From NCBI RefSeq assembly GCF_001424485.1, contig NZ_LMQC01000012.1:271012-335011 (forward strand): DNA of 64,000 nucleotides. Direction: 5' to 3'. This document shows positions 1 to 64,000 of the stretch, piece after piece (positions within the stretch are counted from its first letter, which is position 1; each line of letters opens with the position of its first letter). The stretch comes from Modestobacter sp. Leaf380. GTDB taxonomy: Bacteria; Actinomycetota; Actinomycetes; Mycobacteriales; Geodermatophilaceae. Under the pieces are notes generated by a model that had not been told where the DNA came from, did no database searches, and saw only the letters and a program-made list of their open reading frames with translations. The position numbers and the translations under genes were made by a program.

Positions 1-374
1 AAGTCCAGGTCCAGCTCGTCGTGCACCACCACCAGCTCGGTGGCGGCGATCGAGTGGTAGCCGAGCAGGCCCTGGACCGGGCCGCCGGACTCGTTCATGT
101 AGGTCGTGGGCTGGGCCAGCACGACGCGCCGGCCGGCCAGCCGGCAATCGCCGGACACCGAGCGGGCCCGCGGGCCCTTGCCCGGGGACAGCTTGGCCCC
201 GGCGCGGGCGGCCAGCTCGGCCAGCACCATGGCGCCCACGTTGTGCCGGTTGCCGGCGTAGCCGGGGCCGGGGTTGCCCAGGCCGACGACCAGGAACGGG
301 CCGGCGGGGGGCTGCGGGGACGCCGCGGGGGCGCCGGCAGTGCCGGCGCCCCCGCGGGTCGTGCTGTCGGTCAA
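1..374 (-). CDS. pth: Peptidyl-tRNA hydrolase (partial, C-terminus beyond window)
   Basis: Releases peptides from stalled peptidyl-tRNA so that the tRNA can be recycled; cytosolic. The minus-strand reading contains the family signatures FLVVGLGNPGPGYAGNRHNVG, with the catalytic His in the NRHN motif, then LAQPTTYMNESGG and VVVHDELDLD, where the frame leaves the window. No ATG or GTG lies between the rplY stop and the conserved core. The best start is TTG at 372-374, giving about 24 extra low-complexity residues before FLVVGLGNPG; no clear ribosome binding site precedes it, so the start is uncertain. It follows rplY by 8 bases, the usual actinobacterial rplY-pth order, and is probably cotranscribed with it. 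Confidence 0.93.
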   Translation of the reverse strand, partial: MTDSTTRGGAGTAGAPAASPQPPAGPFLVVGLGNPGPGYAGNRHNVGAMVLAELAARAGAKLSPGKGPRARSVSGDCRLAGRRVVLAQPTTYMNESGGPVQGLLGYHSIAATELVVVHDELDLD

Positions 375-382
375 GGGAGGAG

Positions 383-1072
383 TCAGCTGGACTTCTCGGC
401 GGAGTCCATCGACTCGCCGCTGCCCTGGTCCTGCGGCTCCGGGACGACGTCGCCGTCGGCGTCGGACTCCTCGCGCTCGATGCCGGCCTCGGCCTCGGCG
501 GCCTCCAGCTCGGCCTCGAGGGCCTCGGCGGTCGGGGCGGCCAGGAAGCCGATGACCTGGGCCTCGGGGTCGGTGAGCAGCGTCGCGCCCTCGGGCAGCG
601 GCAGGTCGGCGGCGGCGAAGCCCTCGCCCGCGGCGCGGCCGGAGATGTCGACCTCGATGTTCTCGGGGATCGACGTGGCCGGGACCTCGATCGAGATGGT
701 GTTCAGCTCGAAGTTGATGATCGTCTCGGGCGCGACGTCGCCGGTGGTGATGATCGGGATGTCGACGGTGACCTTCTCGCCGCGACGGACGATCAGCAGG
801 TCCACGTGCTCGTGGACGCGGGTCAGCGGGTCCCGCTGGATGGACTTGGTCAGCGCCAGGTGCTCGGTGCCCTCGAGGGTCACGGTCAGCAGCACGTTGG
901 TGCCGCCGTTGCGCAGCGCCGCGGCGAACTCGCGCGCGGGGAGGGACAGGTGCTGGACGGCCTGGCCGTGCCCGTACAGGACGGCGGGGACGCGGCCGGC
1001 ACGACGGGTGCGGCGGGCGCTGCCCTTGCCGAACTCGGTGCGGGGCTCGGCGGCGAGGCGGAAGTCGGCCAC
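383..1072 (-). CDS. rplY: 50S ribosomal protein L25/Ctc family
   Basis: Binds 5S rRNA in the large ribosomal subunit; the longer Ctc form is associated with general stress. The protein is 229 aa, with an N-terminal L25 domain (EFGKGSARRTRRAGRVPAVLYG at about 12-33) and a C-terminal TL5/Ctc beta domain (about 95-190). The tail is acidic and low-complexity, rich in Glu, Ala and Ser. The GTG start at 1072 was chosen over longer options because GAGGAG sits 10 bases upstream and TVADFRL matches the usual N-terminus. It lies between prs and pth. Confidence 0.95.
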   Translation of the reverse strand: MADFRLAAEPRTEFGKGSARRTRRAGRVPAVLYGHGQAVQHLSLPAREFAAALRNGGTNVLLTVTLEGTEHLALTKSIQRDPLTRVHEHVDLLIVRRGEKVTVDIPIITTGDVAPETIINFELNTISIEVPATSIPENIEVDISGRAAGEGFAAADLPLPEGATLLTDPEAQVIGFLAAPTAEALEAELEAAEAEAGIEREESDADGDVVPEPQDQGSGESMDSAEKSS

Positions 1073-1202
1073 GGTGGGTGTGCTCCTCAGTAGATCCGGG
1101 TCTGCGGCCGGCGGGGCGGCGCGGCACGCCCGGAAGGGGCACACGCACGTCGATCACGGAGTGCGGACACGGGTCCGCCTCCCTCGCCGGGCAACGCTGG
1201 CC

Positions 1203-1208
1203 AGACTA
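1203..1208 (-). promoter_or_regulatory. Candidate -10 box for rplY-pth
   Basis: TAGTCT on the minus strand in the 145-base gap between prs and rplY resembles an actinobacterial -10 element. No good -35 is visible. It would give a leader of about 125 bases before the rplY GTG. Confidence 0.35.
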
Positions 1209-1217
1209 CACCGGCCC

Positions 1218-2198
1218 TCAGCTGGCGCCGTCGAACAGGCTGGTGACGGAGCCGTCCTCGAAGACCTCGCGGATCGCCCGGGCCAGCAGCGGGGCGATGG
1301 ACAGCACGGTCAGCTTGTCGAAGCGCCGATCGTCCGGGATCGGCAGCGTGTTGGTGATCAGCACCTCCGACGCCCGGCTGTTCTTCAGCCGGTCGACCGC
1401 CGGGCCCGACAGCACGCCGTGCGTGGCGGCGATGACGACGTCGGCAGCGCCCTCGGCGAAGAGCGTCTCGGCGGCCTTCACGATCGTGCCGCCGGTGTCG
1501 ATCATGTCGTCGACCAGGATGCAGACCCGGCCGCGGACGTCACCGACGACGCGGTTGGCGACGACCTCGTTGGGGCGGGTCATGTCGCGGGTCTTGTGGA
1601 TGAAGGCCAGCGGGGTGCCGCCGAGCTTGTCCGACCAGCGCTCGGAGACCCGGACGCGCCCGGAGTCGGGCGAGACGACGGTGAGGTCGCGGTCGCCCCA
1701 CTTGCGCTTGACCTCCTCGATGAGCAGGTCCATCGCGAAGAGGTGGTCGACGGGGCCGTCGAAGAAGCCCTGCACCTGCGCGGTGTGCAGGTCCACCGAC
1801 ATCAGCCGGTCGGCGCCGGCGGTCTTGAACAGGTCGGCGACCAGGCGGGCGGAGATGGGCTCGCGGCCGCGGTGCTTCTTGTCCTGCCGGGCGTAGGGGA
1901 AGAACGGGGCGACGACGGTGATCCGCTTGGCCGAGGCGCGCTTGGCGGCGTCCACCATCAGCAGCGACTCCATCAGCCAGGTGTTGATCGGCGAGGTGTG
2001 GCTCTGCACGATGAAGGCGTCGGACCCGCGGACGGACTCCTCGAAGCGGACGTAGAGCTCGCCGTTGGCGAACTCGTAGCTCGAGGTCGGCGTCGGGGGT
2101 ACGCCCAGGTAGCCGCCGATCTCCTCGGCCAGCTCGGGGTACGCCCGGCCGGAGAAGAGCATCAGGCTCTTGGTGGGCGTCTGGGTGATGGCGCTCAT
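1218..2198 (-). CDS. prs: Ribose-phosphate diphosphokinase (PRPP synthetase)
   Basis: Makes 5-phosphoribosyl 1-diphosphate from ribose 5-phosphate and ATP for nucleotide, His and Trp synthesis and for the decaprenyl-phosphoryl-arabinose precursor in actinobacteria. It has 326 aa, the normal length. Visible motifs are the flexible ATP loop YARQDKKHRGREP (102-114), the divalent-metal motif SVDLHTAQVQGFF (134-146) and the PRPP-binding loop DDMIDTGGT (230-238). The ATG overlaps the glmU stop as ATGA (2195-2198), so the two are translationally coupled. Confidence 0.98.
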   Translation of the reverse strand: MSAITQTPTKSLMLFSGRAYPELAEEIGGYLGVPPTPTSSYEFANGELYVRFEESVRGSDAFIVQSHTSPINTWLMESLLMVDAAKRASAKRITVVAPFFPYARQDKKHRGREPISARLVADLFKTAGADRLMSVDLHTAQVQGFFDGPVDHLFAMDLLIEEVKRKWGDRDLTVVSPDSGRVRVSERWSDKLGGTPLAFIHKTRDMTRPNEVVANRVVGDVRGRVCILVDDMIDTGGTIVKAAETLFAEGAADVVIAATHGVLSGPAVDRLKNSRASEVLITNTLPIPDDRRFDKLTVLSIAPLLARAIREVFEDGSVTSLFDGAS

Positions 2199-3691
2199 GC
2201 GGGGGGCCCCTGCCGCTCGTCGGTGCTGTCCGCGGCCGCGGTCCGGGCTGCGGCTGCCGCGGCTGCGGCAGCAGGCGTCCCGGGACGGCGGCGGCCGACC
2301 CAGCCTGTCACATTGCGCTGAGTGGCCCGGGCCACGCCCATGGCCCCCGGCGGGACGTCGGCGGTGATCACCGAACCCGCCGCGGTGTAGGCGCCGTCCC
2401 CCACCGTGACCGGGGCGACGAACATGTTGTCGGCACCGGTGCGCGCGTGGCTGCCGATCGTCGTGTGGTGCTTGGCGACGCCGTCGTAGTTGACGAAGAC
2501 GGTGGCCGCACCGATGTTCGTGCCCTCGCCGATGGTCGCGTCCCCGACGTAGGACAGGTGCGGGATCTTCGACCCCTCGCCCAGGGAGGCGTTCTTGGTC
2601 TCGACGAACGTGCCCACCTTCGAGCCGCGGGCCAGCCGGGTGCCCGGCCGCAGGTAGGCGAAGGGGCCCACCGACACGTCCGGTCCGACGACGGCGAGCT
2701 CGGCGTGGGTGCGCACGACGCGGGCGCCCTCGCCCACCTCGCAGTCGGTCAGCGTGCTGTCGGGCCCGACGACCGCACCGGTCGCCACCGTGGTGGCACC
2801 CAGCAGCTGGGTGCCCGGCTGGAGGACGGCGTCGGCGGCGACCTCGACGGTGACGTCGACCCAGGTGGTGTCGGGGTCCACGACGGTGACCCCGCCGCGC
2901 ATCAGGTCGTCGAGGACCCGGTCGTTGAGCGTGCGGCGGCGGGCGGCGAGCTCCCGCTGGTCGTTGCAGCCCAGGGTGTCGTCGGCGTCGGCGGCACGGT
3001 GGCCGCCGACCGGGGCGCCGTCGCCGACGAGCAGACCGAGCACGTCGGTCAGGTACTGCTCCCCCTGGTCGTTGGCGGCCCCGACCCGGGTCAGCGCCTC
3101 CCGCACGGCCTGCGCGTCCCCGACGTAGACCCCGGCGTTGACCTCGGTGATCGTCCGCTGCTCGGGGGTGGCGTCGCGCTCCTCGACGATGGCGGTGACC
3201 CGGCCGGCGTCGTCGCGCACGATCCGACCCAGACCGGTGGGGTCGGGCACCGATGCGGTCAGCACGGTGAGCACGTCACCGGCGTCCCGGTGCGCCTGCA
3301 CCAGGTCCTGCACGGTGGAGACCCGAAGCAGCGGGGCGTCGCCGTTGACGATGAGCACCGGGCCGGCCAGCCCGGGGACGGCGTCCAGCGCCACGGCCGC
3401 CGCGTGGCCGGAGCCGTTCTGCTGCTCCTGCACGACGGGCAGCGCCAGCGGGGCGATCCGGGCCAGGTGCTCCTCGACCTGGTCCCGGCCCGAACCGACG
3501 ACGACCACGGTCTGGCCGGCACCGAGCGGGGCGGCCGCGGCGAGCACGTGCCCGAGCATCGACCGCCCGCCGAGGGCGTGCAGCACCTTGGGACGGCGCG
3601 AGCGCATCCGGGTGCCCTGTCCGGCGGCCAGGACGACGACGGCGGCGACGACGCCGCCGGTCGGGGGGACGGACGGTTCCGGGGAGCTCAC
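2195..3691 (-). CDS. glmU: Bifunctional UDP-GlcNAc pyrophosphorylase / GlcN-1-P acetyltransferase
   Basis: Performs the last two steps to UDP-N-acetylglucosamine for peptidoglycan. It is 498 aa from the GTG at 3691. The N-terminal nucleotidyltransferase carries LAAGQGTRMRSRRPK near residues 21-35 and the C-terminal half is a left-handed beta-helix of hexapeptide repeats with a conserved FVETKNA and YVGDATIGEGTNIGA. Its last ~45 residues are an Ala-rich extension ending TDERQGPPA. The GTG at 3691 was preferred over the track-length alternative because GGAGGAA lies 7 bases upstream. It is downstream of tRNA-Gln and upstream of prs. Confidence 0.97.
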   Translation of the reverse strand: MSSPEPSVPPTGGVVAAVVVLAAGQGTRMRSRRPKVLHALGGRSMLGHVLAAAAPLGAGQTVVVVGSGRDQVEEHLARIAPLALPVVQEQQNGSGHAAAVALDAVPGLAGPVLIVNGDAPLLRVSTVQDLVQAHRDAGDVLTVLTASVPDPTGLGRIVRDDAGRVTAIVEERDATPEQRTITEVNAGVYVGDAQAVREALTRVGAANDQGEQYLTDVLGLLVGDGAPVGGHRAADADDTLGCNDQRELAARRRTLNDRVLDDLMRGGVTVVDPDTTWVDVTVEVAADAVLQPGTQLLGATTVATGAVVGPDSTLTDCEVGEGARVVRTHAELAVVGPDVSVGPFAYLRPGTRLARGSKVGTFVETKNASLGEGSKIPHLSYVGDATIGEGTNIGAATVFVNYDGVAKHHTTIGSHARTGADNMFVAPVTVGDGAYTAAGSVITADVPPGAMGVARATQRNVTGWVGRRRPGTPAAAAAAAAARTAAADSTDERQGPPA

Positions 3692-3729
3692 GCGGGGGTT
3701 CCTCCAACGACGGGGACGACGGTCACCAG

Positions 3730-3802
3730 CTGGGGGACTCGGACTCGAACCGAGACTGCACGGCTCCAAAGGCCGGCGGGCTGCCGATTACCCCATCCCC
3801 CA
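3730..3802 (-). tRNA. tRNA-Gln (TTG anticodon)
   Basis: The minus strand folds as a cloverleaf. The acceptor stem TGGGGGA/TCCCCCA is complete, the anticodon loop CTTTGGA carries TTG, and the T-arm is CTCGG-TTCGAGT-CCGAG with discriminator G at 3730. CCA is not encoded. A TAGTCT -10-like box lies about 30 bases upstream (3832-3837). tRNA-Gln between ispE and glmU is a conserved actinobacterial arrangement. Confidence 0.95.
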
Positions 3803-3875
3803 CTGCCCCGGCCGGGCCGGGAGCAGGTCCGAGACTAGGGCGCGGGTGCGCCTGCGGCGAGCACGGGGACGACGC

Positions 3876-4829
3876 TCACCCGACCAGCCGGGCCCCGGGC
3901 ACCGGCCCGTGCACCGCCCGGACGGCCCGGAAGACGCCGTCCCCGGACAGCGTCGCGGCCACCTGCGCCGCGGCGTCCTCGTCGGCGACGAGACCGGCGA
4001 CCGTGGGCCCCGAGCCGCTCACCAGGCCGGCCAGAGCACCGGCGTCGGTGACCGCCCGCAGCCCCCGGCGCAGCTCGGGCCGCAGCCCCACGGCGGGAGC
4101 CTGCAGGTCGTTGGCCAGTTCGGCGGCCAGCGCGTCCGCCGGTCCGCTGCGCAGGGCCGTGAGGACCGCGTCCGGCGTCCCGGCCGCCGACTCGGCGGGC
4201 ACCCGGCCCTCCTCACGCAACCGGTCCAGCTCGCGGTAGACCGTCGGGGTGGACAGGCCCTCCCCGGCGATGCCCAGGACCCAGTCGGTCCGCCGGCGGG
4301 CCAGCACCGGCGAGAGCAGCTCGCCGCGGCCGGTGCCCAGCGCCACCCCGCCGTGCAGGCTGAACGGGACGTCGCTGCCCAGCTCCGCGGCCAGCTCCGA
4401 CAGGTCCCCGCGCGTCGCCCGGGTGCCCCAGAGCGCGTCCAGGGCGACCAGCGCGGCCGCGGCGTCGGCCGAGCCCCCGGCCAGCCCGGCGGCGGCCGGG
4501 ATGGTCTTGTCCACGTGCATGGCGGCATCGGCCGGGACGCCGGCGTGGGCGGCCAGCAGCAGGGCCGCCCGCCACACCAGGTTCCGGGCGTCGGTGGGGA
4601 CGGCGCCGTCGGCTGCACCCTCCCCAGCCACGGTCAGGGACAGGCCCTCCCCCGGGCGCACGGTGACGGTGTCCAGCAGCGAGACGGCCAGGTAGACCGT
4701 GGTCAGCTCGTGGAAGCCGTCGGCCCGCAGCGGGCCGACCGCCAGGTGCACGTTGACCTTGGCGGGGGCGTGCGCGGCGACCGACCCGTCCCCGGCGATG
4801 CGGCCCGGTCCGGCCGACGTCCTGGTCAC
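3876..4829 (-). CDS. ispE: 4-diphosphocytidyl-2-C-methyl-D-erythritol kinase
   Basis: Phosphorylates CDP-methylerythritol in the MEP isoprenoid pathway. The 317-aa GHMP-kinase fold shows the N-terminal substrate motif HAPAKVNVHLAVGPLRADGFHEL (about 20-42), the glycine-rich ATP loop PAAAGLAGGSADAAAAL (about 111-127) and the C-terminal GSGPTVAGL (about 274-282). It starts 4 bases after the rsmA stop, so rsmA and ispE form one unit. Confidence 0.97.
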   Translation of the reverse strand: MTRTSAGPGRIAGDGSVAAHAPAKVNVHLAVGPLRADGFHELTTVYLAVSLLDTVTVRPGEGLSLTVAGEGAADGAVPTDARNLVWRAALLLAAHAGVPADAAMHVDKTIPAAAGLAGGSADAAAALVALDALWGTRATRGDLSELAAELGSDVPFSLHGGVALGTGRGELLSPVLARRRTDWVLGIAGEGLSTPTVYRELDRLREEGRVPAESAAGTPDAVLTALRSGPADALAAELANDLQAPAVGLRPELRRGLRAVTDAGALAGLVSGSGPTVAGLVADEDAAAQVAATLSGDGVFRAVRAVHGPVPGARLVG

Positions 4830-4833
4830 CGGG

Positions 4834-5703
4834 TCAGCCCGCCGGGACGCGATCGGTGGCCGCGAGGCGGGCGAAGTCGGTGACCGAGAGCCGCTCGCCC
4901 CGCCAGGTCGGGTCGATGCCCGCGGCCCGCAGCCGGACCTCGGCGGCGGCCGGGCTGCCGGCCCAGCCGGCGAGGGCGGCCCGCAGCCCCTTGCGGCGGG
5001 TGGCGAAGGCGGCGTCCACGACGGCGAAGGTGGCCGCCCGGTCGCCGGCGGGCGGCTCGCGGCGGGTGAGCCGGACCAGGCCCGAGTCCACGTTGGGCAC
5101 CGGCCAGAAGACCGGCCGGCCCACGGCGCCGGCCCGCGTGACCTCGGCGTACCAGGCGGCCTTGACGCTGGGGACGCCGTAGGCGTCGGTGCCGGGGGCG
5201 GCGGCGAGCCGGTCGGCGACCTCGAGCTGCACCAGCACCAGCGCGGTGCGGATCGTCGGGAACCGCTCCAGCAGCTGCAGCAGGACCGGGACCGAGATGT
5301 TGTACGGCAGGTTGGCGACCAGCGCGGTGGGCGCCGGGCCGGGCAGCTCGGTCACCTTCATGGCGTCCGCGGTGACGACGGTCAGCCGGTCGGCCAGCCC
5401 CGGGGTCCGCTCGGCGACCGTCGAGGGCAGCAGCTGTGCCAGCCGGGGGTCGACCTCCACGGCGGTGACGTGCGCGGCCGCCGGGAGCAGGCCCAGGGTC
5501 AGCGAGCCCAGCCCGGGGCCGATCTCGCAGACCACGTCGTCGGGCCGCAGCTGCGCGGTCCGCACGATCCGGCGGATGGTGTTGGCGTCGTGCAGGAAGT
5601 TCTGCCCGAGCTGCTTGGTCGGACGCAGGTCGAGCTGCTGGGCCAGGCTGCGGATCGCAGCCGGGCCCAGCAGCCCGTCCCCGACGTCGGGGGTGGTGCT
5701 CAG
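4834..5703 (-). CDS. rsmA: 16S rRNA (adenine1518/1519-N6) dimethyltransferase
   Basis: KsgA/Dim1-family SAM-dependent methylase that dimethylates two adenines near the 3' end of 16S rRNA. It shows [11 protein letters not shown] near the N-terminus, the SAM motif [15 protein letters not shown] and the catalytic [11 protein letters not shown]. No ATG, GTG or TTG lies between the rpf stop and the conserved core. CTG at 5701-5703, 13 codons before AAIRSLA, gives 289 aa, the normal family length, but is a non-canonical start. Longer starts would overlap the rpf catalytic domain by about 200 bases. Function is certain; the start is not. Confidence 0.93.
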
Positions 5704-5716
5704 CGGTCCTGCTGCA

Positions 5717-7018
<1,302 letters not shown>

Positions 7019-7025
7019 TCACGAC

Positions 7026-7053
7026 ACGATAACGAACCTGGCACGGAAGACAA
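7026..7053 (-). promoter_or_regulatory. Candidate promoter of the rpf operon
   Basis: On the minus strand TTGTCT (7053-7048) and TATCGT (7031-7026), 16 bases apart, form the best promoter in the 328-base gap upstream of rpf. It would give a GC-rich leader of about 140 bases, long enough for RNA-based control, but I could not match the leader to a known riboswitch. Confidence 0.35.
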
Positions 7054-7122
7054 TGCTGCCGACTCAGGAAAGCAGGTCTCCGAGTCGACAAGCGGTCGCC
7101 ACGCCGACACCACGCGTCACGT

Positions 7123-7140
7123 CCACGCTGGTCAGCGTGG
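7123..7140 (-). terminator. Hairpin downstream of the 7209-8048 membrane protein
   Basis: A perfect 7-bp stem (CCACGCT/AGCGTGG) with loop GGTC lies about 70 bases after the stop of the upstream minus-strand gene. No U-tract follows, which is usual for actinobacterial terminators. Confidence 0.4.
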
Positions 7141-7208
7141 GGCGAGTGGGGTCGGGGCCTGTGTCGAGCGCCACCCTGTGACGCCGGACCCCTCCGCGGG
7201 CGGTGCGG

Positions 7209-8048
7209 TCAGCCGGCGAGGGCGGGCGCGGTGTGGCGCACCGGCTTCAGCCAGGTCAGCAGGAACCCGGCCACGGCCAGGCCGGCGGTGATCGTGGAGA
7301 ACCCCCCGGCCACCAGCGCCACCGGCAGCAGGTCGACCCCGTCGGTCACCCGGTCCCCCAGGTCCACCCCGGCCAGCAGCAGCAGCGCCCCCAGCGGGAG
7401 CAGCGCCACGACGCTCACGGCCGCCGTCACCAGGTGGGCGGTCCAGGTGCGCAGCGCCTCGTCGACCGGGACGTCGGCCCCCTCGGCCGCGAGCGGCCGG
7501 ACCAGCACCCGCAGCAGGGCCACCTCGGCCAGCAGCCAGGCCGCCGCCGGCACGACGAGGGCCACCGTGGCGACCCCGCCGTCCAGGCTGTCGGCCCGCC
7601 ACAGCAGCGCGGCCGCGGCGAGCTCGCCGACCACGGCACCGCGGGCGCTCCACAGCAGCCACGGGGAGACCTGGTCCCCCCGCCGGGGACGGCGGGCCGG
7701 GGAGGACAGCGCCCACCGCGGCCGGGGGCGGGTGGCCTCGGCCAGCAGCACGCCCAGCAGGAGCCCCACCACCAGCGCGGGCAGCCAGAGGAAGACCGAG
7801 GCCTCGGCGAAGAGCACGACGCTGGCCACCACCGCGACCAGGCCGAGCCCGAAGCCGAGCTGGCGGACCCGGCGGCCGTGCCGGGCCTGCCGGGCGAGCA
7901 CCGCGGCACCCTCCTCGGAGGGCGGCACCAGCTCCACCCCGCCGCCGGCGACGACCCGACGGTCGGTCGCCCGGGCCCAGCCGCGGGCCAACAGCCCGGC
8001 GGGCACCATCACGGCGATGAACAGCACGACGGCGATGAGGCGACCCAC
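7209..8048 (-). CDS. Multi-pass membrane protein, function unknown
   Basis: A 279-aa protein with about seven hydrophobic segments: residues 5-22, 65-82, 87-106, 138-152, 162-182, 209-231 and 243-266. The N-terminal helix is followed by a short basic cytosolic stretch (ARQARHGRRVRQ). No enzyme motif was recognised. It follows tatD by 57 bases on the same strand and may be its operon partner. I do not recognise the family. Confidence 0.8.
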   Translation of the reverse strand: MGRLIAVVLFIAVMVPAGLLARGWARATDRRVVAGGGVELVPPSEEGAAVLARQARHGRRVRQLGFGLGLVAVVASVVLFAEASVFLWLPALVVGLLLGVLLAEATRPRPRWALSSPARRPRRGDQVSPWLLWSARGAVVGELAAAALLWRADSLDGGVATVALVVPAAAWLLAEVALLRVLVRPLAAEGADVPVDEALRTWTAHLVTAAVSVVALLPLGALLLLAGVDLGDRVTDGVDLLPVALVAGGFSTITAGLAVAGFLLTWLKPVRHTAPALAG

Positions 8049-8105
8049 GGGGTCAGTGTCCCCCTGTTGAGGGCACCGGTGCCACGTGCGCCCTCACCAC
8101 CGCCC

Positions 8106-8972
8106 TCACCACCGGCCGAAGACGCGCTCCCCGGTGGCGGTCAGGGTGTCGCACAGCTGGCCGAGCCCGACCCCGGTGACCTCGGCCAGCGCGCGGACGG
8201 TCAGCGGCACCAGCCGGGAGCCGTTGGGGCGCCCCCGGTGCGGGACGGGGGTGAGGAACGGGCTGTCGGTCTCGACCAGCACCTGGTCGACCGGGGCCAG
8301 GGCGGCGGCCTCGCGCAGGTAGCCGGCGTTGGCGAAGGTCAGCGTGCCGGCGAAGGACAGCACGGCGCCGCGGTCCAGGCACTGCCGGGCGAAGGCGGCG
8401 TCCCCGGAGAAGCAGTGGAAGACGGTGTGCTCGGGCAGGCCCTCGTCGTCGAGCACCCGGAGCACCTCGGCGTGGGCGTCCCGGTCGTGGATGACCAGCG
8501 CGATGCCGTGCCGCTTGGCGATGCGGATGTGCGCCCGGAAGGACTCCTCCTGCGCGGCCCAGCCGTCCTCGCCGGTGCGGTACCGGTCCAGGCCGGTCTC
8601 CCCCACCGCGCGCACCCGGGGCAGCGCGGCCAGCCGGTCGATCTCGGCCAGCGCCTCCGGGGTGGCCGCGCCGTCCCCGGCCTCGTTGGGGTGCAGGGCG
8701 ACCGCGGCCAGCACCGAGGGGTGCCGCTCCGCCAGCGCCGCCGACCACTGCGAGCTGGCGACGTCGACCCCCACCTGCACCAGCCGGGTCACCCCGACGG
8801 CGGCCGCGGCGGCGATCTCGTCGTCCACCTCGGCGTCGGTGGGCGTCCGGTCCTCCCCGCCGACGGCGATGTCGAGGTGGGTGTGGCTGTCCAGCGCGGG
8901 CGCCGGCAGCGGCTCCGGGGACGGCGGCGGCTCACCCCGCCGGTTGGCCCGCGAGGACGCCGACCGGCTCAC
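8106..8972 (-). CDS. tatD: TatD-family metal-dependent DNase
   Basis: TIM-barrel amidohydrolase-fold 3'-5' exonuclease. Visible metal and family motifs in 288 aa are DSHTHLDIA near residue 28, [22 protein letters not shown] and [19 protein letters not shown]. The GTG start overlaps the metG stop as GTGA (8969-8972), so it is coupled to metG, the usual metG-tatD pair in actinobacteria. Confidence 0.95.
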
Positions 8973-10765
8973 TCGGACCCCTCCGCGAACCGGGCCAGCT
9001 CCTCCTCCACGATCGAGGGGTCCAGCTTGGTGAAGACCGGCCTGGGGGCCGACAGCGGCGTCCCCGGCACGATCGGCACGGACTGCCAGACGGCCTGACC
9101 GGTGCCGTAGTCCCCGGTGATGACCGGGTAGGGCCGGCCGTCGTCGAGGTCGGTGACCTCCTCGACCCGCGGCGCCACGGACCAGACGCCCTCCCCGCCG
9201 AGCAGCTCGTGCACCTGCTGGGCCGAGTGCGGCAGGAACGGGGACAGCAGCCCGTTGCAGTCCTTGATCGCCTGCAGGGCGGTGTACAGCACCGAGTCCC
9301 GGCGGGCCGGGTCCTCCTTGAGCTTCCACGGCGCCTGGTCGGACAGGTACTTGTTGGCCTCGCCGACGACCCGCATGGCCTCGTTGACGGCGGCCTTCTG
9401 CCGGTTGCGGCCCAGCAGCTCCCCGACCGGCGCGAAGGCGCCGGAGGTGGTGGCCAGCAGGGCCCGGTCGGCGTCGGTCAGGTCACCGGGCTGCGGGATC
9501 GCGCCCACGTTCTTGGCCGCCATCGAGATCGACCGGTTGACCAGGTTGCCCCAGCCGGCGACGAGCTCGTCGTTGTTGCGGCGCAGGAACTCCGCCCAGG
9601 TGAAGTCGGTGTCCTGGTTCTCCGGACCGGCGACGGCGATGAAGTAGCGCAGCGCGTCGGCGTCGTAGCGGGCCAGGAAGTCCTTGACGTAGATGACCAC
9701 CCGGCGCGAGGAGGAGAACTTCTTGCCCTCCATGGTCAGGAACTCACTCGACACCACCTCGGTGGGCAGGTTCAGGCGCCCGTAGGACCCCGGCGTCCCG
9801 CCCTTGGCGGCCTCGCCGTTGTAGCCGAGCAGCTGGGCGGGCCAGATCTCGGAGTGGAAGACGATGTTGTCCTTGCCCATGAAGTAGTAGGCGTCGGAGT
9901 CCGGGGACTGCCACCACTGCCGCCAGGCCTCGGGGTCACCGGACCGGCGGGCCCACTCGATGGACGCCGACAGGTAGCCCACGACGGCGTCGAACCAGAC
10001 GTAGATGCGCTTGTCACCGCGGTCCTGCCAGTCCGGCAGCGGGACGCGCACCCCCCAGTCGATGTCGCGGGTGTAGCTGCGCGGCTTGAGGTCGGCCAGC
10101 AGGTTGACGCTGAAGTTCAGGACGTTGGGACGCCAGCTCTTGCGGGTGCCCAGCCAGTCCCCCAGCGCCTTGGCGAAGGCCGGCAGGTCCAGGAACCAGT
10201 GCTCGCTCTCCACGAACTTCGGCGTCTCGCCGTTGATCTTGGAGACCGGGTTGACCAGGTCGACCGGGTCGAGCTGGTTGCCGCAGTTGTCGCACTGGTC
10301 GCCGCGCGCACCGTCGAAGCCGCAGATCGGGCAGGTGCCCTCGATGTAGCGGTCGGGCAGCGTGCGGCCGGTGGAGGGGCTGATCGCGCCCAGCGTCGTC
10401 TGCGGGAAGACGTAGCCGTTCTTCAGCAGCCCCAGGAAGATCTCCTGGCTGACCGCGGCGTGGTTGGCCGTCGTCGTCCGGGTGAACAGGTCGTAGCTGA
10501 GCCCCAGGCCGGTCAGGTCGTCGACGATCACCCGGTTGTTCCGGTCGGCGATCTCCTGCGGGGTGACGCCCTCGGCGTCGGCCGCGACGGTGATCGGCGT
10601 GCCGTGCTCGTCGGTGCCGCTCACCATCAGCACCCGGTCCCCGGCCATCCGGTGGTAGCGGCTGAAGACGTCGGAGGGGACGCCGAAGCCCGAGACGTGC
10701 CCGATGTGCCGCGGGCCGTTGGCGTAGGGCCAGGCGACGGCGGTGAGGATGTGCCGGTCAGTCAC
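8969..10765 (-). CDS. metG: Methionyl-tRNA synthetase
   Basis: Charges tRNA-Met and initiator tRNA. The 598-aa class I enzyme has the HIGH-type motif [16 protein letters not shown] near residues 18-33, the zinc knuckle [18 protein letters not shown] and the KMSKS-type loop KFSSSR. It lacks the C-terminal EMAP domain, as is common in actinobacteria. A TAGGCT -10 box ends 7 bases before its GTG, so the mRNA is probably leaderless. Confidence 0.98.
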
Positions 10766-10772
10766 GCTCCCG

Positions 10773-10778
10773 AGCCTA
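10773..10778 (-). promoter_or_regulatory. Leaderless -10 box of metG
   Basis: TAGGCT on the minus strand is separated by only 7 bases from the metG GTG, which places the transcription start at or next to the start codon. Confidence 0.55.
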
Positions 10779-10810
10779 CGGATCGCCGTCCACCGGGATC
10801 CGGGCGCCGG

Positions 10811-11476
10811 TCAGGGGGCGGTGCTGGTGCCGCTCGGGGCCGGCGCGACGTCCGGTGCCGGGGAGCCCAGGACGGCGACGGCGGTGAGTGCGAGACCGAT
10901 GCCGGCCAGGGTCACCGCGCGGACGGCCCGGTGCGGGACCGGCGGGCGGGGGGCCCGGACGGCAGCCGCGCTGCCGGCGGTCCAGGCGCGGGCCGCGGGG
11001 CTGGTGCCCAGCGCCAGCTTGGCGAGCGGGACGGAGCTGGCCAGCAACGCCAGCCCGGGGACGGGCAGGGCGACCCCGCCGACGCCGACGTCGGGGACGA
11101 CGGCGCCGCCGACCCCGGCGACCAGCAGGACCCCGAGCAGGGCCAGCTCACCGACGGCGACGCCGACGAGCAGCCGGGACCCGGTGCCGTCGACCAGGCC
11201 CGCTCCCCCGCCGGCGGCGAGCACGACCCACCCGGCCAGCAGGAGCAGGGTGAGCGCGACGAGCTGGCCGGGCGGGCGCAGGCCCGTGCCCCAGACGACG
11301 TCCAGGGAGGTCAGACCCAGCGCGAGCAGCCCGACGGCCTCCAGCACCGCCAGGGTGCCGGCGGCGAGCACGACCGGCGGCGGGCGGCGGCGGCCCGTCG
11401 TCCGGGCGCGCGGGAGCGTGCGGACCACGACGCGCGGGAGCGCGGCGGTGTCCTCCCAGACTGCTGTGCTGGCCAT
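10811..11476 (-). CDS. Integral membrane protein, function unknown
   Basis: A 221-aa protein with about five hydrophobic stretches (roughly 35-56, 66-90, 97-120, 123-146 and 185-205) and short Arg/Pro-rich ends, including a basic N-terminus (ARTTGRRRPPP). No catalytic motif was seen. It lies alone between metG and the permease, both on the same strand; there is a G-rich tract just before its ATG. Confidence 0.75.
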   Translation of the reverse strand: MASTAVWEDTAALPRVVVRTLPRARTTGRRRPPPVVLAAGTLAVLEAVGLLALGLTSLDVVWGTGLRPPGQLVALTLLLLAGWVVLAAGGGAGLVDGTGSRLLVGVAVGELALLGVLLVAGVGGAVVPDVGVGGVALPVPGLALLASSVPLAKLALGTSPAARAWTAGSAAAVRAPRPPVPHRAVRAVTLAGIGLALTAVAVLGSPAPDVAPAPSGTSTAP

Positions 11477-11558
11477 CGGGGCCCCCTGACCGGTGACGGG
11501 TGGTCACTGGTCAGGTCGTCACGTGCGCGGTCGCCCCGTCGTGGGAGCCGTGCGGGCC

Positions 11559-13085
11559 TCAGCGCTGGTGGCCCTGCCCGACGGTGCCGTCGCCGGTCTC
11601 CACGCTGTGGTCGTGGTCGCCGCCCTTGGCCAGCCGGCTGTGCCGCCGTCCGTAGGCGTAGTAGACGACGACGCCCAGGCCCATCCACACCGCGAAGCGG
11701 ATCCAGGTGTCGGTGGGCAGGTTCAGCATCAGGTAGAAGCTGGCCAGCGCCGCGACGATCGGGATGACCGGCATCAGCGGCACCCGGAAGGCCCGGGGCA
11801 GGTCCGGGCGGGTACGGCGCAGGACCACGACGCCGACCGAGACCAGCACGAAGGCGAACAGGGTGCCGATGTTGACCAGCTCGGCCAGCGTGCCCAGCGG
11901 GATCAGCCCGGCCATGATCGCCACGACGACCCCGGTGATCAGGGTGATCCGGTACGGCGTGCCGTAGGTGGGGTGCACCTTGGCCAGCCCCGGGGGCAGC
12001 AGGTGGTCCCGGCTCATCGCGAACAGCACCCGGGACTGCCCGAGCATCAGGATCATCACGACGCTGGTGAGGCCCGCCAGGGCGCCCACCGAGATGATGC
12101 CGGAGAAGAACGGCAGCCCGACGCTGGAGAACGCCCCGGCCAGCGGCGCGGAGGCGTTCAGCTCGGTGTAGTTCTGCATGCCGACGACGACCAGGCTGAC
12201 CAGGACGTAGAGCAGGGTGCAGACGGCGAGCGAGCCGAAGATCCCGCGCGGCAGGTCCTTGGCCGGGTCCTTGGTCTCCTCGGCGGCGGTGGCGACGATG
12301 TCGAAGCCGATGAAGGCGAAGAAGACGATCGCGGCACCGGCGATGACGCCCTCGACCCCGAAGCTGGCCGGGGCGAACCCGGTGAGCAGCTGGATGAAGG
12401 GCTGGGTGAGCCCCGAGCCACCGCCCTCGGCGGGCTCCGACGGCGGGATGAAGGGCGTGTAGTTCGCGGCCTTGACGTAGAAGACGCCGACCACGATGAC
12501 CAGCAGCACGATGACGACCTTGATCGCCACGATGATCGAGGTGATCCGCGAGGACAGCTTGATGCCCAGGATGAGCACGCCGGTCATCAGCAGGGCGATG
12601 AACATGGCCGGGATGTTGAAGCTGGCGGTCTCCCCGGCGATGGACTCGGGCAGCCCGATGCCGATGTCGCTGAGCAGCTGGTTGAGGTAGCCCGACCAGC
12701 CCACGCTCACGGTGGCAGCACCCAGGGCCAGCTCCAGGACCAGGTCCCAGCCGATGATCCAGGCGATCAGCTCACCGAACGTGGCGTAGGAGAACGTGTA
12801 CGCGGAGCCGGCCACCGGGACGGTCGAGGCGAACTCGGCGTAGCAGAGCGCGGCCAGCCCGCAGACGATGCCGGCGATGACGAAGGAGATGGCGACGGCC
12901 GGACCGGTGGTCGTCTGGGCGACCTCCCCGGTGAGCACGAAGATGCCCGTGCCGATGATGACGCCGACCCCGAAGACCGTGAGGTCCAGGCCGGACAGGT
13001 TCTTCTTGAGCTGGTGTTCGGGCTCCTCGGTGTCGCTGATGGAGTCCTCGACGCTCTTGACCCGCCTGCCGTTGGCGACGGCCAT
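11559..13085 (-). CDS. APC-superfamily cationic amino acid permease
   Basis: Inner-membrane amino acid/polyamine transporter of the CAT/YfnA type. The 508-aa protein has a charged N-terminus with [25 protein letters not shown] (TM1, whose GxGIFV signature lies near residue 45) and about twelve membrane segments. The [24 protein letters not shown] motif is typical of CAT members. The substrate cannot be read from sequence. AGGGGGA precedes the ATG. Confidence 0.92.
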
Positions 13086-13196
13086 GTGCGTTCCCCCTGC
13101 CCTGCTTGTTGATCACGTGTGGTGTGCGGAGCGTGCCACGCGTCACCCCGGCCCGCACGCCTACGCTCTCGCTCGACCGTGCCGCGGAGGAGAGAC

Positions 13197-14285
13197 ATGA
13201 CCAGCACCGACTCGCGGGCTCCCCGGCCGCGCCCCCGGCACACCCCCCGACCGGCCGGACTCCCCCTGCACGACGCCCCCCGACGCCCCGACGGCGACCC
13301 GGTCGTGGGCTGCGGGGTCTACGTCGGCGGGCACCGGGTGCCCGACGTCGAGCCCCGGGACGCCCTGCGCGTCGCCCGGGAACGGGAGGGCTTCGTCTGG
13401 CTGGGGCTCCACGAGCCCTCCGAGGCCGAGTTCGAGTCGATCGCCGCCGAGTACGGGCTGCACCCGCTCGCCGTCGAGGACGCCGTCTACGCCCACCAGC
13501 GGCCCAAGCTGGACCGCTACGACGACGCCCTGTTCATGGTGCTCAAGACCGCCTCCTACGTGGAGCACGAGCAGCTGACCTCCACCAGCGAGGTCGTGGA
13601 CACCGGCGAGGTGATGGTCTTCCTGGGCGCCTGCTACGTGATCACCGTCCGGCACGGGCAGCACGGCGGGCTCGCCGAGCTCCGGCACCGGCTGGAGGAG
13701 CAGCCCGACCTGCTCTGCCACGGCCCGTCCGCGGTCCTCTACGCCGTCGCCGACCTCGTCGTGGACCACTACGTGGAGGTCGCCGCCGACGTCGAGGAGG
13801 ACGTCGACGAGCTCGAGGCCTCGGTGTTCTCCCCGCAGCGCACCGACGACATCCCGCGGCTCTACCAGCTCAAGCGCGAGCTGATGCAGCTGCGCCGCGC
13901 CGTCACCCCGCTGGACCTGCCGCTGCACGCGCTGTCCGAACGGCAGGTGGAGATCGTGCCGGACGAGATGCGCTCCTACTTTCGCGACGTCCAGGACCAC
14001 ACCATCCGGGTCCGCGACCAGATCTCCTCGCTGGACGAGCTGCTGTCCTCGATCCTGCAGGCCTCCCTGGCCCGCACCTCGCTGTCGGACAACGAGGACA
14101 TGCGCAAGATCTCCGCCTGGGCCGGCATCATCGCCGTCCCCACCGCCATCGCCGGCGTCTACGGCATGAACTTCGACCACATGCCCGAGCTGCACTGGAC
14201 CTTCGGCTACCCGCTGGTGCTGATCGTGATGCTGGTGGCCTGCACCCTCCTCTGGCGCGGCTTCAAGCGCAGCGGCTGGCTCTGA
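13197..14285 (+). CDS. corA: CorA-family magnesium/cobalt channel
   Basis: Pentameric Mg2+ channel of the inner membrane. The 362-aa protein has a large soluble N-terminal domain, a long stalk helix and two C-terminal membrane helices, with the YGMNF selectivity motif after TM1 (residues 321-325) and a basic end FKRSGWL. The ATG at 13197 was chosen because GGAGGA lies 6 bases upstream. A TACGCT -10 box at 13162-13167 fits a short leader. It is divergent from the permease. Confidence 0.95.
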   Translation: MTSTDSRAPRPRPRHTPRPAGLPLHDAPRRPDGDPVVGCGVYVGGHRVPDVEPRDALRVAREREGFVWLGLHEPSEAEFESIAAEYGLHPLAVEDAVYAHQRPKLDRYDDALFMVLKTASYVEHEQLTSTSEVVDTGEVMVFLGACYVITVRHGQHGGLAELRHRLEEQPDLLCHGPSAVLYAVADLVVDHYVEVAADVEEDVDELEASVFSPQRTDDIPRLYQLKRELMQLRRAVTPLDLPLHALSERQVEIVPDEMRSYFRDVQDHTIRVRDQISSLDELLSSILQASLARTSLSDNEDMRKISAWAGIIAVPTAIAGVYGMNFDHMPELHWTFGYPLVLIVMLVACTLLWRGFKRSGWL

Positions 14286-14301
14286 CCCCGCCGCCCCCAG
14301 G

Positions 14302-14361
14302 GGCATAGGAAGCTCTACACCCCCTCATCAGGCGTTGAGGGGGTGTAGAGCTTCCTTTGCC
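14302..14361. terminator. Long perfect hairpin after corA (repeat copy 1)
   Basis: Two 26-base arms (14302-14327 and 14336-14361) pair with a single mismatch around an 8-base loop; the inner 21 pairs are perfect. The arm core AGGAAGCTCTACACCCCC is nearly identical to the hairpin at 15387-15446. It probably terminates corA transcription; see findings. Confidence 0.75.
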
Positions 14362-14419
14362 GAGGTGCTGATGGAGGCGCCGCGAGGTTGTCCACAGATG
14401 TCCGCCGGGCCGGTCACGG

Positions 14420-15376
14420 GTGCCGCGACGACACGACCATCAGCTGGTGCTGCCCGACGCCTCCCACCGCGCAATCGACGCGCTGCTCGTCCGCCGAGGC
14501 GGCCTCGCCACTCGCCAGGAGCTGCTGCGCGTGGCACCCCGGAGCATCGTCGACAACCACGTGGAGAGCGGCCGGCTGCGGCGGGTCTTCCCGCACGTCT
14601 ACACCGCCCGCGGCAACCCCGCGGCCGGGGACCGGCGGCTACGCGCCGCGCTGATGTGCGTCGGCGGTGACGTCGTGCTCAGCCACACCACCGCACTGGC
14701 CGTGCACGGAGCCGTCGACGGCGACGGACCGGTGCACGTCACGATCGCACAAGAGCGGCGCCATGCCGGAGCGCCCACCCTCCGCGTGCACCGCCGCAGC
14801 CGGTTCGGCGAGGACGACCGCCAGCTCGTCCGGGGACTGCCGGTGACGACCCTGGCCGACAGCCTCGTCGCCGCCTGGCCGCTGCTCACCCCGGCGGTCC
14901 GCAGGCCGACGACGGTCGACGCCGTCCGGCGCACTGGCGTGGACCCCGACCTGCTGGTCCGGGCCCTGGCGCGGCGACCCAACGTCGGGGGCCACCGCCA
15001 GCTCGCCGAGACCATCGGCCTCATCGCTGACGGCGTGCAGAGCGAGCTGGAGGCGATGGGCGTCCTGTCCGTCTTCCGGCACCGGTCCCTGCCCCGCAGC
15101 GTCGGCCAGTTCGCCGTCCGTTGTCCCGACGGCGTCACCCGGCGCCTCGATCGGGCGTGGGAGGACGCCATGCTCGCCGTCGAACTGGACGGCGCCGCCT
15201 TCCACACCTCACCGCAGCAACGTCGCGAGGACCTGGCCCGAGATGCGGTCCTGGCCGCGCTCGGCTGGTTGGTGCTCCGCTTCACCTACGCGGAGGTCCT
15301 GCGCGACCCGGAGGCCGTGCGCGCCAAGGTCCTGGCCGTCTACCAGGTCCGCGTCCGTCAGCTGCGCGCCAGCTGA
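14420..15376 (+). CDS. AbiEi-like N-domain fused to DUF559 endonuclease-like domain
   Basis: A 318-aa protein with an N-terminal winged-helix AbiEi antitoxin-like region (LLVRRGGLATRQELLRVA to FPHVYTARG, about 23-65) and a C-terminal DUF559/Vsr-like fold (about 215-315). The latter shows LDRAWEDAMLAVELDG, FHTSPQQRREDLARDAVLAALGW and LRFTYAEVLRDP, the PD-(D/E)XK-like pattern. These proteins are common orphan genes in actinobacteria; no AbiEii toxin is adjacent. Its role is unproven; DNA binding or nicking is inferred. It is bracketed by two long hairpins. GTG 14420 is the likely start, without a strong ribosome binding site. Confidence 0.85.
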   Translation: MPRRHDHQLVLPDASHRAIDALLVRRGGLATRQELLRVAPRSIVDNHVESGRLRRVFPHVYTARGNPAAGDRRLRAALMCVGGDVVLSHTTALAVHGAVDGDGPVHVTIAQERRHAGAPTLRVHRRSRFGEDDRQLVRGLPVTTLADSLVAAWPLLTPAVRRPTTVDAVRRTGVDPDLLVRALARRPNVGGHRQLAETIGLIADGVQSELEAMGVLSVFRHRSLPRSVGQFAVRCPDGVTRRLDRAWEDAMLAVELDGAAFHTSPQQRREDLARDAVLAALGWLVLRFTYAEVLRDPEAVRAKVLAVYQVRVRQLRAS

Positions 15377-15386
15377 GGATCCGCTC

Positions 15387-15446
15387 GGCAAAGGAAGCTC
15401 TGCACCCCCGATCGAGCCCGGAAGGGGGTGCAGAGCTTCCTTTGCC
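15387..15446. terminator. Long perfect hairpin between convergent genes (repeat copy 2)
   Basis: Two perfect 23-base arms (15387-15409 and 15424-15446) with a 14-base loop lie between the 3' ends of the AbiEi/DUF559 gene and rsmI. TTT flanks one arm on each strand, so it can terminate transcription in both directions. It is the sister of 14302-14361. Confidence 0.8.
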
Positions 15447-15449
15447 GGG

Positions 15450-16289
15450 TCAGGGGGTGGGGGGCTTGGCGGCGACGACGGCGTCGAAGACGACGCGCTT
15501 GGGGAGCCCGGTGCGGGTGACGACGTTGCGGATGGCGTCCTTGCGGGTCTCGCCGGCGGCTTCCTCGCGGGCGACCTCGGCGGCGAGCTCGGCGGGGCTG
15601 AGGTCCGCGGGCCCGGCGGGGGCGCCGGCGACGACGAGGGTGATCTCGCCGCGGACGCCGCCCTGCGCCCAGGTGGCCAGCGAGCCCAGGGTGCCGCGGA
15701 CGACCTCCTCGTGGGTCTTGGTCAGCTCCCGGCAGACGACGGCGGGGCGGTCCTCGCCCAGCACGGCGGCGGCGTCGGCGAGGGCGTCGGCGAGCCGGTG
15801 GGGGGACTCGAAGAAGACCATCGTGCGGGGCTCGGCGGCCAGCGCGGTGAAGGCGGTCTGCCGGCCGCGGCGGGGCAGGAAGCCCTCGAAGGTGAACCGG
15901 TCGCAGGGCAGTCCGGACACCGCCAGCGCAGTGGTGACGGCGGAGGGACCGGGCACCGACGTCACCAGGACGCCGGCCTCCACCGCCGCCCGCACCAGGG
16001 TGTAGCCGGGGTCGGAGACCGAGGGCATGCCGGCGTCGGTGAGCAGCAGGACGGTCTGGCCGGCCTGCATGGCGGCGACCAGGCCGGGCAGCCGGGAGGC
16101 CTCGACGTTCTCGTGGAAGGTGACGACGCGGCCGGTGAAGGTGACCTCGAGGTCCTGGGCCAGCCGGTGCAGCCGGCGGGTGTCCTCGCAGGCCAGCACG
16201 TCGGCCTCGGCCATCACCGCACGCAGTCGCGGTCCGACGTCGCCGGGTTGCCCCAGCGGCGCACCACCCAGCACCAGTCGTCCCGCCAC
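15450..16289 (-). CDS. rsmI: 16S rRNA 2'-O-methyltransferase (C1402)
   Basis: Tetrapyrrole-methylase-fold enzyme that methylates C1402 of 16S rRNA. The 279-aa protein contains the RsmI signatures LACEDTRRLHRLAQ, FHENVEASRLPGL, LLLTDAGMPSVSDPGY, VPGPSAVTTALAVSGLPCDRF, FEGFLPRRGRQ and FFESPHRL. It is divergent from the mannosyltransferase; both carry -10-like boxes within 7 bases of their starts. Confidence 0.96.
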   Translation of the reverse strand: MAGRLVLGGAPLGQPGDVGPRLRAVMAEADVLACEDTRRLHRLAQDLEVTFTGRVVTFHENVEASRLPGLVAAMQAGQTVLLLTDAGMPSVSDPGYTLVRAAVEAGVLVTSVPGPSAVTTALAVSGLPCDRFTFEGFLPRRGRQTAFTALAAEPRTMVFFESPHRLADALADAAAVLGEDRPAVVCRELTKTHEEVVRGTLGSLATWAQGGVRGEITLVVAGAPAGPADLSPAELAAEVAREEAAGETRKDAIRNVVTRTGLPKRVVFDAVVAAKPPTP

Positions 16290-16295
16290 CCCCCG

Positions 16296-16335
16296 AGCCT
16301 GTCACGCCGGGGCCGTCGGACCCGCCGCCTACCCT
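16296..16335. promoter_or_regulatory. Divergent leaderless promoters of rsmI and pmt
   Basis: In the 53-base gap, CAGGCT on the minus strand (16296-16301) is 6 bases from the rsmI GTG, and TACCCT on the plus strand (16330-16335) is 7 bases from the mannosyltransferase ATG. Confidence 0.45.
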
Positions 16336-16342
16336 CCAGGCC

Positions 16343-17866
16343 ATGGCGCTGCTGGCCCCCGAGCGGGTGGACGACGAGGCGGCGCCGCCGGTCCCCCGCC
16401 GCCGCCCGCGCCGGCCGGCGCGGCAGCTCACCCCGGCGCTGCCCACCGACCGGGTGCTGTCCTGGGTGCTGGCCGCGGTGCTGGGCATCGCGACGTTCGT
16501 CAGCCGGCTGTGGGACCTCAGCTACCCGGGGGACCTGCTCTTCGACGAGGCGTACTACCCGCCCGAGGCGAACGAGATGCTCGAGTGGGGCTACGAGTAC
16601 AACCGCGGCTACACGTTCATCGTGCACCCGCCGCTGGGCAAGTGGCTGATCGCGAGCGGGATCAGGGTCTTCGGCTACGACGGCTTCGGGTGGCGGTTCC
16701 CGTCGCTGGTGGCGGGCACGGTCGCCGTCGTCGTGCTGACCCGGCTGGCCCGCCGGCTGACCGGTTCGACGCTGCTGGGCCTGGTCGCCGGGCTGCTGAT
16801 GGCGCTGGACGGCTTCTCCTTCACCCTGGGCCGGATCGGGCTGCTCGACGTCTTCCTGCAGGTGTTCGTGGTCAGCGCCGTGGCGTGCCTGGTGGTGGAC
16901 CGGGACCGGGTGCGCCAGCGGGTCCGGGAACGCACCGCCGGCCTGACGGGCGCGGCCACCGGGTTCGCGCTGGGTCCGCGGGGCTGGCGGATCGCGGCGG
17001 GCGTGCTGTTCGGCTGCGCCGCGTCGGTGAAGTGGTCGGGGGTCTACTTCCTGGCCTTCTTCGCCGTCCTGAGCCTGTTCTGGGACCGGGCGGCGTGGCG
17101 CGAGGCCGGGGTGCCCAGCCCGACCCGCACGGTGCTGCGGCGCGGCCTGCCCGGTGCGGTGTGGGCGCTGGCCGTGCTCCCGGTCCTCACCTACCTGGCC
17201 AGCTTCACCGGCTGGTTCCTGGGCGAGAGCTCCCAGGGCCGGCACTGGGCCGACCAGAACCCGGACACGGCGTTCCCGTTCGTCCCCGGCGCGCTGCGGT
17301 CGCTGTGGCACATGCACGAGGAGTGGTTGTCCTTCCACAACGGCCTGTCCACGCCGCACCCCTGGGAGTCCGGGCCCTGGTCCTGGCTGGTCGACGGTCG
17401 CCCGATCCTGCTGTGGAACCCGCAGGGCCTCACCGACTCCACCGGCGACCAGGTGGTCCGCTACATCCTGATGGTCGGCACCCCGACGCTCTGGCTGGTC
17501 TTCGCCCCGGCGGTGCTGTGGCTGGGCTGGCGGCTGGTGGCCCGTCGGGACCCGGCCGCGCTCGTCGTCGTCGTCGCCATCGCGGCCGGTTGGGGGACGT
17601 GGTTCGTCAACCTGGAGCGGACCATGTTCATCTTCTACATGGCGCCGGTGCTGCCGTTCTTCGTGCTCGCGGTGACCCTCGCCCTGCAGGACGTGCTGGG
17701 CCCCGTCCGCGCCACCCTCGCCCGCCGCCGGCTGGGCCTGGCCGCGGTCAGCCTCTACGTGGCGGTCGTGGCGATGACGTTCGTCTTCTTCTACCCGGTG
17801 CTCGTCGGCCAGCCCCTCTCCTACGCCGAGTGGCTCCAGCGCATGTGGTTCCCCTCCTGGTTTTGA
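16343..17866 (+). CDS. pmt: Dolichyl-phosphate-mannose protein mannosyltransferase
   Basis: Membrane GT39 enzyme that transfers mannose from polyprenyl-phosphate-mannose to exported proteins. The 507-aa protein has a cytosolic Arg/Pro-rich N-terminus, about ten membrane helices, the first-loop acidic motif LLFDEAYYPPEANEML (about 69-84), VHPPLGKWLI and a C-terminal four-helix PMT_4TMC region with PWSWLVDGRPILLW. rsmI-pmt divergence is conserved in actinobacteria. Confidence 0.93.
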   Translation: MALLAPERVDDEAAPPVPRRRPRRPARQLTPALPTDRVLSWVLAAVLGIATFVSRLWDLSYPGDLLFDEAYYPPEANEMLEWGYEYNRGYTFIVHPPLGKWLIASGIRVFGYDGFGWRFPSLVAGTVAVVVLTRLARRLTGSTLLGLVAGLLMALDGFSFTLGRIGLLDVFLQVFVVSAVACLVVDRDRVRQRVRERTAGLTGAATGFALGPRGWRIAAGVLFGCAASVKWSGVYFLAFFAVLSLFWDRAAWREAGVPSPTRTVLRRGLPGAVWALAVLPVLTYLASFTGWFLGESSQGRHWADQNPDTAFPFVPGALRSLWHMHEEWLSFHNGLSTPHPWESGPWSWLVDGRPILLWNPQGLTDSTGDQVVRYILMVGTPTLWLVFAPAVLWLGWRLVARRDPAALVVVVAIAAGWGTWFVNLERTMFIFYMAPVLPFFVLAVTLALQDVLGPVRATLARRRLGLAAVSLYVAVVAMTFVFFYPVLVGQPLSYAEWLQRMWFPSWF

Positions 17867-17928
17867 TCCCCGTGTAGGGGCCCGCGGCGTGCGGAGCGCG
17901 TCGTGGGGGGCACGGTGGCATCTCTTAT

Positions 17929-17945
17929 AGTTGCGTTGTACAACT
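17929..17945. promoter_or_regulatory. Probable MarR operator upstream of 17951
   Basis: AGTTGCGTTGTACAACT contains dyad AGTTG-N7-CAACT with a perfect 10-base core GTTGTACAAC, the form expected for MarR dimers. It lies 5 bases before the regulator's GTG and overlaps a TTATAG -10-like sequence at 17925-17930, which suggests autorepression of the marR-MFS operon. Confidence 0.65.
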
Positions 17946-17950
17946 GACAT

Positions 17951-18418
17951 GTGGACGTCGACCGGGCCGAGCTCGCAGCGCAGCTGGACGACGTCGTCGT
18001 CGGACTGCGGCAGCTGACCAGCACCCGGACGGAGCTCAGCCTCACCGCCGCCGCGACCCTGGCCACGCTCCAGCGGTCCGGACCCGCCCGGCTCACCGAG
18101 CTGGCCGTCACCGAGGGCGTCAGCCAGCCCTCGATGACCGCGCTGATCGCCCGGCTGACCGGTCAGGGCCTCGTGGCGCGCGCCGGCGACCCGACCGACG
18201 GCCGGGTCGTCGTCCTCAGCCTGACCGAGGCCGGTGCCGAGCTCCTCGACCGCCGCCGCACCGAGCGGGCGGCCCGGCTGGCCGGGCCCCTCGCCGACCT
18301 CACGGACGACGACGTCGCCGCGCTCGCCGCGGCACTGCCCGCCCTGGCCCGCCTGGCCGGCGTGCCCGCGTGCCGACCCACCCCCTGCTCCCCACCCACT
18401 CCCGGAGGTACCCGGTGA
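17951..18418 (+). CDS. MarR-family transcriptional regulator
   Basis: A 155-aa winged-helix repressor: helix region RLTELAVTEGVSQPSMTALIARLTGQGLVARAG (recognition helix about 58-70), wing DPTDGRVVVLSLTEAG, then a helical dimerisation end. The last ~15 residues are Pro-rich. Its stop overlaps the MFS start as GTGA, so it is the local regulator of that transporter. The ligand is unknown. GTG 17951 starts immediately after the operator. Confidence 0.9.
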   Translation: MDVDRAELAAQLDDVVVGLRQLTSTRTELSLTAAATLATLQRSGPARLTELAVTEGVSQPSMTALIARLTGQGLVARAGDPTDGRVVVLSLTEAGAELLDRRRTERAARLAGPLADLTDDDVAALAAALPALARLAGVPACRPTPCSPPTPGGTR

Positions 18419-19739
18419 CCAGCACGACCCCGTCCAGCGCGCACTCCAGCAGCATGCGCGGACAGCCCAAGGCGGTGTACGCGGTCGCCTTCGCCTGCGT
18501 CGTCAGCTTCATGGGGATCGGGCTCGTCGACCCGATCCTGCCCTCGCTGAAGACCCAGCTGGGCGCCAGCGAGAGCCAGGTGACGCTGCTGTTCACCAGC
18601 TACCTGGTGGTCACCGCCGTCGCGATGCTGGGCACGAACTGGGTGTCCAGCCGGATCGGGGCCAAGCAGACCCTGGTCACCGGACTGGCGGTCATCGTGG
18701 TGTTCTCCGCCCTGGCCGGCCTCAGCGACTCCATCGGCGGCATCGTCGGGTTCCGGGCCGGCTGGGGCCTGGGCAACGCGCTGTTCATCGCCACCTCGTT
18801 GGCGGTCATCGTGGCCAGCGCCTCGGGCGGGTTCGCCGGCGCGATCGTGCTCTACGAGGCGGCCCTGGGCCTGGGCATCGCGGCCGGTCCGCTGGTCGGC
18901 GGCCTGCTGGGCAGCATCAGCTGGCGCGGCCCGTTCTTCGGCGTCGCCGTGCTGATGGCCATCGCGCTGCTGGCGACCGTCGTCCTGCTGGAGAAGACCC
19001 CCACGCCGACGCACAAGACCCCGCTGTCAGCCCCGCTCAAGGCGCTGCGGCACCGCGGGCTGCTGATCATGGCCGTCACCGCCCTGCTCTACAACTGGGG
19101 CTTCTTCACCATGCTGGGTTACGCCCCCTTCCCGATGGAGCTGTCGGCGATCCAGCTCGGCTTCGTGTTCTTCGGCTGGGGCCTGCTGGTCGCCTTCTTC
19201 TCCGTCGTCGGCGCCCCGCGCCTGCAGGCCCGCTTCGGCACCGCCCGCAGCCTCTACGGCGCACTCGGCCTGTTCGCCGTCGACCTGCTGCTGATCGCCC
19301 TGTTCACCGACACGAAGTGGGCGCTGATCACCTGTGTGGTCGTCGCGGGGGCGTTCATCGGCATCAACAACACCCTGACCACCCAGGCGGTCATGCTGGT
19401 CAGCCCGGTCGAGCGGCCGGTGGCCTCGGCCGCCTACGGCTTCGTCCGGTTCCTGGGCGGCGGCCTGGCACCCTTCGCCGCCGGCAAGCTCGTCGAGGCC
19501 TTCGACGTGCACGTGCCCTTCTACGTCGCCGCCGTCGCGGTGCTGGCCGGGGTCGCGGTGCTCTCGACCGGGCACCGGATGCTGGCTGCGGCCGACGCCG
19601 GGATGGACGAGGACGGCCACCCGGCCAGCGAGCACGGCAGCCCCGCGGACGTCGCCGGTGAGGTGGCCGACGAGTTCGGCGGCGCCCCGCCGCCATCGAC
19701 GGGGAGGTCGAGCCCGAACTGGCCCGCCGTCACAGCTGA
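18415..19739 (+). CDS. MFS transporter, frameshifted near its C-terminus
   Basis: Twelve-helix drug/metabolite exporter of the MFS; LVDPILPSLKTQLGAS, the loop 2-3 GAKQTLVTGLA region and motif-C-like GIAAGPLVGGLLG are visible. GGAGG lies 6 bases before the GTG. After the last helix the frame stays open and runs into the next gene to 20604. If the frame moves by one base near 19685-19700, the protein instead ends AIDGEVEPELARRHS with a TGA at 19737-19739, just before a strong terminator. I take the shifted end as the original one, so this copy has a one-base loss or a sequence error in a GC-rich run. Confidence 0.8.
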
Positions 19740-19749
19740 GCAGCGGCCC

Positions 19750-19781
19750 GACGCCCCCGGTCCCCGCGGACCGGGGGCGTC
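19750..19781 (+). terminator. Strong terminator hairpin between MFS and enoyl-CoA hydratase
   Basis: A perfect 14-bp GC-rich stem (19750-19763 with 19768-19781) and a 4-base loop follow the frameshift-corrected MFS stop by 10 bases. Confidence 0.8.
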
Positions 19782-19797
19782 GTGCTGCCCGCGGCCC

Positions 19798-19803
19798 TAC
19801 GGT
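19798..19803 (+). promoter_or_regulatory. Leaderless -10 box of the enoyl-CoA hydratase gene
   Basis: TACGGT lies 6 bases before the ATG and just after the upstream terminator, which supports independent transcription of this gene. Confidence 0.5.
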
Positions 19804-19809
19804 CGGGCC

Positions 19810-20604
19810 ATGACGAGCAGCGCGACGACGCGACGGGTCGACACGGCGGTGGACGGCGACGTGTGGCGGGTGGTCCTGGACCGGCCCGAGGCGGGCAACG
19901 CGATCGACCTGGCCCTGGCCGACGCCCTGGTCCACGCCTTCGCCGACCGGCCTGCCGAGACCCGGACGGTGCTGCTGCTCGGGACGGGCCCGCGGTTCTG
20001 CGTGGGCGGCGACGTGCGGGGCATGGCGGCCAGTGCGGACACGGCCGGCTTCATCGGGACGCTCGCGCAACGCTGGCACGACGTCGTCCGGGCCGTGATC
20101 AGCTGCCCGGTGCCGGTGGTGGCCGGGGTGCAGGGCGCCGTCGCCGGTGCGGGTGTCGGCCTGGTGGGGGCCTGCGACCTGGTGGTCGCCGCGCGGTCGA
20201 CGAAGTTCCGTCCCGCCTACGGCGCGCTGGGCCTGTCCCCGGACGGCGGCAGCTCCTGGGCACTGGCCCGCACCCTGGGCGCGCCGCGGGCACTGGACCT
20301 GATGCTGACCAACGGCACGCTCACCGCCGCCGATGCGCACCTGTTCGGCCTGGTCGGCCGCCTGGTGGACGACGCCGAGCTCACCGCCGCGGCCACGGCA
20401 CTGGCCCACCAGGTGGCGGCCGGGCCGGTGCGGGCGATGGTGCGCACCCGGGCGCTGGTCCGGCGCGCGGCGACCACGACCCTGGACCACCAGCTCGACG
20501 AGGAGGCGCGGCTGATCGTGGAGTCCGCCGCCGACCCGGAGGGCGTCGAGGGCATCCGGGCATTCGCCGAGAAGCGGCCCGCGGACTTCCGTCGACCCTC
20601 CTGA
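19810..20604 (+). CDS. Enoyl-CoA hydratase/isomerase family protein
   Basis: Crotonase-fold enzyme acting on acyl-CoA thioesters. The 264-aa protein shows the oxyanion-hole segments FCVGGDVRGMA (about 63-73) and VQGAVAGAGVGLVGACDLVVAA (about 106-127), followed by FRPAYGALGLSPDGGSSWALAR. The position of the second glutamate of classic hydratases is taken by Asp (SPDGGSSW), as in some isomerases and PaaG-like members. The ATG at 19810 is separate from the upstream MFS frame, and a TACGGT -10 box 6 bases before it implies a leaderless transcript. Confidence 0.9.
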   Translation: MTSSATTRRVDTAVDGDVWRVVLDRPEAGNAIDLALADALVHAFADRPAETRTVLLLGTGPRFCVGGDVRGMAASADTAGFIGTLAQRWHDVVRAVISCPVPVVAGVQGAVAGAGVGLVGACDLVVAARSTKFRPAYGALGLSPDGGSSWALARTLGAPRALDLMLTNGTLTAADAHLFGLVGRLVDDAELTAAATALAHQVAAGPVRAMVRTRALVRRAATTTLDHQLDEEARLIVESAADPEGVEGIRAFAEKRPADFRRPS

Positions 20605-20607
20605 CAG

Positions 20608-20643
20608 CAGTCAGGCCGGGCCCTGGTGGGCCCGGCCTGACTG
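20608..20643 (+). terminator. Terminator after enoyl-CoA hydratase
   Basis: A perfect 16-bp stem (20608-20623 with 20628-20643) with loop TGGT starts 4 bases after the gene's stop and precedes the convergent tRNA-Ala. Confidence 0.8.
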
Positions 20644-20654
20644 TGCTGCAGGGG

Positions 20655-20728
20655 TGGAGCTGAGGGGAATTGAACCCCTGACCCCCTCGATGCGAACGAG
20701 GTGCGCTACCGGACTGCGCCACAGCCCC
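20655..20728 (-). tRNA. tRNA-Ala (CGC anticodon)
   Basis: A 74-base cloverleaf on the minus strand: acceptor GGGGCTG/CAGCTCC with the G3-U70 wobble pair that identifies alanine tRNAs, anticodon stem CCTCG/CGAGG with loop TTCGCAT (anticodon CGC), and T-arm AGGGG-TTCAATT-CCCCT. Discriminator is A; CCA is not fully encoded. Confidence 0.95.
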
Positions 20729-20797
20729 TTGCCCCGGTGACTCTACCGTCCACCGGCGCCGGACTCGCAGGGGGTCCCGCGTGTGTCGGGGTGCGGG

Positions 20798-21553
20798 TCA
20801 GCCGGTCGCGGTGCGCGGCCGGTAGACGTCGATGTCGGCGAAGCCGAGCTCCTCGTCGTCCAGCCCGACGACGGCGCCCTGCTGCCAACCGGCGGCGACC
20901 GGGGTGCGGGCCGCCACCACCCGGGCGGGGCGGATCGGGTGCACGGGGGCCAGCGGCAGGCTGGGCTGGGGGGCCCACTGCGCTGCGGCCGGGGCGGCGA
21001 CGGGGACGGGGACGGGGACGGGGACGGCCACGGGAGCCGGGGCGGCCGCCGGACGCTGGGCGGCCGGACGCTGGGCGGCCGGACGCTGGGCCGGGCGGGC
21101 GGCGGGACGCTGCACCGGCGGGCGGGCGGCGACCCGGGCCTGACGGCGGACGGCGGTGCGCCGCTCCCGCTGAGCCGCGGCACGGATGACCATCACGTAG
21201 CCGACGACCGCGAGGTCGAGCAGCACCTGGGGTGCCCAGAGCCACGAGCGGTAGGCGATCGCGCCGACCAGGGTCAGCAGCGCCAGCGCGGCCAGCCCGG
21301 CCAGCGTGCGACGCCGGACGGCGTGCACGTCGACCTGCAGCTCACCACTGCTGCGCAGGGCGGACCGGTCGATGGCGACACGCTCGGTGTCGGCGTGGAC
21401 GACCGGGTCGACGACACGTCGGCGCTGGAGCGTCCGACCCGCTCCCGTCGCTCCGGCCCGGGCCGGTGCTGCGTCGCCGCGGGTGACCACCATCGGCACC
21501 AGCACCACGAACCACAGCACGACCAGAGCGGCCAGCAGAACACCCGAACCCAT
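20798..21553 (-). CDS. Divisome membrane protein, GlpR/SepX-like
   Basis: A 251-aa protein with an N-terminal membrane helix (GVLLAALVVLWFVVLVPMVV, about 4-23), a cytosolic stretch, two adjacent helices (about 84-120) and a long Pro/Ala/Arg/Val repeat linker (QRPAA repeats, then VPVPVPV) ending in an acidic conserved tail (GLDDEELGFADIDVYRPR). In Mycobacterium and Corynebacterium the gene after galU-glp-rimJ encodes GlpR, the membrane partner of gephyrin-like Glp at the division site (SepX in Streptomyces). Position, topology and the WFVVLVPM start fit this. Assignment rests on synteny and topology. ATG 21553 was chosen at the helix start. Confidence 0.8.
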   Translation of the reverse strand: MGSGVLLAALVVLWFVVLVPMVVTRGDAAPARAGATGAGRTLQRRRVVDPVVHADTERVAIDRSALRSSGELQVDVHAVRRRTLAGLAALALLTLVGAIAYRSWLWAPQVLLDLAVVGYVMVIRAAAQRERRTAVRRQARVAARPPVQRPAARPAQRPAAQRPAAQRPAAAPAPVAVPVPVPVPVAAPAAAQWAPQPSLPLAPVHPIRPARVVAARTPVAAGWQQGAVVGLDDEELGFADIDVYRPRTATG

Positions 21554-21635
21554 CGCGAACCACCCCGCATCCGTCCTTGGCACCCGTGTGTGCGGCGCCG
21601 ATCCCTGGCGCCACACGAGTCACACGGGTCACTCG

Positions 21636-21641
21636 GGACGC
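21636..21641 (-). promoter_or_regulatory. Candidate -10 box in the rimJ-glpR gap
   Basis: The 205-base gap between rimJ and the glpR-like gene contains, on the minus strand, TAACGT as the best -10-like hexamer, about 85 bases before the ATG. No convincing -35 was found. Confidence 0.25.
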
Positions 21642-21758
21642 ACGTTAGGGCCCCCGCTCCCCCGGACGAGGGAGGCGCACCGCGTTCTCGTCGTGTCGTG
21701 TCGGGTGTCGACGGCGTGTCGTCCCTCCCGGCGTGTCGCAGGGGTCGTGCGGGCCCGG

Positions 21759-22367
21759 TCAGGCCGGGGCGGACCGCTGCCAGTGGGCCAGCACGCCGTG
21801 CGGGTGGTCGTCGGCGAGCAGGGCGTGGGCCAGGTGGTCCCGCCAGGCGCCGTCGATGTCCAGGTAGGACCGGAGGAGGCCCTCCTCGGTGAACCCCAGG
21901 CGCTGCACGAGCCGCCTGCTGGGCCCGTTCTCCGGTCGCACGTCGGCCTGCAGCCGGTGCAGCCCGGCGGGTCCGAACGCGTGGTCGCAGACCAGGGCCA
22001 CCGCCAGCGACGCCACGCCCTGGCCGGCCGCCGCGCGGTCGATCCAGTAACCCAGGTGACCCGACCGCAGCGCACCGCGGACCACGTTGTCCACCGTCAC
22101 CTGACCGACCAGCCGGCCCCGGTGCCGGATCGCGAAGGGCAGCGAGCTGCCCAGCCGGGCCCGGCGCCCGGCGGCCCGGCGCATGGCCCGGTACACCGCC
22201 GGGGTGTGCCGTTGCGCCCACCCGGCCGGCGCGGAGGGCTCCCAGGGGCTCAGCCAGGCCTCGTTCTCCCGGCGCAGCCGGGACCAGGCGTCGGCGTCCG
22301 AGCGACGCAGCGGGTGCAGCTCGACGTCACCGTGACCCAGCTCCGCGGGCCACCCCGGGTGCAGCAC
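21759..22367 (-). CDS. rimJ: RimJ-like GNAT N-acetyltransferase
   Basis: GNAT enzyme related to ribosomal-protein N-acetyltransferases. The 202-aa protein has the substrate-side HPLRRSDADAWSRLRRENEAWLSPWEP start, the acetyl-CoA beta-bulge region GHLGYWIDRAAAGQGVASLAVAL (about 103-125) and RLQADVRPENGPSRRLVQRLGFTEEGLLRSYL (about 138-169). The real target is unknown. It sits between glp and the glpR-like gene, as in mycobacteria. The GTG at 22367 may not be the true start, since conserved-looking frame continues upstream toward the glp stop without an obvious start codon. Confidence 0.9.
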   Translation of the reverse strand: MLHPGWPAELGHGDVELHPLRRSDADAWSRLRRENEAWLSPWEPSAPAGWAQRHTPAVYRAMRRAAGRRARLGSSLPFAIRHRGRLVGQVTVDNVVRGALRSGHLGYWIDRAAAGQGVASLAVALVCDHAFGPAGLHRLQADVRPENGPSRRLVQRLGFTEEGLLRSYLDIDGAWRDHLAHALLADDHPHGVLAHWQRSAPA

Positions 22368-22394
22368 CGGGTCCCCGAAGAGCGCGCCGATGGC

Positions 22395-23888
22395 TCAGCC
22401 GCCCAGCAGCATCGGCATGACCGTCACCAGTCCGCCGGGAGACACCTCGGTGACGTCCTCGTCCACCACGATCAGGCAGTTGGACCGGGCCATCCGGGCC
22501 AGCACCGCGTCGCTGCCGCTGTCCCCGCCACCGACGGGCTCGACGACGTACCCGCCGTCGGGGTGGCGCATGACCTGGCCGTGCAGGTACTGCCGGTAGC
22601 CGAAGGGCGAGAGCAGCTGCTGGGCCGACACGGCCTGCACGGTGCGCCGGAAGAGCTGGCGCTTGCCCAGCATCAGCCGGATCGCCGGGCGGACGAAGAC
22701 CTCGAAGGCGACCAACGCGGCCACCGGCTCGCCGGGCACGCAGATGACCGGCACGCCGTCACGACCCAGCCGACCGAAGGCCTGCACCGGACCGGGGTGC
22801 ATGGCGACCTGGGTGAACTCGACGTGCCCCAGCTCGGCCAGCGCCTCCTGCACCAGGTCGAACCCGCCCCCGGCGAACGTGCCGGCGATGAGGACGACGT
22901 CGCTGCGCAGCAACTGGCTCTCCAGCAGCTCCACCAGCCGGCGCCGGTCGGCCGGCACGATGCCCGAGCGGTAGGCCTCCGCGCCGGCGTCGCGCGCGGC
23001 CGCGGCGAGGGCGTAGCTGTTGACGTCGACGACCTGGCCGGGGACCGGCGTGGTGCCCACGTCGACCAGCTCGCTGCCGGCGCACAGCACGGCGACGCGG
23101 GGGCGGGGGCGCACCAGCACGCGCTCGCGGCCGACGGCGGCCAGCAGGGCGATCTGGGCGGGGCCGATGGGGGTGCCCACACCGACGGCGGTGTCGCCGA
23201 CCGCGACGTCGTCCCCGGTGCGGCGGACGTAGCTGCCCGGCGCGAGCTCGGCCTGCACGGCGACCCGGGCCGCGCCCTGGTCGGTCCAGACCGCGGGCAC
23301 GACGACGTCGGCCCCGGTCGGCAGCATCGCGCCGGCGGCGACCTTCTGGGTCAATCCCGGCCCGATGGACGTCGGCGCGGCGGCCCCGGCCACGGACTCC
23401 CCCACCACGGCCAGGGTGACCGGCTGCTCGAAGGAGGCACCGTGGACGTCGATGGCGCGGGCGGCGTAGCCGTCCAGACCGGCCTGGTCGAAGGCGGGCA
23501 GGTCCCGGCTGCTGACCACGTGCTCGGCGCAGAGCAGGCCCTGCGCGTCGAGCACGGCCAGCTCGATGGGGTCCGGGGTCGGTGCCGCGGCGAGGATGAG
23601 GTCCAGGTGCTGCTCGACGGTGCGCACCCGACCCGGGTCCGCGGCGAACTCACCGGTGTCCGCGGCCGGGTCGGGGTCACGGTCCCCGGAGGACACCGCG
23701 GGCGCCGGGACGGCGACGTCCCGGTCGACCTGCACGGTGTGCTGCGCCGGGGCCGGCGTCGTCGCCGGGCCCCGGACGCCGCCGATCTGCTGGGTGGGCT
23801 GGACGCCGACCGGCGCCCCGGTGCCGAGGTCGATCTGGGTGGTGTCCCGGGACCCCCGGAACCACCCGCGTGACTTGTCCTCGGTCAT
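22395..23888 (-). CDS. glp: Gephyrin-like molybdotransferase Glp (MoeA family)
   Basis: MoeA-fold protein; family members insert molybdenum into molybdopterin, while the actinobacterial copy next to galU acts in division with FtsZ and GlpR. From the ATG at 23888 it is 497 aa: a variable N-terminus of about 85 residues, then the MoeA domains with LCAEHVVSSRDLPAFDQAGLDGYAAR, the DVVVPAVW segment, MogA-like domain III (VAVLCAGSELVDVG, FAGGGFDLV, PGEPVAAL) and C-terminal domain IV. The N-terminal extension beyond usual MoeA suggests the Glp-type role. The longer ORF start is less likely. Confidence 0.9.
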   Translation of the reverse strand: MTEDKSRGWFRGSRDTTQIDLGTGAPVGVQPTQQIGGVRGPATTPAPAQHTVQVDRDVAVPAPAVSSGDRDPDPAADTGEFAADPGRVRTVEQHLDLILAAAPTPDPIELAVLDAQGLLCAEHVVSSRDLPAFDQAGLDGYAARAIDVHGASFEQPVTLAVVGESVAGAAAPTSIGPGLTQKVAAGAMLPTGADVVVPAVWTDQGAARVAVQAELAPGSYVRRTGDDVAVGDTAVGVGTPIGPAQIALLAAVGRERVLVRPRPRVAVLCAGSELVDVGTTPVPGQVVDVNSYALAAAARDAGAEAYRSGIVPADRRRLVELLESQLLRSDVVLIAGTFAGGGFDLVQEALAELGHVEFTQVAMHPGPVQAFGRLGRDGVPVICVPGEPVAALVAFEVFVRPAIRLMLGKRQLFRRTVQAVSAQQLLSPFGYRQYLHGQVMRHPDGGYVVEPVGGGDSGSDAVLARMARSNCLIVVDEDVTEVSPGGLVTVMPMLLGG

Positions 23889-24000
23889 CCCCACCACCGT
23901 CTGCGAGCTCCTGGGCCTGCGTCGCCGCGACGTCGTCCGTGCGCGGGGTGGGTCCTGACCGACCGCACCGGTGACCGATGGTGCCCCCTCGGGCGCCCGG

Positions 24001-24936
24001 TCAGGCCGGCGACGCGCCCTCGGCGGGCAGGTCGGCGACGAAGTCACGCAACCACGGGCGCAGGGCCGGGCCCAGGTCGTCGCGCTCGACGGCCAACCGG
24101 ACGACGGCCTTGAGGTAGTCCAGCTTGTCCCCGGTGTCGTAGCGGCGGCCGGAGAACACCACGCCGTGCACCGGGACGCCCTGCTCGACGAGGGCCAGGA
24201 GGGCGTCGGTCAGCTGGATCTCCCCGCCGCGGCCGGGCGGGGTGGCCCGGATGGCGTCGAAGACCTCGGGGGCCAGCACGTAGCGGCCGATGATCGCCAG
24301 GGAGGAGGGCGCCTCCTCCCTCGGGGGCTTCTCGACCATGCCGGTGATCCGGACGACGGCGTCGCCGTCACCGGCGGGGGTCTGCGGCGCGTCCTCGATG
24401 GCGACGGCACCGTACTTGTCGATGTTCTCCGCGCCCACGTCCAGCAGTGCGATGACGCAGCCGCCGTGCTCGGCCTGGACGGCCAGCATCTGCTCCAGCA
24501 GCAGGTCGCGGGCGTCGATGAGGTCGTCGCCCAGCAGCACCGCGAAGGGCTCGTCACCGACGAAGGCGGCGGCCTGCAGGACCGCGTGGCCCAGGCCCTT
24601 GGCCTCGCCCTGGCGGACGAAGTGCACCTGCGCCACGTCGGTGGACTCGTGCACGGCGTCCAGCCGGGACTGGTCGCCCTTCTTCTCCAGCGCGGCCTCG
24701 AGTTCGGGCGCGCGGTCGAAGAAGTCCTCGATGGCGGCCTTGTTGCGGCCGGTCACCATGAGCACCTCGCCGAGCCCGGCCCGGGCCGCCTCCTCGACGA
24801 TGTACTGCAGCGCCGGCCGGTCGACGACGGGCAGCAGCTCCTTGGGCACGGCCTTGGTGGCCGGCAGGAACCGGGTGCCCATCCCGGCGACCGGGATGAC
24901 TGCCTTGCGGGCGGGACGAGGGGTCGGGCTCGACAT
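24001..24936 (-). CDS. galU: UTP-glucose-1-phosphate uridylyltransferase
   Basis: Makes UDP-glucose for envelope glycans and trehalose. The 311-aa enzyme shows the nucleotide-binding N-terminus KAVIPVAGMGTRFLPATKAVPKE (about 9-31), FVRQGEAKGLGHAVLQA, VLLGDDLID and YDTGDKLDYLKA. It heads the galU-glp-rimJ-glpR block and is divergent from the cyclo-ligase by only 26 bases. Confidence 0.97.
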   Translation of the reverse strand: MSSPTPRPARKAVIPVAGMGTRFLPATKAVPKELLPVVDRPALQYIVEEAARAGLGEVLMVTGRNKAAIEDFFDRAPELEAALEKKGDQSRLDAVHESTDVAQVHFVRQGEAKGLGHAVLQAAAFVGDEPFAVLLGDDLIDARDLLLEQMLAVQAEHGGCVIALLDVGAENIDKYGAVAIEDAPQTPAGDGDAVVRITGMVEKPPREEAPSSLAIIGRYVLAPEVFDAIRATPPGRGGEIQLTDALLALVEQGVPVHGVVFSGRRYDTGDKLDYLKAVVRLAVERDDLGPALRPWLRDFVADLPAEGASPA

Positions 24937-24942
24937 GACACG

Positions 24943-24956
24943 ACCCTAGCTAGCCT
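24943..24956. promoter_or_regulatory. Back-to-back leaderless promoters of galU and 5-FCL
   Basis: TAGGGT on the minus strand (24943-24948) is 6 bases from the galU ATG and TAGCCT on the plus strand (24951-24956) is 6 bases from the cyclo-ligase GTG. Only two bases separate the two hexamers, around a CTAGCTAG palindrome. Confidence 0.6.
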
Positions 24957-24962
24957 CCGGTC

Positions 24963-25541
24963 GTGGCCGACTCCCCCGACGTGGTGAGCGCGAAGGTGTC
25001 ACTGCGCGCCCGGCTCCTCACCGGACGTGCCGACCGCACACCCGCGGGGCGGGTCGCGGCGGCCCGGGCGGTCGCCGCGCACCTCGGCACCCGACTGGTC
25101 GACGGCGTCGTGGTCGCGGGGTACGTGCCCACCGCCGAGGAACCGGGACACGGCGAGCTGCTCGGTGCGCTCGGCCGGCGGGTCCTGCTGCCCGTGGTGC
25201 CCGACCGGGGCGCGACGCTGGGCTGGGCCTGGTCGGGGGCCGGGCTGGCGGCCGGCCGGTTCGGCCTGCTCGAACCGGTCGGGCCCCGGCTCCCCGCCGG
25301 AGCGCTCGGCGGGGCGGACGTCGTCGTCGTCCCGGCGCTGGCGGTGGGCGCCGACGGCACGCGACTGGGCCGCGGCGGCGGGTTCTACGACCGGGCCCTG
25401 ACCCACGCCCGTCCCGACGCCGTGCTGGTCGGCGTGGTCTTCGACGAGGAGCTGCTGCCCGCGGTGCCGGGCGGGCCGCACGACGTCCGGCTGACCGCCG
25501 TGGTGACCCCGTCGTCGGGCTGGCGTCAGCTGCCGGGCTGA
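24963..25541 (+). CDS. 5-formyltetrahydrofolate cyclo-ligase
   Basis: Converts 5-formyl-THF to 5,10-methenyl-THF with ATP, relieving folate-enzyme inhibition. The 192-aa protein has the N-terminal KVSLRARLLTGR and the signature GADVVVVPALAVGADGTRLGRGGGFYDRAL (about 117-146), followed by GVVFDEELLPAVPGGPHDVRLTAVVT. Divergent pairing with galU matches mycobacteria. Its end overlaps the convergent GntR gene by 16 bases. Confidence 0.94.
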   Translation: MADSPDVVSAKVSLRARLLTGRADRTPAGRVAAARAVAAHLGTRLVDGVVVAGYVPTAEEPGHGELLGALGRRVLLPVVPDRGATLGWAWSGAGLAAGRFGLLEPVGPRLPAGALGGADVVVVPALAVGADGTRLGRGGGFYDRALTHARPDAVLVGVVFDEELLPAVPGGPHDVRLTAVVTPSSGWRQLPG

Positions 25542-26230
25542 CCGCCGCCCAGCAGCGGGACGTCGGAGACCATCCGGATGTGCGCGGCCATCGCGGCCGC
25601 CGCAGCCTGCTCGTCACCGGCGCGGACCGCCTCGGCGATCGCCCGGTGCCCGTCCAGCGACCGGTGCGGGCGGCCCTCCTGGGCCAGGGACTCGATCCGG
25701 CTCTCGCGGACCCGGTCGCTGATCTCGGCCATGAACCGGGCCAGCAGCGCCGAGTGCCCGGCCGCGGTGACGGCGGCGTGGAACCGCTCGTCGCCGTCGA
25801 CCCCGCGGCCGCCGGTGTCGACGTCGGCGGTCATCGCCGCCAGGGCCGCGTCGATCTCGCCGAGGTCGGCCGCCGTGCGCCGGCGGGCGGCCAGCGCGGC
25901 GAGCCGGACCTCCAGGGCCTCCCGGGCCTCGATGACGTCACCGAGGTCCTCACGGCGGGCGTTCAGCGCGGCCAGCACCGACTCGGTCCGCGGCGGGAGG
26001 AGCAGCACCGTGCCGTCGCCGTGCCGGACGGCGACCACCCCGGTCACCTCCAGGGCGACGAGCGCCTGGGCCAGCGTGGCGCGACTGACCCCCAGCGAGG
26101 CGGCCAGCTCGCGTTCGGCCGGCAGCCGGTCGCCGGGACCCAGCCCGGCGGCGGACGCCCAGGTCAGCAGCTCGCGCACCACCTGCTCGTAGAGCCGGTT
26201 GCGCCGCAACGGGGCGGGACTGCTGCTCAC
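25526..26230 (-). CDS. FadR/GntR-family transcriptional regulator (FCD domain)
   Basis: A 234-aa DNA-binding repressor with a winged helix (LYEQVVRELLTWA to GDRLPAERELAASLGVSRATLAQALVALEVTGVVAVRHGDG, about 10-65) and an all-helical FCD ligand domain (about 80-220). FCD metal His/Asp ligands appear plausible in VDGDERFHAAVTAAGHSALL and SLDGHRAI. It is divergent from the carrier/CoA-transferase/carboxyltransferase operon and probably controls it by sensing the transported acid. GTG 26230 is preceded by GGGAGG. Malonate operons of other bacteria use a related GntR regulator (MatR). Confidence 0.9.
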   Translation of the reverse strand: MSSSPAPLRRNRLYEQVVRELLTWASAAGLGPGDRLPAERELAASLGVSRATLAQALVALEVTGVVAVRHGDGTVLLLPPRTESVLAALNARREDLGDVIEAREALEVRLAALAARRRTAADLGEIDAALAAMTADVDTGGRGVDGDERFHAAVTAAGHSALLARFMAEISDRVRESRIESLAQEGRPHRSLDGHRAIAEAVRAGDEQAAAAAMAAHIRMVSDVPLLGGGQPGS

Positions 26231-26421
26231 CGCACCTCCCGTGCCGATCCAGCGTGACGGTTGACACAGTAGCCTCGTGGTCGAGAGGCTAGGCCACTGA
26301 GACACTGAGCCGCCTCGTCCGAGGTGCTCGCCGGCCCGAGCACGAGCACGATCACAGCCGGCACACAGCCACCCGGCACACAGCCATCCAGCACCGCCCT
26401 CCGACGACGTGGGAGCCGACC
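26231..26421. promoter_or_regulatory. Divergent control region, gntR / carrier operon
   Basis: This 191-base gap contains TTGACA at 26261-26266 pointing toward the carrier and an inverted repeat AGCCTC-N8-GAGGCT at 26271-26290, about where a GntR dimer would block initiation. TGG and CCA half-sites also flank it. No ribosome binding site stronger than GGGAG is seen before GTG 26422. Confidence 0.4.
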
Positions 26422-27759
26422 GTGTCACCCGAGATCATCTCGATCCTCGCGCTGGTGGCGATCTTCGCGATCGCCACCTTCCTGCCCATCAACATGGGCG
26501 CCCTCGCGTTCGTGGCCGCCTTCCTGGTCGGCACCCTCGCCGTCGGGATGACCACCGACGACATCCTGGCCGGGTTCCCCGGGGAGCTGGTGCTGACCCT
26601 GATCGGGGTCACCTACCTCTTCGCGATCGCCCAGAACAACGGCACCGTGGACCTGCTGGTCCGCGGGGCGGTGAAGCTCGTGGCCGGCCGGGTCGCCTTC
26701 ATCCCGTGGATCATGTTCGCGGTCACCGCGGTGCTCACCGCGATCGGCGCGCTGTCCCCCGCGGCGGTGGCGATCATCGCCCCGATCGCGCTGGGCTTCG
26801 CCGCGAAGTACCGGATCAACCCGCTGCTGATGGGCATGATGGTCGTCCACGGCGCGCAGGGCGGCGGGTTCTCCCCGATCAGCGTCTACGGCGTGACGGT
26901 CAACAACATCGTCGCCGACAACGACCTGCCCTCCTCCCCGATCACCGTCTTCCTGGCCAGCCTGTTCTTCAACCTGGCCATCGCGGCGGTCCTGTTCGTC
27001 GTCTTCGGCGGGCGGCAGCTGATCGGCCGCAAGGTCACCGACGAGCTCCCCGCCGAGGAGACCACCGCCCCCGACGGCAGCGCCGGCGACCCGGTGATCA
27101 GCGGGCACGGCACCTCGGCCGGGTCCTCGGTGGACACCAGCGAGCGGACGGCGACCGGCCGGGTCACCGTCGAGCAGGTGCTGACCCTGGTCGGCCTGGT
27201 CGCCCTCGCCGTCCTGGCGCTGGTCTTCGACCTGGACATCGGCTTCGTCTCGATCACCATCGCCACCGTGCTGGCGCTGTTCTCCGCCGCCCGGCACAAG
27301 GGCGCGGTCATGCAGATCAGCTGGTCCACCGTGCTGCTCATCGCCGGCGTGCTGAGCTTCGTCTACGTGCTGCAGGAGGCCGGCACCATCGCCTACGTCG
27401 GTGAGAGCGTCACCTCGATCGGCGCCCCGCTCGTCGTGGCCCTGCTGCTGGCCTACATCGGCGCCGTGGTCAGCGCCTTCGCCAGCTCCACCGCCATCAT
27501 CGGCGTCGCCATCTCCCTGGCCGTGCCCTTCCTGATGGCCGGCCAGATCGGCGCCGTCGGCGTCGTCGTGGCACTGGCCATCGCCTCCACGATCGTCGAC
27601 GTCAGCCCGTTCTCCACCAACGGCGCACTCGTCCTGGCCAACGCCCAGGACGTCGACCGGGACCGCTTCTACAAGCAGATGCTCGCCTACTCCGGCGTCG
27701 TCGTGGTGGTCGGGCCGCTGGTGGCCTGGCTGGTCTTCGTCGTCCCCGGCTGGCTCTGA
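26422..27759 (+). CDS. MatC-like dicarboxylate (malonate-type) carrier
   Basis: An SLC13/ion-transporter superfamily permease of 445 aa. The N-terminal region (residues about 1-150: LPINMGALAFVAAFLVGT to VVHGAQGGGFSPISVYGVTVNNIV) fits the MatC N-domain of the Rhizobium malonate carrier, and the C-terminal half holds a second set of membrane segments with ASSTAIIGVAISLAVPFL and DVSPFSTNGALVLAN. About eleven membrane helices, with a hydrophilic loop of about 50 residues near 205-255. The pairing of SxS/T motifs in both halves is typical for anion binding. Substrate is inferred from family and neighbours. Confidence 0.82.
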   Translation: MSPEIISILALVAIFAIATFLPINMGALAFVAAFLVGTLAVGMTTDDILAGFPGELVLTLIGVTYLFAIAQNNGTVDLLVRGAVKLVAGRVAFIPWIMFAVTAVLTAIGALSPAAVAIIAPIALGFAAKYRINPLLMGMMVVHGAQGGGFSPISVYGVTVNNIVADNDLPSSPITVFLASLFFNLAIAAVLFVVFGGRQLIGRKVTDELPAEETTAPDGSAGDPVISGHGTSAGSSVDTSERTATGRVTVEQVLTLVGLVALAVLALVFDLDIGFVSITIATVLALFSAARHKGAVMQISWSTVLLIAGVLSFVYVLQEAGTIAYVGESVTSIGAPLVVALLLAYIGAVVSAFASSTAIIGVAISLAVPFLMAGQIGAVGVVVALAIASTIVDVSPFSTNGALVLANAQDVDRDRFYKQMLAYSGVVVVVGPLVAWLVFVVPGWL

Positions 27760-27783
27760 CCCACCCCGCAGACAGGAGAGAAC

Positions 27784-29025
27784 ATGAGCGCAGGACCCCT
27801 CGACGGCGTGCTCGTCGTCGACCTCACCCGGGCCCTCGCCGGCCCGCACGCCGGGATGATGCTCGGCGACCTCGGCGCCCGCGTGCTCAAGGTGGAGAAC
27901 CCCGGCAGCGGGGACGACACCCGCGGCTGGGGCCCGCCCTTCATGGAGCCCGAGGGCGCCGCGCGGGAGTCGACGTACTTCCTGTCGACGAACAAGAACA
28001 AGGAGTCGATCACCCTCGACCTCAAGGACGAGGCGGACAAGGCGACGCTGACCGAGCTGCTGCGCCGGGCCGACGTGCTGCTGGAGAACTTCCGGCCCGG
28101 CACCCTGGCCCGGCTGGGCTTCGGCACCGACGTGCTCGCCGAGCTCAACCCCCGGCTGGTCACCCTGGCGATCAGCGGCTTCGGCCACGACGGCCCCGAG
28201 GGCGGGCGCGCGGGCTACGACCAGATCGCCCAGGGCGAGGCCGGGCTGATGTCGCTCACCGGGTCCGGACCGGAGGACCCGCAGCGGGTCGGCGTCCCGA
28301 TCGGGGACCTGCTGGCCGGCATGTACGGCGCCTACGGCGTGCTCGCCGCCCTGCTGGAGCGGGAGAAGACGGGCCGCGGGCAGGTCGTGCGCACCTCGCT
28401 GCTGGCCGCGGTCGTCGGCGTGCACGCCTTCCAGGGCACCGCGTGGACGGTGGCGGGCAAGGTGGGCCACGCCCAGGGCAACCACCACCCCTCCATCGCC
28501 CCCTACGGCCTCTTCCACTGCGCCCAGGGCGGCAGCGTCCAGCTCTCCTGCGGCAGCGAGTCGCTGTGGCGCAAGCTGTGCGCCGAGTTCGACCTGGACG
28601 CCGAGGCCGACGGCCTGGTCACCAACGCCGAGCGGGTGGGCGACCGGCAGCGGGTCATCGAGCTGCTGGAGACCGCCTTCGCCGACATCGACGCCGAGAC
28701 GCTGCTGGCCCGGCTGTCGGCGGCCGGCGTCCCGGCGGGCAAGGTCCGCACGATCGACGAGGTCTACGGCTGGGACCAGACGCTGTCCCAGGGCCTGCTC
28801 GTGGACGTCGACCACCCGACCCTCGGCACCGTGCAGCTGCCCGGGCCGCCGCTGCGCTTCTTCGCCCCCTCCGCCCAGGGCGAGACCGAGACCACGCGCC
28901 GCACGCACACCGCTCCCCCGGTCCTGGGCGCCGACGGCGACGCGATCCGCGCCTGGCTGGCCGGGCCGACCGAGGGCGTCCCCCAGCCCGAGGGCGACGA
29001 CGTCGAGGACGGGCACGCCACGTGA
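27784..29025 (+). CDS. CaiB/BaiF class III CoA-transferase
   Basis: Moves CoA from an acyl-CoA donor to a free carboxylic acid. The 413-aa protein begins GPLDGVLVVDLTRALAGPHAGMMLGDLGARVLKVENPGSGDDTRGWGPPF, classical for the family, and the catalytic aspartate is D146 in AGYDQIAQGEAGLMS. The small-domain insertion with LFHCAQGGSVQLSCGSESLW follows. A ribosome binding site AGGAGAG lies before ATG 27784, and the stop overlaps the next gene as GTGA. The acid is probably that imported by the MatC-like carrier. Confidence 0.92.
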   Translation: MSAGPLDGVLVVDLTRALAGPHAGMMLGDLGARVLKVENPGSGDDTRGWGPPFMEPEGAARESTYFLSTNKNKESITLDLKDEADKATLTELLRRADVLLENFRPGTLARLGFGTDVLAELNPRLVTLAISGFGHDGPEGGRAGYDQIAQGEAGLMSLTGSGPEDPQRVGVPIGDLLAGMYGAYGVLAALLEREKTGRGQVVRTSLLAAVVGVHAFQGTAWTVAGKVGHAQGNHHPSIAPYGLFHCAQGGSVQLSCGSESLWRKLCAEFDLDAEADGLVTNAERVGDRQRVIELLETAFADIDAETLLARLSAAGVPAGKVRTIDEVYGWDQTLSQGLLVDVDHPTLGTVQLPGPPLRFFAPSAQGETETTRRTHTAPPVLGADGDAIRAWLAGPTEGVPQPEGDDVEDGHAT

Positions 29026-30578
29026 GCGCCCTGGACGCCGCCGTCCCGCCGCCCCCGGCGAAGCCCCGGCGGCTGGACGCCCGGTCGCTGCGCGACCTGG
29101 TGCTGGACCCGGGCAGCTGGAAGAGCTGGGACACCCCCGTCCCGGCCCGCACCGTGGACGACGACTACGCCCGTGACCTGGCCCGCGCCGCGGAGAAGAC
29201 CGGGCAGGACGAGGCCGTCGTCACCGGGGAGGGCCTGCTGCGCGGGCGCCGGGTCGCCGTCGTCGCCGGGGAGTTCGGCTTCCTGGCCGGCTCCATCGGG
29301 GTCGCGACGGCGCAGCGGCTGATGGCCGCGGTCGAGCGGGCCACCGAGCAGGGCCTGCCGCTGCTGGCCGCCCCGGTGTCCGGCGGCACCCGGATGCAGG
29401 AGGGCACCGTCGCCTTCCTGCAGATGATCGGCATCACCGCCGCCATCGCCCGGCACAAGGAGGCCGGGCTCCCCTACCTGGTCTACCTGCGCAGCCCCAC
29501 CTTCGGCGGCGTGCTGGCCTCCTGGGGCTCGCTGGGCCACGTGACCATCGCCGAGCCCGGGGCCTCCATCGGCTTCCTCGGCCCGCGGGTCTACGAGTCG
29601 CTTTACGGCGAGCCCTTCCCGCCCGACGTGCAGACCGCCGAGCACCTGGCCGAGCGCGGCCTCATCGACGCCGTCGTCCCGGCCGAGGAGATCGCCGACG
29701 TCGCCGACCGGGCGCTGCGGGTGCTCGCCGCCCGCGGCACCTGGCACCGCGGCGCCCAGGTGGAGGGACCGGTCGAGGGCGACGGCACCGACGCCGACGA
29801 CCCGGAGGACGGCCGCTCGGCGTGGGACGTCGTCACCGCGTCACGGCGGACCGACCGGCCCGGCGTCCGCCGGCTGCTGCGGACCGCGGCCACCGACGTC
29901 GTCGCGCTCAACGGCACCGGGGCCGGGGAGTCCGACCCCGGGCTGCTGCTGGCCCTGGCCCGGTTCGGCGGCGCGCCCTGCGTCGTCCTCGGGCAGGACC
30001 GGCGCGGGCAGTCGCTGTCGGCGCCGCTGGGCCCGGCGGCGCTGCGTGAGGCCCGGCGCGGGATGCGGCTGGCCGACGAGCTGCGGCTGCCGCTGGTCAC
30101 CCTCATCGACACCCCCGGCGCAGCGCTGTCGGTGGAGGCCGAGGAGGGCGGGCTGGCCGCCGAGATCGCCCGCTGCCTGGCCGACCTGGTGATGCTGCAG
30201 GCCCCGACGCTGGCGGTGCTGCTCGGCCAGGGCACCGGCGGCGGCGCGCTGGCCCTGGTGCCGGCCGACCGGGTGCTGGCCGCGGCCAACGGCTGGCTGG
30301 GCCCGCTGCCCCCCGAGGGCGCCTCGGCGATCGTGCACCGCGACACCGACCACGCCGGGGAGATGGCCGCCGCCCAGGGCGTGCGCGCCACCGACCTCTG
30401 GCGCGCCGGGATCGTCGACCGGGTCGTGCCAGAGCGGCCCGACGCCGCCGACGAGCCGACCGAGTTCTGCCGCCGGCTGGGTCGGGTGCTGGCCGAGGAG
30501 CTCGCCGGGCTGCTGGGCCGCGACGACGTCGAGCGGCGTCGCAGCCGGACCCAGCGCTACCGGCACCTGGGTCGCTGA
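29022..30578 (+). CDS. Fused beta-alpha carboxyltransferase (AccD-AccA / MdcDE type)
   Basis: A 518-aa single-chain carboxyltransferase. The N-terminal crotonase-like half shows GEFGFLAGSIGVATAQRL and APVSGGTRMQEGTVAFLQM; the C-terminal half shows LIDTPGAALSVEAEEGGLAAEIARCL and GQGTGGGALALVPADRV. The four-cysteine zinc ribbon of AccD is absent, and no biotin carboxylase or biotin carrier gene is adjacent. Such a lone carboxyltransferase next to a CoA-transferase and malonate-type carrier could decarboxylate malonyl-CoA without biotin, or be a spare acyl-CoA carboxylase subunit. Fold is clear; reaction is inference. Confidence 0.88.
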   Translation: MSALDAAVPPPPAKPRRLDARSLRDLVLDPGSWKSWDTPVPARTVDDDYARDLARAAEKTGQDEAVVTGEGLLRGRRVAVVAGEFGFLAGSIGVATAQRLMAAVERATEQGLPLLAAPVSGGTRMQEGTVAFLQMIGITAAIARHKEAGLPYLVYLRSPTFGGVLASWGSLGHVTIAEPGASIGFLGPRVYESLYGEPFPPDVQTAEHLAERGLIDAVVPAEEIADVADRALRVLAARGTWHRGAQVEGPVEGDGTDADDPEDGRSAWDVVTASRRTDRPGVRRLLRTAATDVVALNGTGAGESDPGLLLALARFGGAPCVVLGQDRRGQSLSAPLGPAALREARRGMRLADELRLPLVTLIDTPGAALSVEAEEGGLAAEIARCLADLVMLQAPTLAVLLGQGTGGGALALVPADRVLAAANGWLGPLPPEGASAIVHRDTDHAGEMAAAQGVRATDLWRAGIVDRVVPERPDAADEPTEFCRRLGRVLAEELAGLLGRDDVERRRSRTQRYRHLGR

Positions 30579-30593
30579 CCCCGCCGGGCGCAC

Positions 30594-30625
30594 GGCCCCG
30601 GTCCGCCCCACGGCGGGCCGGGGTC
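30594..30625. terminator. Bidirectional terminator between carboxyltransferase and MarR
   Basis: A 14-base stem with two G-U-type mismatches (30594-30607 with 30612-30625) and loop CCAC lies between convergent genes, overlapping the last codon of the MarR gene. Confidence 0.65.
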
Positions 30626-31109
30626 AGGCGTCGGTGCGCCGGCCGGCGTCGGGATCCAGGTGCTCCAGCACGGTGGCCAGCACGTCGTGCAGCTGGCGGG
30701 TCTGGTCCTCGGTCAGGGCGGCGAACAGGCCCTCGCGGACGGCCTGCACGTGCCCCGGCGCGACCTGCCGGACGACGTCCCACCCGGCGTCGGTGAGGAC
30801 GGCGACGTTGCCCCGCCCGTCGTCGGCGGCGCGCTCGCGGCGGACCCAGCCGCGGTCCTCCAGCCGGGCCACGGTGTGCGACAACCGGCTCTGGGACTGG
30901 TTGGCCTGCCGGGCCAGGCTGCTCATCCGCCGGCTGCGCCCGGGGGCCTCGCTGAGCATGGCCAGCACCACGTAGGCGGCGTGGGTCAGGCCGGCGTCAC
31001 GCTGCAGCTGGGCGTCAAGCGACCGCGGCAGCAGTTCGGCGACGGCCAGCCACGCCCGCCACGTCTCCTGCTGCCGGTCGTCCAGCCAGGGAGAGGGCAC
31101 GCTCGGCAC
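30624..31109 (-). CDS. MarR-family transcriptional regulator
   Basis: A 161-aa winged-helix regulator. It shows the helix segment RRMSSLARQANQSQSRLSHTVARLEDRGWVRRERA with wing ADDGRGNVAVLTDAGWDVV, and an N-terminal PWLDDRQQETWRAWLAVAELLPRSLDAQLQRDAGL dimer region. This subgroup usually responds to phenolics or oxidants. GTG 31109 gives a normal length; a second GTG lies three codons in. It is divergent from the FmdB-like gene and convergent with the carboxyltransferase operon. Confidence 0.88.
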   Translation of the reverse strand: MPSVPSPWLDDRQQETWRAWLAVAELLPRSLDAQLQRDAGLTHAAYVVLAMLSEAPGRSRRMSSLARQANQSQSRLSHTVARLEDRGWVRRERAADDGRGNVAVLTDAGWDVVRQVAPGHVQAVREGLFAALTEDQTRQLHDVLATVLEHLDPDAGRRTDA

Positions 31110-31248
31110 GGTATCCCGGCCGCCCGCTGCCCGTCGGGCGTGATGTGGCCGACCGGTCGTGGACGCATCGCACCCCGAGGCGCATGATTGGCAGTCGCCG
31201 GGTGGGAGTGCCAGCCCGGCTCCCAGCCCGACGAGGAGTGACACCGCC

Positions 31249-31620
31249 GTGCCCACGTACCAGTACGCCTGCACCAACCCCGAGACCAAGCACGAGTTCG
31301 AGGTGGTCCAGTCGTTCACCGACCCGGCGGTCGCGGTCTGTCCCGAGTGCGGCGCCCCGGTGCGCAAGGTCTACGGGTCGGTCGGCGTCGTCTTCAAGGG
31401 CTCGGGCTTCTACCGGACCGACAGCCGGGAGTCGGGCTCGAAGACCTCCAGCACCTCCTCGGCGTCCAAGGAGTCCGGCGGCTCCAAGGAGTCCTCGTCG
31501 TCGGGGTCGAAGGAGTCCTCCGGCAGCTCGTCGCCGAGCAAGGAGTCGTCGTCGAGCTCCTCGACCAGCGGGTCGTCCAGCAGCTCGTCCTCGAGCAGCA
31601 GCAGCACGCCCTCCTCCTGA
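31249..31620 (+). CDS. FmdB-family zinc-ribbon protein with long serine tail
   Basis: The first ~60 residues (PTYQYACTNPETKHEFEVVQSF, then CPECGAPVRKVYGSVGVVFKGSGFYRTD) form the FmdB/CxxC zinc ribbon of regulatory proteins. The rest, about 55 residues, is almost only Ser with Lys, Glu, Gly and Thr, unusually long for the family and likely disordered. GTG 31249 has GAGGAG 10 bases upstream. The function of the family is poorly known. Confidence 0.9.
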   Translation: MPTYQYACTNPETKHEFEVVQSFTDPAVAVCPECGAPVRKVYGSVGVVFKGSGFYRTDSRESGSKTSSTSSASKESGGSKESSSSGSKESSGSSSPSKESSSSSSTSGSSSSSSSSSSSTPSS

Positions 31621-31707
31621 GGCACGGCCGGCGGCCCGTCCGCCGGCCGTCGTCCACACCCGGGGGTGTCCTCCACAGCTCCCCCGCGGACGCCGGCTGA
31701 CCGGCCG

Positions 31708-31730
31708 CACCGGGTGAGGCTCACCCGGTG
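31708..31730. repeat. Inverted repeat over the start of the SAF protein gene
   Basis: Perfect 10-base arms CACCGGGTGA/TCACCCGGTG with a 3-base loop; the right arm includes the GTG start codon at 31728. It may be the FmdB gene's terminator, an operator, or a translational lock. Confidence 0.5.
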
Positions 31731-32372
31731 CCCCCACCCTGGTCCCGCCGTCCCCGCCACCCGGCCCACCTGCTGCGCCGGGTGGCGGCCGCCCTGCTGG
31801 CCTGCGGCGCGCTGGTGCTGGCCGTGCGTCCGCCGGCCCCGGCAACCGTGACCGCCGCAGTCGGACCCGTCACCGTCGTCGTGGTCGCCTCGGCCGACCT
31901 GCCCGCCGGCACCGTGCTCACCGCCGGTGACCTGACCGCTGTCGAGCTGCCGGCCGGGACGACGGCTGCCGGTTCGGCCGCGGCGCCGGACGGGCTGGTC
32001 GGGCGGACGCTGGCCGCACCGGTCCGGCGGGGCGAGGCGGTGACCGACGTCCGGCTCGTCGGCCCGGCGCTCTGGGCCGCGGTGCCGGCCGGCCAGGTGG
32101 CCGCCCCCGTGCGCCTGGCCGACCTCGGCGTCGCCGCACTGCTGCGGGCCGGCGACCGGGTCGACGTGCTCGCCGGACGGCCCGGGGTCCCGGTGCAGGT
32201 CGTCGCCACCGGCGCCCTGGTCCTCGCGGTCGGTGCTCCCGCCGACCCCGCTCCCGGGGTGTCCGACACCGGCTCGGGCCTGCTGGTCCTCGCGGTGCCC
32301 GGGCCCGTCGCCGCCGACCTCGCAGCGGCGTCCACCGATGCGACACTCACCGTTACCCTCGGCCCGCCATGA
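31728..32372 (+). CDS. SAF-domain protein (CpaB/RcpC-like)
   Basis: A 214-aa exported protein: basic N-terminus (RRPRHPAHLLRR), a membrane or signal helix (VAAALLACGALVLAVRPP, about 19-36), then SAF domain SADLPAGTVLTAGDLTAVELPAGTTA and DGLVGRTLAAPVRRGEAVTDVRLVG (about 55-110) and a second beta region with RAGDRVDVLAG. CpaB proteins stabilise Flp pilus secretins, but no pilus genes are nearby, so this is an orphan. Confidence 0.82.
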   Translation: MPPPWSRRPRHPAHLLRRVAAALLACGALVLAVRPPAPATVTAAVGPVTVVVVASADLPAGTVLTAGDLTAVELPAGTTAAGSAAAPDGLVGRTLAAPVRRGEAVTDVRLVGPALWAAVPAGQVAAPVRLADLGVAALLRAGDRVDVLAGRPGVPVQVVATGALVLAVGAPADPAPGVSDTGSGLLVLAVPGPVAADLAAASTDATLTVTLGPP

Positions 32373-32427
32373 CCGGCCGGACCGCTCGTGGTCCGGCGGT
32401 CACCCTGCGTCGACTGAGGTGCGCACC

Positions 32428-32865
32428 ATGCTCAAGGGCTTCAAGGACTTCCTGCTCCGCGGCAACATCGTCGACCTCGCGGTCGCCGTCGTCATCGGCG
32501 CGGCCTTCACCGCCGTCGTCACCTCCTTCACCACCTCCTTCCTCGAGCCGCTCATCGGGCTCATCGGCGGCGGTGGCGTCGACGGTGGCAGCTTCGTCGT
32601 CGACGGCCAGGAGTTCACCTGGGCGGCGTTCGTCAACCAGCTGATCACCTTCGCGCTGACCGCGGCCGTCGTGTACTTCGTCGTCGTCCTGCCGATGAAG
32701 AAGCTCCTCGAGCGCCGCAAGTCCGGCGAGGAGGCCGGCCCCGTCGGCCCGACCCAGGTCGAGCTGCTCGTCGAGATCCGCGACCTGCTCCGCTCCCAGC
32801 AGGACCTGCCGCAGAAGGAGAACCCGATCGGCCCCGGCACCACGGTGCTGCCCGGCCAGCTCTGA
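32428..32865 (+). CDS. mscL: Large-conductance mechanosensitive channel
   Basis: Releases solutes on osmotic downshock. The 145-aa protein begins MLKGFKDFLLRGNIVDLAVAVVIGAAF, the conserved N-terminal amphipathic helix and TM1, has a periplasmic loop with Gly-rich LIGGGGVDGGSF, TM2 (FALTAAVVYFVVVLPMKKL) and a charged C-terminal helical bundle. GAGGT lies 7 bases before the ATG. Confidence 0.96.
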   Translation: MLKGFKDFLLRGNIVDLAVAVVIGAAFTAVVTSFTTSFLEPLIGLIGGGGVDGGSFVVDGQEFTWAAFVNQLITFALTAAVVYFVVVLPMKKLLERRKSGEEAGPVGPTQVELLVEIRDLLRSQQDLPQKENPIGPGTTVLPGQL

Positions 32866-32878
32866 CCGCACCCGCGCC

Positions 32879-32927
32879 GGAGGCCTCCTCGCACCCCGCC
32901 CGCCGGGCGGGCCGCGAGGGGGCCTCC
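32879..32927. terminator. Bidirectional terminator between mscL and small protein gene
   Basis: A 14-base outer stem (32879-32892 with 32914-32927) with one mismatch encloses a second GC-rich stem (CCGCCCG/CGGGCGG). It lies between convergent stops. Confidence 0.75.
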
Positions 32928-32928
32928 G

Positions 32929-33114
32929 TCAGTCGCTGCCCCAGTGCGGGGGGCGGTCCTCCAGGTAACGGCGGTCCTCGTCGCGCTCGTCGGGGCGCTC
33001 GCCCCAGCCGACGTCGGAGTCGTCGGGCGCCCGCTCGCGGCGGACGGGAGGTGCCGGTGCCCTCTCCCCGGGGACGTCGTCGGCTGGCTCCTCGGCGTGC
33101 TGGCTGGTCGACAC
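32929..33114 (-). CDS. Small acidic hypothetical protein
   Basis: A 61-aa protein from GTG 33114, rich in Asp, Glu, Pro and Arg and without hydrophobic segments. Its C-terminal motif VGWGERPDERDEDRRYLEDRPPHWGSD looks like a structured conserved tail, while the first half is disordered. A TAGCGT -10 box 7 bases before the start implies a leaderless mRNA. Function unknown; this is supported by start position and promoter more than by homology. Confidence 0.65.
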   Translation of the reverse strand: MSTSQHAEEPADDVPGERAPAPPVRRERAPDDSDVGWGERPDERDEDRRYLEDRPPHWGSD

Positions 33115-33121
33115 GCCCCGC

Positions 33122-33180
33122 ACGCTAGCCAGGCCGACCGGCCTGCGTCGGGTCACCCACCGAGCTGCGTCGCCTACGGT
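33122..33180. promoter_or_regulatory. Divergent leaderless promoters, small protein and galE
   Basis: Minus-strand TAGCGT (33122-33127) is 7 bases from GTG 33114. Plus-strand TACGGT (33175-33180) is 8 bases from ATG 33189. Confidence 0.5.
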
Positions 33181-33188
33181 CTGCGGCC

Positions 33189-34169
33189 ATGACCTGGTTG
33201 GTGACGGGCGGTGCCGGCTACATCGGGGCCCACGTGGTGCGGGCCCTGTGCGCGGACGGGGCCGACGTCGTGGTCCTCGACGACCTCTCGACCGGGGAAG
33301 CCGCCCGCGTGGCCGGGGTGCCGCTGGTGGTGGGCAGCACCCTGGACACCGACCTCGTCGGGCGCACGATGGCCGCGCACCGCGTGCGCGGAGTCGTGCA
33401 CCTGGCGGCGAAGAAGCAGGTCGGGGAGTCCGTGGCCCGGCCGCTGCACTACTACGAGCAGAACGTGGAGGGCCTCCGCCGGCTGCTCGAGGCCGGGGAG
33501 GCGCACGGGGTCGAGGCCTTCGTCTTCTCCTCCAGTGCCGCCGTCTACGGCGCCCCCGACGTCGACCTGGTCACCGAGTCCACGCCCTGCGCGCCGGTGA
33601 ACCCCTACGGGACGACGAAGCTGGTCGGTGAGTGGATGGTCGCCGAGGCCGCCGCCGTCACCGGCATGCGGCACGCCTCGCTCCGGTACTTCAACGTCGC
33701 GGGCACCGCCGCGCCCGAGCTCACCGACCGCGGCGCCGCCAACCTGGTGCCGATGGTCTTCCAGCAGCTGACCGCCCGTTCGGCGCCCCGGGTGTTCGGG
33801 GAGGACTACGACACCCCCGACGGCACCTGCGTGCGGGACTTCGTGCACGTCGCGGACATCGCCTCGGCCCACGTGGCCGTCGGCTCCGCGTTGCTCTCGG
33901 GCGCCGAGACCGCCCTCACCGCGAACGTCGGACGCGGCGAGGGGGTGTCCGTGCGCGCGATGGTCGAGACCATCCGCCGGGTCACCGGGCACACCGCCGA
34001 CTGGTCCACCCCGACGGTGCACCCCCGGCGCCCCGGGGACCCGGCGCGCGTGGTGGCCTCTGCCGACACGCTGCGCGACACCCTCGGCTGGCGGGCCCGG
34101 CACGACGTCGAGGAGATGGTGGCCTCGGCCTGGCTCGGCTGGTCGTCCCCCGCTCAGCCGACCGGCTGA
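33189..34169 (+). CDS. galE: UDP-glucose 4-epimerase
   Basis: Interconverts UDP-glucose and UDP-galactose with bound NAD. The 326-aa SDR enzyme has GGAGYIGAHV (7-16), the catalytic SSSAAVYG (Ser region about 115-122) and YGTTK (Tyr and Lys about 139-143), plus the RYFNVAG motif. Transcript likely leaderless. Its last 16 bases overlap the convergent YbaK-like gene. Confidence 0.95.
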   Translation: MTWLVTGGAGYIGAHVVRALCADGADVVVLDDLSTGEAARVAGVPLVVGSTLDTDLVGRTMAAHRVRGVVHLAAKKQVGESVARPLHYYEQNVEGLRRLLEAGEAHGVEAFVFSSSAAVYGAPDVDLVTESTPCAPVNPYGTTKLVGEWMVAEAAAVTGMRHASLRYFNVAGTAAPELTDRGAANLVPMVFQQLTARSAPRVFGEDYDTPDGTCVRDFVHVADIASAHVAVGSALLSGAETALTANVGRGEGVSVRAMVETIRRVTGHTADWSTPTVHPRRPGDPARVVASADTLRDTLGWRARHDVEEMVASAWLGWSSPAQPTG

Positions 34170-34699
34170 CCCAGCCCCTCCAGCACGACGGCGCCGGGCA
34201 GGCCGGCGAGCACCGCACCGGGGACGGCGAGCTTGGACCCGCGGGTCCCCGAGCCGACGACGAGCAGCTCGGCCTCGGCCACGGCCGCGTCGACCAGCAC
34301 CGGCCAGGACGACGGCAGCCCCACCGGGGTGATGCCGCCGTAGGCCATCCCGCTCTCGGCGACGGCGACGTCCTGCGGGGCGAAGGAGGCCTTGCGGGCG
34401 CCCAGGTGGCGGCGCACCAGTCCGTTGACGTCGGCCCGGGTGGTGGCCAGCACCAAGCAGGCGGCCAGCGTGGTCTCGGCGCCGCGGCGGGCCGCGACGA
34501 CGACGCAGTTGGCCGATGCCGCGGCCGGCACGCCGTAGGCGTCGGTGAAGGCCGCGGTGTCGGCGAGGTCGTCGTCGATCTCGGCGACCCAGACCGGGGC
34601 GGTGAGCCCGGCCAGCACGGCGGCCACGGGGGCGGCCAGGAGGTCGGCGCGATCGGTCGCGGGGACCCAGGTCAGCGAGCCCAGCACGGGTGCGGTCAT
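34154..34699 (-). CDS. YbaK/ProX-type aminoacyl-tRNA deacylase
   Basis: A 181-aa member of the YbaK/aa-tRNA deacylase fold that hydrolyses mischarged aminoacyl-tRNA. Visible segments are SANCVVVAARRG, the conserved Lys region RRHLGARKASFAPQDV (putative catalytic Lys in ARKASF) and ESGMAYGGITPVGLP, followed by LVVGSGTRGSKLAV. Target amino acid cannot be told. ATG 34699 is preceded by a GGGG run. Confidence 0.88.
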   Translation of the reverse strand: MTAPVLGSLTWVPATDRADLLAAPVAAVLAGLTAPVWVAEIDDDLADTAAFTDAYGVPAAASANCVVVAARRGAETTLAACLVLATTRADVNGLVRRHLGARKASFAPQDVAVAESGMAYGGITPVGLPSSWPVLVDAAVAEAELLVVGSGTRGSKLAVPGAVLAGLPGAVVLEGLGQPVG

Positions 34700-34804
34700 G
34701 CCCCGATCGTCCGACACCGGCCGCGCCTCCCGCAGCCCGGGTGGCCCGATCACGGCGGTCCGCGACCGGACCCCGACTGTCCCGCGGCCGCCGGCCGGGT
34801 CAGG

Positions 34805-35203
34805 ATGGCGCTCGTGATCGGCCAGCTGCACTCCTTCGTCATCGACGCCCCCGACCCGCACGCGCTCGCCACCTTCTACGCGGACCTGCTCGGCATGGAG
34901 GTCCGCGGTGGCCCCGGCGACGACTGGGTCGTGGTCACCGGTGCCGGCTACCGACTGGCCTTCCAGCAGGCCCCGGACCTGCAGCCGCCGGACTGGCCCG
35001 ACCCGACCCGGCCGCAACAGGCCCACCTCGACGTCCGGGTCGCCGACATCGACGCCGCCGAACCGGCCGTGCTCGCCCTCGGTGCCCGGCGGCTGCCCGG
35101 CGCCGGCGGGGACTTCCGGGTGTACGCCGACCCGGTCGGCCACCCGTTCTGCCTGGTCTGGGACGCCCCCCTCCCGCCCCCCGCCCCCGAGGAGACCCCG
35201 TGA
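34805..35203 (+). CDS. VOC-family (glyoxalase-like) protein
   Basis: A 132-aa single-module glyoxalase fold. It starts with IGQLHSFVIDAPDPHALATFYADLLGMEV and ends with FRVYADPVGHPFCLVWD, the typical beta-alpha-beta-beta-beta pattern with the substrate-side GHPF motif. Likely binds a small molecule or metal; activity unknown. Its stop overlaps the thioesterase gene start as GTGA. Confidence 0.88.
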   Translation: MALVIGQLHSFVIDAPDPHALATFYADLLGMEVRGGPGDDWVVVTGAGYRLAFQQAPDLQPPDWPDPTRPQQAHLDVRVADIDAAEPAVLALGARRLPGAGGDFRVYADPVGHPFCLVWDAPLPPPAPEETP

Positions 35204-35607
35204 CCGGCCCCGATCTCGCCAGCGCCAGCGCCTTCGTCACCGCCACCGGGTTCACCCCCGACGAGATGACCGGCACCCGGGTCACCGGCACCGTCGAGCT
35301 CGGCCCGGACCAGCACACCCCGTGGGGCGTGGTGCACGGCGGCGTCTACGCGGCGGTCGTCGAGTCCGCGGCGAGCATCGGGGCCAGCGCCGCCGTCGCC
35401 GACCGCGGCCAGTTCGCCGTCGGCGTGAACAACTCGACCGACTTCCTCCGCCCGGCCACCGAGGGCCGCCTCGACGTGCTGGCCGAGCCGGTGCAGCAGG
35501 GCCGCACCCTGCAGTTGTGGCTGGTGACCCTCACCCGGGCCGAGGACGGCAAGACCGTGGCCCGGGGCCAGGTGCGCCTGCAGAACGTGCCGCTGCCGGG
35601 CGCGTGA
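35200..35607 (+). CDS. PaaI-type hotdog-fold thioesterase
   Basis: A 135-aa acyl-CoA thioesterase family protein. The motif WGVVHGGVYAAVVESAASIGA (about 47-67) carries the hotdog active site (HGG, then Glu), followed by NNSTDFLRPATEGRLDV. Translationally coupled on both sides (GTGA overlaps with the VOC and kinase genes). The substrate is probably an aromatic or medium-chain acyl-CoA; not determined. Confidence 0.9.
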   Translation: MTGPDLASASAFVTATGFTPDEMTGTRVTGTVELGPDQHTPWGVVHGGVYAAVVESAASIGASAAVADRGQFAVGVNNSTDFLRPATEGRLDVLAEPVQQGRTLQLWLVTLTRAEDGKTVARGQVRLQNVPLPGA

Positions 35608-36470
35608 GCGACCGGGTCGCCCGGGCGGTCGCTGCCGCAGCCGGGTGTGCCCGGTCGTTGGGCCTGCCCGTCGGGGAGCCCCGGGTGCTGGCCGACGGCG
35701 TCAACGTCGTCGTGTCCCTCGGTCCGGCACCGGTGGTCGCCCGGGTGGCCACGCTGACCCCGCTACTGCGCCCGGACGCCGCCCACCAGCCCCTCCGTGA
35801 CCTGGCACTGGCCCGCGCCCTGGTCGCGGCGGGGGCACCCGTGCTCGCACCCTCGGACCTGGTGCCCGCCGGCCCGCACACCCGGGACGGCCTGGTGCTG
35901 TCCTTCTGGCGACGCGTCGACGTCTCCGACCGGCGGCCCACCCCGGCCGAGGCGGGGCGCACGCTGGCCGACCTGCACGCCGTGCTGCGCGACGTCGACC
36001 CCGGCTGGGACGGCGACCCGCTGGACACCCCGCTGCAGGACCTCGCCGCCTTCGCCGGGCGGGGCGTCTCCCTGGGCGCCCCCGCAGACCTCGTCGAGCG
36101 CACCGCGGTCCTGGTCGAGGAGCTGCGGCCCCGGCTGGCAGGGCCGGTGCAGGTCCTGCACGGCGACGCACACCCGGGGAACCTCCTGCACTCACCGGAC
36201 GGGTGGGTCTGGGCCGACCTCGAGGACACCTGCCGTGGGCCGGTCGGCTGGGACCTGGCCTGTCTGCGCCGGACCGGGCGGCTGGACGGTAGGGCTGCCT
36301 TGGACGCCGTCCCCGGCGCCCCCTCGGACGCCGAGCTCGCCCCGTGGCTGAGCCTGCGGGCACTGCACGCGGCGGCGTGGTGGTTCGTCCACGCGGTCCG
36401 GCTGCCCGAGGACCTGCCCGCCGCCCGGGAACAGCTGCGCGACGCGGTCGCCGAGGTCAGCGCCCGGTGA
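35604..36470 (+). CDS. Aminoglycoside phosphotransferase (APH) family kinase
   Basis: A 288-aa kinase-like fold. The catalytic loop VLHGDAHPGNLLH (about 185-197) and the metal motif WADLEDTCRGPVGWDLACL are conserved; the nucleotide lysine region is weak. Many such proteins phosphorylate sugars, choline or macrolides rather than aminoglycosides, so no resistance role should be assumed. Last gene of the VOC-PaaI-APH operon; the end overlaps the convergent next gene by 14 bases. Confidence 0.88.
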   Translation: MSDRVARAVAAAAGCARSLGLPVGEPRVLADGVNVVVSLGPAPVVARVATLTPLLRPDAAHQPLRDLALARALVAAGAPVLAPSDLVPAGPHTRDGLVLSFWRRVDVSDRRPTPAEAGRTLADLHAVLRDVDPGWDGDPLDTPLQDLAAFAGRGVSLGAPADLVERTAVLVEELRPRLAGPVQVLHGDAHPGNLLHSPDGWVWADLEDTCRGPVGWDLACLRRTGRLDGRAALDAVPGAPSDAELAPWLSLRALHAAAWWFVHAVRLPEDLPAAREQLRDAVAEVSAR

Positions 36471-37359
36471 CGACCGCCGGGTCCACGGTGACCCGGAACA
36501 GCGCCCGTGGGTCCTGCATCGCGGCGGGCGGGCGGACCGCCGAGCGCGGCACCACCCGGTCGAAGCGGACCGGCCGCCGGTGCGGCAGCAGCTCGCGGCC
36601 CTGGTGGGCGTAGTCGCCGGTCACCTCGCCCAGCAGCAGGCCGTTGCCGCCGGCGACGGGCACCGCCACCGGGTCACCGGGTGCGACCTCGTGCACGAGC
36701 GCGGCGAGCTGGCGGAGGTCCTTGGCCGGCCGCTTGCCGGTGAGCTCGTGGGCCAGGGCGCGCAGCTCCGCCAGCTCCAGGCCCGTCGCGTCGACGTCCA
36801 CCCCGGCCTGGGTGCCCAGCCCGACGACCCCGGCGGACAGCGCGGCGCCCAGCTCCGGGTGGGCCCGCGGCCGGACGACCCACACCGCGGTGCCCTCCGG
36901 TGCCGGTGCCGGCGGCAGGTCGTCGGGCTCGGGCCAGACGTAGTCCAGGTCGTCCGGGTCGTCGGGGAACAGCGACCGGTAGGTCTGCGGCTCCTTGGCC
37001 AGCAGCTTCGACCGGTGCGAGCGGTGCAGCGCCTCGTCACCCAGCCACGACGGCAGCTGGCCGGCCAGCGCCAGCTCGGCCTGGCTGCCCACCCCGGGGG
37101 CGAACTCCCCGATCAGCGCGGCGGTGCTGTCGGCGAACCCGCGCGCGGTCCACTCGGCCACCATCTCCAGCCCGTAGCGCACCAGACCCGGCGTCCGCCC
37201 TCGCCACATCCGGACCGCCGGGTGGGTGGCCCAGCCGTAGTCGGGCAGCTCCAGGGCCCGCAGCACCTGCAGCGTCTCGACCCGCTGCTTGCCCAGCCGG
37301 GGGGCGTCCAGCAGCCGGGCGCTGCCGGCGAAGTCGGCGACGGGGAGGAAGGTCTGCAC
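36457..37359 (-). CDS. MSMEG_6728-family conserved protein
   Basis: A 300-aa protein whose first ~150 residues match a family seen across actinobacteria and proteobacteria, often called pyrimidine-dimer-glycosylase-like: MQTFLPVADFAGSARLLDAPRLGKQRVETLQVLRA, then THPAVRMWRG and SHRSKLLAKEP. The second half, with VWVVRPRAHPELG and a phosphate-site-like segment, is not assigned. Function unproven. Its end overlaps the convergent APH gene. Confidence 0.78.
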   Translation of the reverse strand: MQTFLPVADFAGSARLLDAPRLGKQRVETLQVLRALELPDYGWATHPAVRMWRGRTPGLVRYGLEMVAEWTARGFADSTAALIGEFAPGVGSQAELALAGQLPSWLGDEALHRSHRSKLLAKEPQTYRSLFPDDPDDLDYVWPEPDDLPPAPAPEGTAVWVVRPRAHPELGAALSAGVVGLGTQAGVDVDATGLELAELRALAHELTGKRPAKDLRQLAALVHEVAPGDPVAVPVAGGNGLLLGEVTGDYAHQGRELLPHRRPVRFDRVVPRSAVRPPAAMQDPRALFRVTVDPAVVTGR

Positions 37360-37374
37360 CCGCTCCAGTCTGGG

Positions 37375-37686
37375 TCAGTCCGTGCGGTCCAGCGCGGCGA
37401 GCGCGGCCTCCCAGCGGTCCCGCCGGGCGTCGTCGGACTGCTCCCACCACGCCTGCCCGCGCTCCCCCAGCCCGGTCTTCGCGGCCTGCACGACCATCCG
37501 GGCCGCGCGTACCGCGTCCTCGTCGCCGGCCCGCTTCGCCGTCCGCACGCCGCTGCGGCCCAGGCCCAGGTGGTGCAGCAACTGCTCACGGACCTCGTCG
37601 GGGAGCTGCGGGTCCTGCGCCCGCCACCGCCGTCCGTCCACGACGATCCACCGACCGTCGGCGGTGTGCTCGACCTCCCGGGTCAC
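37375..37686 (-). CDS. Small conserved protein (often mis-named Tol transporter)
   Basis: A 103-aa soluble protein with DGRWIVVDGRRWRAQDPQLPDEVREQLLHHLG at the start and AKTGLGERGQAWWEQSDDARRDRWEAALAAL at the end. The RRWRA(T/Q)DP and GERG-WW motifs define a small family of unknown role that is annotated as a biopolymer transporter in some genomes with no basis. The GTG overlaps the sirtuin stop as GTGA. Confidence 0.8.
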   Translation of the reverse strand: MTREVEHTADGRWIVVDGRRWRAQDPQLPDEVREQLLHHLGLGRSGVRTAKRAGDEDAVRAARMVVQAAKTGLGERGQAWWEQSDDARRDRWEAALAALDRTD

Positions 37687-38561
37687 CGGACGAGCCGGCG
37701 GGCGAGCGCGGGGAGCACGGTGCCCAGCGGTGCGTCCACCCGGACGTCGGCCTTGTCGTCCCCGCGGGTCGGGCCCGAGTTCACGATCGCCACGGGGATG
37801 CCCTCCTTGGCCGCCCGCAGCACGAACCGGAAACCGCTCATCACTGTCAACGAGGAGCCCAGCACGACCAGCGAGCGGGCGCACGTGACCAGCTCGTAGG
37901 ACCGCGCCACCCGCTCGGGCGGCACGGTCTCGCCGAAGAAGACGACGTCGGGCTTGAGCGGCCCACCCCCGCAGGCCAGGCAGTCGACCATCACGAACTC
38001 GTCGAGGGCGGACTCGGGCAGCTCGACGTCGCCGTCGGGGTTGACCCGGTCGTCCAGCGGCTCCGGGCGGAACCCGGGGTTGGCCTCCCGCAGCCGCACG
38101 TCGAGGGCGGCCCGGTCGGCGACGTCCCCGCAGGCCAGGCAGACCGTGCGGTCCAGCCCGCCGTGCAGCTCGAGGACGTCGGTGGCCCCGCCGGCCTGGT
38201 GGAGACCGTCGACGTTCTGGGTGATCAGACCGCCGAGCAGCCCGGCGTGCTCCAGCGCGGCGACCGCGCGGTGGCCGGCGTTGGGCCGGGCCTGCTCGAT
38301 CTGCCGCCAGCCCACGAAGCTGCGTGCCCAGTACCGGTGCCGGCCCTGCGGGTCGCGGGTGAAGGTCTGCCAGGTCATCGGGGTGTGCCGGCGCTGCCGC
38401 GCGCCCGTGGCCCCCCGGTAGTCGGGGATGCCGGAGTCGGTGGACAGCCCGGCGCCGGAGAGCACCACGGTGTTCCCGTTGCCGACCAGCGCGGCGAGCT
38501 CGTCGAGCCCGGCGACAGCGACGGCGGGGTCGACGGCGGAGGGGGCGGTCACCCGGCCCAT
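37683..38561 (-). CDS. Sir2-family NAD-dependent protein deacylase
   Basis: Removes acyl groups from lysines using NAD. From ATG 38561 it is 292 aa: NAD loop VVLSGAGLSTDSGIPDYRG (about 30-48), TQNVDGLHQAGG with the nearby catalytic His in LELHGG, zinc Cys pairs CLACG and CLACGG, and FFGETVPPERV. This is a class with long inserts typical of actinobacteria. An alternative GTG start lies three codons in. It is in an operon with the downstream 103-aa gene and perhaps SRPBCC upstream. Confidence 0.92.
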   Translation of the reverse strand: MGRVTAPSAVDPAVAVAGLDELAALVGNGNTVVLSGAGLSTDSGIPDYRGATGARQRRHTPMTWQTFTRDPQGRHRYWARSFVGWRQIEQARPNAGHRAVAALEHAGLLGGLITQNVDGLHQAGGATDVLELHGGLDRTVCLACGDVADRAALDVRLREANPGFRPEPLDDRVNPDGDVELPESALDEFVMVDCLACGGGPLKPDVVFFGETVPPERVARSYELVTCARSLVVLGSSLTVMSGFRFVLRAAKEGIPVAIVNSGPTRGDDKADVRVDAPLGTVLPALARRLVR

Positions 38562-38598
38562 GGTCCCCGGTGTGCGCGCCCCGCGCCCGTGAGCCGGG

Positions 38599-39048
38599 TC
38601 AGCTGCCGGCGAGCTCGGCGTCCAGCCGGTCGAGCACGCCGTCGTAGAGCCGGCGCAGGCCCCGGGGCGCGAAGGTGCGCTCGAAGAACCCGCCGATGCC
38701 GCCGGCCCCGTCCCAGGTGCTGCGCACCCGCACCGTGGTGACGCCGGCGTCGGCCGGGTGCACGGTCCAGGTGGTGACCATGGAGGAGTGGGTGTCGGAC
38801 TCGACCAGCCCGCCGCCGTCGGGCAGCTCGGAGACCGAGACGACCTGGTCGCGGACCCGCTTCTCGGTCGCGGCCAGCTTCCAGTGCACCCGGGTGCCGG
38901 CGCCCTGCCCGCCGGACTCGACCCGGTACTCGCTGAACTGCGGCCCGGCGATCCGCCGGCGGGTGCCGGCGTAGTCGGCGAGTGCGGCCTGCACCCGGTC
39001 GGCGGGTGCGTGGACGACCCGTTCTGCGGTGGCGACGACCTGACCCAT
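38599..39048 (-). CDS. SRPBCC/START-like ligand-binding protein
   Basis: A 149-aa helix-grip protein of the polyketide cyclase/SRPBCC superfamily: VVATAERVVHAPADRVQAALADYAGTRRRI at the N-terminus and WTVHPADAGVTTVRVRSTWDGAGGIGGFFERTFAPRGLRRLYDGVLDRLDAEL at the C-terminus. Likely binds a lipophilic molecule. A CAGACT box 6 bases before the ATG suggests a leaderless start. Confidence 0.85.
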   Translation of the reverse strand: MGQVVATAERVVHAPADRVQAALADYAGTRRRIAGPQFSEYRVESGGQGAGTRVHWKLAATEKRVRDQVVSVSELPDGGGLVESDTHSSMVTTWTVHPADAGVTTVRVRSTWDGAGGIGGFFERTFAPRGLRRLYDGVLDRLDAELAGS

Positions 39049-39070
39049 GACCGGAGTCTGCCCGGCTGTC

Positions 39071-39374
39071 TCACCAGCCCGGCCTGCGGGGCTGCCACAG
39101 GTCGCAGGGCTGGGCCGACCCGGCCCGGACGCCCTCGCACGGCGGGTCCGCCTCGGGCAGCCACAGCTCGCCGGTGTCCTCGTCCACGACCAGCAGGTCC
39201 TCCCGCAGGTGCCAGCCGTTGAGGAACACCTCGCAGTCGCACCACCCTCCCCGCTCCTGCAGGCGACGCAGCAGGGCCGTGGCCCGGGGCGCCCGGGCAT
39301 CGCGCCACCGTCGGGCCCAGCGCGGCGAGCTCGGCGACGAACTCCTCGGCGCTGTCGGCGGGGGTGCGGGTCAC
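39071..39374 (-). pseudogene. DUF2695-like gene broken by a frameshift
   Basis: The GTG at 39374 follows AGGAGG by 6 bases and encodes TRTPADSAEEFVAELAALGPTVAR in one frame. Near 39301 the sensible frame moves by +1 to WRDARAPRATALLRRLQERGGWCDCEVFLNGWHL, ending PCDLWQPRRPGW with a stop at 39071. The GGWCDCEVFLNG motif is the DUF2695 hallmark. Neither frame alone gives a full protein, so the gene is either inactivated by a one-base gain or the sequence has an error there. Confidence 0.72.
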
Positions 39375-39499
39375 GGGTGCCTCCTGGGGTGTGGAGGCCC
39401 GACCCCAGCAGTCGACGGGGACCCCGCGGGCGCCGTCGTCCACAACCGGGGCGCCGTCCACAGACCGCGGCCGTCCGCCCACGGCGGGACGGTCGCCCC

Positions 39500-41329
39500 T
39501 CAGGCCGCGGCGACCCGCGAGACCCGGTCCAACGCCGCCCAGACCCCGGCGGCCAGGACGTCGTTCTGACCGAAGAACGGGGCGTTCGTGCCCGGCCGGG
39601 CGAACGCGGCGACGGGGGCGCCGGAGGTCCAGAACCCGGCCGCGAAGACATCGGCGGCAGGCTCCCCCAGCGCGGAGACCAGCCGGTGCCCGGCGTCCAC
39701 GTGCAGCCGGCCGGTGCCGGGCTGCTCGGCCGCGACCCCGCGCACCAGCAACCGGCGGACCAGCTCGTCGGTGGTGCGCTCGACGTCGACCGCCGGCACC
39801 CGGGCCTCCACCAGCGCGGTCCCGCTGGTCGTCCCGGGGACGCTCACGGAGCGGGCCACCCAGGCGCCGTCCTCCAGGGTGACGGCGGTGTCGGCGCCGG
39901 TGAACCGGACGACGCCGGCCTCCGACAACGCCAGCAGCTCCTCCAGCCGGGGGGACGGCGGCCCGCTGGCCAGGTAGCTGAAGAGGTTCATCCACCAGCC
40001 GGCGACGTCCTCGCGGGCGGAGCGGTCTGTGAGCCGGCCGCTGCGGGCCAGCGCGGCGATGGTGCCGTGGCACTGCAGCAGGGCCACGAAGACCGCGGCG
40101 TCCATCGAGTACGCCGGGTCCGCGGCGCGGGCGAGGTCGGCCCGTACGTGCGCGCGGGTCCAGCCTTGCAGCTCGCCGGCGTCGGCGAACGCGCGCCCGG
40201 CCAGCGGGCGGTCCAGGGCGGCCAGGTCGAACCGGTCGGCCGGGTCGGGCACCGCGCGCGCGACCAGCGCGGCCGCCTCGGCGGGCTCCTCGGTGGCTCG
40301 CCACTGCACCGCGAAGGCCTCCCAGGGCTCCCGCACCCGGTCGGGGTGGGCGCGGAAGAGCTCGGTGAGGTGGGCCCACTCCAGCTCCCGGGCGAGGATC
40401 GGGGCCAGGTCGGCACGCAGGTCCAGCGGGCGGTCGCCGAACCGGGCGGTGACCGCGTCGGGGGTGAAGGCGTGCAGCGGCACCGGCGGGCCGGCCCAGG
40501 CGTAGCCGAGCTTGGCCCGGTAGGGCACCCCGCGGCGGGACCCCACGTGCAGCACCGGCTCCCGCCCCGAGGGCGCGTAGACCAGCCGGCCGTCGGCGTC
40601 GCGGTGGTACGTGCCGCCGCGGCCGCCGGTCAGCAGCGTGACCAGGTCGACGAAGGCCAGTCCGGCTCCGCGGACCAGCACGTCCTCCCCCGGCCGCAGG
40701 GCGGACAGGTCCAGGTCGGCGGTGTACCCGGTGGGCACGAAGCCCAGCCCGTGCTCCCGGGCCCGTCGCGCCAGCTCGGCCTCGGCGTCGGAGGGCAGTG
40801 CGTCCAGGTGGCCCTGGGCCAGCACCACCGCGTCGACGTCCAGGTGTCGGCCGTCGGCCAGCACCACCCGCGGGCCGCTGAGCACGTCGACCGCACGGGT
40901 GGCGTGCCGGTGCACGGTCACCCCCGGGGACGCGGCCAGCGTCGAGAGCACCCAGCCCAGGTACCCGTTGACCAGTCGGCGCGAGGGGAAGGACGTCGCC
41001 GTCAGCCGCCGGGCCTCGACCCCGACGTCCCCGGGCAGGCCGCGACCGGTCTGCTCGACCCAATGCCACAGCGTCGTGCCGGCCCCGATCCGGCCCTCGA
41101 CGGCGACCGAGGCGTCGGGCAGCACGGTGATGTCGGCAGCCAGTGAGTTGGCCCACAGCAGCTCGGACTGGGCGGTCCGCCAGACCCGTCCGCCGCCGGG
41201 CGGGTGCGGGTCGACCAGGTGCACGACCAGGGGGCGGCCGGCGGCGCGGCCGACCAGCCGTTCGAGGACGCCGAGGGCGGTGGGACCGGCGCCGACGAGG
41301 GCGACGGCGGAGGGGGACGTGCTGGTCAC
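39500..41329 (-). CDS. FAD/NAD(P)-binding flavoprotein under a Cys leader peptide
   Basis: A 609-aa protein with a Rossmann FAD site at the start (AVALVGAGPTALGVLERLVG, about 8-27), the NAD_binding_9-type LLWANSLAADITVLPD, FPSRRLVNGYLGW, a second nucleotide site (GEDVLVRGAGLAFVDLVTLL) and a C-terminal GFWTSGAPVAAFARPGTNAPFFGQND. It may be an N- or S-oxygenase-type flavoprotein; the substrate is unknown. It is preceded by a Leu-Cys-Arg leader peptide and faces the SAM-IV operon divergently, so it belongs to the sulfur regulon. GTG 41329 has GGAG upstream. Confidence 0.85.
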   Translation of the reverse strand: MTSTSPSAVALVGAGPTALGVLERLVGRAAGRPLVVHLVDPHPPGGGRVWRTAQSELLWANSLAADITVLPDASVAVEGRIGAGTTLWHWVEQTGRGLPGDVGVEARRLTATSFPSRRLVNGYLGWVLSTLAASPGVTVHRHATRAVDVLSGPRVVLADGRHLDVDAVVLAQGHLDALPSDAEAELARRAREHGLGFVPTGYTADLDLSALRPGEDVLVRGAGLAFVDLVTLLTGGRGGTYHRDADGRLVYAPSGREPVLHVGSRRGVPYRAKLGYAWAGPPVPLHAFTPDAVTARFGDRPLDLRADLAPILARELEWAHLTELFRAHPDRVREPWEAFAVQWRATEEPAEAAALVARAVPDPADRFDLAALDRPLAGRAFADAGELQGWTRAHVRADLARAADPAYSMDAAVFVALLQCHGTIAALARSGRLTDRSAREDVAGWWMNLFSYLASGPPSPRLEELLALSEAGVVRFTGADTAVTLEDGAWVARSVSVPGTTSGTALVEARVPAVDVERTTDELVRRLLVRGVAAEQPGTGRLHVDAGHRLVSALGEPAADVFAAGFWTSGAPVAAFARPGTNAPFFGQNDVLAAGVWAALDRVSRVAAA

Positions 41330-41354
41330 GGGTGCTCCGGGAGGGTGCGGTGGG

Positions 41355-41447
41355 TCAGGGCGCGGGGACCTGCCGGCACCGACACAGCGCGCTCCCGGTC
41401 CGCTGGAGGTCCACGTGCCGACGGCGCACGAGCGGGGTGCGGGACAC
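41355..41447 (-). CDS. Sulfur-regulated leader peptide 1
   Basis: A 30-codon ORF with ribosome binding site GAGAGGAG just before GTG 41447. The peptide includes LVRRRHVDLQRTGSALCR and ends 25 bases before the flavoprotein start. It matches the actinobacterial putative leader peptide pattern (RRHVDLxRxxSALCR) that precedes sulfur assimilation genes. Ribosome stalling at the Cys codon under cysteine limitation could free the downstream start. Mechanism is inferred. Confidence 0.75.
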   Translation of the reverse strand: MSRTPLVRRRHVDLQRTGSALCRCRQVPAP

Positions 41448-41504
41448 GGTGACTCCTCTCCGGGACGGGGTGACGACACCCATTGTCTACCAAGTCGATC
41501 GGGT

Positions 41505-41534
41505 TTGACGTATCGGCCTCTCGTCTCCTAGCTT
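41505..41534 (+). promoter_or_regulatory. Promoter of the SAM-IV/GNAT/ABC operon
   Basis: TTGACG (41505-41510), 18-base spacer, TAGCTT (41529-41534); predicted start near 41541, exactly at the riboswitch edge. The sequence GTCGATCGGGTTTGACG covers the -35 and recurs upstream of the second riboswitch. Confidence 0.7.
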
Positions 41535-41540
41535 CCTCCC

Positions 41541-41650
41541 AGGTCCTGAGTGCCAGCGACAAGCCCCGGCTCGCTGGCCGGCAACCCTCCACTGCGGTGG
41601 GGTGCCCCGGGTGACGACCTGGCGACGGTGCACGACTGTCGCAAGTGCAG
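41541..41650 (+). ncRNA. SAM-IV riboswitch 1
   Basis: The RNA shows closing pairs AGGTC/GACCT, GAGTGCCAGCG, AAGCCCCGGCTCGCTGGC, CGGCAACCCTCC, GGTGGGGTGCCCCGGGTGACGACC and the downstream P5-like stem with GCAAGTGCAG, the order and core bases of SAM-IV riboswitches known from actinobacteria. High S-adenosylmethionine is expected to switch the downstream genes off. Confidence 0.87.
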
Positions 41651-41682
41651 CCCCGCCCGACGGCGGGGGACGAGGAGACGAC

Positions 41683-41790
41683 ATGGAGACCACCACGACC
41701 GCCCCGCGGTCCACGGTGCTGCACGCCCTCCTGCTGGTCGGCCGGCCGGTCATCGACCTGGTCCGCACCGACAGCGCGCTCTGTCGCTGA
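41683..41790 (+). CDS. Sulfur-regulated leader peptide 2
   Basis: A 35-aa peptide from ATG 41683, preceded by GAGGAG, that ends VGRPVIDLVRTDSALCR. It lies between the SAM-IV riboswitch and the GNAT/ABC genes, so one transcript carries two sulfur sensors in series. The DLVRTDSALCR end matches leader 1. Confidence 0.75.
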   Translation: METTTTAPRSTVLHALLLVGRPVIDLVRTDSALCR

Positions 41791-41845
41791 CCCGCAGCTG
41801 ACCCGGGGCCAGGCCCCCAGCCCTCCCCCAGCGACACCCGGCCGC

Positions 41846-41859
41846 GCCGAGCGCTCGGC
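41846..41859 (+). terminator. Candidate attenuator palindrome after leader peptide 2
   Basis: The 160-base gap before the GNAT gene contains GCCGAGCGCTCGGC, a perfect palindrome in a GC-rich stretch that could be an attenuation hairpin linked to leader translation. No competing structure was worked out. Confidence 0.3.
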
Positions 41860-41950
41860 CCGGTGACGGCCGCCCCCGACCGAGCGGCCCCTCCCGTGCG
41901 CCCCCACCCCGAGACACGGGGTCCTCAGCCGATCCCCCAGGAGCACCCGC

Positions 41951-42499
41951 ATGCCCCCGCCCTCCCTGCTGCAGGCCGTCGTCGTGCACCCCGACGACGA
42001 GCGCGCCGCGCCGCTCTTCGCCGCGCTGACCGTCGAGTACGACGCCCGGTACGGCGACCTGTTCGGCGGTGCCGCCCAGGAGCTGACCCGCTACCCCACC
42101 CACCTGTTCACCGCCCCGCACGGTGCGTTCGTGCTGCTGCTGGAGGACGACGCCGCCGTCGCCGGTGGCGCCTTCATGCCGCACCCGAACGAGGACACCG
42201 TCGAGGTCAAGCGGATGTGGACGGCAGCCGGCCACCGCCGCCGCGGGCTGGCCCGCCGGGTGCTCACCGAGCTGGAGGTGCTCGCCGCCGCGCGCGGCGC
42301 GCGGCGGGTCTTCCTCACCACCGGCCCGCGCCAACCCGAGGCCCGCGACCTCTACCTCGCCGCCGACTACACCCCGCTCTTCGACCCCGCCGTCCCCCGC
42401 CCCACCGACCTGGAGTCACTGCGTGCGCTCCCGGTCGCCGAGCGCGTCTACGGCTTCACCAAGCACCTCCCCGACCACACACCTGGAGCACCCCGATGA
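41951..42499 (+). CDS. GNAT N-acetyltransferase in sulfur operon
   Basis: A 182-aa acetyltransferase: EVKRMWTAAGHRRRGLARRVLTELEVLAAARGARRVFLTTGPRQPEARDLYLAADYTPLF carries the acetyl-CoA loop (HRRRGLARRVL, about 95-105) and the C-terminal Tyr region. Its place at the head of a cystine-type importer matches Bacillus YtmI/SnaB, which N-acetylates S-alkylcysteine. Substrate assignment is inference. Its stop overlaps the permease ATG. Confidence 0.88.
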   Translation: MPPPSLLQAVVVHPDDERAAPLFAALTVEYDARYGDLFGGAAQELTRYPTHLFTAPHGAFVLLLEDDAAVAGGAFMPHPNEDTVEVKRMWTAAGHRRRGLARRVLTELEVLAAARGARRVFLTTGPRQPEARDLYLAADYTPLFDPAVPRPTDLESLRALPVAERVYGFTKHLPDHTPGAPR

Positions 42500-43476
42500 C
42501 CGCCCTGCAGACCCGGCCGGAGGTCGCGGCCGACGTCCCGGCCGGCACCCCGTACGACGCGTTCACCGTGGTCAGGGCCCGGCATCCTGGCCGGTGGGTG
42601 GCCACCGCGGTGGTGGCCGTGCTGCTGGCGATGGTGGTGAACTCGTTGGTCACCAACCCGCGCTGGGAGTGGGGCGTGGTCTGGGCGTACCTGGGCGAGG
42701 AGTCGATCGTCCGCGGCGTGCTGACCACGGTGCAGCTCACGCTGATCACCGCGGTGCTCGGCTTCGCGCTGGGGACGGTGCTGGCGCTGATGCGGCTGAG
42801 CCGCTCGCCGCTGCTGCGGGCGGTGAGCTGGGGCTACACCTGGGTGTTCCGCTCGGTGCCGCTGATCCTGCAGCTCCTGCTCTGGTACAACCTCGCCTAC
42901 CTGTACCAGACCATCGACCTGGGCATCCCGTTCGGGCCCTCCTTCGCCAGCATCGAGACGCTGTCGCTGATCGACAAGTTCGGTGCCGCGATCCTGGGGC
43001 TGGGTCTGCACCAGGCCGCCTACTCCGCCGAGATCGTCCGGGCCGGCATCCTCTCGGTCGACCAGGGCCAGCACGAGGCCGCGGCCAGCCTCGGCATCCC
43101 GCGTCGCCGGCAGTCCACGAAGATCGTGCTGCCGCAGGCGATGCGGACCATCGTGCCCACCGCGGTCAACGAGGTCATCGGCCTGTTCAAGGGCACCTCG
43201 ATCGTCTACGTGCTGGCGCTGGGCGAGCTGTTCTACACCGTCAGCGTCATCTACGGCCGGACCCAGCGGGTGCTCCCGATGCTGGTGGTCGCCGCCGTCT
43301 GGTACGTCGTGCTGACCACGGTGGTGACGGTGCTGCAGTACTACGTGGAGCGGCACTATGCGAAGGGCGCGGTCCGGACGCTGCCACCGACGCCGCTGCA
43401 ACGGCTTCGCGGCAACCTGACCGCCGGCCTCTCGCGCGTGCGGTCCACCTCCGGCCAGGACCCGGTGCTCCCGTGA
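42496..43476 (+). CDS. Polar amino acid ABC transporter permease
   Basis: A 326-aa membrane permease of the HisMQ type. A long cytosolic N-terminus (about 35 residues), a first helix, then five or more helices; the core VQLTLITAVLGFALGTVLALMRLSRSPLLR and the EAA loop EAAASLGIPRRRQSTKIVLPQAMR (about 196-219) are clear. It serves alone as the permease, presumably as a homodimer, with two binding proteins downstream. Confidence 0.93.
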   Translation: MTALQTRPEVAADVPAGTPYDAFTVVRARHPGRWVATAVVAVLLAMVVNSLVTNPRWEWGVVWAYLGEESIVRGVLTTVQLTLITAVLGFALGTVLALMRLSRSPLLRAVSWGYTWVFRSVPLILQLLLWYNLAYLYQTIDLGIPFGPSFASIETLSLIDKFGAAILGLGLHQAAYSAEIVRAGILSVDQGQHEAAASLGIPRRRQSTKIVLPQAMRTIVPTAVNEVIGLFKGTSIVYVLALGELFYTVSVIYGRTQRVLPMLVVAAVWYVVLTTVVTVLQYYVERHYAKGAVRTLPPTPLQRLRGNLTAGLSRVRSTSGQDPVLP

Positions 43477-44276
43477 CCGCGGTGCAGGGCACGGCGGGCC
43501 GTGTCGAGGTGCCCACGGCGGGCCGTGTCGAGGTGCACGGCGTGCACAAGTCGTTCGGGGCGCACGAGGTGCTGCACGGGGTGGACCTGGTGGTCGAGCC
43601 GGGCAGCGTGACCGTCGTCCTGGGGCCGTCGGGGTCGGGGAAGTCGACGCTGCTGCGCTCGATCAACCACCTGGAGACCGTCGACCGCGGGTTCGTGGCG
43701 CTGGACGGCGAGCTGGTCGGCTACAGCCGCAAGGGTGAGAAGCTGTACGAGCTCAAGGAGGCCGAGCTGCTGCGCCAGCGCACCCGGTTCGGCTTCGTCT
43801 TCCAGTCCTTCAACCTCTTCCCGCACCTGACGGCGCTGCAGAACGTCGTCGAGGCACCGGTGTCGGCGCAGGGCCGGCCGCGCCGGGAGGTGGAGGCCGA
43901 GGCCCGCGAGCTGCTGGCCCGGGTGGGTCTGGCCGACAAGGCCGACGCACACCCGCGGCAGCTGTCGGGCGGGCAGCAGCAGCGGGTGGCGATCGCCCGC
44001 GCGCTTGCCATGCGCCCGGCGGTCCTGCTCTTCGACGAGCCGACCTCCGCACTGGACCCCGAGCTGGTGGGTGAGGTGCTCCAGGTGATCGAGGACCTGG
44101 CCCGGACCGGCACCACGATGATCGTCGTCACCCACGAGATCGGCTTCGCCCGGCAGGCCGCCGACCAGATCGTCTTCATGGACGAGGGGCGCGTCGTCGA
44201 GCAGGGCACCCCCGAGCAGGTCCTCGACGACCCGCAGCACGAGCGGACCCGCGCCTTCCTGGCCAGGGTGCTCTGA
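43473..44276 (+). CDS. Polar amino acid ABC transporter ATPase
   Basis: A 267-aa ATPase with Walker A GPSGSGKST (about 51-59), Q-loop VFQSFNLFPHLT, signature LSGGQQQRVAIARAL, Walker B LLFDEPTSALDPEL and H-loop VTHE. Similar to GlnQ/TcyN. The N-terminus contains a duplicated TAGRVEV caused by a 24-base tandem repeat. Confidence 0.95.
   Translation: MTAVQGTAGRVEVPTAGRVEVHGVHKSFGAHEVLHGVDLVVEPGSVTVVLGPSGSGKSTLLRSINHLETVDRGFVALDGELVGYSRKGEKLYELKEAELLRQRTRFGFVFQSFNLFPHLTALQNVVEAPVSAQGRPRREVEAEARELLARVGLADKADAHPRQLSGGQQQRVAIARALAMRPAVLLFDEPTSALDPELVGEVLQVIEDLARTGTTMIVVTHEIGFARQAADQIVFMDEGRVVEQGTPEQVLDDPQHERTRAFLARVL
43491..43538 (+). repeat. 24-base tandem duplication within the ATPase gene
   Basis: Two in-frame copies of ACGGCGGGCCGTGTCGAGGT plus GCCC or GCAC (43491-43514 and 43515-43538) differ by one base. 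They add eight residues before the ATPase core. Confidence 0.85.
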
Positions 44277-44380
44277 CCCAGCCGCTCCACCCCCTGACCC
44301 CGGACGGCGCACCTCGCGCCGTCCGTCGGTCCGGCGCGCCCGCGACCGGACCACCGCCCCGCACAGAAGAGAGAACGACC

Positions 44381-45364
44381 GTGACTGCACGCCCCCGACA
44401 CCGTGGCCGCCGCCGCACCGTCTCCGTCCTGGCCGCCGCCGCACTCCTGGCCCTGGCGGCGTGCAGCAGCTCCGCCGACATCGAAGCCGAAGCCCGCGAG
44501 GGGACGGCGGACCCGCAGGCCGTCAGCGTCGACACCTCCCCCGACCAGGACCGCGTGCACACCACGGTCAGCGACGAGGCGGTGGCGCTGCTCCCGCCGG
44601 GCGCCTTCCCCGACGGCGTGCTGCGCGTCTCGGTGACCCAGGGCGCGGTGCCGCTGGCGTTCTACGCCGACGACAACACCACCGTGATCGGCAGCGAGAC
44701 CGACCTGGCCACCCTGTTCGCCGACGCCCTGGGCCTGGAGCTGGAGCTGGTGGTCGTCGACTGGTCGAACTGGCCGCTGGCCGTGCAGTCCGGCGAGGTG
44801 GACGCCGTCGTGTCCAACGTGACGGTGACCGAGGAGCGCAAGCAGCTCTACGACTTCGCCACCTACCGGGTCGACCAGCTCGGCTGGCTGGTCGGTGCGG
44901 ACTCCGGGTTGTCGATCTCGGCGGCGCCCGACGTCGCCGGGCTGACCGTGGGGGTCTCCTCGGGCACCAACCAGGAGCAGGTCCTGCTCAGCTGGGACGC
45001 GGAGAACGTCGCCGCGGGCCTGGAACCGGTGACGATCGACTACCACCAGAGCTACAACGACGCCGTCCTCGCGCTGCAGTCGGGCCGACTGGACGCCTAC
45101 GTCGGGCCCAACCCGACCGCGGCCTACAGCGCCGCGACCTCCCCGCAGGACTTCGCCATCGCCGGGACGACGAACGGCGGCTGGCCTGCGACCGCGGACA
45201 TCGCCGTCACCACGGTGAAGGGCAACGGGTACGCCGAGGCGTTCGCCGCGGCCATCGACCACGCCATCGCCGACGGCAGCTACGCCGAGGTGCTGGCCCG
45301 CTGGGGGCTGGGCGCCGAGGCCGTCGACGCCTCCCGGGTCAACCCGCCCGGGCTGGGTTCCTGA
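44381..45364 (+). CDS. Amino acid ABC substrate-binding lipoprotein 1
   Basis: A 327-aa periplasmic-type binding protein, anchored as a lipoprotein (signal with RRRTVSVLAAAALLALAACSSS; lipobox LAAC). The SBP_bac_3 fold is shown by GVLRVSVTQGAVPLAFYADDNTTVIGSETDL and the hinge GQSGxLDA-type motif QSGRLDAYVGPNP. About 55% alike in key blocks to the next gene, so the pair arose by duplication. Confidence 0.92.
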   Translation: MTARPRHRGRRRTVSVLAAAALLALAACSSSADIEAEAREGTADPQAVSVDTSPDQDRVHTTVSDEAVALLPPGAFPDGVLRVSVTQGAVPLAFYADDNTTVIGSETDLATLFADALGLELELVVVDWSNWPLAVQSGEVDAVVSNVTVTEERKQLYDFATYRVDQLGWLVGADSGLSISAAPDVAGLTVGVSSGTNQEQVLLSWDAENVAAGLEPVTIDYHQSYNDAVLALQSGRLDAYVGPNPTAAYSAATSPQDFAIAGTTNGGWPATADIAVTTVKGNGYAEAFAAAIDHAIADGSYAEVLARWGLGAEAVDASRVNPPGLGS

Positions 45365-45414
45365 TGCCCGCCCGCCCTCGCGCCCCGCGCCCGCCCCGTC
45401 CGAGAGGAACCCCC

Positions 45415-46383
45415 GTGAAGCTGTCCCACCTGGTCTCCGCCGTCCCGCTGGCGACCGTGATCCTGCTGTCGGCCTGCACCAGCTCGGCCGAGATCGAGGC
45501 CGACCAGCGGGCCGACACCGTCGAGGCCGGGGAGAGCGCGGCCCTGGTGGTCGACACCTCCCCCGGGCAGGCCGACCGGGTGCGCAGTGACGAGGCCGCC
45601 GAGGCGGTCGCCCTGCTGCCGGACTCCGTCGCCGAGGACGGCGTGCTGACCGTCGGCGTCACCGGCGCCGGGGACCCGCCACTGGGCTTCCTGGCCGACG
45701 ACAACAGCACGGTGGTGGGCAGCGAGGTGGACATCGCGCAGCTGGTCGCCGACGGCCTGGGCCTGGAGCTCGAGGTGGTCAACACGACGTGGGAGGGCTG
45801 GCCGCTGGCCGTGCAGTCCGGCGCCCTGGAGGCGGTGTTCTCCAACGTGGGGGTCAACGCCGAGCGGCTGCAGCTCTTCGACTTCGCCACCTACCGGCAG
45901 GGGATCATGGCCTTCATCGCAGCTCCGGACAGTGGACTGGACATCACCGACGCTGCGGGGATCTCGGGCCAGCGCGTCGGGGTGGGGTCGGGCACCAACC
46001 AGGAGCGGATCCTGCTGGACTGGAACGCCCAGCTGGAGGCCGACGGGCAGGAGCCGGCGACGCTGGACTACTACGTCAGCGCCGCGGACGCCCTGCTGGC
46101 CATCCAGTCCGGTCGGCTGGACACCTACCTCGGGCCCAACCCCAACGCGGTCTACCAGGCGTCGGTCGGTGACCTGGAGGTCGTCGGCACGGTCAACGCC
46201 GGGTGGCCGAACACCACCTACGTGGCCGCGACGACCCTGAAGGGCAGCGGCCTGGTGGAGGCGGTGCAGGCGTCGCTGCAGCACGCCTTCGACGACGGCA
46301 GCTACGCCCAGACCCTGGCCCGCTGGGGCCTGTCCGACGAGGCCGTCGACGCCCCGGAGGTGAACCCCACCGTCGCGTCGTAG
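45415..46383 (+). CDS. Amino acid ABC substrate-binding lipoprotein 2
   Basis: A 322-aa paralogue of the preceding gene: lipobox LSAC, GVLTVGVTGAGDPPLGFLADDNSTVVGSEVDIAQLVADGLGLELE, and QSGRLDTYLGPNPNAVYQ. The GTG has GAGAGG 7 bases upstream. Two binding proteins sharing one permease and ATPase recall TcyJ and TcyK of Bacillus. Confidence 0.92.
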   Translation: MKLSHLVSAVPLATVILLSACTSSAEIEADQRADTVEAGESAALVVDTSPGQADRVRSDEAAEAVALLPDSVAEDGVLTVGVTGAGDPPLGFLADDNSTVVGSEVDIAQLVADGLGLELEVVNTTWEGWPLAVQSGALEAVFSNVGVNAERLQLFDFATYRQGIMAFIAAPDSGLDITDAAGISGQRVGVGSGTNQERILLDWNAQLEADGQEPATLDYYVSAADALLAIQSGRLDTYLGPNPNAVYQASVGDLEVVGTVNAGWPNTTYVAATTLKGSGLVEAVQASLQHAFDDGSYAQTLARWGLSDEAVDAPEVNPTVAS

Positions 46384-46438
46384 GCACCGGGGCAGGGGCC
46401 CGGGACCATCGCGGTCCCGGGCCCTGTGGCGCATCCGT

Positions 46439-46732
46439 TCACCGGGCCGGCGGCTCCACCCGAGCGAGCCAGGCCGTGAGCAGCTCCTCCAGGGCGACGG
46501 CCTGCTGCGGGGTGAGGTCGGCCAGCAGCCGCGCCTCGTTGGCCACGTGGTCGGCGAAGGCCTCGTCGATCACCCGGCGCCCGGCATCGGTCAGGTGGAC
46601 CACCCGTCCGCGCCCGTCGGCGTCGTCCCGACTGCGGGCGACGAGCCCGTCGCGCTCCAGGCGGTCCAGCCGCTTGCTCATGGCACCGCCGTCGTCGGCG
46701 GCATCGCCCTCGGCCAGCCGGCGGTGACCCGG
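46439..46732 (-). pseudogene. MarR regulator remnant lacking its N-terminal half
   Basis: The reading retains only the C-terminal part of a MarR protein: GGAMSKRLDRLERDGLVARSRDDADGRGRVVHLTDAGRRVIDEAF and the end helices LLADLTPQQAVALEELLTAW. Upstream of about 46732 the frame turns to Arg/Pro-rich nonsense instead of the dimer helices and first half of the winged helix. It is squeezed against the next gene, so a deletion probably removed its beginning. Confidence 0.68.
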
Positions 46733-46812
46733 GCGCTGCGCCGTCGGACACGCCCGCCGGTGCGAGGGGACGCGCGGACCGGCCGCACGCCCCCTCACCC
46801 GTCGTCCCCCGG

Positions 46813-48186
46813 TCAGGCCGCCGGGCCGCCACACCCGGCGCCGCGGGCGACGGCGGTCAGGTCCGCGCCGGCCAGCCCGGCGACCGGGCGCGGGTCGCTC
46901 ACGGGCTGCCAGCGGCCCTCGACCACGGCGTAGTCCACCGCCGGCCCGTCGGCGACGAACCGGGCGACGGCGGCCACCAGCCGGGCGACGTCGTCACCGG
47001 TGGTGCCCACCCCGACACTGGCCCGCAGCGCCCCCTCGGGGACGCCGAGCCGGGCCAGCAGCGGGTGCGCGCAGAACCGGCCGTCCCGCACGCCGATGCC
47101 GTGCTCGGCGGACAGGTAGGCCGCGACCAGGCCCGGGTCGGCGCCCGCGACGGTGAAGCCGACGACGCCGGTGGGCTCCACCGAGTCCGACCAGATGCGC
47201 AGCAGCCGCACGCCGTCCACGGCGTCCAGCCCCTCGACGAGCTGCTCGCGGAGGGCCCGCTCGTGCTCCTCGAGCTCGCCGGGGGCCAGCGCGGCGAGCG
47301 CGTCGCAGGCGGCGGCGAGGGCGACGGCGCCCAGGACGTTGGGCGACCCGCCCTCGTGCCGGTGCGGGGCGGCCACCCAGCCGGTCGACTCGACCGTGAC
47401 CTCGGTGACGGCTCCCCCACCGGCCAGGTGCGGGCGGCCGGTGTCCAGCCAGTCCCGCCGCCCGACCAGGGCGCCGACGCCGAAGGGTGCGTAGGCCTTG
47501 TGCCCGGAGAAGGCGACCCAGTCCGCACCGGAGTCGGCGAGGGAGAACCGGCGGTGCGGGACGGACTGGGCGCCGTCGACGACCACCCGGGCACCCGCGG
47601 CGTGCGCCAGCGCGACGACGTCTGCCAACGGCAGCGACTCCCCGGTGACGTTGGAGGCGCCGGTGACGGCGACCAGGGCGTAGCACCGGGCGGCCAGCGC
47701 CTCGCCCAGCGCCCGCAGGGTGTCGGCGACGGTGGGCCGGGTGGGCAGCACGGTGCAGGCGCCGCCGCCGGACCGCTCGCGCTGCTGCCACGGCAGCAGG
47801 TCGGCGTGGTGCTCGCAGTCCAGCACCAGCACCGCGCCACCGGCGGGCAGGCAGCCGGCGAGCAGTCCCAGGCCGTCGGTGGTGTTGCGGGTCAGCACGC
47901 AGACGTCGTCCGGGCGGGCGCCGACGAAGGCCGCGACGGTGTCCCGCGCCGACTCGTACAGGGCCGTGGAGACCTGGGAGAGGTGGCCGGCGCCGCGGTG
48001 CACGCTGGCGTAGAGCGGCAGCGCCTCGGCCACCCGGGCGGCGACCGCGGCCAGTGCCGGGGCGCTCGCGGCGACGTCGAGATTGGCGTACTGCGCGGTG
48101 CCGCCGGTGACCAGCGGCACGCGGGTGTCGGCGCCGACGGCGGGCAGCAGGGCGGGGACGGGACGGCAGGCGAGGGTCGTGGACAT
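46813..48186 (-). CDS. Class V aminotransferase, cysteine desulfurase-like
   Basis: A PLP enzyme of 457 aa. The PLP lysine is K230 in FSGHKAYAPFGVGAL; other blocks are HRGAGHLSQVSTALYESAR, TRNTTDGLGLLAG, TGASNVTGESLPLADVV and VVDGAQSVPHR. The C-terminus ends in an unusual extension (DYAVVEGRWQPV, then GCGGPAA) after the usual FVADG. Family members are cysteine desulfurases, selenocysteine lyases or cysteine lyases. AGGAG is 7 bases before the ATG; a SAM-IV riboswitch precedes it, consistent with a sulfur role. Confidence 0.87.
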   Translation of the reverse strand: MSTTLACRPVPALLPAVGADTRVPLVTGGTAQYANLDVAASAPALAAVAARVAEALPLYASVHRGAGHLSQVSTALYESARDTVAAFVGARPDDVCVLTRNTTDGLGLLAGCLPAGGAVLVLDCEHHADLLPWQQRERSGGGACTVLPTRPTVADTLRALGEALAARCYALVAVTGASNVTGESLPLADVVALAHAAGARVVVDGAQSVPHRRFSLADSGADWVAFSGHKAYAPFGVGALVGRRDWLDTGRPHLAGGGAVTEVTVESTGWVAAPHRHEGGSPNVLGAVALAAACDALAALAPGELEEHERALREQLVEGLDAVDGVRLLRIWSDSVEPTGVVGFTVAGADPGLVAAYLSAEHGIGVRDGRFCAHPLLARLGVPEGALRASVGVGTTGDDVARLVAAVARFVADGPAVDYAVVEGRWQPVSDPRPVAGLAGADLTAVARGAGCGGPAA

Positions 48187-48225
48187 GCTCGGACTCCTGG
48201 TGGGTCAGGGCCCGCACGCGAGGCG

Positions 48226-48341
48226 GGACCGGCGCTTGCGGCTGCGCTGCGCAGCCGCCGGGTCGTCACCCGGAGCACCCCATCGCGGTGGAAGGGTTGC
48301 CGACCAGCGAGCCGGGGCTTCGCGCTGGTACTCGTGACCTG
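48226..48341 (-). ncRNA. SAM-IV riboswitch 2
   Basis: Minus-strand AGGTCACGAGTACCAGCG, AAGCCCCGGCTCGCTGGTC, GGCAACCCTTCC, GATGGGGTGCTCCGGGTGACGACC and the distal GCTGCGC/GCGCAGC stem with GCAAGCGCCGG follow the SAM-IV layout. It ends about 40 bases before the desulfurase ATG. Confidence 0.87.
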
Positions 48342-48346
48342 GTTCC

Positions 48347-48376
48347 AGCCTGGCAGACCCCCGGGCTACCCGTCAA
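48347..48376 (-). promoter_or_regulatory. Promoter of the desulfurase/SAM-IV unit
   Basis: TTGACG (48376-48371), 18-base spacer and CAGGCT (48352-48347) on the minus strand, with the start predicted at the riboswitch edge. The preceding GTCGATCGGGATTGACG matches the promoter at 41494-41510 in 16 of 17 bases. Confidence 0.6.
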
Positions 48377-48455
48377 TCCCGATCGACGTGGTGGAGAACA
48401 GACGGCACGGGCCGGACAGCCCCGCGAGGAGCTGCCCGGCCCGGGGCCGTGCGGG

Positions 48456-49283
48456 TCAGAACGCGGGGATGACCGCGCCGTCGTACTCGTCGAGGATGAA
48501 CTGGCGCACCTCGTCGGAGTGCAGCAGCTCCTCCAGGGTCTGGATCCGCTCGTCGGACTCGTCACCGGCGCGCACGACCACCAGGTTGGCGTTGGGGTTG
48601 CCCTCGGCCTCCTCCAGCGCGAGGGCGTCCTGCGCCGGGGACAGGTCGGCGTCGATGGCGTAGTTGCCGTTGATCACCGCGATGTCGACGTCGGCCAGCG
48701 AGCGGGGCACCTGGGCCGCCTCGACCTCGGAGATCTCCAGGTCCAGCGGGCTGCTCTCCACGTCCAGCGAGGTGGGGGCGGCGTCACCGGTGTCGGCCAG
48801 CACGACCAGGTCGTTGGCCTCCAGCAGCCGCAGCGCGCGGGCGGCGTTGGTGGGGTCGTTCGGGATCGCCACGGTCGCGCCCTGCTCCAGCTGCGACAGG
48901 TCGGTCAGCGACTGCGAGTAGATGCCCAGCGGCTCGACGTGCACCGGCTCCAGGGCGGTGAAGTCGTAGCCCGCGGTCGACTCCTGCTCCTCCAGGTAGG
49001 GCACGGTCTGGAAGAAGTTGGCGTCCAACGAGCCGTCGTCCAGCGCGACGTTGGGCTGCACGTAGTCGGTGAACTCGACGACGTCGAGGTCCAGCCCGGC
49101 GTCCTCGGCCAGGTTCTCCTCCACGAAGCGCAGGATCTCCGCGTGCGGGACCGGCGAGGCACCGACGCGCAGCGGCTCGTCGGCGCCGGACAGCTCGGCG
49201 TTCCCACCGCCGCAGGCAGCGAGGACCGCGGTGGTGGTGAGGGCGGACAGGGTCAGGGCGAGGCGACGCACGAGGTTCTCCAT
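48456..49283 (-). CDS. metQ: MetQ/NlpA methionine-type binding lipoprotein
   Basis: A 275-aa NlpA-family lipoprotein (signal to lipobox LAAC in ALTTTAVLAACGGG). Typical blocks are VGASPVPHAEILRFV, VEFTDYVQPNVALDDGSLDANFFQTVPYLE, VHVEPLGIYSQS and VAIPNDPTNAARALRLL. It ends the metNIQ operon. Substrate may be methionine or another organosulfur compound. Confidence 0.94.
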   Translation of the reverse strand: MENLVRRLALTLSALTTTAVLAACGGGNAELSGADEPLRVGASPVPHAEILRFVEENLAEDAGLDLDVVEFTDYVQPNVALDDGSLDANFFQTVPYLEEQESTAGYDFTALEPVHVEPLGIYSQSLTDLSQLEQGATVAIPNDPTNAARALRLLEANDLVVLADTGDAAPTSLDVESSPLDLEISEVEAAQVPRSLADVDIAVINGNYAIDADLSPAQDALALEEAEGNPNANLVVVRAGDESDERIQTLEELLHSDEVRQFILDEYDGAVIPAF

Positions 49284-49290
49284 GGGGTGG

Positions 49291-49950
49291 TCAGCGACGC
49301 GCCAGTCGGCGCGCCCAGGTGTCGCCGCCGAACTGCAGCGCCTGGACGACGACGAGCAGCAGGGCGACGGTGAGCAGGGTGATGTCGGTGCGGAACTGCT
49401 GGTAGCCGAACCGGATGGCGAAGTCGCCCAGGCCGCCGCCGCCGATGGCGCCGGCCATGGCCGAGTAGCTGATCAGCGCGACGACGGTGACGGTGACGCC
49501 GGCGACCAGCGAGGGCAGCGCTTCGGGCAGCAGCACGGTGCGGACGACGTCCCGGCGGCGGGCGCCCATCGCCAGGGCCGCCTCGACCTTGCCGTGCGCG
49601 ACCTCGCGCAGGCTGGTCTCGACCAGCCGGGCCAGGAACGGGACGGCGCCGATGGTCAGCGGGACGATCGCGGCGGTGGAGCCGATGGTGGTGCCGACCA
49701 GGCCACGGGTCAGCGGGGCGACCAGCACCAGCAAGATGATGAACGGCAGCGAGCGCCCCAGGTTGACGACCAGGCCGAGGACCCGGTGCAGCACCGGGTG
49801 CGGGGCCAGCGCGCGGGGTCCGGTGACGGTGAGCAGCACGCCGAGCGGGATGCCCAGAAGCACGGTGACCACCGCGGAGACGGCGACCATGTAGAGGGTC
49901 TCGCCGGTGGCGTCGGCCAGCTGCGGCCAGATCCGGGACCAGTCGCTCAT
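49291..49950 (-). CDS. metI: MetI methionine ABC transporter permease
   Basis: A 219-aa permease with about five helices. The family blocks ATGETLYMVAVSAVVTVLLGIPLGVLL, LVVNLGRSLPFIILLVLVAPLT and the EAA region EAALAMGARRRDVVRTVLLPEALP (about 141-164) are visible. The ATG overlaps the metN stop as ATGA. Confidence 0.95.
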   Translation of the reverse strand: MSDWSRIWPQLADATGETLYMVAVSAVVTVLLGIPLGVLLTVTGPRALAPHPVLHRVLGLVVNLGRSLPFIILLVLVAPLTRGLVGTTIGSTAAIVPLTIGAVPFLARLVETSLREVAHGKVEAALAMGARRRDVVRTVLLPEALPSLVAGVTVTVVALISYSAMAGAIGGGGLGDFAIRFGYQQFRTDITLLTVALLLVVVQALQFGGDTWARRLARR

Positions 49951-50954
49951 CGGGCCGCCCCGGCCACGACGCGCTCGACCCGGGACCCGGCACCGCGCAG
50001 CCGTTCCAGGGCGCCGTCCAGGCCGCTCTGGTCGGCGCCGGTGACCCGCAGCAGCAGCCGGCCGTGCCGGCCGCCGGCGACGGTCTCCACCGAGCCGCCG
50101 GCGACCTCGACGTCCAGGCCGAGCCCGCCGACCAGCGCCTGCAGGACCCGGGTCTCGGGGGCCGCGTCGGTGACGGTGACCCGCACCAGGGTCCCGGTGT
50201 CCCGGTCGTCGGCCAGCGGGGCCGGCAGCAGGGCCTCGGCCAGTGGGGAGTCCCCGCGCGACAGCACCTCGTCGAGGCGGCCGCCGTCGACGACCCGGCC
50301 GGCCTCCAGCAGCACCGCGGAGTCGCAGACCGCCTTGACCACGGACATCTCGTGGGTGATGAGCAGGACGGTGAGGCCCAGCTCGTCGCGCACCCGGCGC
50401 AGCAGCTGCAGCACGCCGGTGGTGCTGGCCTGGTCCAGTGCTGAGGTGGCCTCGTCGCAGAGCAGCACCGTGGGCCGGGCGGCCAGCGCGCGGGCGATGG
50501 CCACCCGCTGCTTCTGCCCGCCGGACAGCTGCGCGGGCCGGGCCGTGGCCCGCTCGGCCAGGCCGACCAGGTCCAGCAGCTCCCCCGAGCGGCGCCGCCG
50601 CTCCGCGCGGCCGACACCGGCCAGCTCCAGCGGGTGCTCGACGTTCTCCGCCGCGGTCCGTGAGTCCATCAGCTCGAAGTGCTGGAAGACCATGCCGATC
50701 GAGCTGCGGGCCTTCCGGACCTCCTCGGCGGACAGGTCGGTGAGCACCCGGCCGTCGACGGTCACCGAGCCCGAGGTGGGCCGCTCCAGCAGGTTGACCA
50801 GCCGGATCAGCGTGCTCTTGCCCGACCCGGAAGGACCGACGACGCCGGCGAAGTCACCGGCGGGGACGGCGAGGTCGACGCCGTCCAGCGCGACGACCTC
50901 CTGGCCCCCGCGGGCGGCCGGGAAGACCTTGCGGACGTTCGACAGTTCGATCAC
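49947..50954 (-). CDS. metN: MetN methionine ABC transporter ATPase
   Basis: A 335-aa ATPase with Walker A GPSGSGKST, FQHFELMDSRTAAENVEHPLELAGV, signature LSGGQKQRVAIARAL, Walker B LLCDEATSALD and a C-terminal NIL/ACT domain (about 255-330) that in E. coli MetN senses methionine. GTG 50954 has AGGAGA 10 bases upstream. A Leu-Cys-Arg leader peptide lies ahead. Confidence 0.95.
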   Translation of the reverse strand: MIELSNVRKVFPAARGGQEVVALDGVDLAVPAGDFAGVVGPSGSGKSTLIRLVNLLERPTSGSVTVDGRVLTDLSAEEVRKARSSIGMVFQHFELMDSRTAAENVEHPLELAGVGRAERRRRSGELLDLVGLAERATARPAQLSGGQKQRVAIARALAARPTVLLCDEATSALDQASTTGVLQLLRRVRDELGLTVLLITHEMSVVKAVCDSAVLLEAGRVVDGGRLDEVLSRGDSPLAEALLPAPLADDRDTGTLVRVTVTDAAPETRVLQALVGGLGLDVEVAGGSVETVAGGRHGRLLLRVTGADQSGLDGALERLRGAGSRVERVVAGAAR

Positions 50955-51066
50955 GGGGAGGGGGTCTCCTGGCTGTGGGGGCCCGCGGGACGGCACACGG
51001 GCACGGCCGACCCGGCGGCGCGGGGGTGGAGCGGAGGTGCGGACGGCCACGGGAGGGCCGACGGGG

Positions 51067-51138
51067 TCAGCGACAGAGCCAGCTGGCGGTGCCGGCGTGG
51101 TCGACGGCGAGGTCGCGCGTCAGGAGGAGCCGGGGCAC
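51067..51138 (-). CDS. Sulfur-regulated leader peptide 3
   Basis: A 23-codon ORF from GTG 51138; its peptide contains LLLTRDLAVDHAGTASWLCR and stops about 112 bases before metN. The LLLTR start and terminal WLCR fit the actinobacterial leader peptide family, though the spacing Arg-Arg-His is degenerate here. It probably senses cysteine for metNIQ. Confidence 0.68.
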   Translation of the reverse strand: MPRLLLTRDLAVDHAGTASWLCR

Positions 51139-51170
51139 CCCGCCATGGTGCACGGCCGTGCGCTATCCCT

Positions 51171-51190
51171 ACAAACCCGGTGGGGTTTGT
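51171..51190. promoter_or_regulatory. Inverted repeat in the metN / LLM divergent region
   Basis: ACAAACCC-N4-GGGTTTGT, a perfect 8-base dyad about 30 bases upstream of leader peptide 3, is a candidate operator or a stop signal between divergent units. Confidence 0.4.
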
Positions 51191-51290
51191 GTGAGGGGGT
51201 TCTCACCCCACCGACGCCTCCGGATGGAAGGCCCCTCGCCCATTCGGCTGACGATCGCACCGTCAATCCCTACTAGACCGATGAGGGAAG

Positions 51291-51320
51291 TGGACAACGG
51301 TCGGCGGCGTTGGCTAGCGT
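51291..51320 (+). promoter_or_regulatory. Promoter of the SAM-IV/LLM operon
   Basis: TGGACA (51291-51296), 18-base spacer and TAGCGT (51315-51320) place the start near 51327 at the riboswitch edge, the same geometry as the other two riboswitches. Confidence 0.6.
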
Positions 51321-51325
51321 CGTGG

Positions 51326-51435
51326 CCGGTCGAGAGCGTCAGCATCGAGCCCTGGCTTGCTGACCGGCAACCCCCCGTCCCGGCGGGGTGCCCCAGGTGA
51401 TGACCCGGCGGAGGCGCCCACCTCCGCAAGCGGAG
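51326..51435 (+). ncRNA. SAM-IV riboswitch 3
   Basis: GGTCGAGAGCGTCAGCATCGA, GCCCTGGCTTGCTGAC, CGGCAACCCCCC, GGCGGGGTGCCCCAGGTGATGACC and the distal CGGAGG/CCTCCG stem with GCAAGCGGAG again follow the SAM-IV order. It lies 19 bases before the first monooxygenase. Confidence 0.87.
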
Positions 51436-51454
51436 ACACAGCACGAGGAGAGCC

Positions 51455-52666
51455 ATGACCCACACGCCCCTGCACCTCGTCGCCGCGCTGGAGGGCGCCG
51501 GCTGGCACCCGGCCGCCTGGCGGGAGCCCGGCGCCCGCCCCCGCGAGCTGCTCACCGCCCGGTACTGGGTGGACCTGGCCGCCGAGGCCGAACGTGGCCT
51601 GCTCGACGCGGTGACCATCGAGGACGCCCTGCAGCTGCAGTCCGAGGACCCCTTCGCCCCCGACGACCGCACCGACCGGGTCCGCGGCCGCCTGGACGCG
51701 GTGCTGCTGGCCGCCCGGGTCGCCCCGACCACCCGGCACCTGGGCTTCCTCCCGACGGCGGTCACCACGCACACCGAGCCCTTCCACCTGAGCAAGGCCG
51801 TCGCCACGCTGGACCACGTGTCCACCGGGCGGGCCGGGGTCCGGGTGCAGGTCGCGGTCCGCGCCGACACCGCCGGGCACTTCGGCCGCCGCGAGGTGCC
51901 GACCGTCAGCCGGGACCGCCACGACGACCCGGAGGTCCAGCGGTTCGTCGCCGACCAGTTCGACGAGGCCGCCGAGTACGTCGAGGTGCTCCGCCGGCTC
52001 TGGGACAGCTGGGAGGACGACGCCGAGATCCGGGACGCCGCCACCGGCCGGTTCGTCGACGTCGACAAGCTGCACCACGTCGACTTCGAGGGCCGTTCGT
52101 TCTCGGTGCGGGGGCCCTCGATCACCCCGCGCCCGCCGCAGGGCCAGCCGGTCGTCGCCGCGCTCGGGCACGCCGAGGTGCCGTGGCGCTTGATCGGCCG
52201 CTCCGCGGACCTGGGCTTCGTCACCCCGACCGACGCCGCCGACGCCGCCCGGCTGGTGGCCGCGGTGCGCAGCGAGCAGGCCGACGCCGGTCGCGCCGAG
52301 GAGACCGTGCACGTGTTCGGTGACCTCGTCGTGGCGCTCGACGAGGACGAGGCCACCGCCCGGGAGAGGTTGCAGCGGCTGGACGAGTGGGCCGGCGTCG
52401 CGTTCACCAGCGACGCCCACGTGTTCACCGGGACGCCGTCCCAGCTGGCCGACCTGCTCGGTGAGTGGCAGCAGGCCGGGCTGACCGGCTTCCGGCTGCG
52501 CCCGGCGACGCTCCCGCACGACCTGGAGCAGATCACCCGCGGCCTGGTGCCCGAGCTGCAGCGCCGTGGCCTGTTCCGCACCGGGTACGAAGCCGACACC
52601 CTGCGCGGGCTGCTCGGCCTGGGCCGCCCGGCCAACCGCTACGCCGCCCAGCCCACGAACGCCTGA
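51455..52666 (+). CDS. LLM-class flavin-dependent monooxygenase 1
   Basis: A 403-aa bacterial-luciferase-like TIM-barrel enzyme that uses FMNH2 and O2. Visible blocks: WREPGARPRELLTARYWVDLAAEAERGLLDAVTIEDAL, ARVAPTTRHLGFLPTAVTTHTEPFHLSKAVATLDHVSTGRAGVRVQV and RPPQGQPVVAALGHAEVPW. Relatives cleave C-S or C-N bonds; Bacillus CmoO/YtmO is a functional parallel. GAGGAG precedes the ATG. It is first behind SAM-IV riboswitch 3. Confidence 0.9.
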   Translation: MTHTPLHLVAALEGAGWHPAAWREPGARPRELLTARYWVDLAAEAERGLLDAVTIEDALQLQSEDPFAPDDRTDRVRGRLDAVLLAARVAPTTRHLGFLPTAVTTHTEPFHLSKAVATLDHVSTGRAGVRVQVAVRADTAGHFGRREVPTVSRDRHDDPEVQRFVADQFDEAAEYVEVLRRLWDSWEDDAEIRDAATGRFVDVDKLHHVDFEGRSFSVRGPSITPRPPQGQPVVAALGHAEVPWRLIGRSADLGFVTPTDAADAARLVAAVRSEQADAGRAEETVHVFGDLVVALDEDEATARERLQRLDEWAGVAFTSDAHVFTGTPSQLADLLGEWQQAGLTGFRLRPATLPHDLEQITRGLVPELQRRGLFRTGYEADTLRGLLGLGRPANRYAAQPTNA

Positions 52667-52676
52667 AGAGCCCGCG

Positions 52677-54041
52677 ATGCCCAAGCAGATCCACCTCGCC
52701 GCGCACTTCCCCGGCGTCAACAACACCACCGTGTGGAGCGATCCCGCCTCGGGCAGCCACATCGAGTTCGACTCGTTCCGCGAGTTCGCGCAGATCGCCG
52801 AGGCCGGCAAGCTCGACTTCGTCTTCCTGGCCGAGGGCCTGCGACTGCGCGAGCAGAACGACCGCATCTACGACCTGGACGTCGTCGGCCGGCCCGACAC
52901 CTTCACCGTGCTGGCCGCGCTGGCCGCCGTCACCGAGCGGATCGGGCTGACCGGCACGATCAACTCCACGTTCAACGAGCCCTACGAGGTGGCCCGGCAG
53001 TTCGCCACCCTCGACCACCTCTCCGACGGCCGCGCCGCCTGGAACGTGGTGACCTCCTGGGACGCGTTCACCGGCGAGAACTTCCGGCGCGGCGGCTTCC
53101 TGGCCCAGGCCGACCGGTACGACCGTGCGCGGTCCTTCCTGCAGACCGCGCTGGAGCTCTTCGACTCCTGGCGGGGCGACGAGGTGGTCGCGGACAAGGA
53201 CCGCGGCACGTTCCTGGCCGACCCGCACCCCGGGGCCTTCGCGCACCGGGACGCCTTCTTCGACATCGCCGGCCAGTTCGACGTCCCCCGGAGCCCGCAG
53301 GGCCGCCCGGTGGTCTTCCAGGCCGGCGACTCCGACGAGGGCCGGGACTTCGCCGCCGCCGCGGCCGACGTCATCTTCTCCCGGCACAGCACGCTGGAGG
53401 CCGGCCAGGCCTTCTACGCGGACGTGAAGGGGCGGTTGCCCCGGTTCGGCCGCACCCGCGAGGAGCTGCTGATCATGCCGGCGGCCACCTTCGTCCTCGG
53501 TGACACCGAGGACGAGGCGGCCGAGCTGGCGCACGAGGTCCGGATGGCTCAGGTCTCCCCCGCGACGGCGGTGGCGTTCCTGGAGCAGCTGTGGAACCGG
53601 GACCTCTCCGACCACGACCCCGACGGTCCGCTGCCCTCGGTCGACCCGGTGGCCGGGGAGAACACCATCGCCCGGGGCCGGGCCAGCGTGCGGATGCACC
53701 GCGACCCGGTGGCCACCGCGCACGAGTGGCGGGCCAAGGCCGAGGCCGAGGGGCTGACCAGCCGCGAGCTGATCGTCGAGGTGACCGGCCGGCAGTCCTT
53801 CATCGGCACCCCGGCCACGGTCGCGGCGACCATCGACGAGTTCGTGCAGGCCGACGCCAGCGACGGCTTCGTGCTGGCCCCGCACATCACCCCCGGCGGC
53901 CTGGCGCCCTTCGTCGAGCAGGTCGTGCCGCTGCTGCAGGAGCGCGGGGTGTTCCGCACCGACTACGAGGGGACGACGCTGCGCGAGCACCTCGGGCTGC
54001 CGCTGCGACAGCCCGGTGGGGCAGCGGCCGCGGCCTCCTGA
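52677..54041 (+). CDS. NtaA/SnaA/DszA-type flavin monooxygenase 2
   Basis: A 454-aa enzyme of the nitrilotriacetate/desulfurisation monooxygenase group: HLAAHFPGVNNTTVWSDPASGSHIEFDSF, DHLSDGRAAWNVVTSWDAFTGENFRRGG, RPVVFQAGDSDEGRDFAAAAADVIF and FIGTPATVAATIDEFVQADASDGFVLAPHITPGGLAPFVEQVVPLLQERGVFR, all hallmarks of the family. CmoJ/YtnJ of Bacillus, which acts on N-acetyl-S-alkylcysteine, belongs here. It follows LLM1 by 10 bases. A flavin reductase is not in the window. Confidence 0.93.
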   Translation: MPKQIHLAAHFPGVNNTTVWSDPASGSHIEFDSFREFAQIAEAGKLDFVFLAEGLRLREQNDRIYDLDVVGRPDTFTVLAALAAVTERIGLTGTINSTFNEPYEVARQFATLDHLSDGRAAWNVVTSWDAFTGENFRRGGFLAQADRYDRARSFLQTALELFDSWRGDEVVADKDRGTFLADPHPGAFAHRDAFFDIAGQFDVPRSPQGRPVVFQAGDSDEGRDFAAAAADVIFSRHSTLEAGQAFYADVKGRLPRFGRTREELLIMPAATFVLGDTEDEAAELAHEVRMAQVSPATAVAFLEQLWNRDLSDHDPDGPLPSVDPVAGENTIARGRASVRMHRDPVATAHEWRAKAEAEGLTSRELIVEVTGRQSFIGTPATVAATIDEFVQADASDGFVLAPHITPGGLAPFVEQVVPLLQERGVFRTDYEGTTLREHLGLPLRQPGGAAAAAS

Positions 54042-54048
54042 GCCGACC

Positions 54049-54150
54049 GTGGAGGCGCACTGGTTCCTGCCCACCCGCGGGGACGGCCGGGACGTCGGAC
54101 CGGGGCCACGACCGGGGCCACCGAACACGCCCAGCCCACCGCCGTCCTGA
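54049..54150 (+). pseudogene. N-terminal stub of a third LLM (SsuD-like) monooxygenase
   Basis: GTG 54049 opens a 33-codon frame beginning EAHWFLPTRGDGRDVG, closely like the start of alkanesulfonate-type monooxygenases (FHWFLPTxGDGR), then passes into Pro/Gly-rich sequence and a stop at 54150. It begins 7 bases after the second LLM gene. I read it as the surviving start of a deleted third monooxygenase. Confidence 0.6.
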
Positions 54151-54258
54151 CCGCGGGCGCGGGTGCGGGTGGGGGGGCGGCCACAGTCGCGAGGAGGGCC
54201 GGGACGGGGCAGCTCCCCGCCCTGAGCAGGCAGCGCGGAGCCGCCCGGTGGCAGGGCC

Positions 54259-54278
54259 ACCGGACTGTGGAGTCCGGT
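54259..54278 (+). terminator. Terminator of the LLM operon
   Basis: Perfect 8-base stem ACCGGACT/AGTCCGGT with loop GTGG, directly before the siderophore promoter. The preceding 54151-54258 shows no gene. Confidence 0.55.
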
Positions 54279-54319
54279 TGACGAGCCGGCGTCAGCCGAC
54301 TTAGGTGAGCCTCACCTTA
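54278..54319 (+). promoter_or_regulatory. Iron-regulated promoter with DtxR/IdeR box
   Basis: -35 TTGACG (54278-54283), 17-base spacer and -10 TTAGGT (54301-54306). The box TTAGGTGAGCCTCACCTTA (54301-54319) matches the DtxR/IdeR dyad and overlaps the -10, so Fe2+-loaded repressor would block transcription of the siderophore operon. Confidence 0.88.
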
Positions 54320-54403
54320 GTGAGCGACTCCGAGCTGCCCCCCCGCAGCGCCGCCGTCCGGCCCCTTGACGGGGTCGGGCCCGAGCCCTCGAGGACGACC
54401 CCC

Positions 54404-55933
54404 GTGACCACACCCCGCGCCACCCTGCCCAGCCCCGGCCGGACGTCGGTGGACCAGCTGCTGACCGCCGACACCCGCGAGGCCTACCGCGCCACCATGT
54501 CCCAGGCCGTCGGACTCGTCGCCGGACGGCTGGCCGCCGTCGACGCACCGCAGACCGGTGTCCGCCCCGCCGCGCTGGCCCCGCAGGTCGCCGCCGTCGA
54601 CCTGGACACCCCGCTCACCGACACCACCGCCGCCCTCGACGAGCTGTCCCGGCTCTGGCTCCACGACGCCGTCTGGTTCCACGAGCCGACCTACCTGGCG
54701 CACCTGAACTGCCCGGTCGTGCTGCCGGCGCTGGCCGCCGAGGCGCTGGCCAGCGCGGTGAACAGCTCGCTGGACACCTGGGACCAGTCCGCCGGCGCCA
54801 CGCTGATCGAGCAGCGACTGGTCGGCTGGCTGGCCGACCGCGCGGGTCTGGGCCCCGACGCCGACGGTGTGTTCACCAGCGGCGGGACGCAGTCCAACCT
54901 GCAGGCCCTGCTGCTGGCCCGGGACGAAGCCTGCACCCGGCAGCGGCGGCACCGCCCCGACGCCCGGCTGCCCGAGCTGCTCTCGGGCCTGCGGGTGTTC
55001 ACCTCCGAGGTCGGCCACTTCAGCGTGCAGACCTCGGCCGCCCTGTTGGGCCTCGGCGAGGACGCCGTCGTGGCGGTGCCCTGCGACGCGCGGATGCGGA
55101 TGCGGCCCGACGCGCTGGCCGCCGCGCTCGACGGCGCCCGCGCCTCCGGGCTGACCCCGATGGCCGTCGTCGGCACCGCCGGCACCACGGACTTCGGCAG
55201 CATCGACCCACTGGCGGCCATCGCCGACCTGTGCGCCGACCACGGCGCCTGGATGCACGTGGACGCCGCCTACGGCGGTGGTCTGCTCGTCTCCCCCACC
55301 CGCCGGCACCTGCTGGCCGGGGTCGAACGCGCCGACTCGGTGACCGTCGACCCGCACAAGACGTTCTTCCAGCCGGTGGCCTGCAGCGTGCTGCTGGTGC
55401 GCGACGCCGACACCCTGCGGCACGTCACGCACCACGCCGACTACCTCAACCCGGAGGAGGCACCCGAGCCCAACCAGGTCGACAAGAGCCTGCAGACCAC
55501 CCGGCGCTTCGACGCACTCAAGCTCTGGACGACGCTGCGGGTGCTGGGTGCCGACGGCATCGGCGAGCTGGTCGACCGGGTCGTGGACCTGGCCGCCGAG
55601 ACGTGGCCGCTGCTGGACGCCGACCCCCGGATCGAGGTCGTCGTCCGGCCCGAACTGTCGACGCTGGTCTTCCGGTACGTCCCCGCGGGCGGGCTGGACG
55701 GGCACCTGGACGATGACGCCGTCGACGAGCTCAACCGGCACGTCCGGCGGGCGGTGGCGGCGTCCGGGCAGGCGGTGCTGGGCGGGACGACGGTGCACGG
55801 CCGTGCCCACCTGAAGACCACGCTGCTCAACCCGACGGCGACGCTGGACCAGCTGGTCACCGTGCTGGGCCTGGTCACCGGGCACGCCGAGGACTGGCTG
55901 GCGCAACGGGTGCCGGCGGGGGTGGCCCGGTGA
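54404..55933 (+). CDS. desA: Lysine decarboxylase-type PLP enzyme, DesA-like
   Basis: Group II decarboxylase making cadaverine from lysine for desferrioxamine. From GTG 54404 (GAGGA 8 bases upstream) it has 509 aa; earlier GTGs at 54305 and 54320 lie in or too near the promoter. PLP lysine K319 in DPHKTFFQPVACSVLL; also VDAAYGGGLL, the TSGGTQSNLQALLLAR loop and TVVGTAGTTDFGSID-type segment. First of four overlapping genes. Confidence 0.92.
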   Translation: MTTPRATLPSPGRTSVDQLLTADTREAYRATMSQAVGLVAGRLAAVDAPQTGVRPAALAPQVAAVDLDTPLTDTTAALDELSRLWLHDAVWFHEPTYLAHLNCPVVLPALAAEALASAVNSSLDTWDQSAGATLIEQRLVGWLADRAGLGPDADGVFTSGGTQSNLQALLLARDEACTRQRRHRPDARLPELLSGLRVFTSEVGHFSVQTSAALLGLGEDAVVAVPCDARMRMRPDALAAALDGARASGLTPMAVVGTAGTTDFGSIDPLAAIADLCADHGAWMHVDAAYGGGLLVSPTRRHLLAGVERADSVTVDPHKTFFQPVACSVLLVRDADTLRHVTHHADYLNPEEAPEPNQVDKSLQTTRRFDALKLWTTLRVLGADGIGELVDRVVDLAAETWPLLDADPRIEVVVRPELSTLVFRYVPAGGLDGHLDDDAVDELNRHVRRAVAASGQAVLGGTTVHGRAHLKTTLLNPTATLDQLVTVLGLVTGHAEDWLAQRVPAGVAR

Positions 55934-57264
55934 CCCGGGTGCACGACGTCGTCGGCATCGGGCTGGGACCGTTCAACCTGGGCCTGGCTGCGCTCGCCGA
56001 GCCACTGCCCGACCTGGACGTGCTGGTCCTCGAGCAGCACGACGACTTCTCCTGGCACCCCGGGATGCTGCTGGAGCGGGCCACCCTGCAGGTGCCCTTC
56101 CTGGCCGACCTGGTCAGCCTGGCCGACCCGACGTCCCGCTTGTCCTTCCTCGCCTGGCTCAAGCAGACCGGCCGGCTGTACCGCTTCTACATCCGCGAGG
56201 AGTTCGCCCCGCTGCGTGCGGAGTTCGACCGGTACTGCCGCTGGGCGGCCGGTGAGCTCGCCGCCTCGATCCGGTTCTCCCGGCACGTGCACACCGTCAC
56301 CCACGACGGCGCGCACTGGGTGGTGCACTCCATCGACACCGTCACCGGCGACCGGCACACCGACGTCGCCCGGGCCCTGGTGCTGGGCACCGGCACACCA
56401 CCGCACGTGCCACCGGCCTGCGCGGACCTCCCGCTGGACGCCGTGGACGGTGGCCCGCCGGTGGTGCACACCAGCGGCTACCTGCCCGCCCGCGACCGGC
56501 TGCGCGCCGCCGCGGCCGACGGCGGCACGATCACCGTGCTGGGCAGCGGCCAGTCCGCGGCCGAGGTCTACCGGGACCTGCTGCCCGGCGCCCGGGACGG
56601 CGGCTACCGGGTCGACTGGGTCACCCGCTCCCCACGGTTCTTCCCGCTGGAGTACACGAAGCTGACCCTGGAGATCACCTCCCCCGACCACATCGACCAC
56701 TTCCACGGTCTCCCCGCGGCCGACCGGGACGCCCTGCTGGCCAGCCAGGCCCAGCTGTACAAGGGCATCGACGGCGACGTCGTCGATGAGGTGTACGAGT
56801 TGCTGTACGAGCTCGACCTGGACGGCCCGCCGCCCACCCGGCTGCTGACGGCCACCGAGCTGGAGACCGCAGCCCGGGACGCCGAGGGCCTCACCCTGGG
56901 CCTGCGCAACACCCAGACCGGCGAGGCGTTCAGCACCCGCACCGACGCGCTGGTGCTGGCCACCGGGTACCGGCACCGCGTGCCGGACTTCCTGACCCCC
57001 GTCGCCGACCGGTTCCGCTGGGACGACCGGGGCCGGTTCGACGTCCGCCGCGACTGGTCGGTGGACCACGACCGGACCGTGTTCGTGCAGAACGCGGAGA
57101 GCCACACGCACGGCTTCACCGCCCCCGACCTGGGCATGGGCGCGCACCGGAACTCCGCGATCCTGGCCGCGCTGACCGGCCGGGAGCCCTACCCGGTGGA
57201 GCGCTCCATCGCCTTCCAGACCTTCGGCGTCCCGGCGCCGGCCACCCGAGAGGTGCCCGCATGA
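55930..57264 (+). CDS. desB: Cadaverine/lysine N-hydroxylase, DesB-like
   Basis: Flavin N-monooxygenase of 444 aa that hydroxylates the diamine. FAD site VVGIGLGPFNLGLAALAE near residues 8-25, FSWHPGMLLERATLQVPFLADLV, NADPH site ITVLGSGQSAAEVYRDLLP and the C-terminal LVLATGYRHRVPDFL. Starts as GTGA overlap with desA. Confidence 0.94.
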   Translation: MTRVHDVVGIGLGPFNLGLAALAEPLPDLDVLVLEQHDDFSWHPGMLLERATLQVPFLADLVSLADPTSRLSFLAWLKQTGRLYRFYIREEFAPLRAEFDRYCRWAAGELAASIRFSRHVHTVTHDGAHWVVHSIDTVTGDRHTDVARALVLGTGTPPHVPPACADLPLDAVDGGPPVVHTSGYLPARDRLRAAAADGGTITVLGSGQSAAEVYRDLLPGARDGGYRVDWVTRSPRFFPLEYTKLTLEITSPDHIDHFHGLPAADRDALLASQAQLYKGIDGDVVDEVYELLYELDLDGPPPTRLLTATELETAARDAEGLTLGLRNTQTGEAFSTRTDALVLATGYRHRVPDFLTPVADRFRWDDRGRFDVRRDWSVDHDRTVFVQNAESHTHGFTAPDLGMGAHRNSAILAALTGREPYPVERSIAFQTFGVPAPATREVPA

Positions 57265-57800
57265 GCTTCCAGCTGACCCCCGTCGACCCGGCCGCGGACG
57301 GCCCACTGCTGCACTCCTGGGTCACCGCGCCCCGGGCGCGGTTCTGGCAGATGCAGGGCGCAAGCCAGGCCGACGTCGTCGCCGCGTACGCCGAGATCGA
57401 CGCCTCCCCGCACCACGACGCGTTCCTGGGACGGGTGGAGGGCGAGCCGGTGTTCCTCACCGAGCGCTACGACCCCGCCGCAGACCCGGTGAGCCAGGTG
57501 TTCGAGGTCGAGCCCGGCGACATCGGCATGCACCTGCTCGTCGGCCCGACCACCGTGCCCGTCCCCGGCTTCACCCTCGCCGTCATGCGCACCGTGCTGG
57601 CCTGGCTGTTCGACGACCCGGTCGTGCACCGGGTCGTCGTCGAACCCGACGCGGCGAACACCGCGGTGCACCGGCTCAACGCCCTGGCCGGCTTCGTGGT
57701 GGTCGGTGAGGTCGAGCTGCCGACCAAGCGGGCACTGGTGTCCACCTGCACCCGTGAGCAGTTCCTGGCCTCGCTGCGCTCCTCGGAGATGACGGCGTGA
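57261..57800 (+). CDS. desC: Siderophore acyltransferase, DesC-like
   Basis: GNAT-fold enzyme (179 aa) that acylates N-hydroxycadaverine with succinyl- or acetyl-CoA. SWVTAPRARFWQMQGAS, GDIGMHLLVGPTT and RVVVEPDAANTAVHRLNALAGFVVVGEVELPTKRALV match the IucB/RhbD/DesC group. Overlaps desB by 4 bases (ATGA). Confidence 0.92.
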   Translation: MSFQLTPVDPAADGPLLHSWVTAPRARFWQMQGASQADVVAAYAEIDASPHHDAFLGRVEGEPVFLTERYDPAADPVSQVFEVEPGDIGMHLLVGPTTVPVPGFTLAVMRTVLAWLFDDPVVHRVVVEPDAANTAVHRLNALAGFVVVGEVELPTKRALVSTCTREQFLASLRSSEMTA

Positions 57801-59572
57801 CCACCACCCTGACGCCGTCCACCACCGCGCACCTGACGCCGGCGGCGTGGGCTGCGGCGACCCGGCACGTCGTGGCGAAGGCGCTGGCCGAGTTCAGCCA
57901 CGAGCGGCTGCTCGTGCCGCACCCCCTGGGGGGTGACCGTTGGCGGGTGACCAGTGACGACGGGGGCACCGAGTACCACTTCGCGGCCCGGGTGCTGGCC
58001 CTGGACCACTGGGTCGTCGAGCCCGACACCGTCGTCCGGCTGCGCGGGGAGCAGGTCGCCGAGCTGGACGCGCTGCAGTTCGTGATCGACCTGCGCGGCG
58101 CCCTGGACCTCACCGACGCGGTGCTGCCGGTCTACCTGGAGGAGGTCTCCTCCACCCTGGCCTCCCGGGCGTTCAAGGCCGCCCGCGGGGGACCGAGCGC
58201 CGCCGAGCTGGTGGATGCCGACCTGCAGACCGTCGAGGCCGCGATGACCGAGGGGCACCCGTGCTTCGTGGCCAACAACGGCCGGCTGGGCTTCTCCGCT
58301 GCGGAGTACCCGGCCTACGCCCCCGAGGCCGCGGCGCCGGTCGCGCTCGTGTGGCTGGCCGCCCGGCGGGACCGGTCCACCTTCGCCGCCTCGGCCGACC
58401 TCACCGAAGAGGCCCTGCTCGCCGGCGAGCTGGACCAGGCCACCCGGGACCGGTTCACCGCCGTCCTCACCGGGCTCGGCCTGGAGCCGGCCGCGTACCG
58501 CTGGATCCCGGTGCACCCCTGGCAGTGGGAGAACCGGGTCGCCGTCACCTTCGCCCAGGAGCTGGCCACCCGGGAGCTGGTGCACCTGGGTGAGGGGGAC
58601 GACGAGCTACAGGCCCAGCAGTCGATCCGCACGTTGTTCAACCGCAGCCGACCTGACCGGCACTACGTGAAGACCGCGCTGTCGGTGCTCAACATGGGCT
58701 TCCTACGCGGGCTGTCCACCGAGTACATGGCGGTGACCCCGGCGATCAACGACTGGGTGCACGACCTGGTCACCTCCGACCCGGTGCTGTCCCGCTGCGG
58801 GTTCAGCATCCTGCGGGAGCGGGCCGCCGTCGGGTTCCGGTCCCGGTGGGTGGAGCAGGCCACCGTCGCCGGCTCGCCCTACCGCAAGATGCTGGCCGCG
58901 CTGTGGCGGGACAGCCCGGTGCCGGCGCTGCGCCCGGGCCAGCAGCTGGCCACCATGGCCGCGCTGCTGCACGTCGACGACGCGGGCCGCCCCTTCGTCT
59001 CCGCGCTGGTGGAGCGTTCCGGGCTGCCGGCCCGGGAGTGGCTGCGCCGCTACCTGGACGCCTACCTCGTGCCGGTCGTGCACTGCCTGACCGCGCACGA
59101 CCTGGCGTTCATGCCGCACGGGGAGAACCTGGTGTTGGTCCTGGAGGACGGCGTGCCGGTGCGGGCGGTGATGAAGGACGTCGGTGAAGAGGTCGTGCTG
59201 ATGAACACCGACGTCCCGCTGCCGGCCGAGGTGGAGCGGATCCGGGTGACCGTGCCGACCTCCCACGTCGCGCTGTCGGTGCAGACCGACGTGTTCGACT
59301 GCTTCTTCCGGTTCCTCTCGGCGCTACTGCACACCGACGGGGTGCTGCCCCAGGACCTGTTCTGGGCAGAGGTGGCGCAGTGCCTGCGCGCGCACGCCGA
59401 GGCCACCCCGGAGCTGGCCGGACGACGGGTGGACCTGGCCGCGCCGACGTTCCCGCTGTCCTGCCTGAACCGGCTGCAGCTGCGGGACAACCGGCAGATG
59501 GTCGACCTGACCGATCCGTCCGCGGCGCTGCAGCTGGTCGGCGAGCTGGCCAACCCGCTGCACGGCCGCTGA
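57797..59572 (+). CDS. desD: NIS synthetase (IucA/IucC), DesD-like
   Basis: ATP-dependent synthetase that links and cyclises N-hydroxy-N-succinylcadaverine. The 591-aa protein has HPCFVANNGRLGFSAAEY, IPVHPWQWENRV, QSIRTLFNRSRPDRHYVKTALSVLNMGFLRGL and AHDLAFMPHGENLVLVLEDGVPVRAVMKDVG. Overlaps desC as GTGA. No exporter or Fe-siderophore receptor is encoded nearby, so uptake genes must lie elsewhere. Confidence 0.94.
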   Translation: MTTTLTPSTTAHLTPAAWAAATRHVVAKALAEFSHERLLVPHPLGGDRWRVTSDDGGTEYHFAARVLALDHWVVEPDTVVRLRGEQVAELDALQFVIDLRGALDLTDAVLPVYLEEVSSTLASRAFKAARGGPSAAELVDADLQTVEAAMTEGHPCFVANNGRLGFSAAEYPAYAPEAAAPVALVWLAARRDRSTFAASADLTEEALLAGELDQATRDRFTAVLTGLGLEPAAYRWIPVHPWQWENRVAVTFAQELATRELVHLGEGDDELQAQQSIRTLFNRSRPDRHYVKTALSVLNMGFLRGLSTEYMAVTPAINDWVHDLVTSDPVLSRCGFSILRERAAVGFRSRWVEQATVAGSPYRKMLAALWRDSPVPALRPGQQLATMAALLHVDDAGRPFVSALVERSGLPAREWLRRYLDAYLVPVVHCLTAHDLAFMPHGENLVLVLEDGVPVRAVMKDVGEEVVLMNTDVPLPAEVERIRVTVPTSHVALSVQTDVFDCFFRFLSALLHTDGVLPQDLFWAEVAQCLRAHAEATPELAGRRVDLAAPTFPLSCLNRLQLRDNRQMVDLTDPSAALQLVGELANPLHGR

Positions 59573-59594
59573 GCCGGTGCGGCAGGGTCAGGCC

Positions 59595-60815
59595 ATGACC
59601 CTGCCGCAGGCCGTCACCCGGTACGCCGCCCAGCTGCACGCCGGGCACACCGGCGGGCACGCGATCGACTCCCCGCTGGGCGCCTGGCTGCTGGTGGCCC
59701 TGGCCGCCCCGGCGGCGCCACCGGGCAGCCCGGCGGCCGCCGAGCTGGAGGCCGCACTGGGCATGCCGGCGGCGGAGGCCGGGGCGCTGGCCGCACGGCT
59801 GCTGGGCGACCCGCACCCGGCGGTGACCGCCGCGGCCGCGGCGTGGACCGCCCCCGAGGTGCAGACGCCGGCCCTGCGACGGTGGGCCGAGGGACTCCCG
59901 GCCGGCGCCCCGCACACCCCGGTCGTCCCCACCCAGGCGCAGGTGGACGCCTGGGCCGACGAGGCCACCGGCGGCCAGATCCCCAGGTTCCCGCTGGAGG
60001 TCACCCCGGCGACGCTGCTGCTGATCGCCACCGCGCTGGCCACCGACGTCCGCTGGCGGGAGCCGTTGCGGCCCGCGCCGGCCGCCGAGCTGGGCCCGGA
60101 CGCACCACTGGCCCGGGACCGCACCCAGGTGCTGACCGCAGCCTGGGACAGCGACCACGCCGTGGTCCGCGCACGCCGCAGCGGGGTCGCCGCCCTGGTC
60201 GCACACCCCTCGACGACCGGCCTGCTCGTGGTGTCCCTGGCCGCGGCACCGGACGTGGCCCCGGCCGACGTGCTGGCCGACGCCCACGAGCTGGCCGTCA
60301 CCCTGGCTCGCGACCCGGACTCCCTCGACCGGGTCGATGCCTTCGAGCTGCCGCTGGCGGACGGTCCGGTCGTCGGGGTCACCGAACGGGTCGCCCAGCT
60401 GCCGGTGCCGGAGACCCACGCCGTCCAGCACCAGGCGTTCCTGCCGGCCTGGCGGGCGGAGAGCCGTCACGACCTGCTGGAGCTGCAGTGGCCCGGCGTC
60501 CCCGCGGCCGTCGTCGCCCTCGCCGACCTGCTGCGGGACCAGCCGGACCCGCCACCACTGGAAGCCGAGGCGGTCCAGGCCGCCGTCGGGTCCTTCACGC
60601 GCGAGGGGTTCCGCGCAGCCGCGATCACCGCCATCGGGGTACGCGCCGCCGGCATGCCCTGGCACCAGGAGGGCCTGCTGCGCGAGGTGACGCTCCGGTT
60701 CGGCCACCCGCACGCCGTCGTCGCGGTGGCCGTCGACGAGACCGGCGGGCCGTGGCACGGGCTGCCGGTGTTCAGCGCCTGGGTGGCGCGCAGCCGGGAG
60801 GTCGGCGCGGACTGA
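59595..60815 (+). CDS. Serpin-family protein, divergent
   Basis: A 406-aa protein of the serpin fold: N-terminal AIDSPLGAWLLVALA, shutter/breach block VDAWADEATGGQIPRFPLEVTPATLLLIATALATDVRWREPL and C-terminal VTLRFGHPHAVVAVAVDETGGPWHGLPVFSAWV. The reactive-loop hinge reads EGFRAAAITAI from E337, close to the inhibitory EGxxAAAxTA pattern, with a likely scissile region around GVRAAGMP. No signal peptide, so it should be cytosolic. It starts 22 bases after desD; a second GTG start six codons earlier is possible. Confidence 0.85.
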   Translation: MTLPQAVTRYAAQLHAGHTGGHAIDSPLGAWLLVALAAPAAPPGSPAAAELEAALGMPAAEAGALAARLLGDPHPAVTAAAAAWTAPEVQTPALRRWAEGLPAGAPHTPVVPTQAQVDAWADEATGGQIPRFPLEVTPATLLLIATALATDVRWREPLRPAPAAELGPDAPLARDRTQVLTAAWDSDHAVVRARRSGVAALVAHPSTTGLLVVSLAAAPDVAPADVLADAHELAVTLARDPDSLDRVDAFELPLADGPVVGVTERVAQLPVPETHAVQHQAFLPAWRAESRHDLLELQWPGVPAAVVALADLLRDQPDPPPLEAEAVQAAVGSFTREGFRAAAITAIGVRAAGMPWHQEGLLREVTLRFGHPHAVVAVAVDETGGPWHGLPVFSAWVARSREVGAD

Positions 60816-60827
60816 CCCGTCGGTGGC

Positions 60828-61997
60828 TCAGCCCCCGACGGTGGCCAGCGCGTGCCGGGCGATCTGCAGCTCCTCGTCCGTGGGGACGACGAGGACCGGC
60901 ACCCCAGCGCCGTCCGGGCTGACCACCCGGACCCCGCGGTCGGCGGCCCCGTTGCGGGCGGGGTCGACGGCCAGCCCGAGGTGCCCCAGCCCGGCGACCA
61001 CCCGGGCCCGGACCTCGGGGCTGTTCTCCCCCACCCCGGCGGTGAAGACCAGCCCGTCCAGCCCACCGAGGTGGGCGAGGTAGGCCCCGACGTAGCCGCG
61101 GACCCGGTGCGCGTACACGTCCAGCGCGAGCTCGGCCTGCGCGTCACCGGCCGCAGCGGCGGCCAGCACGTCGCGCAGGTCGCCGGTGCCGGTCAGCCCG
61201 GCCAGGCCGCTGCGCCGGTTGAGCAGGGTGTCCAGCCCGTCGACGTCCAGGCCCTGGCGGAGCAGGTGCAACAGGGCGCCGGGGTCCAGGTCTCCCCCGC
61301 GGGTGCCCATGACCAAGCCCTCCAGCGGGGTCAGCCCCATCGAGGTGGCGATCGACCGGCCGGCGTCGACCGCGCAGGCCGAGGCGCCGTTGCCCAGGTG
61401 CAGCACCACCAGCTTGGCGTCCGGGCGGCCCAGGTGGTCCGCGGCGACCCGGGAGACGTACTCGTGCGAGGTGCCGTGGAAGCCGTAGCGGCGGACCCCG
61501 TACCGGGCGGCGAGCTCGGCGTCCACGGCGTAGGTCGAGGCCTCGGGCGGCATCGTGGCGTGGAAGGCGGTGTCGAAGACGGCGACCTGCGGGACGTCGG
61601 GGAACGCCGCGCGGGCCGCCCGGATGCCGAGCAGACCCGGCGGGTTGTGCAGCGGGGCGAGGGTGGACAGCGCCTCGATGGCGGCCTCCACCTCGGCGTC
61701 CACGACGATGGGGGCGCTGAACCGGGCACCGCCGTGCACCACCCGGTGCCCGACGACGTCCGGGGCCAGCTCCGGGCCGTGCTCGGCGCAGGTCGCCATC
61801 ATCAGCGCCAGCGCGGCGGTGTGGTCGGGCAGCGGGGCGGTGACGGTGACCTCGCCGGCCGGGCCGCGGTGGCGCAGCGAACCGCCCTCGGTGCCGATCC
61901 GCTCGACCAGGCCGGCCGCCAGCACGGTCTCGGCGTCGTCGAGCAGGCGGTACTTCAGCGAGGAGGACCCGCTGTTGAGGACCAGCACGGTGCTCAC
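60828..61997 (-). CDS. ackA: Acetate kinase
   Basis: Acetyl phosphate plus ADP to acetate plus ATP. The 389-aa ASKHA enzyme starts VLVLNSGSSSLKYRLLD and has GHRVVHGG, VFDTAFHATMPPEASTYAVD, RYGFHGTSHEYVS, LHLGNGASACAVDAGRSIATSMG, MGTRGGDLDPG and FTAGVGENSPEVR. GTG 61997 overlaps the pta stop as GTGA. Convergent with the serpin gene. Confidence 0.97.
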   Translation of the reverse strand: MSTVLVLNSGSSSLKYRLLDDAETVLAAGLVERIGTEGGSLRHRGPAGEVTVTAPLPDHTAALALMMATCAEHGPELAPDVVGHRVVHGGARFSAPIVVDAEVEAAIEALSTLAPLHNPPGLLGIRAARAAFPDVPQVAVFDTAFHATMPPEASTYAVDAELAARYGVRRYGFHGTSHEYVSRVAADHLGRPDAKLVVLHLGNGASACAVDAGRSIATSMGLTPLEGLVMGTRGGDLDPGALLHLLRQGLDVDGLDTLLNRRSGLAGLTGTGDLRDVLAAAAAGDAQAELALDVYAHRVRGYVGAYLAHLGGLDGLVFTAGVGENSPEVRARVVAGLGHLGLAVDPARNGAADRGVRVVSPDGAGVPVLVVPTDEELQIARHALATVGG

Positions 61998-64000
61998 TCG
62001 CCGGCCGCCTGGATGGCGGTGATCGCGATGGTGTTGACGATGTCGCGCACGGTGGCTCCCCGGGAGAGGTCGTTGACCGGCTTGTTGAGGCCCTGCAGCA
62101 CCGGTCCGATGGCCACGGCCCCCGCCGAGCGCTGCACCGCCTTGTAGGTGTTGTTGCCGGTGTTGAGGTCCGGGAAGACGAACACGGTGGCCTGCCCGGC
62201 GACCGCGGAGCCGGGCAGCTTCGAGGCCCCGATCGCCGGGTCGGCGGCGGCATCGTACTGCATCGGGCCGTCCACGACGAGCTCCGGCGCCCGCTCGCGG
62301 ACCAGCGCGGTGGCCTCCCGCACCTTGTCCACGTCGGCGCCGGTGCCCGAGGTGCCGGTCGAGTAGGACAGCATCGCCACCCGCGGCTCGATGCCGAAGC
62401 GGGCCGCGGTGGCCGCGGAGGAGATCGCGATGTCGGCCAGCTGGGCGGCGTCCGGGAGCGGGTTGACCGCACAGTCGCCGTAGACCAGCACCCGGTCGGC
62501 CAGCGCCATCAGGAAGACGCTGGACACCACCGACACCCCGGGCCTGGTGCGGATGACCTCGAAGGCGGGCCGGATGGTGTGCGCGGTGGTGTGCGCGGCG
62601 CCCGACACCATCCCGCCGACCAGGCCGAGCTGCACCATCATCGTGCCGAAGTACGACACGTCGGGGACCACGTCGAGCGCTGCCTCCACGGTCATCCCGC
62701 GGTGCGCCCGCAGCCGGGCGTACTCCTCCGCGAACCGGGTCCGCAGCTCCTCGTCGAACGGGCTGACCACCTCGGCACCGGCCAGGTCCAGGCCCAGCTC
62801 GGAGGCCCGGGCGCGCACCTTGGCCTCGTCCCCGAGCAGGGTCAGCCGGGCGATCCGGCGGGACAGCACGATCGCCGCCGCGCGCAGCACCCGGTCGTCG
62901 TCCCCCTCGGGCAGGACGACGTGCTGGGCCGCGGCGCGGCTGCGCTCGGTGAGCAGGTGCTCGAACATCAGCGGCGTGACGACGGTGGAGCGGCCGACGT
63001 CCAGGCTCTCCAGCAGCCGGCGGGTGTCCACGGCCTCGTCGAAGAGCGCGATGGAGGTCTCGGTCTTGCGGGGGGAGTCCGCGGCGATGAGCCCGCGGGT
63101 GTGGATGACCCGGGCGGTGGTGTCGAAGGTGCCCAGGTCGGTGCGCACGATGGGCAGCGAGGAGCCCAGCCCGGCGATGAGCTGGACGACGGGCTCGGGC
63201 AGGTCGATGCCGCCGTTGAGCAGGATGCCGGTGGGCGAGGGGTAGGTGCCGGCGGCGTGCGCGGTCATCACGCCCAGCACGACGTCGGGCCGGTCGCCGG
63301 GGACGACGACCACGGAGCCCTCGGTGAGCCGGGGCAGCACGTTGACCATCGACATCGCGGCGACGACGACGCCCATCGCCTCCCGGCCCATCAGCTCCGG
63401 GTCCCCGGCGACCAGCTCGCCGTCCACGGCTGCGGCGACCGCGGCGAACGTCGGCGCGATGAGGAACGGCTCCTCCGGGATCGCCCACACCGGGCGCGGG
63501 GTGACGGCGCTGACCGCGGCGACCCCCTCGGCGAGCCGGTCCGGGTCGGCCCGGTTGAGCACGACCGCGACGACGTCGGCGTGCTCGGCAGCCAGCTCGC
63601 GCAGCGCCGGCTCGGCGACGGCGGCCAGGTGCTCGGGCGAGCGTGCCGGGGCCTGGCCCAGGTGCTCGGCCCCGGCCGGGTCCCGCCCGCCCAGGACCAG
63701 CACGACCGGGGTGCCCAGGTTGGCCGCGATCCGGGCGTTGAAGGACAGCTCGGTGGGCGAGCTGACGTCGGTGAAGTCCGAGCCGACCACGACGACGGCG
63801 TCGCAGCGCGCCTGGACCGCCGCGTACCGCTCGACGATGCGGGCCAGGGCGGCATCGCCGTCGCTGTGCACGTCGTCGTAGGTGACGCCGATGGCGTCGT
63901 CGTGCGCGACGTCGGCGGTGGCCCGCTCCAGCAGGGTCGCCAGCACCGGGTCGGTGGCACCGCGGGCGATCGGCCGGAACACCCCGACCCGCTCCACCTC
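61994..64000 (-). CDS. pta: Phosphate acetyltransferase (partial, N-terminus beyond window)
   Basis: Makes acetyl phosphate from acetyl-CoA. The frame is open to the window edge; at least 669 residues are present: an N-terminal P-loop/DRTGG-type region (ADVAHDDAIGVTYDDVHSDGDAAL, LTEGSVVVVPGDRPDVVLGVMTA) and the C-terminal PTA_PTB catalytic domain (VVLPEGDDDRVLRAA, GGMVSGAAHTTAHTIRPAFEVI, FLMALADRVLVYGDCAVNP, LSYSTGTSGTGADVDKV, VFPDLNTGNNTYKAVQRSAGAVAIGPVLQGL). Usual actinobacterial Pta begins with a GKST loop before RVGVFRP, so about 25-30 residues lie outside. Confidence 0.95.
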   Translation of the reverse strand, partial: EVERVGVFRPIARGATDPVLATLLERATADVAHDDAIGVTYDDVHSDGDAALARIVERYAAVQARCDAVVVVGSDFTDVSSPTELSFNARIAANLGTPVVLVLGGRDPAGAEHLGQAPARSPEHLAAVAEPALRELAAEHADVVAVVLNRADPDRLAEGVAAVSAVTPRPVWAIPEEPFLIAPTFAAVAAAVDGELVAGDPELMGREAMGVVVAAMSMVNVLPRLTEGSVVVVPGDRPDVVLGVMTAHAAGTYPSPTGILLNGGIDLPEPVVQLIAGLGSSLPIVRTDLGTFDTTARVIHTRGLIAADSPRKTETSIALFDEAVDTRRLLESLDVGRSTVVTPLMFEHLLTERSRAAAQHVVLPEGDDDRVLRAAAIVLSRRIARLTLLGDEAKVRARASELGLDLAGAEVVSPFDEELRTRFAEEYARLRAHRGMTVEAALDVVPDVSYFGTMMVQLGLVGGMVSGAAHTTAHTIRPAFEVIRTRPGVSVVSSVFLMALADRVLVYGDCAVNPLPDAAQLADIAISSAATAARFGIEPRVAMLSYSTGTSGTGADVDKVREATALVRERAPELVVDGPMQYDAAADPAIGASKLPGSAVAGQATVFVFPDLNTGNNTYKAVQRSAGAVAIGPVLQGLNKPVNDLSRGATVRDIVNTIAITAIQAAGE

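Follow-up and report, generated by a model that had tools for sequence, protein, structure and literature searches.

A putative SAM- and cysteine-responsive organosulfur-scavenging locus around a conserved pair of LLM flavin monooxygenases in Modestobacter sp. Leaf380

The locus considered here lies in a window of 64,000 nucleotides (the whole stretch of DNA that was analysed) from Modestobacter sp. Leaf380 and raises the question of whether its genes salvage sulfur as the S-alkylcysteine pathway of Bacillus does, or in another way with related parts. According to Pfam and NCBIfam matches, the parts that the first-pass annotation had placed in less than 15 kb (a GNAT, an importer, a desulfurase-like enzyme, MetNIQ, a flavoprotein and two LLM enzymes) are all present, and SAM and cysteine sensors do stand over these genes as it had claimed, in the form of three SAM-IV riboswitches, all above the covariance-model gathering score of 38 for Rfam RF00634, and three short Cys leader ORFs. 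The features are the following:

39500..41329, minus strand: FzmM-family (L-aspartate N-hydroxylase) FAD/NADPH monooxygenase (PF13454), proposed S-oxygenase
41355..41447, minus strand: Cys leader ORF preceding the flavoprotein gene (...RRHVDLQRTGSALCRCRQVPAP), NF042934 34.1 bits
41542..41653, plus strand: SAM-IV riboswitch, first of two sensors on the importer operon, Rfam 103.3 bits
41683..41790, plus strand: Cys leader ORF, second tandem sensor of the importer operon (...VGRPVIDLVRTDSALCR), NF042934 18.2 bits, below cut-off
41951..42499, plus strand: GNAT acetyltransferase, PF00583 50 bits
42496..43476, plus strand: amino-acid ABC permease (BPD_transp_1), best NCBIfam match cystine permease, below cut-off
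43473..44276, plus strand: ABC ATPase (Pfam/NCBIfam)
44381..45364, plus strand: solute-binding protein 1 (SBP_bac_3; Pfam/NCBIfam)
45415..46383, plus strand: solute-binding protein 2 (SBP_bac_3; Pfam/NCBIfam)
46813..48186, minus strand: SufS-like class-V PLP enzyme (Aminotran_5), with SufS as nearest NCBIfam model (score under the cut-off)
48227..48339, minus strand: SAM-IV riboswitch before the desulfurase, without leader ORF, Rfam 108.2 bits
48456..50954, minus strand: metN-metI-metQ methionine importer (MetN with NIL domain, MetI, NlpA lipoprotein; Pfam/NCBIfam)
51067..51153, minus strand: Cys leader ORF before metN (...TASWLCR), without NCBIfam match
51328..51438, plus strand: SAM-IV riboswitch before the LLM pair, without leader ORF, Rfam 93.5 bits
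51455..52666, plus strand: LLM1, divergent NtaA-like flavin monooxygenase (Bac_luciferase), in a clade of its own
52677..54041, plus strand: LLM2, NtaA/DmoA-family flavin monooxygenase (Bac_luciferase), nearest CmoJ/YtnJ, 3sdo and DszA

The start of LLM2 is placed at 52677, which is not the longest-ORF start, and that of the flavoprotein near 41329, after the leader ORF that belongs to it. The window also carries a MarR-like fragment at 46439-46834, missing from the first-pass annotation.

LLM1 and LLM2 stand side by side in 77 of the 80 named loci and in all 23 Geodermatophilaceae loci, and form a conserved pair that occurs in many Actinomycetota genera. The pair is linked to the importer and the flavoprotein in Geodermatophilaceae and partly in Streptomyces; among the 17 Geodermatophilaceae loci outside the genus, the importer permease is found in 11 and the flavoprotein in 16. 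MetNIQ falls within the fetched stretch in just two of six own-genus loci and in none of the 17 others, so that the description of the locus as one island overstates the linkage. Neither MetNIQ nor the desulfurase is a core member; the desulfurase aligns with a solved cysteine desulfurase through the Cys-bearing segment (RDGRFCAHP / RSGQHCAHP).

Both LLM proteins pass the NtaA/DmoA model TIGR03860 (285.9 and 407.6 bits, cut-off 279.7), which corrects the earlier assignment of only one of them to the NtaA/SnaA type. LLM2 reaches 28 bits against TIGR03558 (cut-off 167) and LLM1 is not among the matches of that model. The best solved relative of LLM2 is CmoJ/YtnJ (PDB, 275 bits, E 9e-81), with 3sdo at 248 bits and DszA (5tlc) at 243. 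In a tree that included three reference enzymes, and from which the long LLM1 row L047 was left out, LLM2 has its own clade (100/99), CmoJ and 3sdo group apart from it (100/99), and LLM1 forms a third, separate NtaA-like clade. That DszA and 3sdo score not far below CmoJ favours a reading that we take seriously, although we put its chances well short of even, in which the locus serves general organosulfur or sulfonate scavenging: LLM1 and LLM2 would act on sulfones, sulfonates or aromatic thioethers (DszA/SsuD-like) with release of sulfite, and the amino-acid importer would be a separate SAM/Cys-regulated function. The pair indeed often occurs without an amino-acid importer (a permease match above 120 bits in 18 of 76 loci outside Geodermatophilaceae), a family-5 (Opp-type) importer adjoins it in some loci, and an alkanesulfonate-monooxygenase-like cluster, the tested member of which is below cut-off, lies beside it in at least 7 of 112 loci, of which three belong to the genus itself (neighbour clusters were built from GC3-filtered ORFs, which makes these counts lower bounds, and one member per cluster was tested). 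By contrast, the importer is a neighbour of the LLM pair in Geodermatophilaceae, as it is in several Streptomyces and Paractinoplanes loci, which speaks against this reading.

The flavoprotein is homologous to the FzmM family over its full length (PDB match 8cp2); fold and flavin-site residues match the FzmM type and the catalytic-site residues W51, N62 and R577 are retained. At the aspartate site, R13, R409, R412, N413 and R416 of FzmM are replaced by T, L, H, G and A, R266 is replaced by K and R276 is not aligned; R13 is retained in the last two of 16 aligned rows (L147 and L045). The protein is thus an FzmM relative in which the greater part of the Arg cluster that binds aspartate is missing, and we propose that it works as a sulfoxidase. 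Its full-length homology would also suit an enzyme that converts an amino acid to an N-hydroxylated or nitroso metabolite, part of the locus then serving secondary metabolism; we consider this unlikely, as the aspartate-recognition Arg cluster is mostly gone and the gene is preceded by a Cys leader and accompanies the other genes of the locus in Geodermatophilaceae (outside this family, the flavoprotein is near the LLM pair in one of 76 loci).

The importer has one permease and two binding proteins. Its operon begins with the GNAT, which has weak matches only in the PDB, is near the LLM pair in three of 76 loci outside Geodermatophilaceae and is above the score limit in none of the six own-genus loci, most of which end before its place. 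The one own-genus locus with the operon start in view, L057, has no GNAT gene: between the leader and the permease there is a 13-codon ORF. An acetylation step would thus not be indispensable, and this absence weakens both our preferred reading and the one proposed at first, in which the locus is a plain member of the Bacillus SnaA-CmoO-CmoJ pathway, while it strengthens that of general scavenging. The similar part list and CmoJ as the best solved match of LLM2 speak for plain membership, which we nevertheless hold to be very improbable, as CmoJ falls outside the LLM2 and LLM1 clades and the island contains no deacetylase, flavin reductase or TIGR03558-type LLM, the type to which we take CmoO to belong. 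The statement that the locus has the same parts except a deacetylase and a flavin reductase was too strong; LLM1 is not of the CmoO type and the GNAT is not always kept. Candidates for both missing enzymes occur elsewhere in the genome, none in the island: M20 proteins (11 matches, 10 over cut-off) and flavin reductases. Two TIGR03558 genes likewise lie elsewhere in the genome. In some relatives a TIGR03558-type LLM or a flavin reductase is near the LLM pair (clusters in at least 32 and at least 7 of 112 neighbourhoods respectively, one member of each tested). The Bacillus reading is partly supported, by these relatives, by the SAM/Cys RNA control, by the cystine-permease-like permease (below cut-off) and by the nearest solved relative of LLM2, and it is plausible that the locus works like the Bacillus pathway.

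As regards control, a Cys leader ORF that is conserved across Geodermatophilaceae loci lies 29 nt downstream of the SAM-IV element of the importer operon. Of the three leaders, that of the flavoprotein exceeds the 27-bit cut-off of the NCBIfam "putative leader peptide" model NF042934, the one before the GNAT is below it and the metN leader has no match. The tandem of SAM-IV and leader occurs in 28 of 48 SAM-IV copies near LLM2 homologues, upstream of importers or LLM pairs (26 flagged by script and two, L129 and L132, read from the sequence; the counts include the duplicates L088 = L067 and L109 = L051), and in none of 13 copies before the desulfurase. Cys-containing ORFs after SAM-IV before LLM1 (L057, L059) and a second one in L121 were dropped as not leader-like, as was a short Cys ORF in L129, where another leader was counted instead. 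Among 104 SAM-IV copies chosen independently of LLM2, from genomes sampled over phylum and class (four from the genome itself; L283, with 21 nt downstream only, and L209, badly sliced at a contig edge, are retained), the leader motif was found by regular expression in three (L002, which is the window, L250 and L276), compared with 0/104 in reverse complements, 0/102 further downstream and a mean of 0.1 of 104 in two-base-block shuffles. Inspection of the same copies by eye brought in two further leaders resembling these (L241, L271), as well as four poly-Cys ORFs that precede metY-like genes (L227, L257, L269, L272). Given this rarity, the tandem is a minority design among SAM-IV copies. Around the TIGR03558 genes of the genome itself, the motif is absent from the stretches fetched.

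TGT serves as the key Cys codon in 40 of the 41 strict leaders, compared with 489 of 3401 (14%) Cys codons in long ORFs, and the second sensor probably reads cysteine supply. When the 3' end of the leader was paired with the downstream SD, the result was clearly better than in shuffles in none of 11 cases (fraction as good 0.2-0.94), and an attenuation structure is therefore unsupported; folding of the whole 5' region was not above shuffles (z -0.37), and the hairpin that spans the Cys codon in a consensus fold of the leader region is near-invariant and so gives no covariation support. A fourth SAM-IV copy lies elsewhere in the genome, upstream of metY and metX, both above their NCBIfam cut-offs.

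Our preferred reading, to which we give almost but not quite an even chance, is that the locus is a copy of a widespread actinobacterial organosulfur-scavenging regulon, the mechanism and substrate of which we infer as follows. The importer would take up a thioether amino acid, for example an S-alkylcysteine, which the GNAT may acetylate; the FzmM-type FAD/NADPH enzyme would oxidise the sulfur, the task of CmoO in Bacillus; LLM2 and LLM1, together with a flavin reductase encoded elsewhere in the genome, would cleave the C-S bond oxidatively; the sulfur would be recovered in the form of sulfite or cysteine, from which the desulfurase may hand sulfur to the MetY route. High SAM would close the SAM-IV elements, and when Cys-tRNA is short a ribosome stalled at the leader UGU codon would open the downstream gene of the importer operon, so that the gate would be fully open only with SAM and cysteine both low. 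Somewhat more tentatively, we suggest a two-input RNA gate in which the state of the SAM-IV aptamer controls translation of the leader ORF and its fixed UGU meters Cys-tRNA, importer and oxygenase genes opening only with both end products low: a single leader would then hold both a riboswitch and a ribosome-mediated attenuator, one nested with the other, and the design would recur in scavenging operons of actinobacteria. The findings point to a way in which a single transcript may let actinobacteria sense two sulfur end products, offer UGU in UGC-preferring genomes as a codon signature for finding Cys leaders, and make LLM1-LLM2, conserved across many genera, a target for organosulfur enzymology.

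The locus can be compared with several known systems. The S-alkylcysteine salvage of Bacillus subtilis, as described in portions of PMC10863075 and PMC12757645, shares an acetyltransferase and flavin monooxygenases including a CmoJ-like NtaA-family member, as well as an importer, which the first-pass annotation had noted; by contrast, the window has LLM1 in place of a TIGR03558-type LLM, an FzmM-type flavoprotein, no local deacetylase or reductase, a GNAT that is not always kept, and SAM-IV plus Cys-leader control. DszA, a dibenzothiophene sulfone monooxygenase that cleaves C-S bonds (PMC10863075, in part), is an NtaA-family LLM like LLM2 but a separate lineage in the tree. FzmM of Streptomyces sp. 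V2 (8cp2; excerpts of PMC10404684) has its full-length fold and flavin-site residues in common with the window flavoprotein, in which most of the aspartate-binding Arg cluster is replaced. Streptomyces SLIV_26975 likewise has a SAM-IV directly upstream of a desulfurase gene (sections of PMC8079986), whereas the window adds copies on the importer and LLM operons; the sections of PMC8079986, PMC3890552 and PMC2965389 available do not describe the SAM-IV/leader tandem. Actinobacterial Cys leader peptides precede sulfur genes, with Cys codons near the ORF end (extracts of PMC1262725, PMC4633059 and PMC13236596), and translation attenuation is reported for M. smegmatis cysteine genes (PMC13236596, same extract). 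The leaders of the window resemble these, and NF042934, in being short ORFs with Cys codons close to the end and sulfur genes downstream, and differ from those so described in that the importer-operon leader sits directly behind a SAM-IV aptamer and that the key codon is nearly always UGU.

Using family searches, we could confirm the gene list of the first-pass annotation except on two points: the family assignment of the LLM monooxygenases, LLM1 (51455..52666, +) and LLM2 (52677..54041, +), both of which are taken in by TIGR03860 (NtaA/DmoA), and the start of the flavoprotein gene, which is placed downstream of its own leader ORF. A short MarR-like ORF (46439-46834, 131 aa), possibly truncated, overlaps the end of the desulfurase gene; MarR models match it weakly, over their C-terminal part. 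Directly after LLM2 lies a siderophore-type operon (54305-59572) that encodes a decarboxylase, a lysine/ornithine N-hydroxylase, a GNAT and an IucA/IucC protein, and near 54302 there is a palindrome, TTAGGTGAGCCTCACCTTAG, resembling an iron box; the operon is probably unrelated to the sulfur genes. The window contains three SAM-IV riboswitches (93-108 bits), and the fourth copy of the genome sits upstream of metY and metX. Three short ORFs with ALCR or WLCR at or near the end are found in the window:

Before the flavoprotein gene (39500..41329, -)
Before metN, of the methionine importer MetNIQ (48456..50954, -)
41683..41790, +, between SAM-IV and the GNAT gene of the importer operon

Their "CR" endings by themselves would not single these leaders out (6 of the 386 small ORFs of the window end this way); they are convincing because they are conserved, the GNAT-operon leader being kept in an alignment of the window and 13 more Geodermatophilaceae sequences, with a nearly invariant C-terminal end, GACAGCGCGCTCTGTCGCTGAC. 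When scored with the NCBIfam leader family, the leader of the flavoprotein gene exceeds the cut-off, that of the GNAT operon stays below it, and no match is obtained for the one before metN. Elsewhere in the genome, outside the island, are two genes of the TIGR03558 type, three for flavin reductases and ten for M20 peptidases that score over cut-off; in the stretches examined around the TIGR03558 genes, no Cys leader of the ALCR/WLCR type was found.

Leaders were chosen by amino-acid motif, the codon not being used as a criterion. The key cysteine codon is TGT in 40 of 41 distinct strict leaders and in 60 of the 65 leaders of a looser set; TGT makes up 23 of the 78 remaining Cys codons within the leader ORFs and, in the fetched neighbourhoods, 489 of the 3401 Cys codons of long conserved ORFs; TGT:TGC is 1:28 across 16 window genes. 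As the leader sequences are related, no probability is attached to this bias. A ribosome could stall at the leader UGU codon, and SAM-IV, with 29 nt between its end and the start of the leader, would be near enough to act on leader translation; simple pairing of the leader with the SD was tested and not supported.

With a covariance model made from the genome's four SAM-IV copies we searched the surroundings of LLM2 homologues, 112 loci in all, of which L088 and L109 are duplicates of others. This gave 48 copies, and 28 of these are followed by a leader ORF, including L129 and L132, added to the script-flagged cases. These tandems belong to Geodermatophilaceae importer or LLM operons (15), Streptomyces importer operons (6), Streptomyces LLM1 operons (3) and family-5 (Opp-type) importer operons (4). 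Among the 48, no leader follows any of the 13 copies before the desulfurase. The same is true of six more that precede LLM1, five of them from the own genus or Klenkia and the sixth a partial match in L070, and of one further copy without an assigned downstream gene. In four loci (L067, L068, L069, L088) the LLM1-LLM2 pair lies downstream of a family-5 importer whose binding-protein gene comes after the tandem.

We also sampled 104 SAM-IV copies independently of LLM2; the script assigned the desulfurase as next gene to 39 of them, metY to 20 (two further metY cases, L004 and L272, are not in this count) and metX to 10. Five leaders of the tandem type, three by regex and two by eye, precede the window importer operon, family-5 binding-protein genes (L250, L271, L276) and a TIGR03558 LLM (L241, 325 bits). 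Poly-Cys ORFs lie between SAM-IV and metY-like genes in four loci (L227, L257, L269, L272); with CCC or CCCC runs, or MCRCR, they form a second leader type behind SAM-IV. The SAM-IV copies L241 and L262 (G299:C16:1956-2291) are neighbours, separated by about 100 bases and pointing away from each other, back to back. The tandem is thus a recurring yet minority arrangement, and the examples observed go with genes for import and oxidation and with metY.

LLM2 is patchy in the family Geodermatophilaceae (27 of 112 genomes, E 1e-120) and present in 8 of 9 listed own-genus genomes; the closest named relative found for the source assembly is a Klenkia MAG (L074, LLM2 identity 92%). LLM1 and LLM2 lie side by side in 77 of the 80 named loci and in all 23 Geodermatophilaceae loci, every locus having been chosen by LLM2. 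In the 17 Geodermatophilaceae loci outside the genus, fetched as stretches of 12-20 kb, the flavoprotein is present in 16, GNAT in 12, the permease in 11, the desulfurase in 5 and MetNIQ in none. The desulfurase is found in all 6 own-genus loci, binding proteins in 5, the permease in 3, MetNIQ in 2, the flavoprotein in 1 and GNAT in none, though what is missing may lie beyond the fetched stretch. The own-genus locus L057, with the operon start in view, has no GNAT, the order being leader, 13-codon ORF, permease; thus the acetylation step is not indispensable, or another gene performs it. This ORF, in the stretch L057:4535-4660 between leader and permease, occupies the place of GNAT in other genomes, as if GNAT had been deleted. 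Neighbour clusters in the 112 loci, counted as lower bounds with one member per cluster tested, include a TIGR03558 LLM in at least 32 (L146:7757-8926), a second LLM type, TIGR04036-like but below its cut-off, in at least 23 (L087:11374-12507), a flavin reductase and an SsuD-like enzyme in at least 7 each and an OsmC protein in at least 6.

Both in fold and over its full length, the flavoprotein is a match to L-aspartate N-hydroxylase; residues of the flavin site are kept, but most of the aspartate-binding Arg cluster is missing (residue roles from PMC10404684). We infer that its substrate is an amino acid that contains sulfur and whose side chain has no charge, although it may N-hydroxylate some other one.

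Judged from sequence, the locus most likely works like an oxidative thioether salvage pathway. The nearest solved relatives of LLM2 are CmoJ/YtnJ (9e-81), 3sdo (1e-72) and DszA (4e-71). In a 29-row tree with a small reference set, LLM1 and LLM2 form separate clades and CmoJ pairs with 3sdo, the branching order of DszA, CmoJ+3sdo and LLM2 not being settled (support 85/37). Of the Bacillus-type salvage first proposed, the resemblance to oxidative thioether salvage stands, but identity with the Bacillus pathway is not established, LLM2 forming a clade apart from CmoJ+3sdo; more of the novelty lies in how the locus is regulated.
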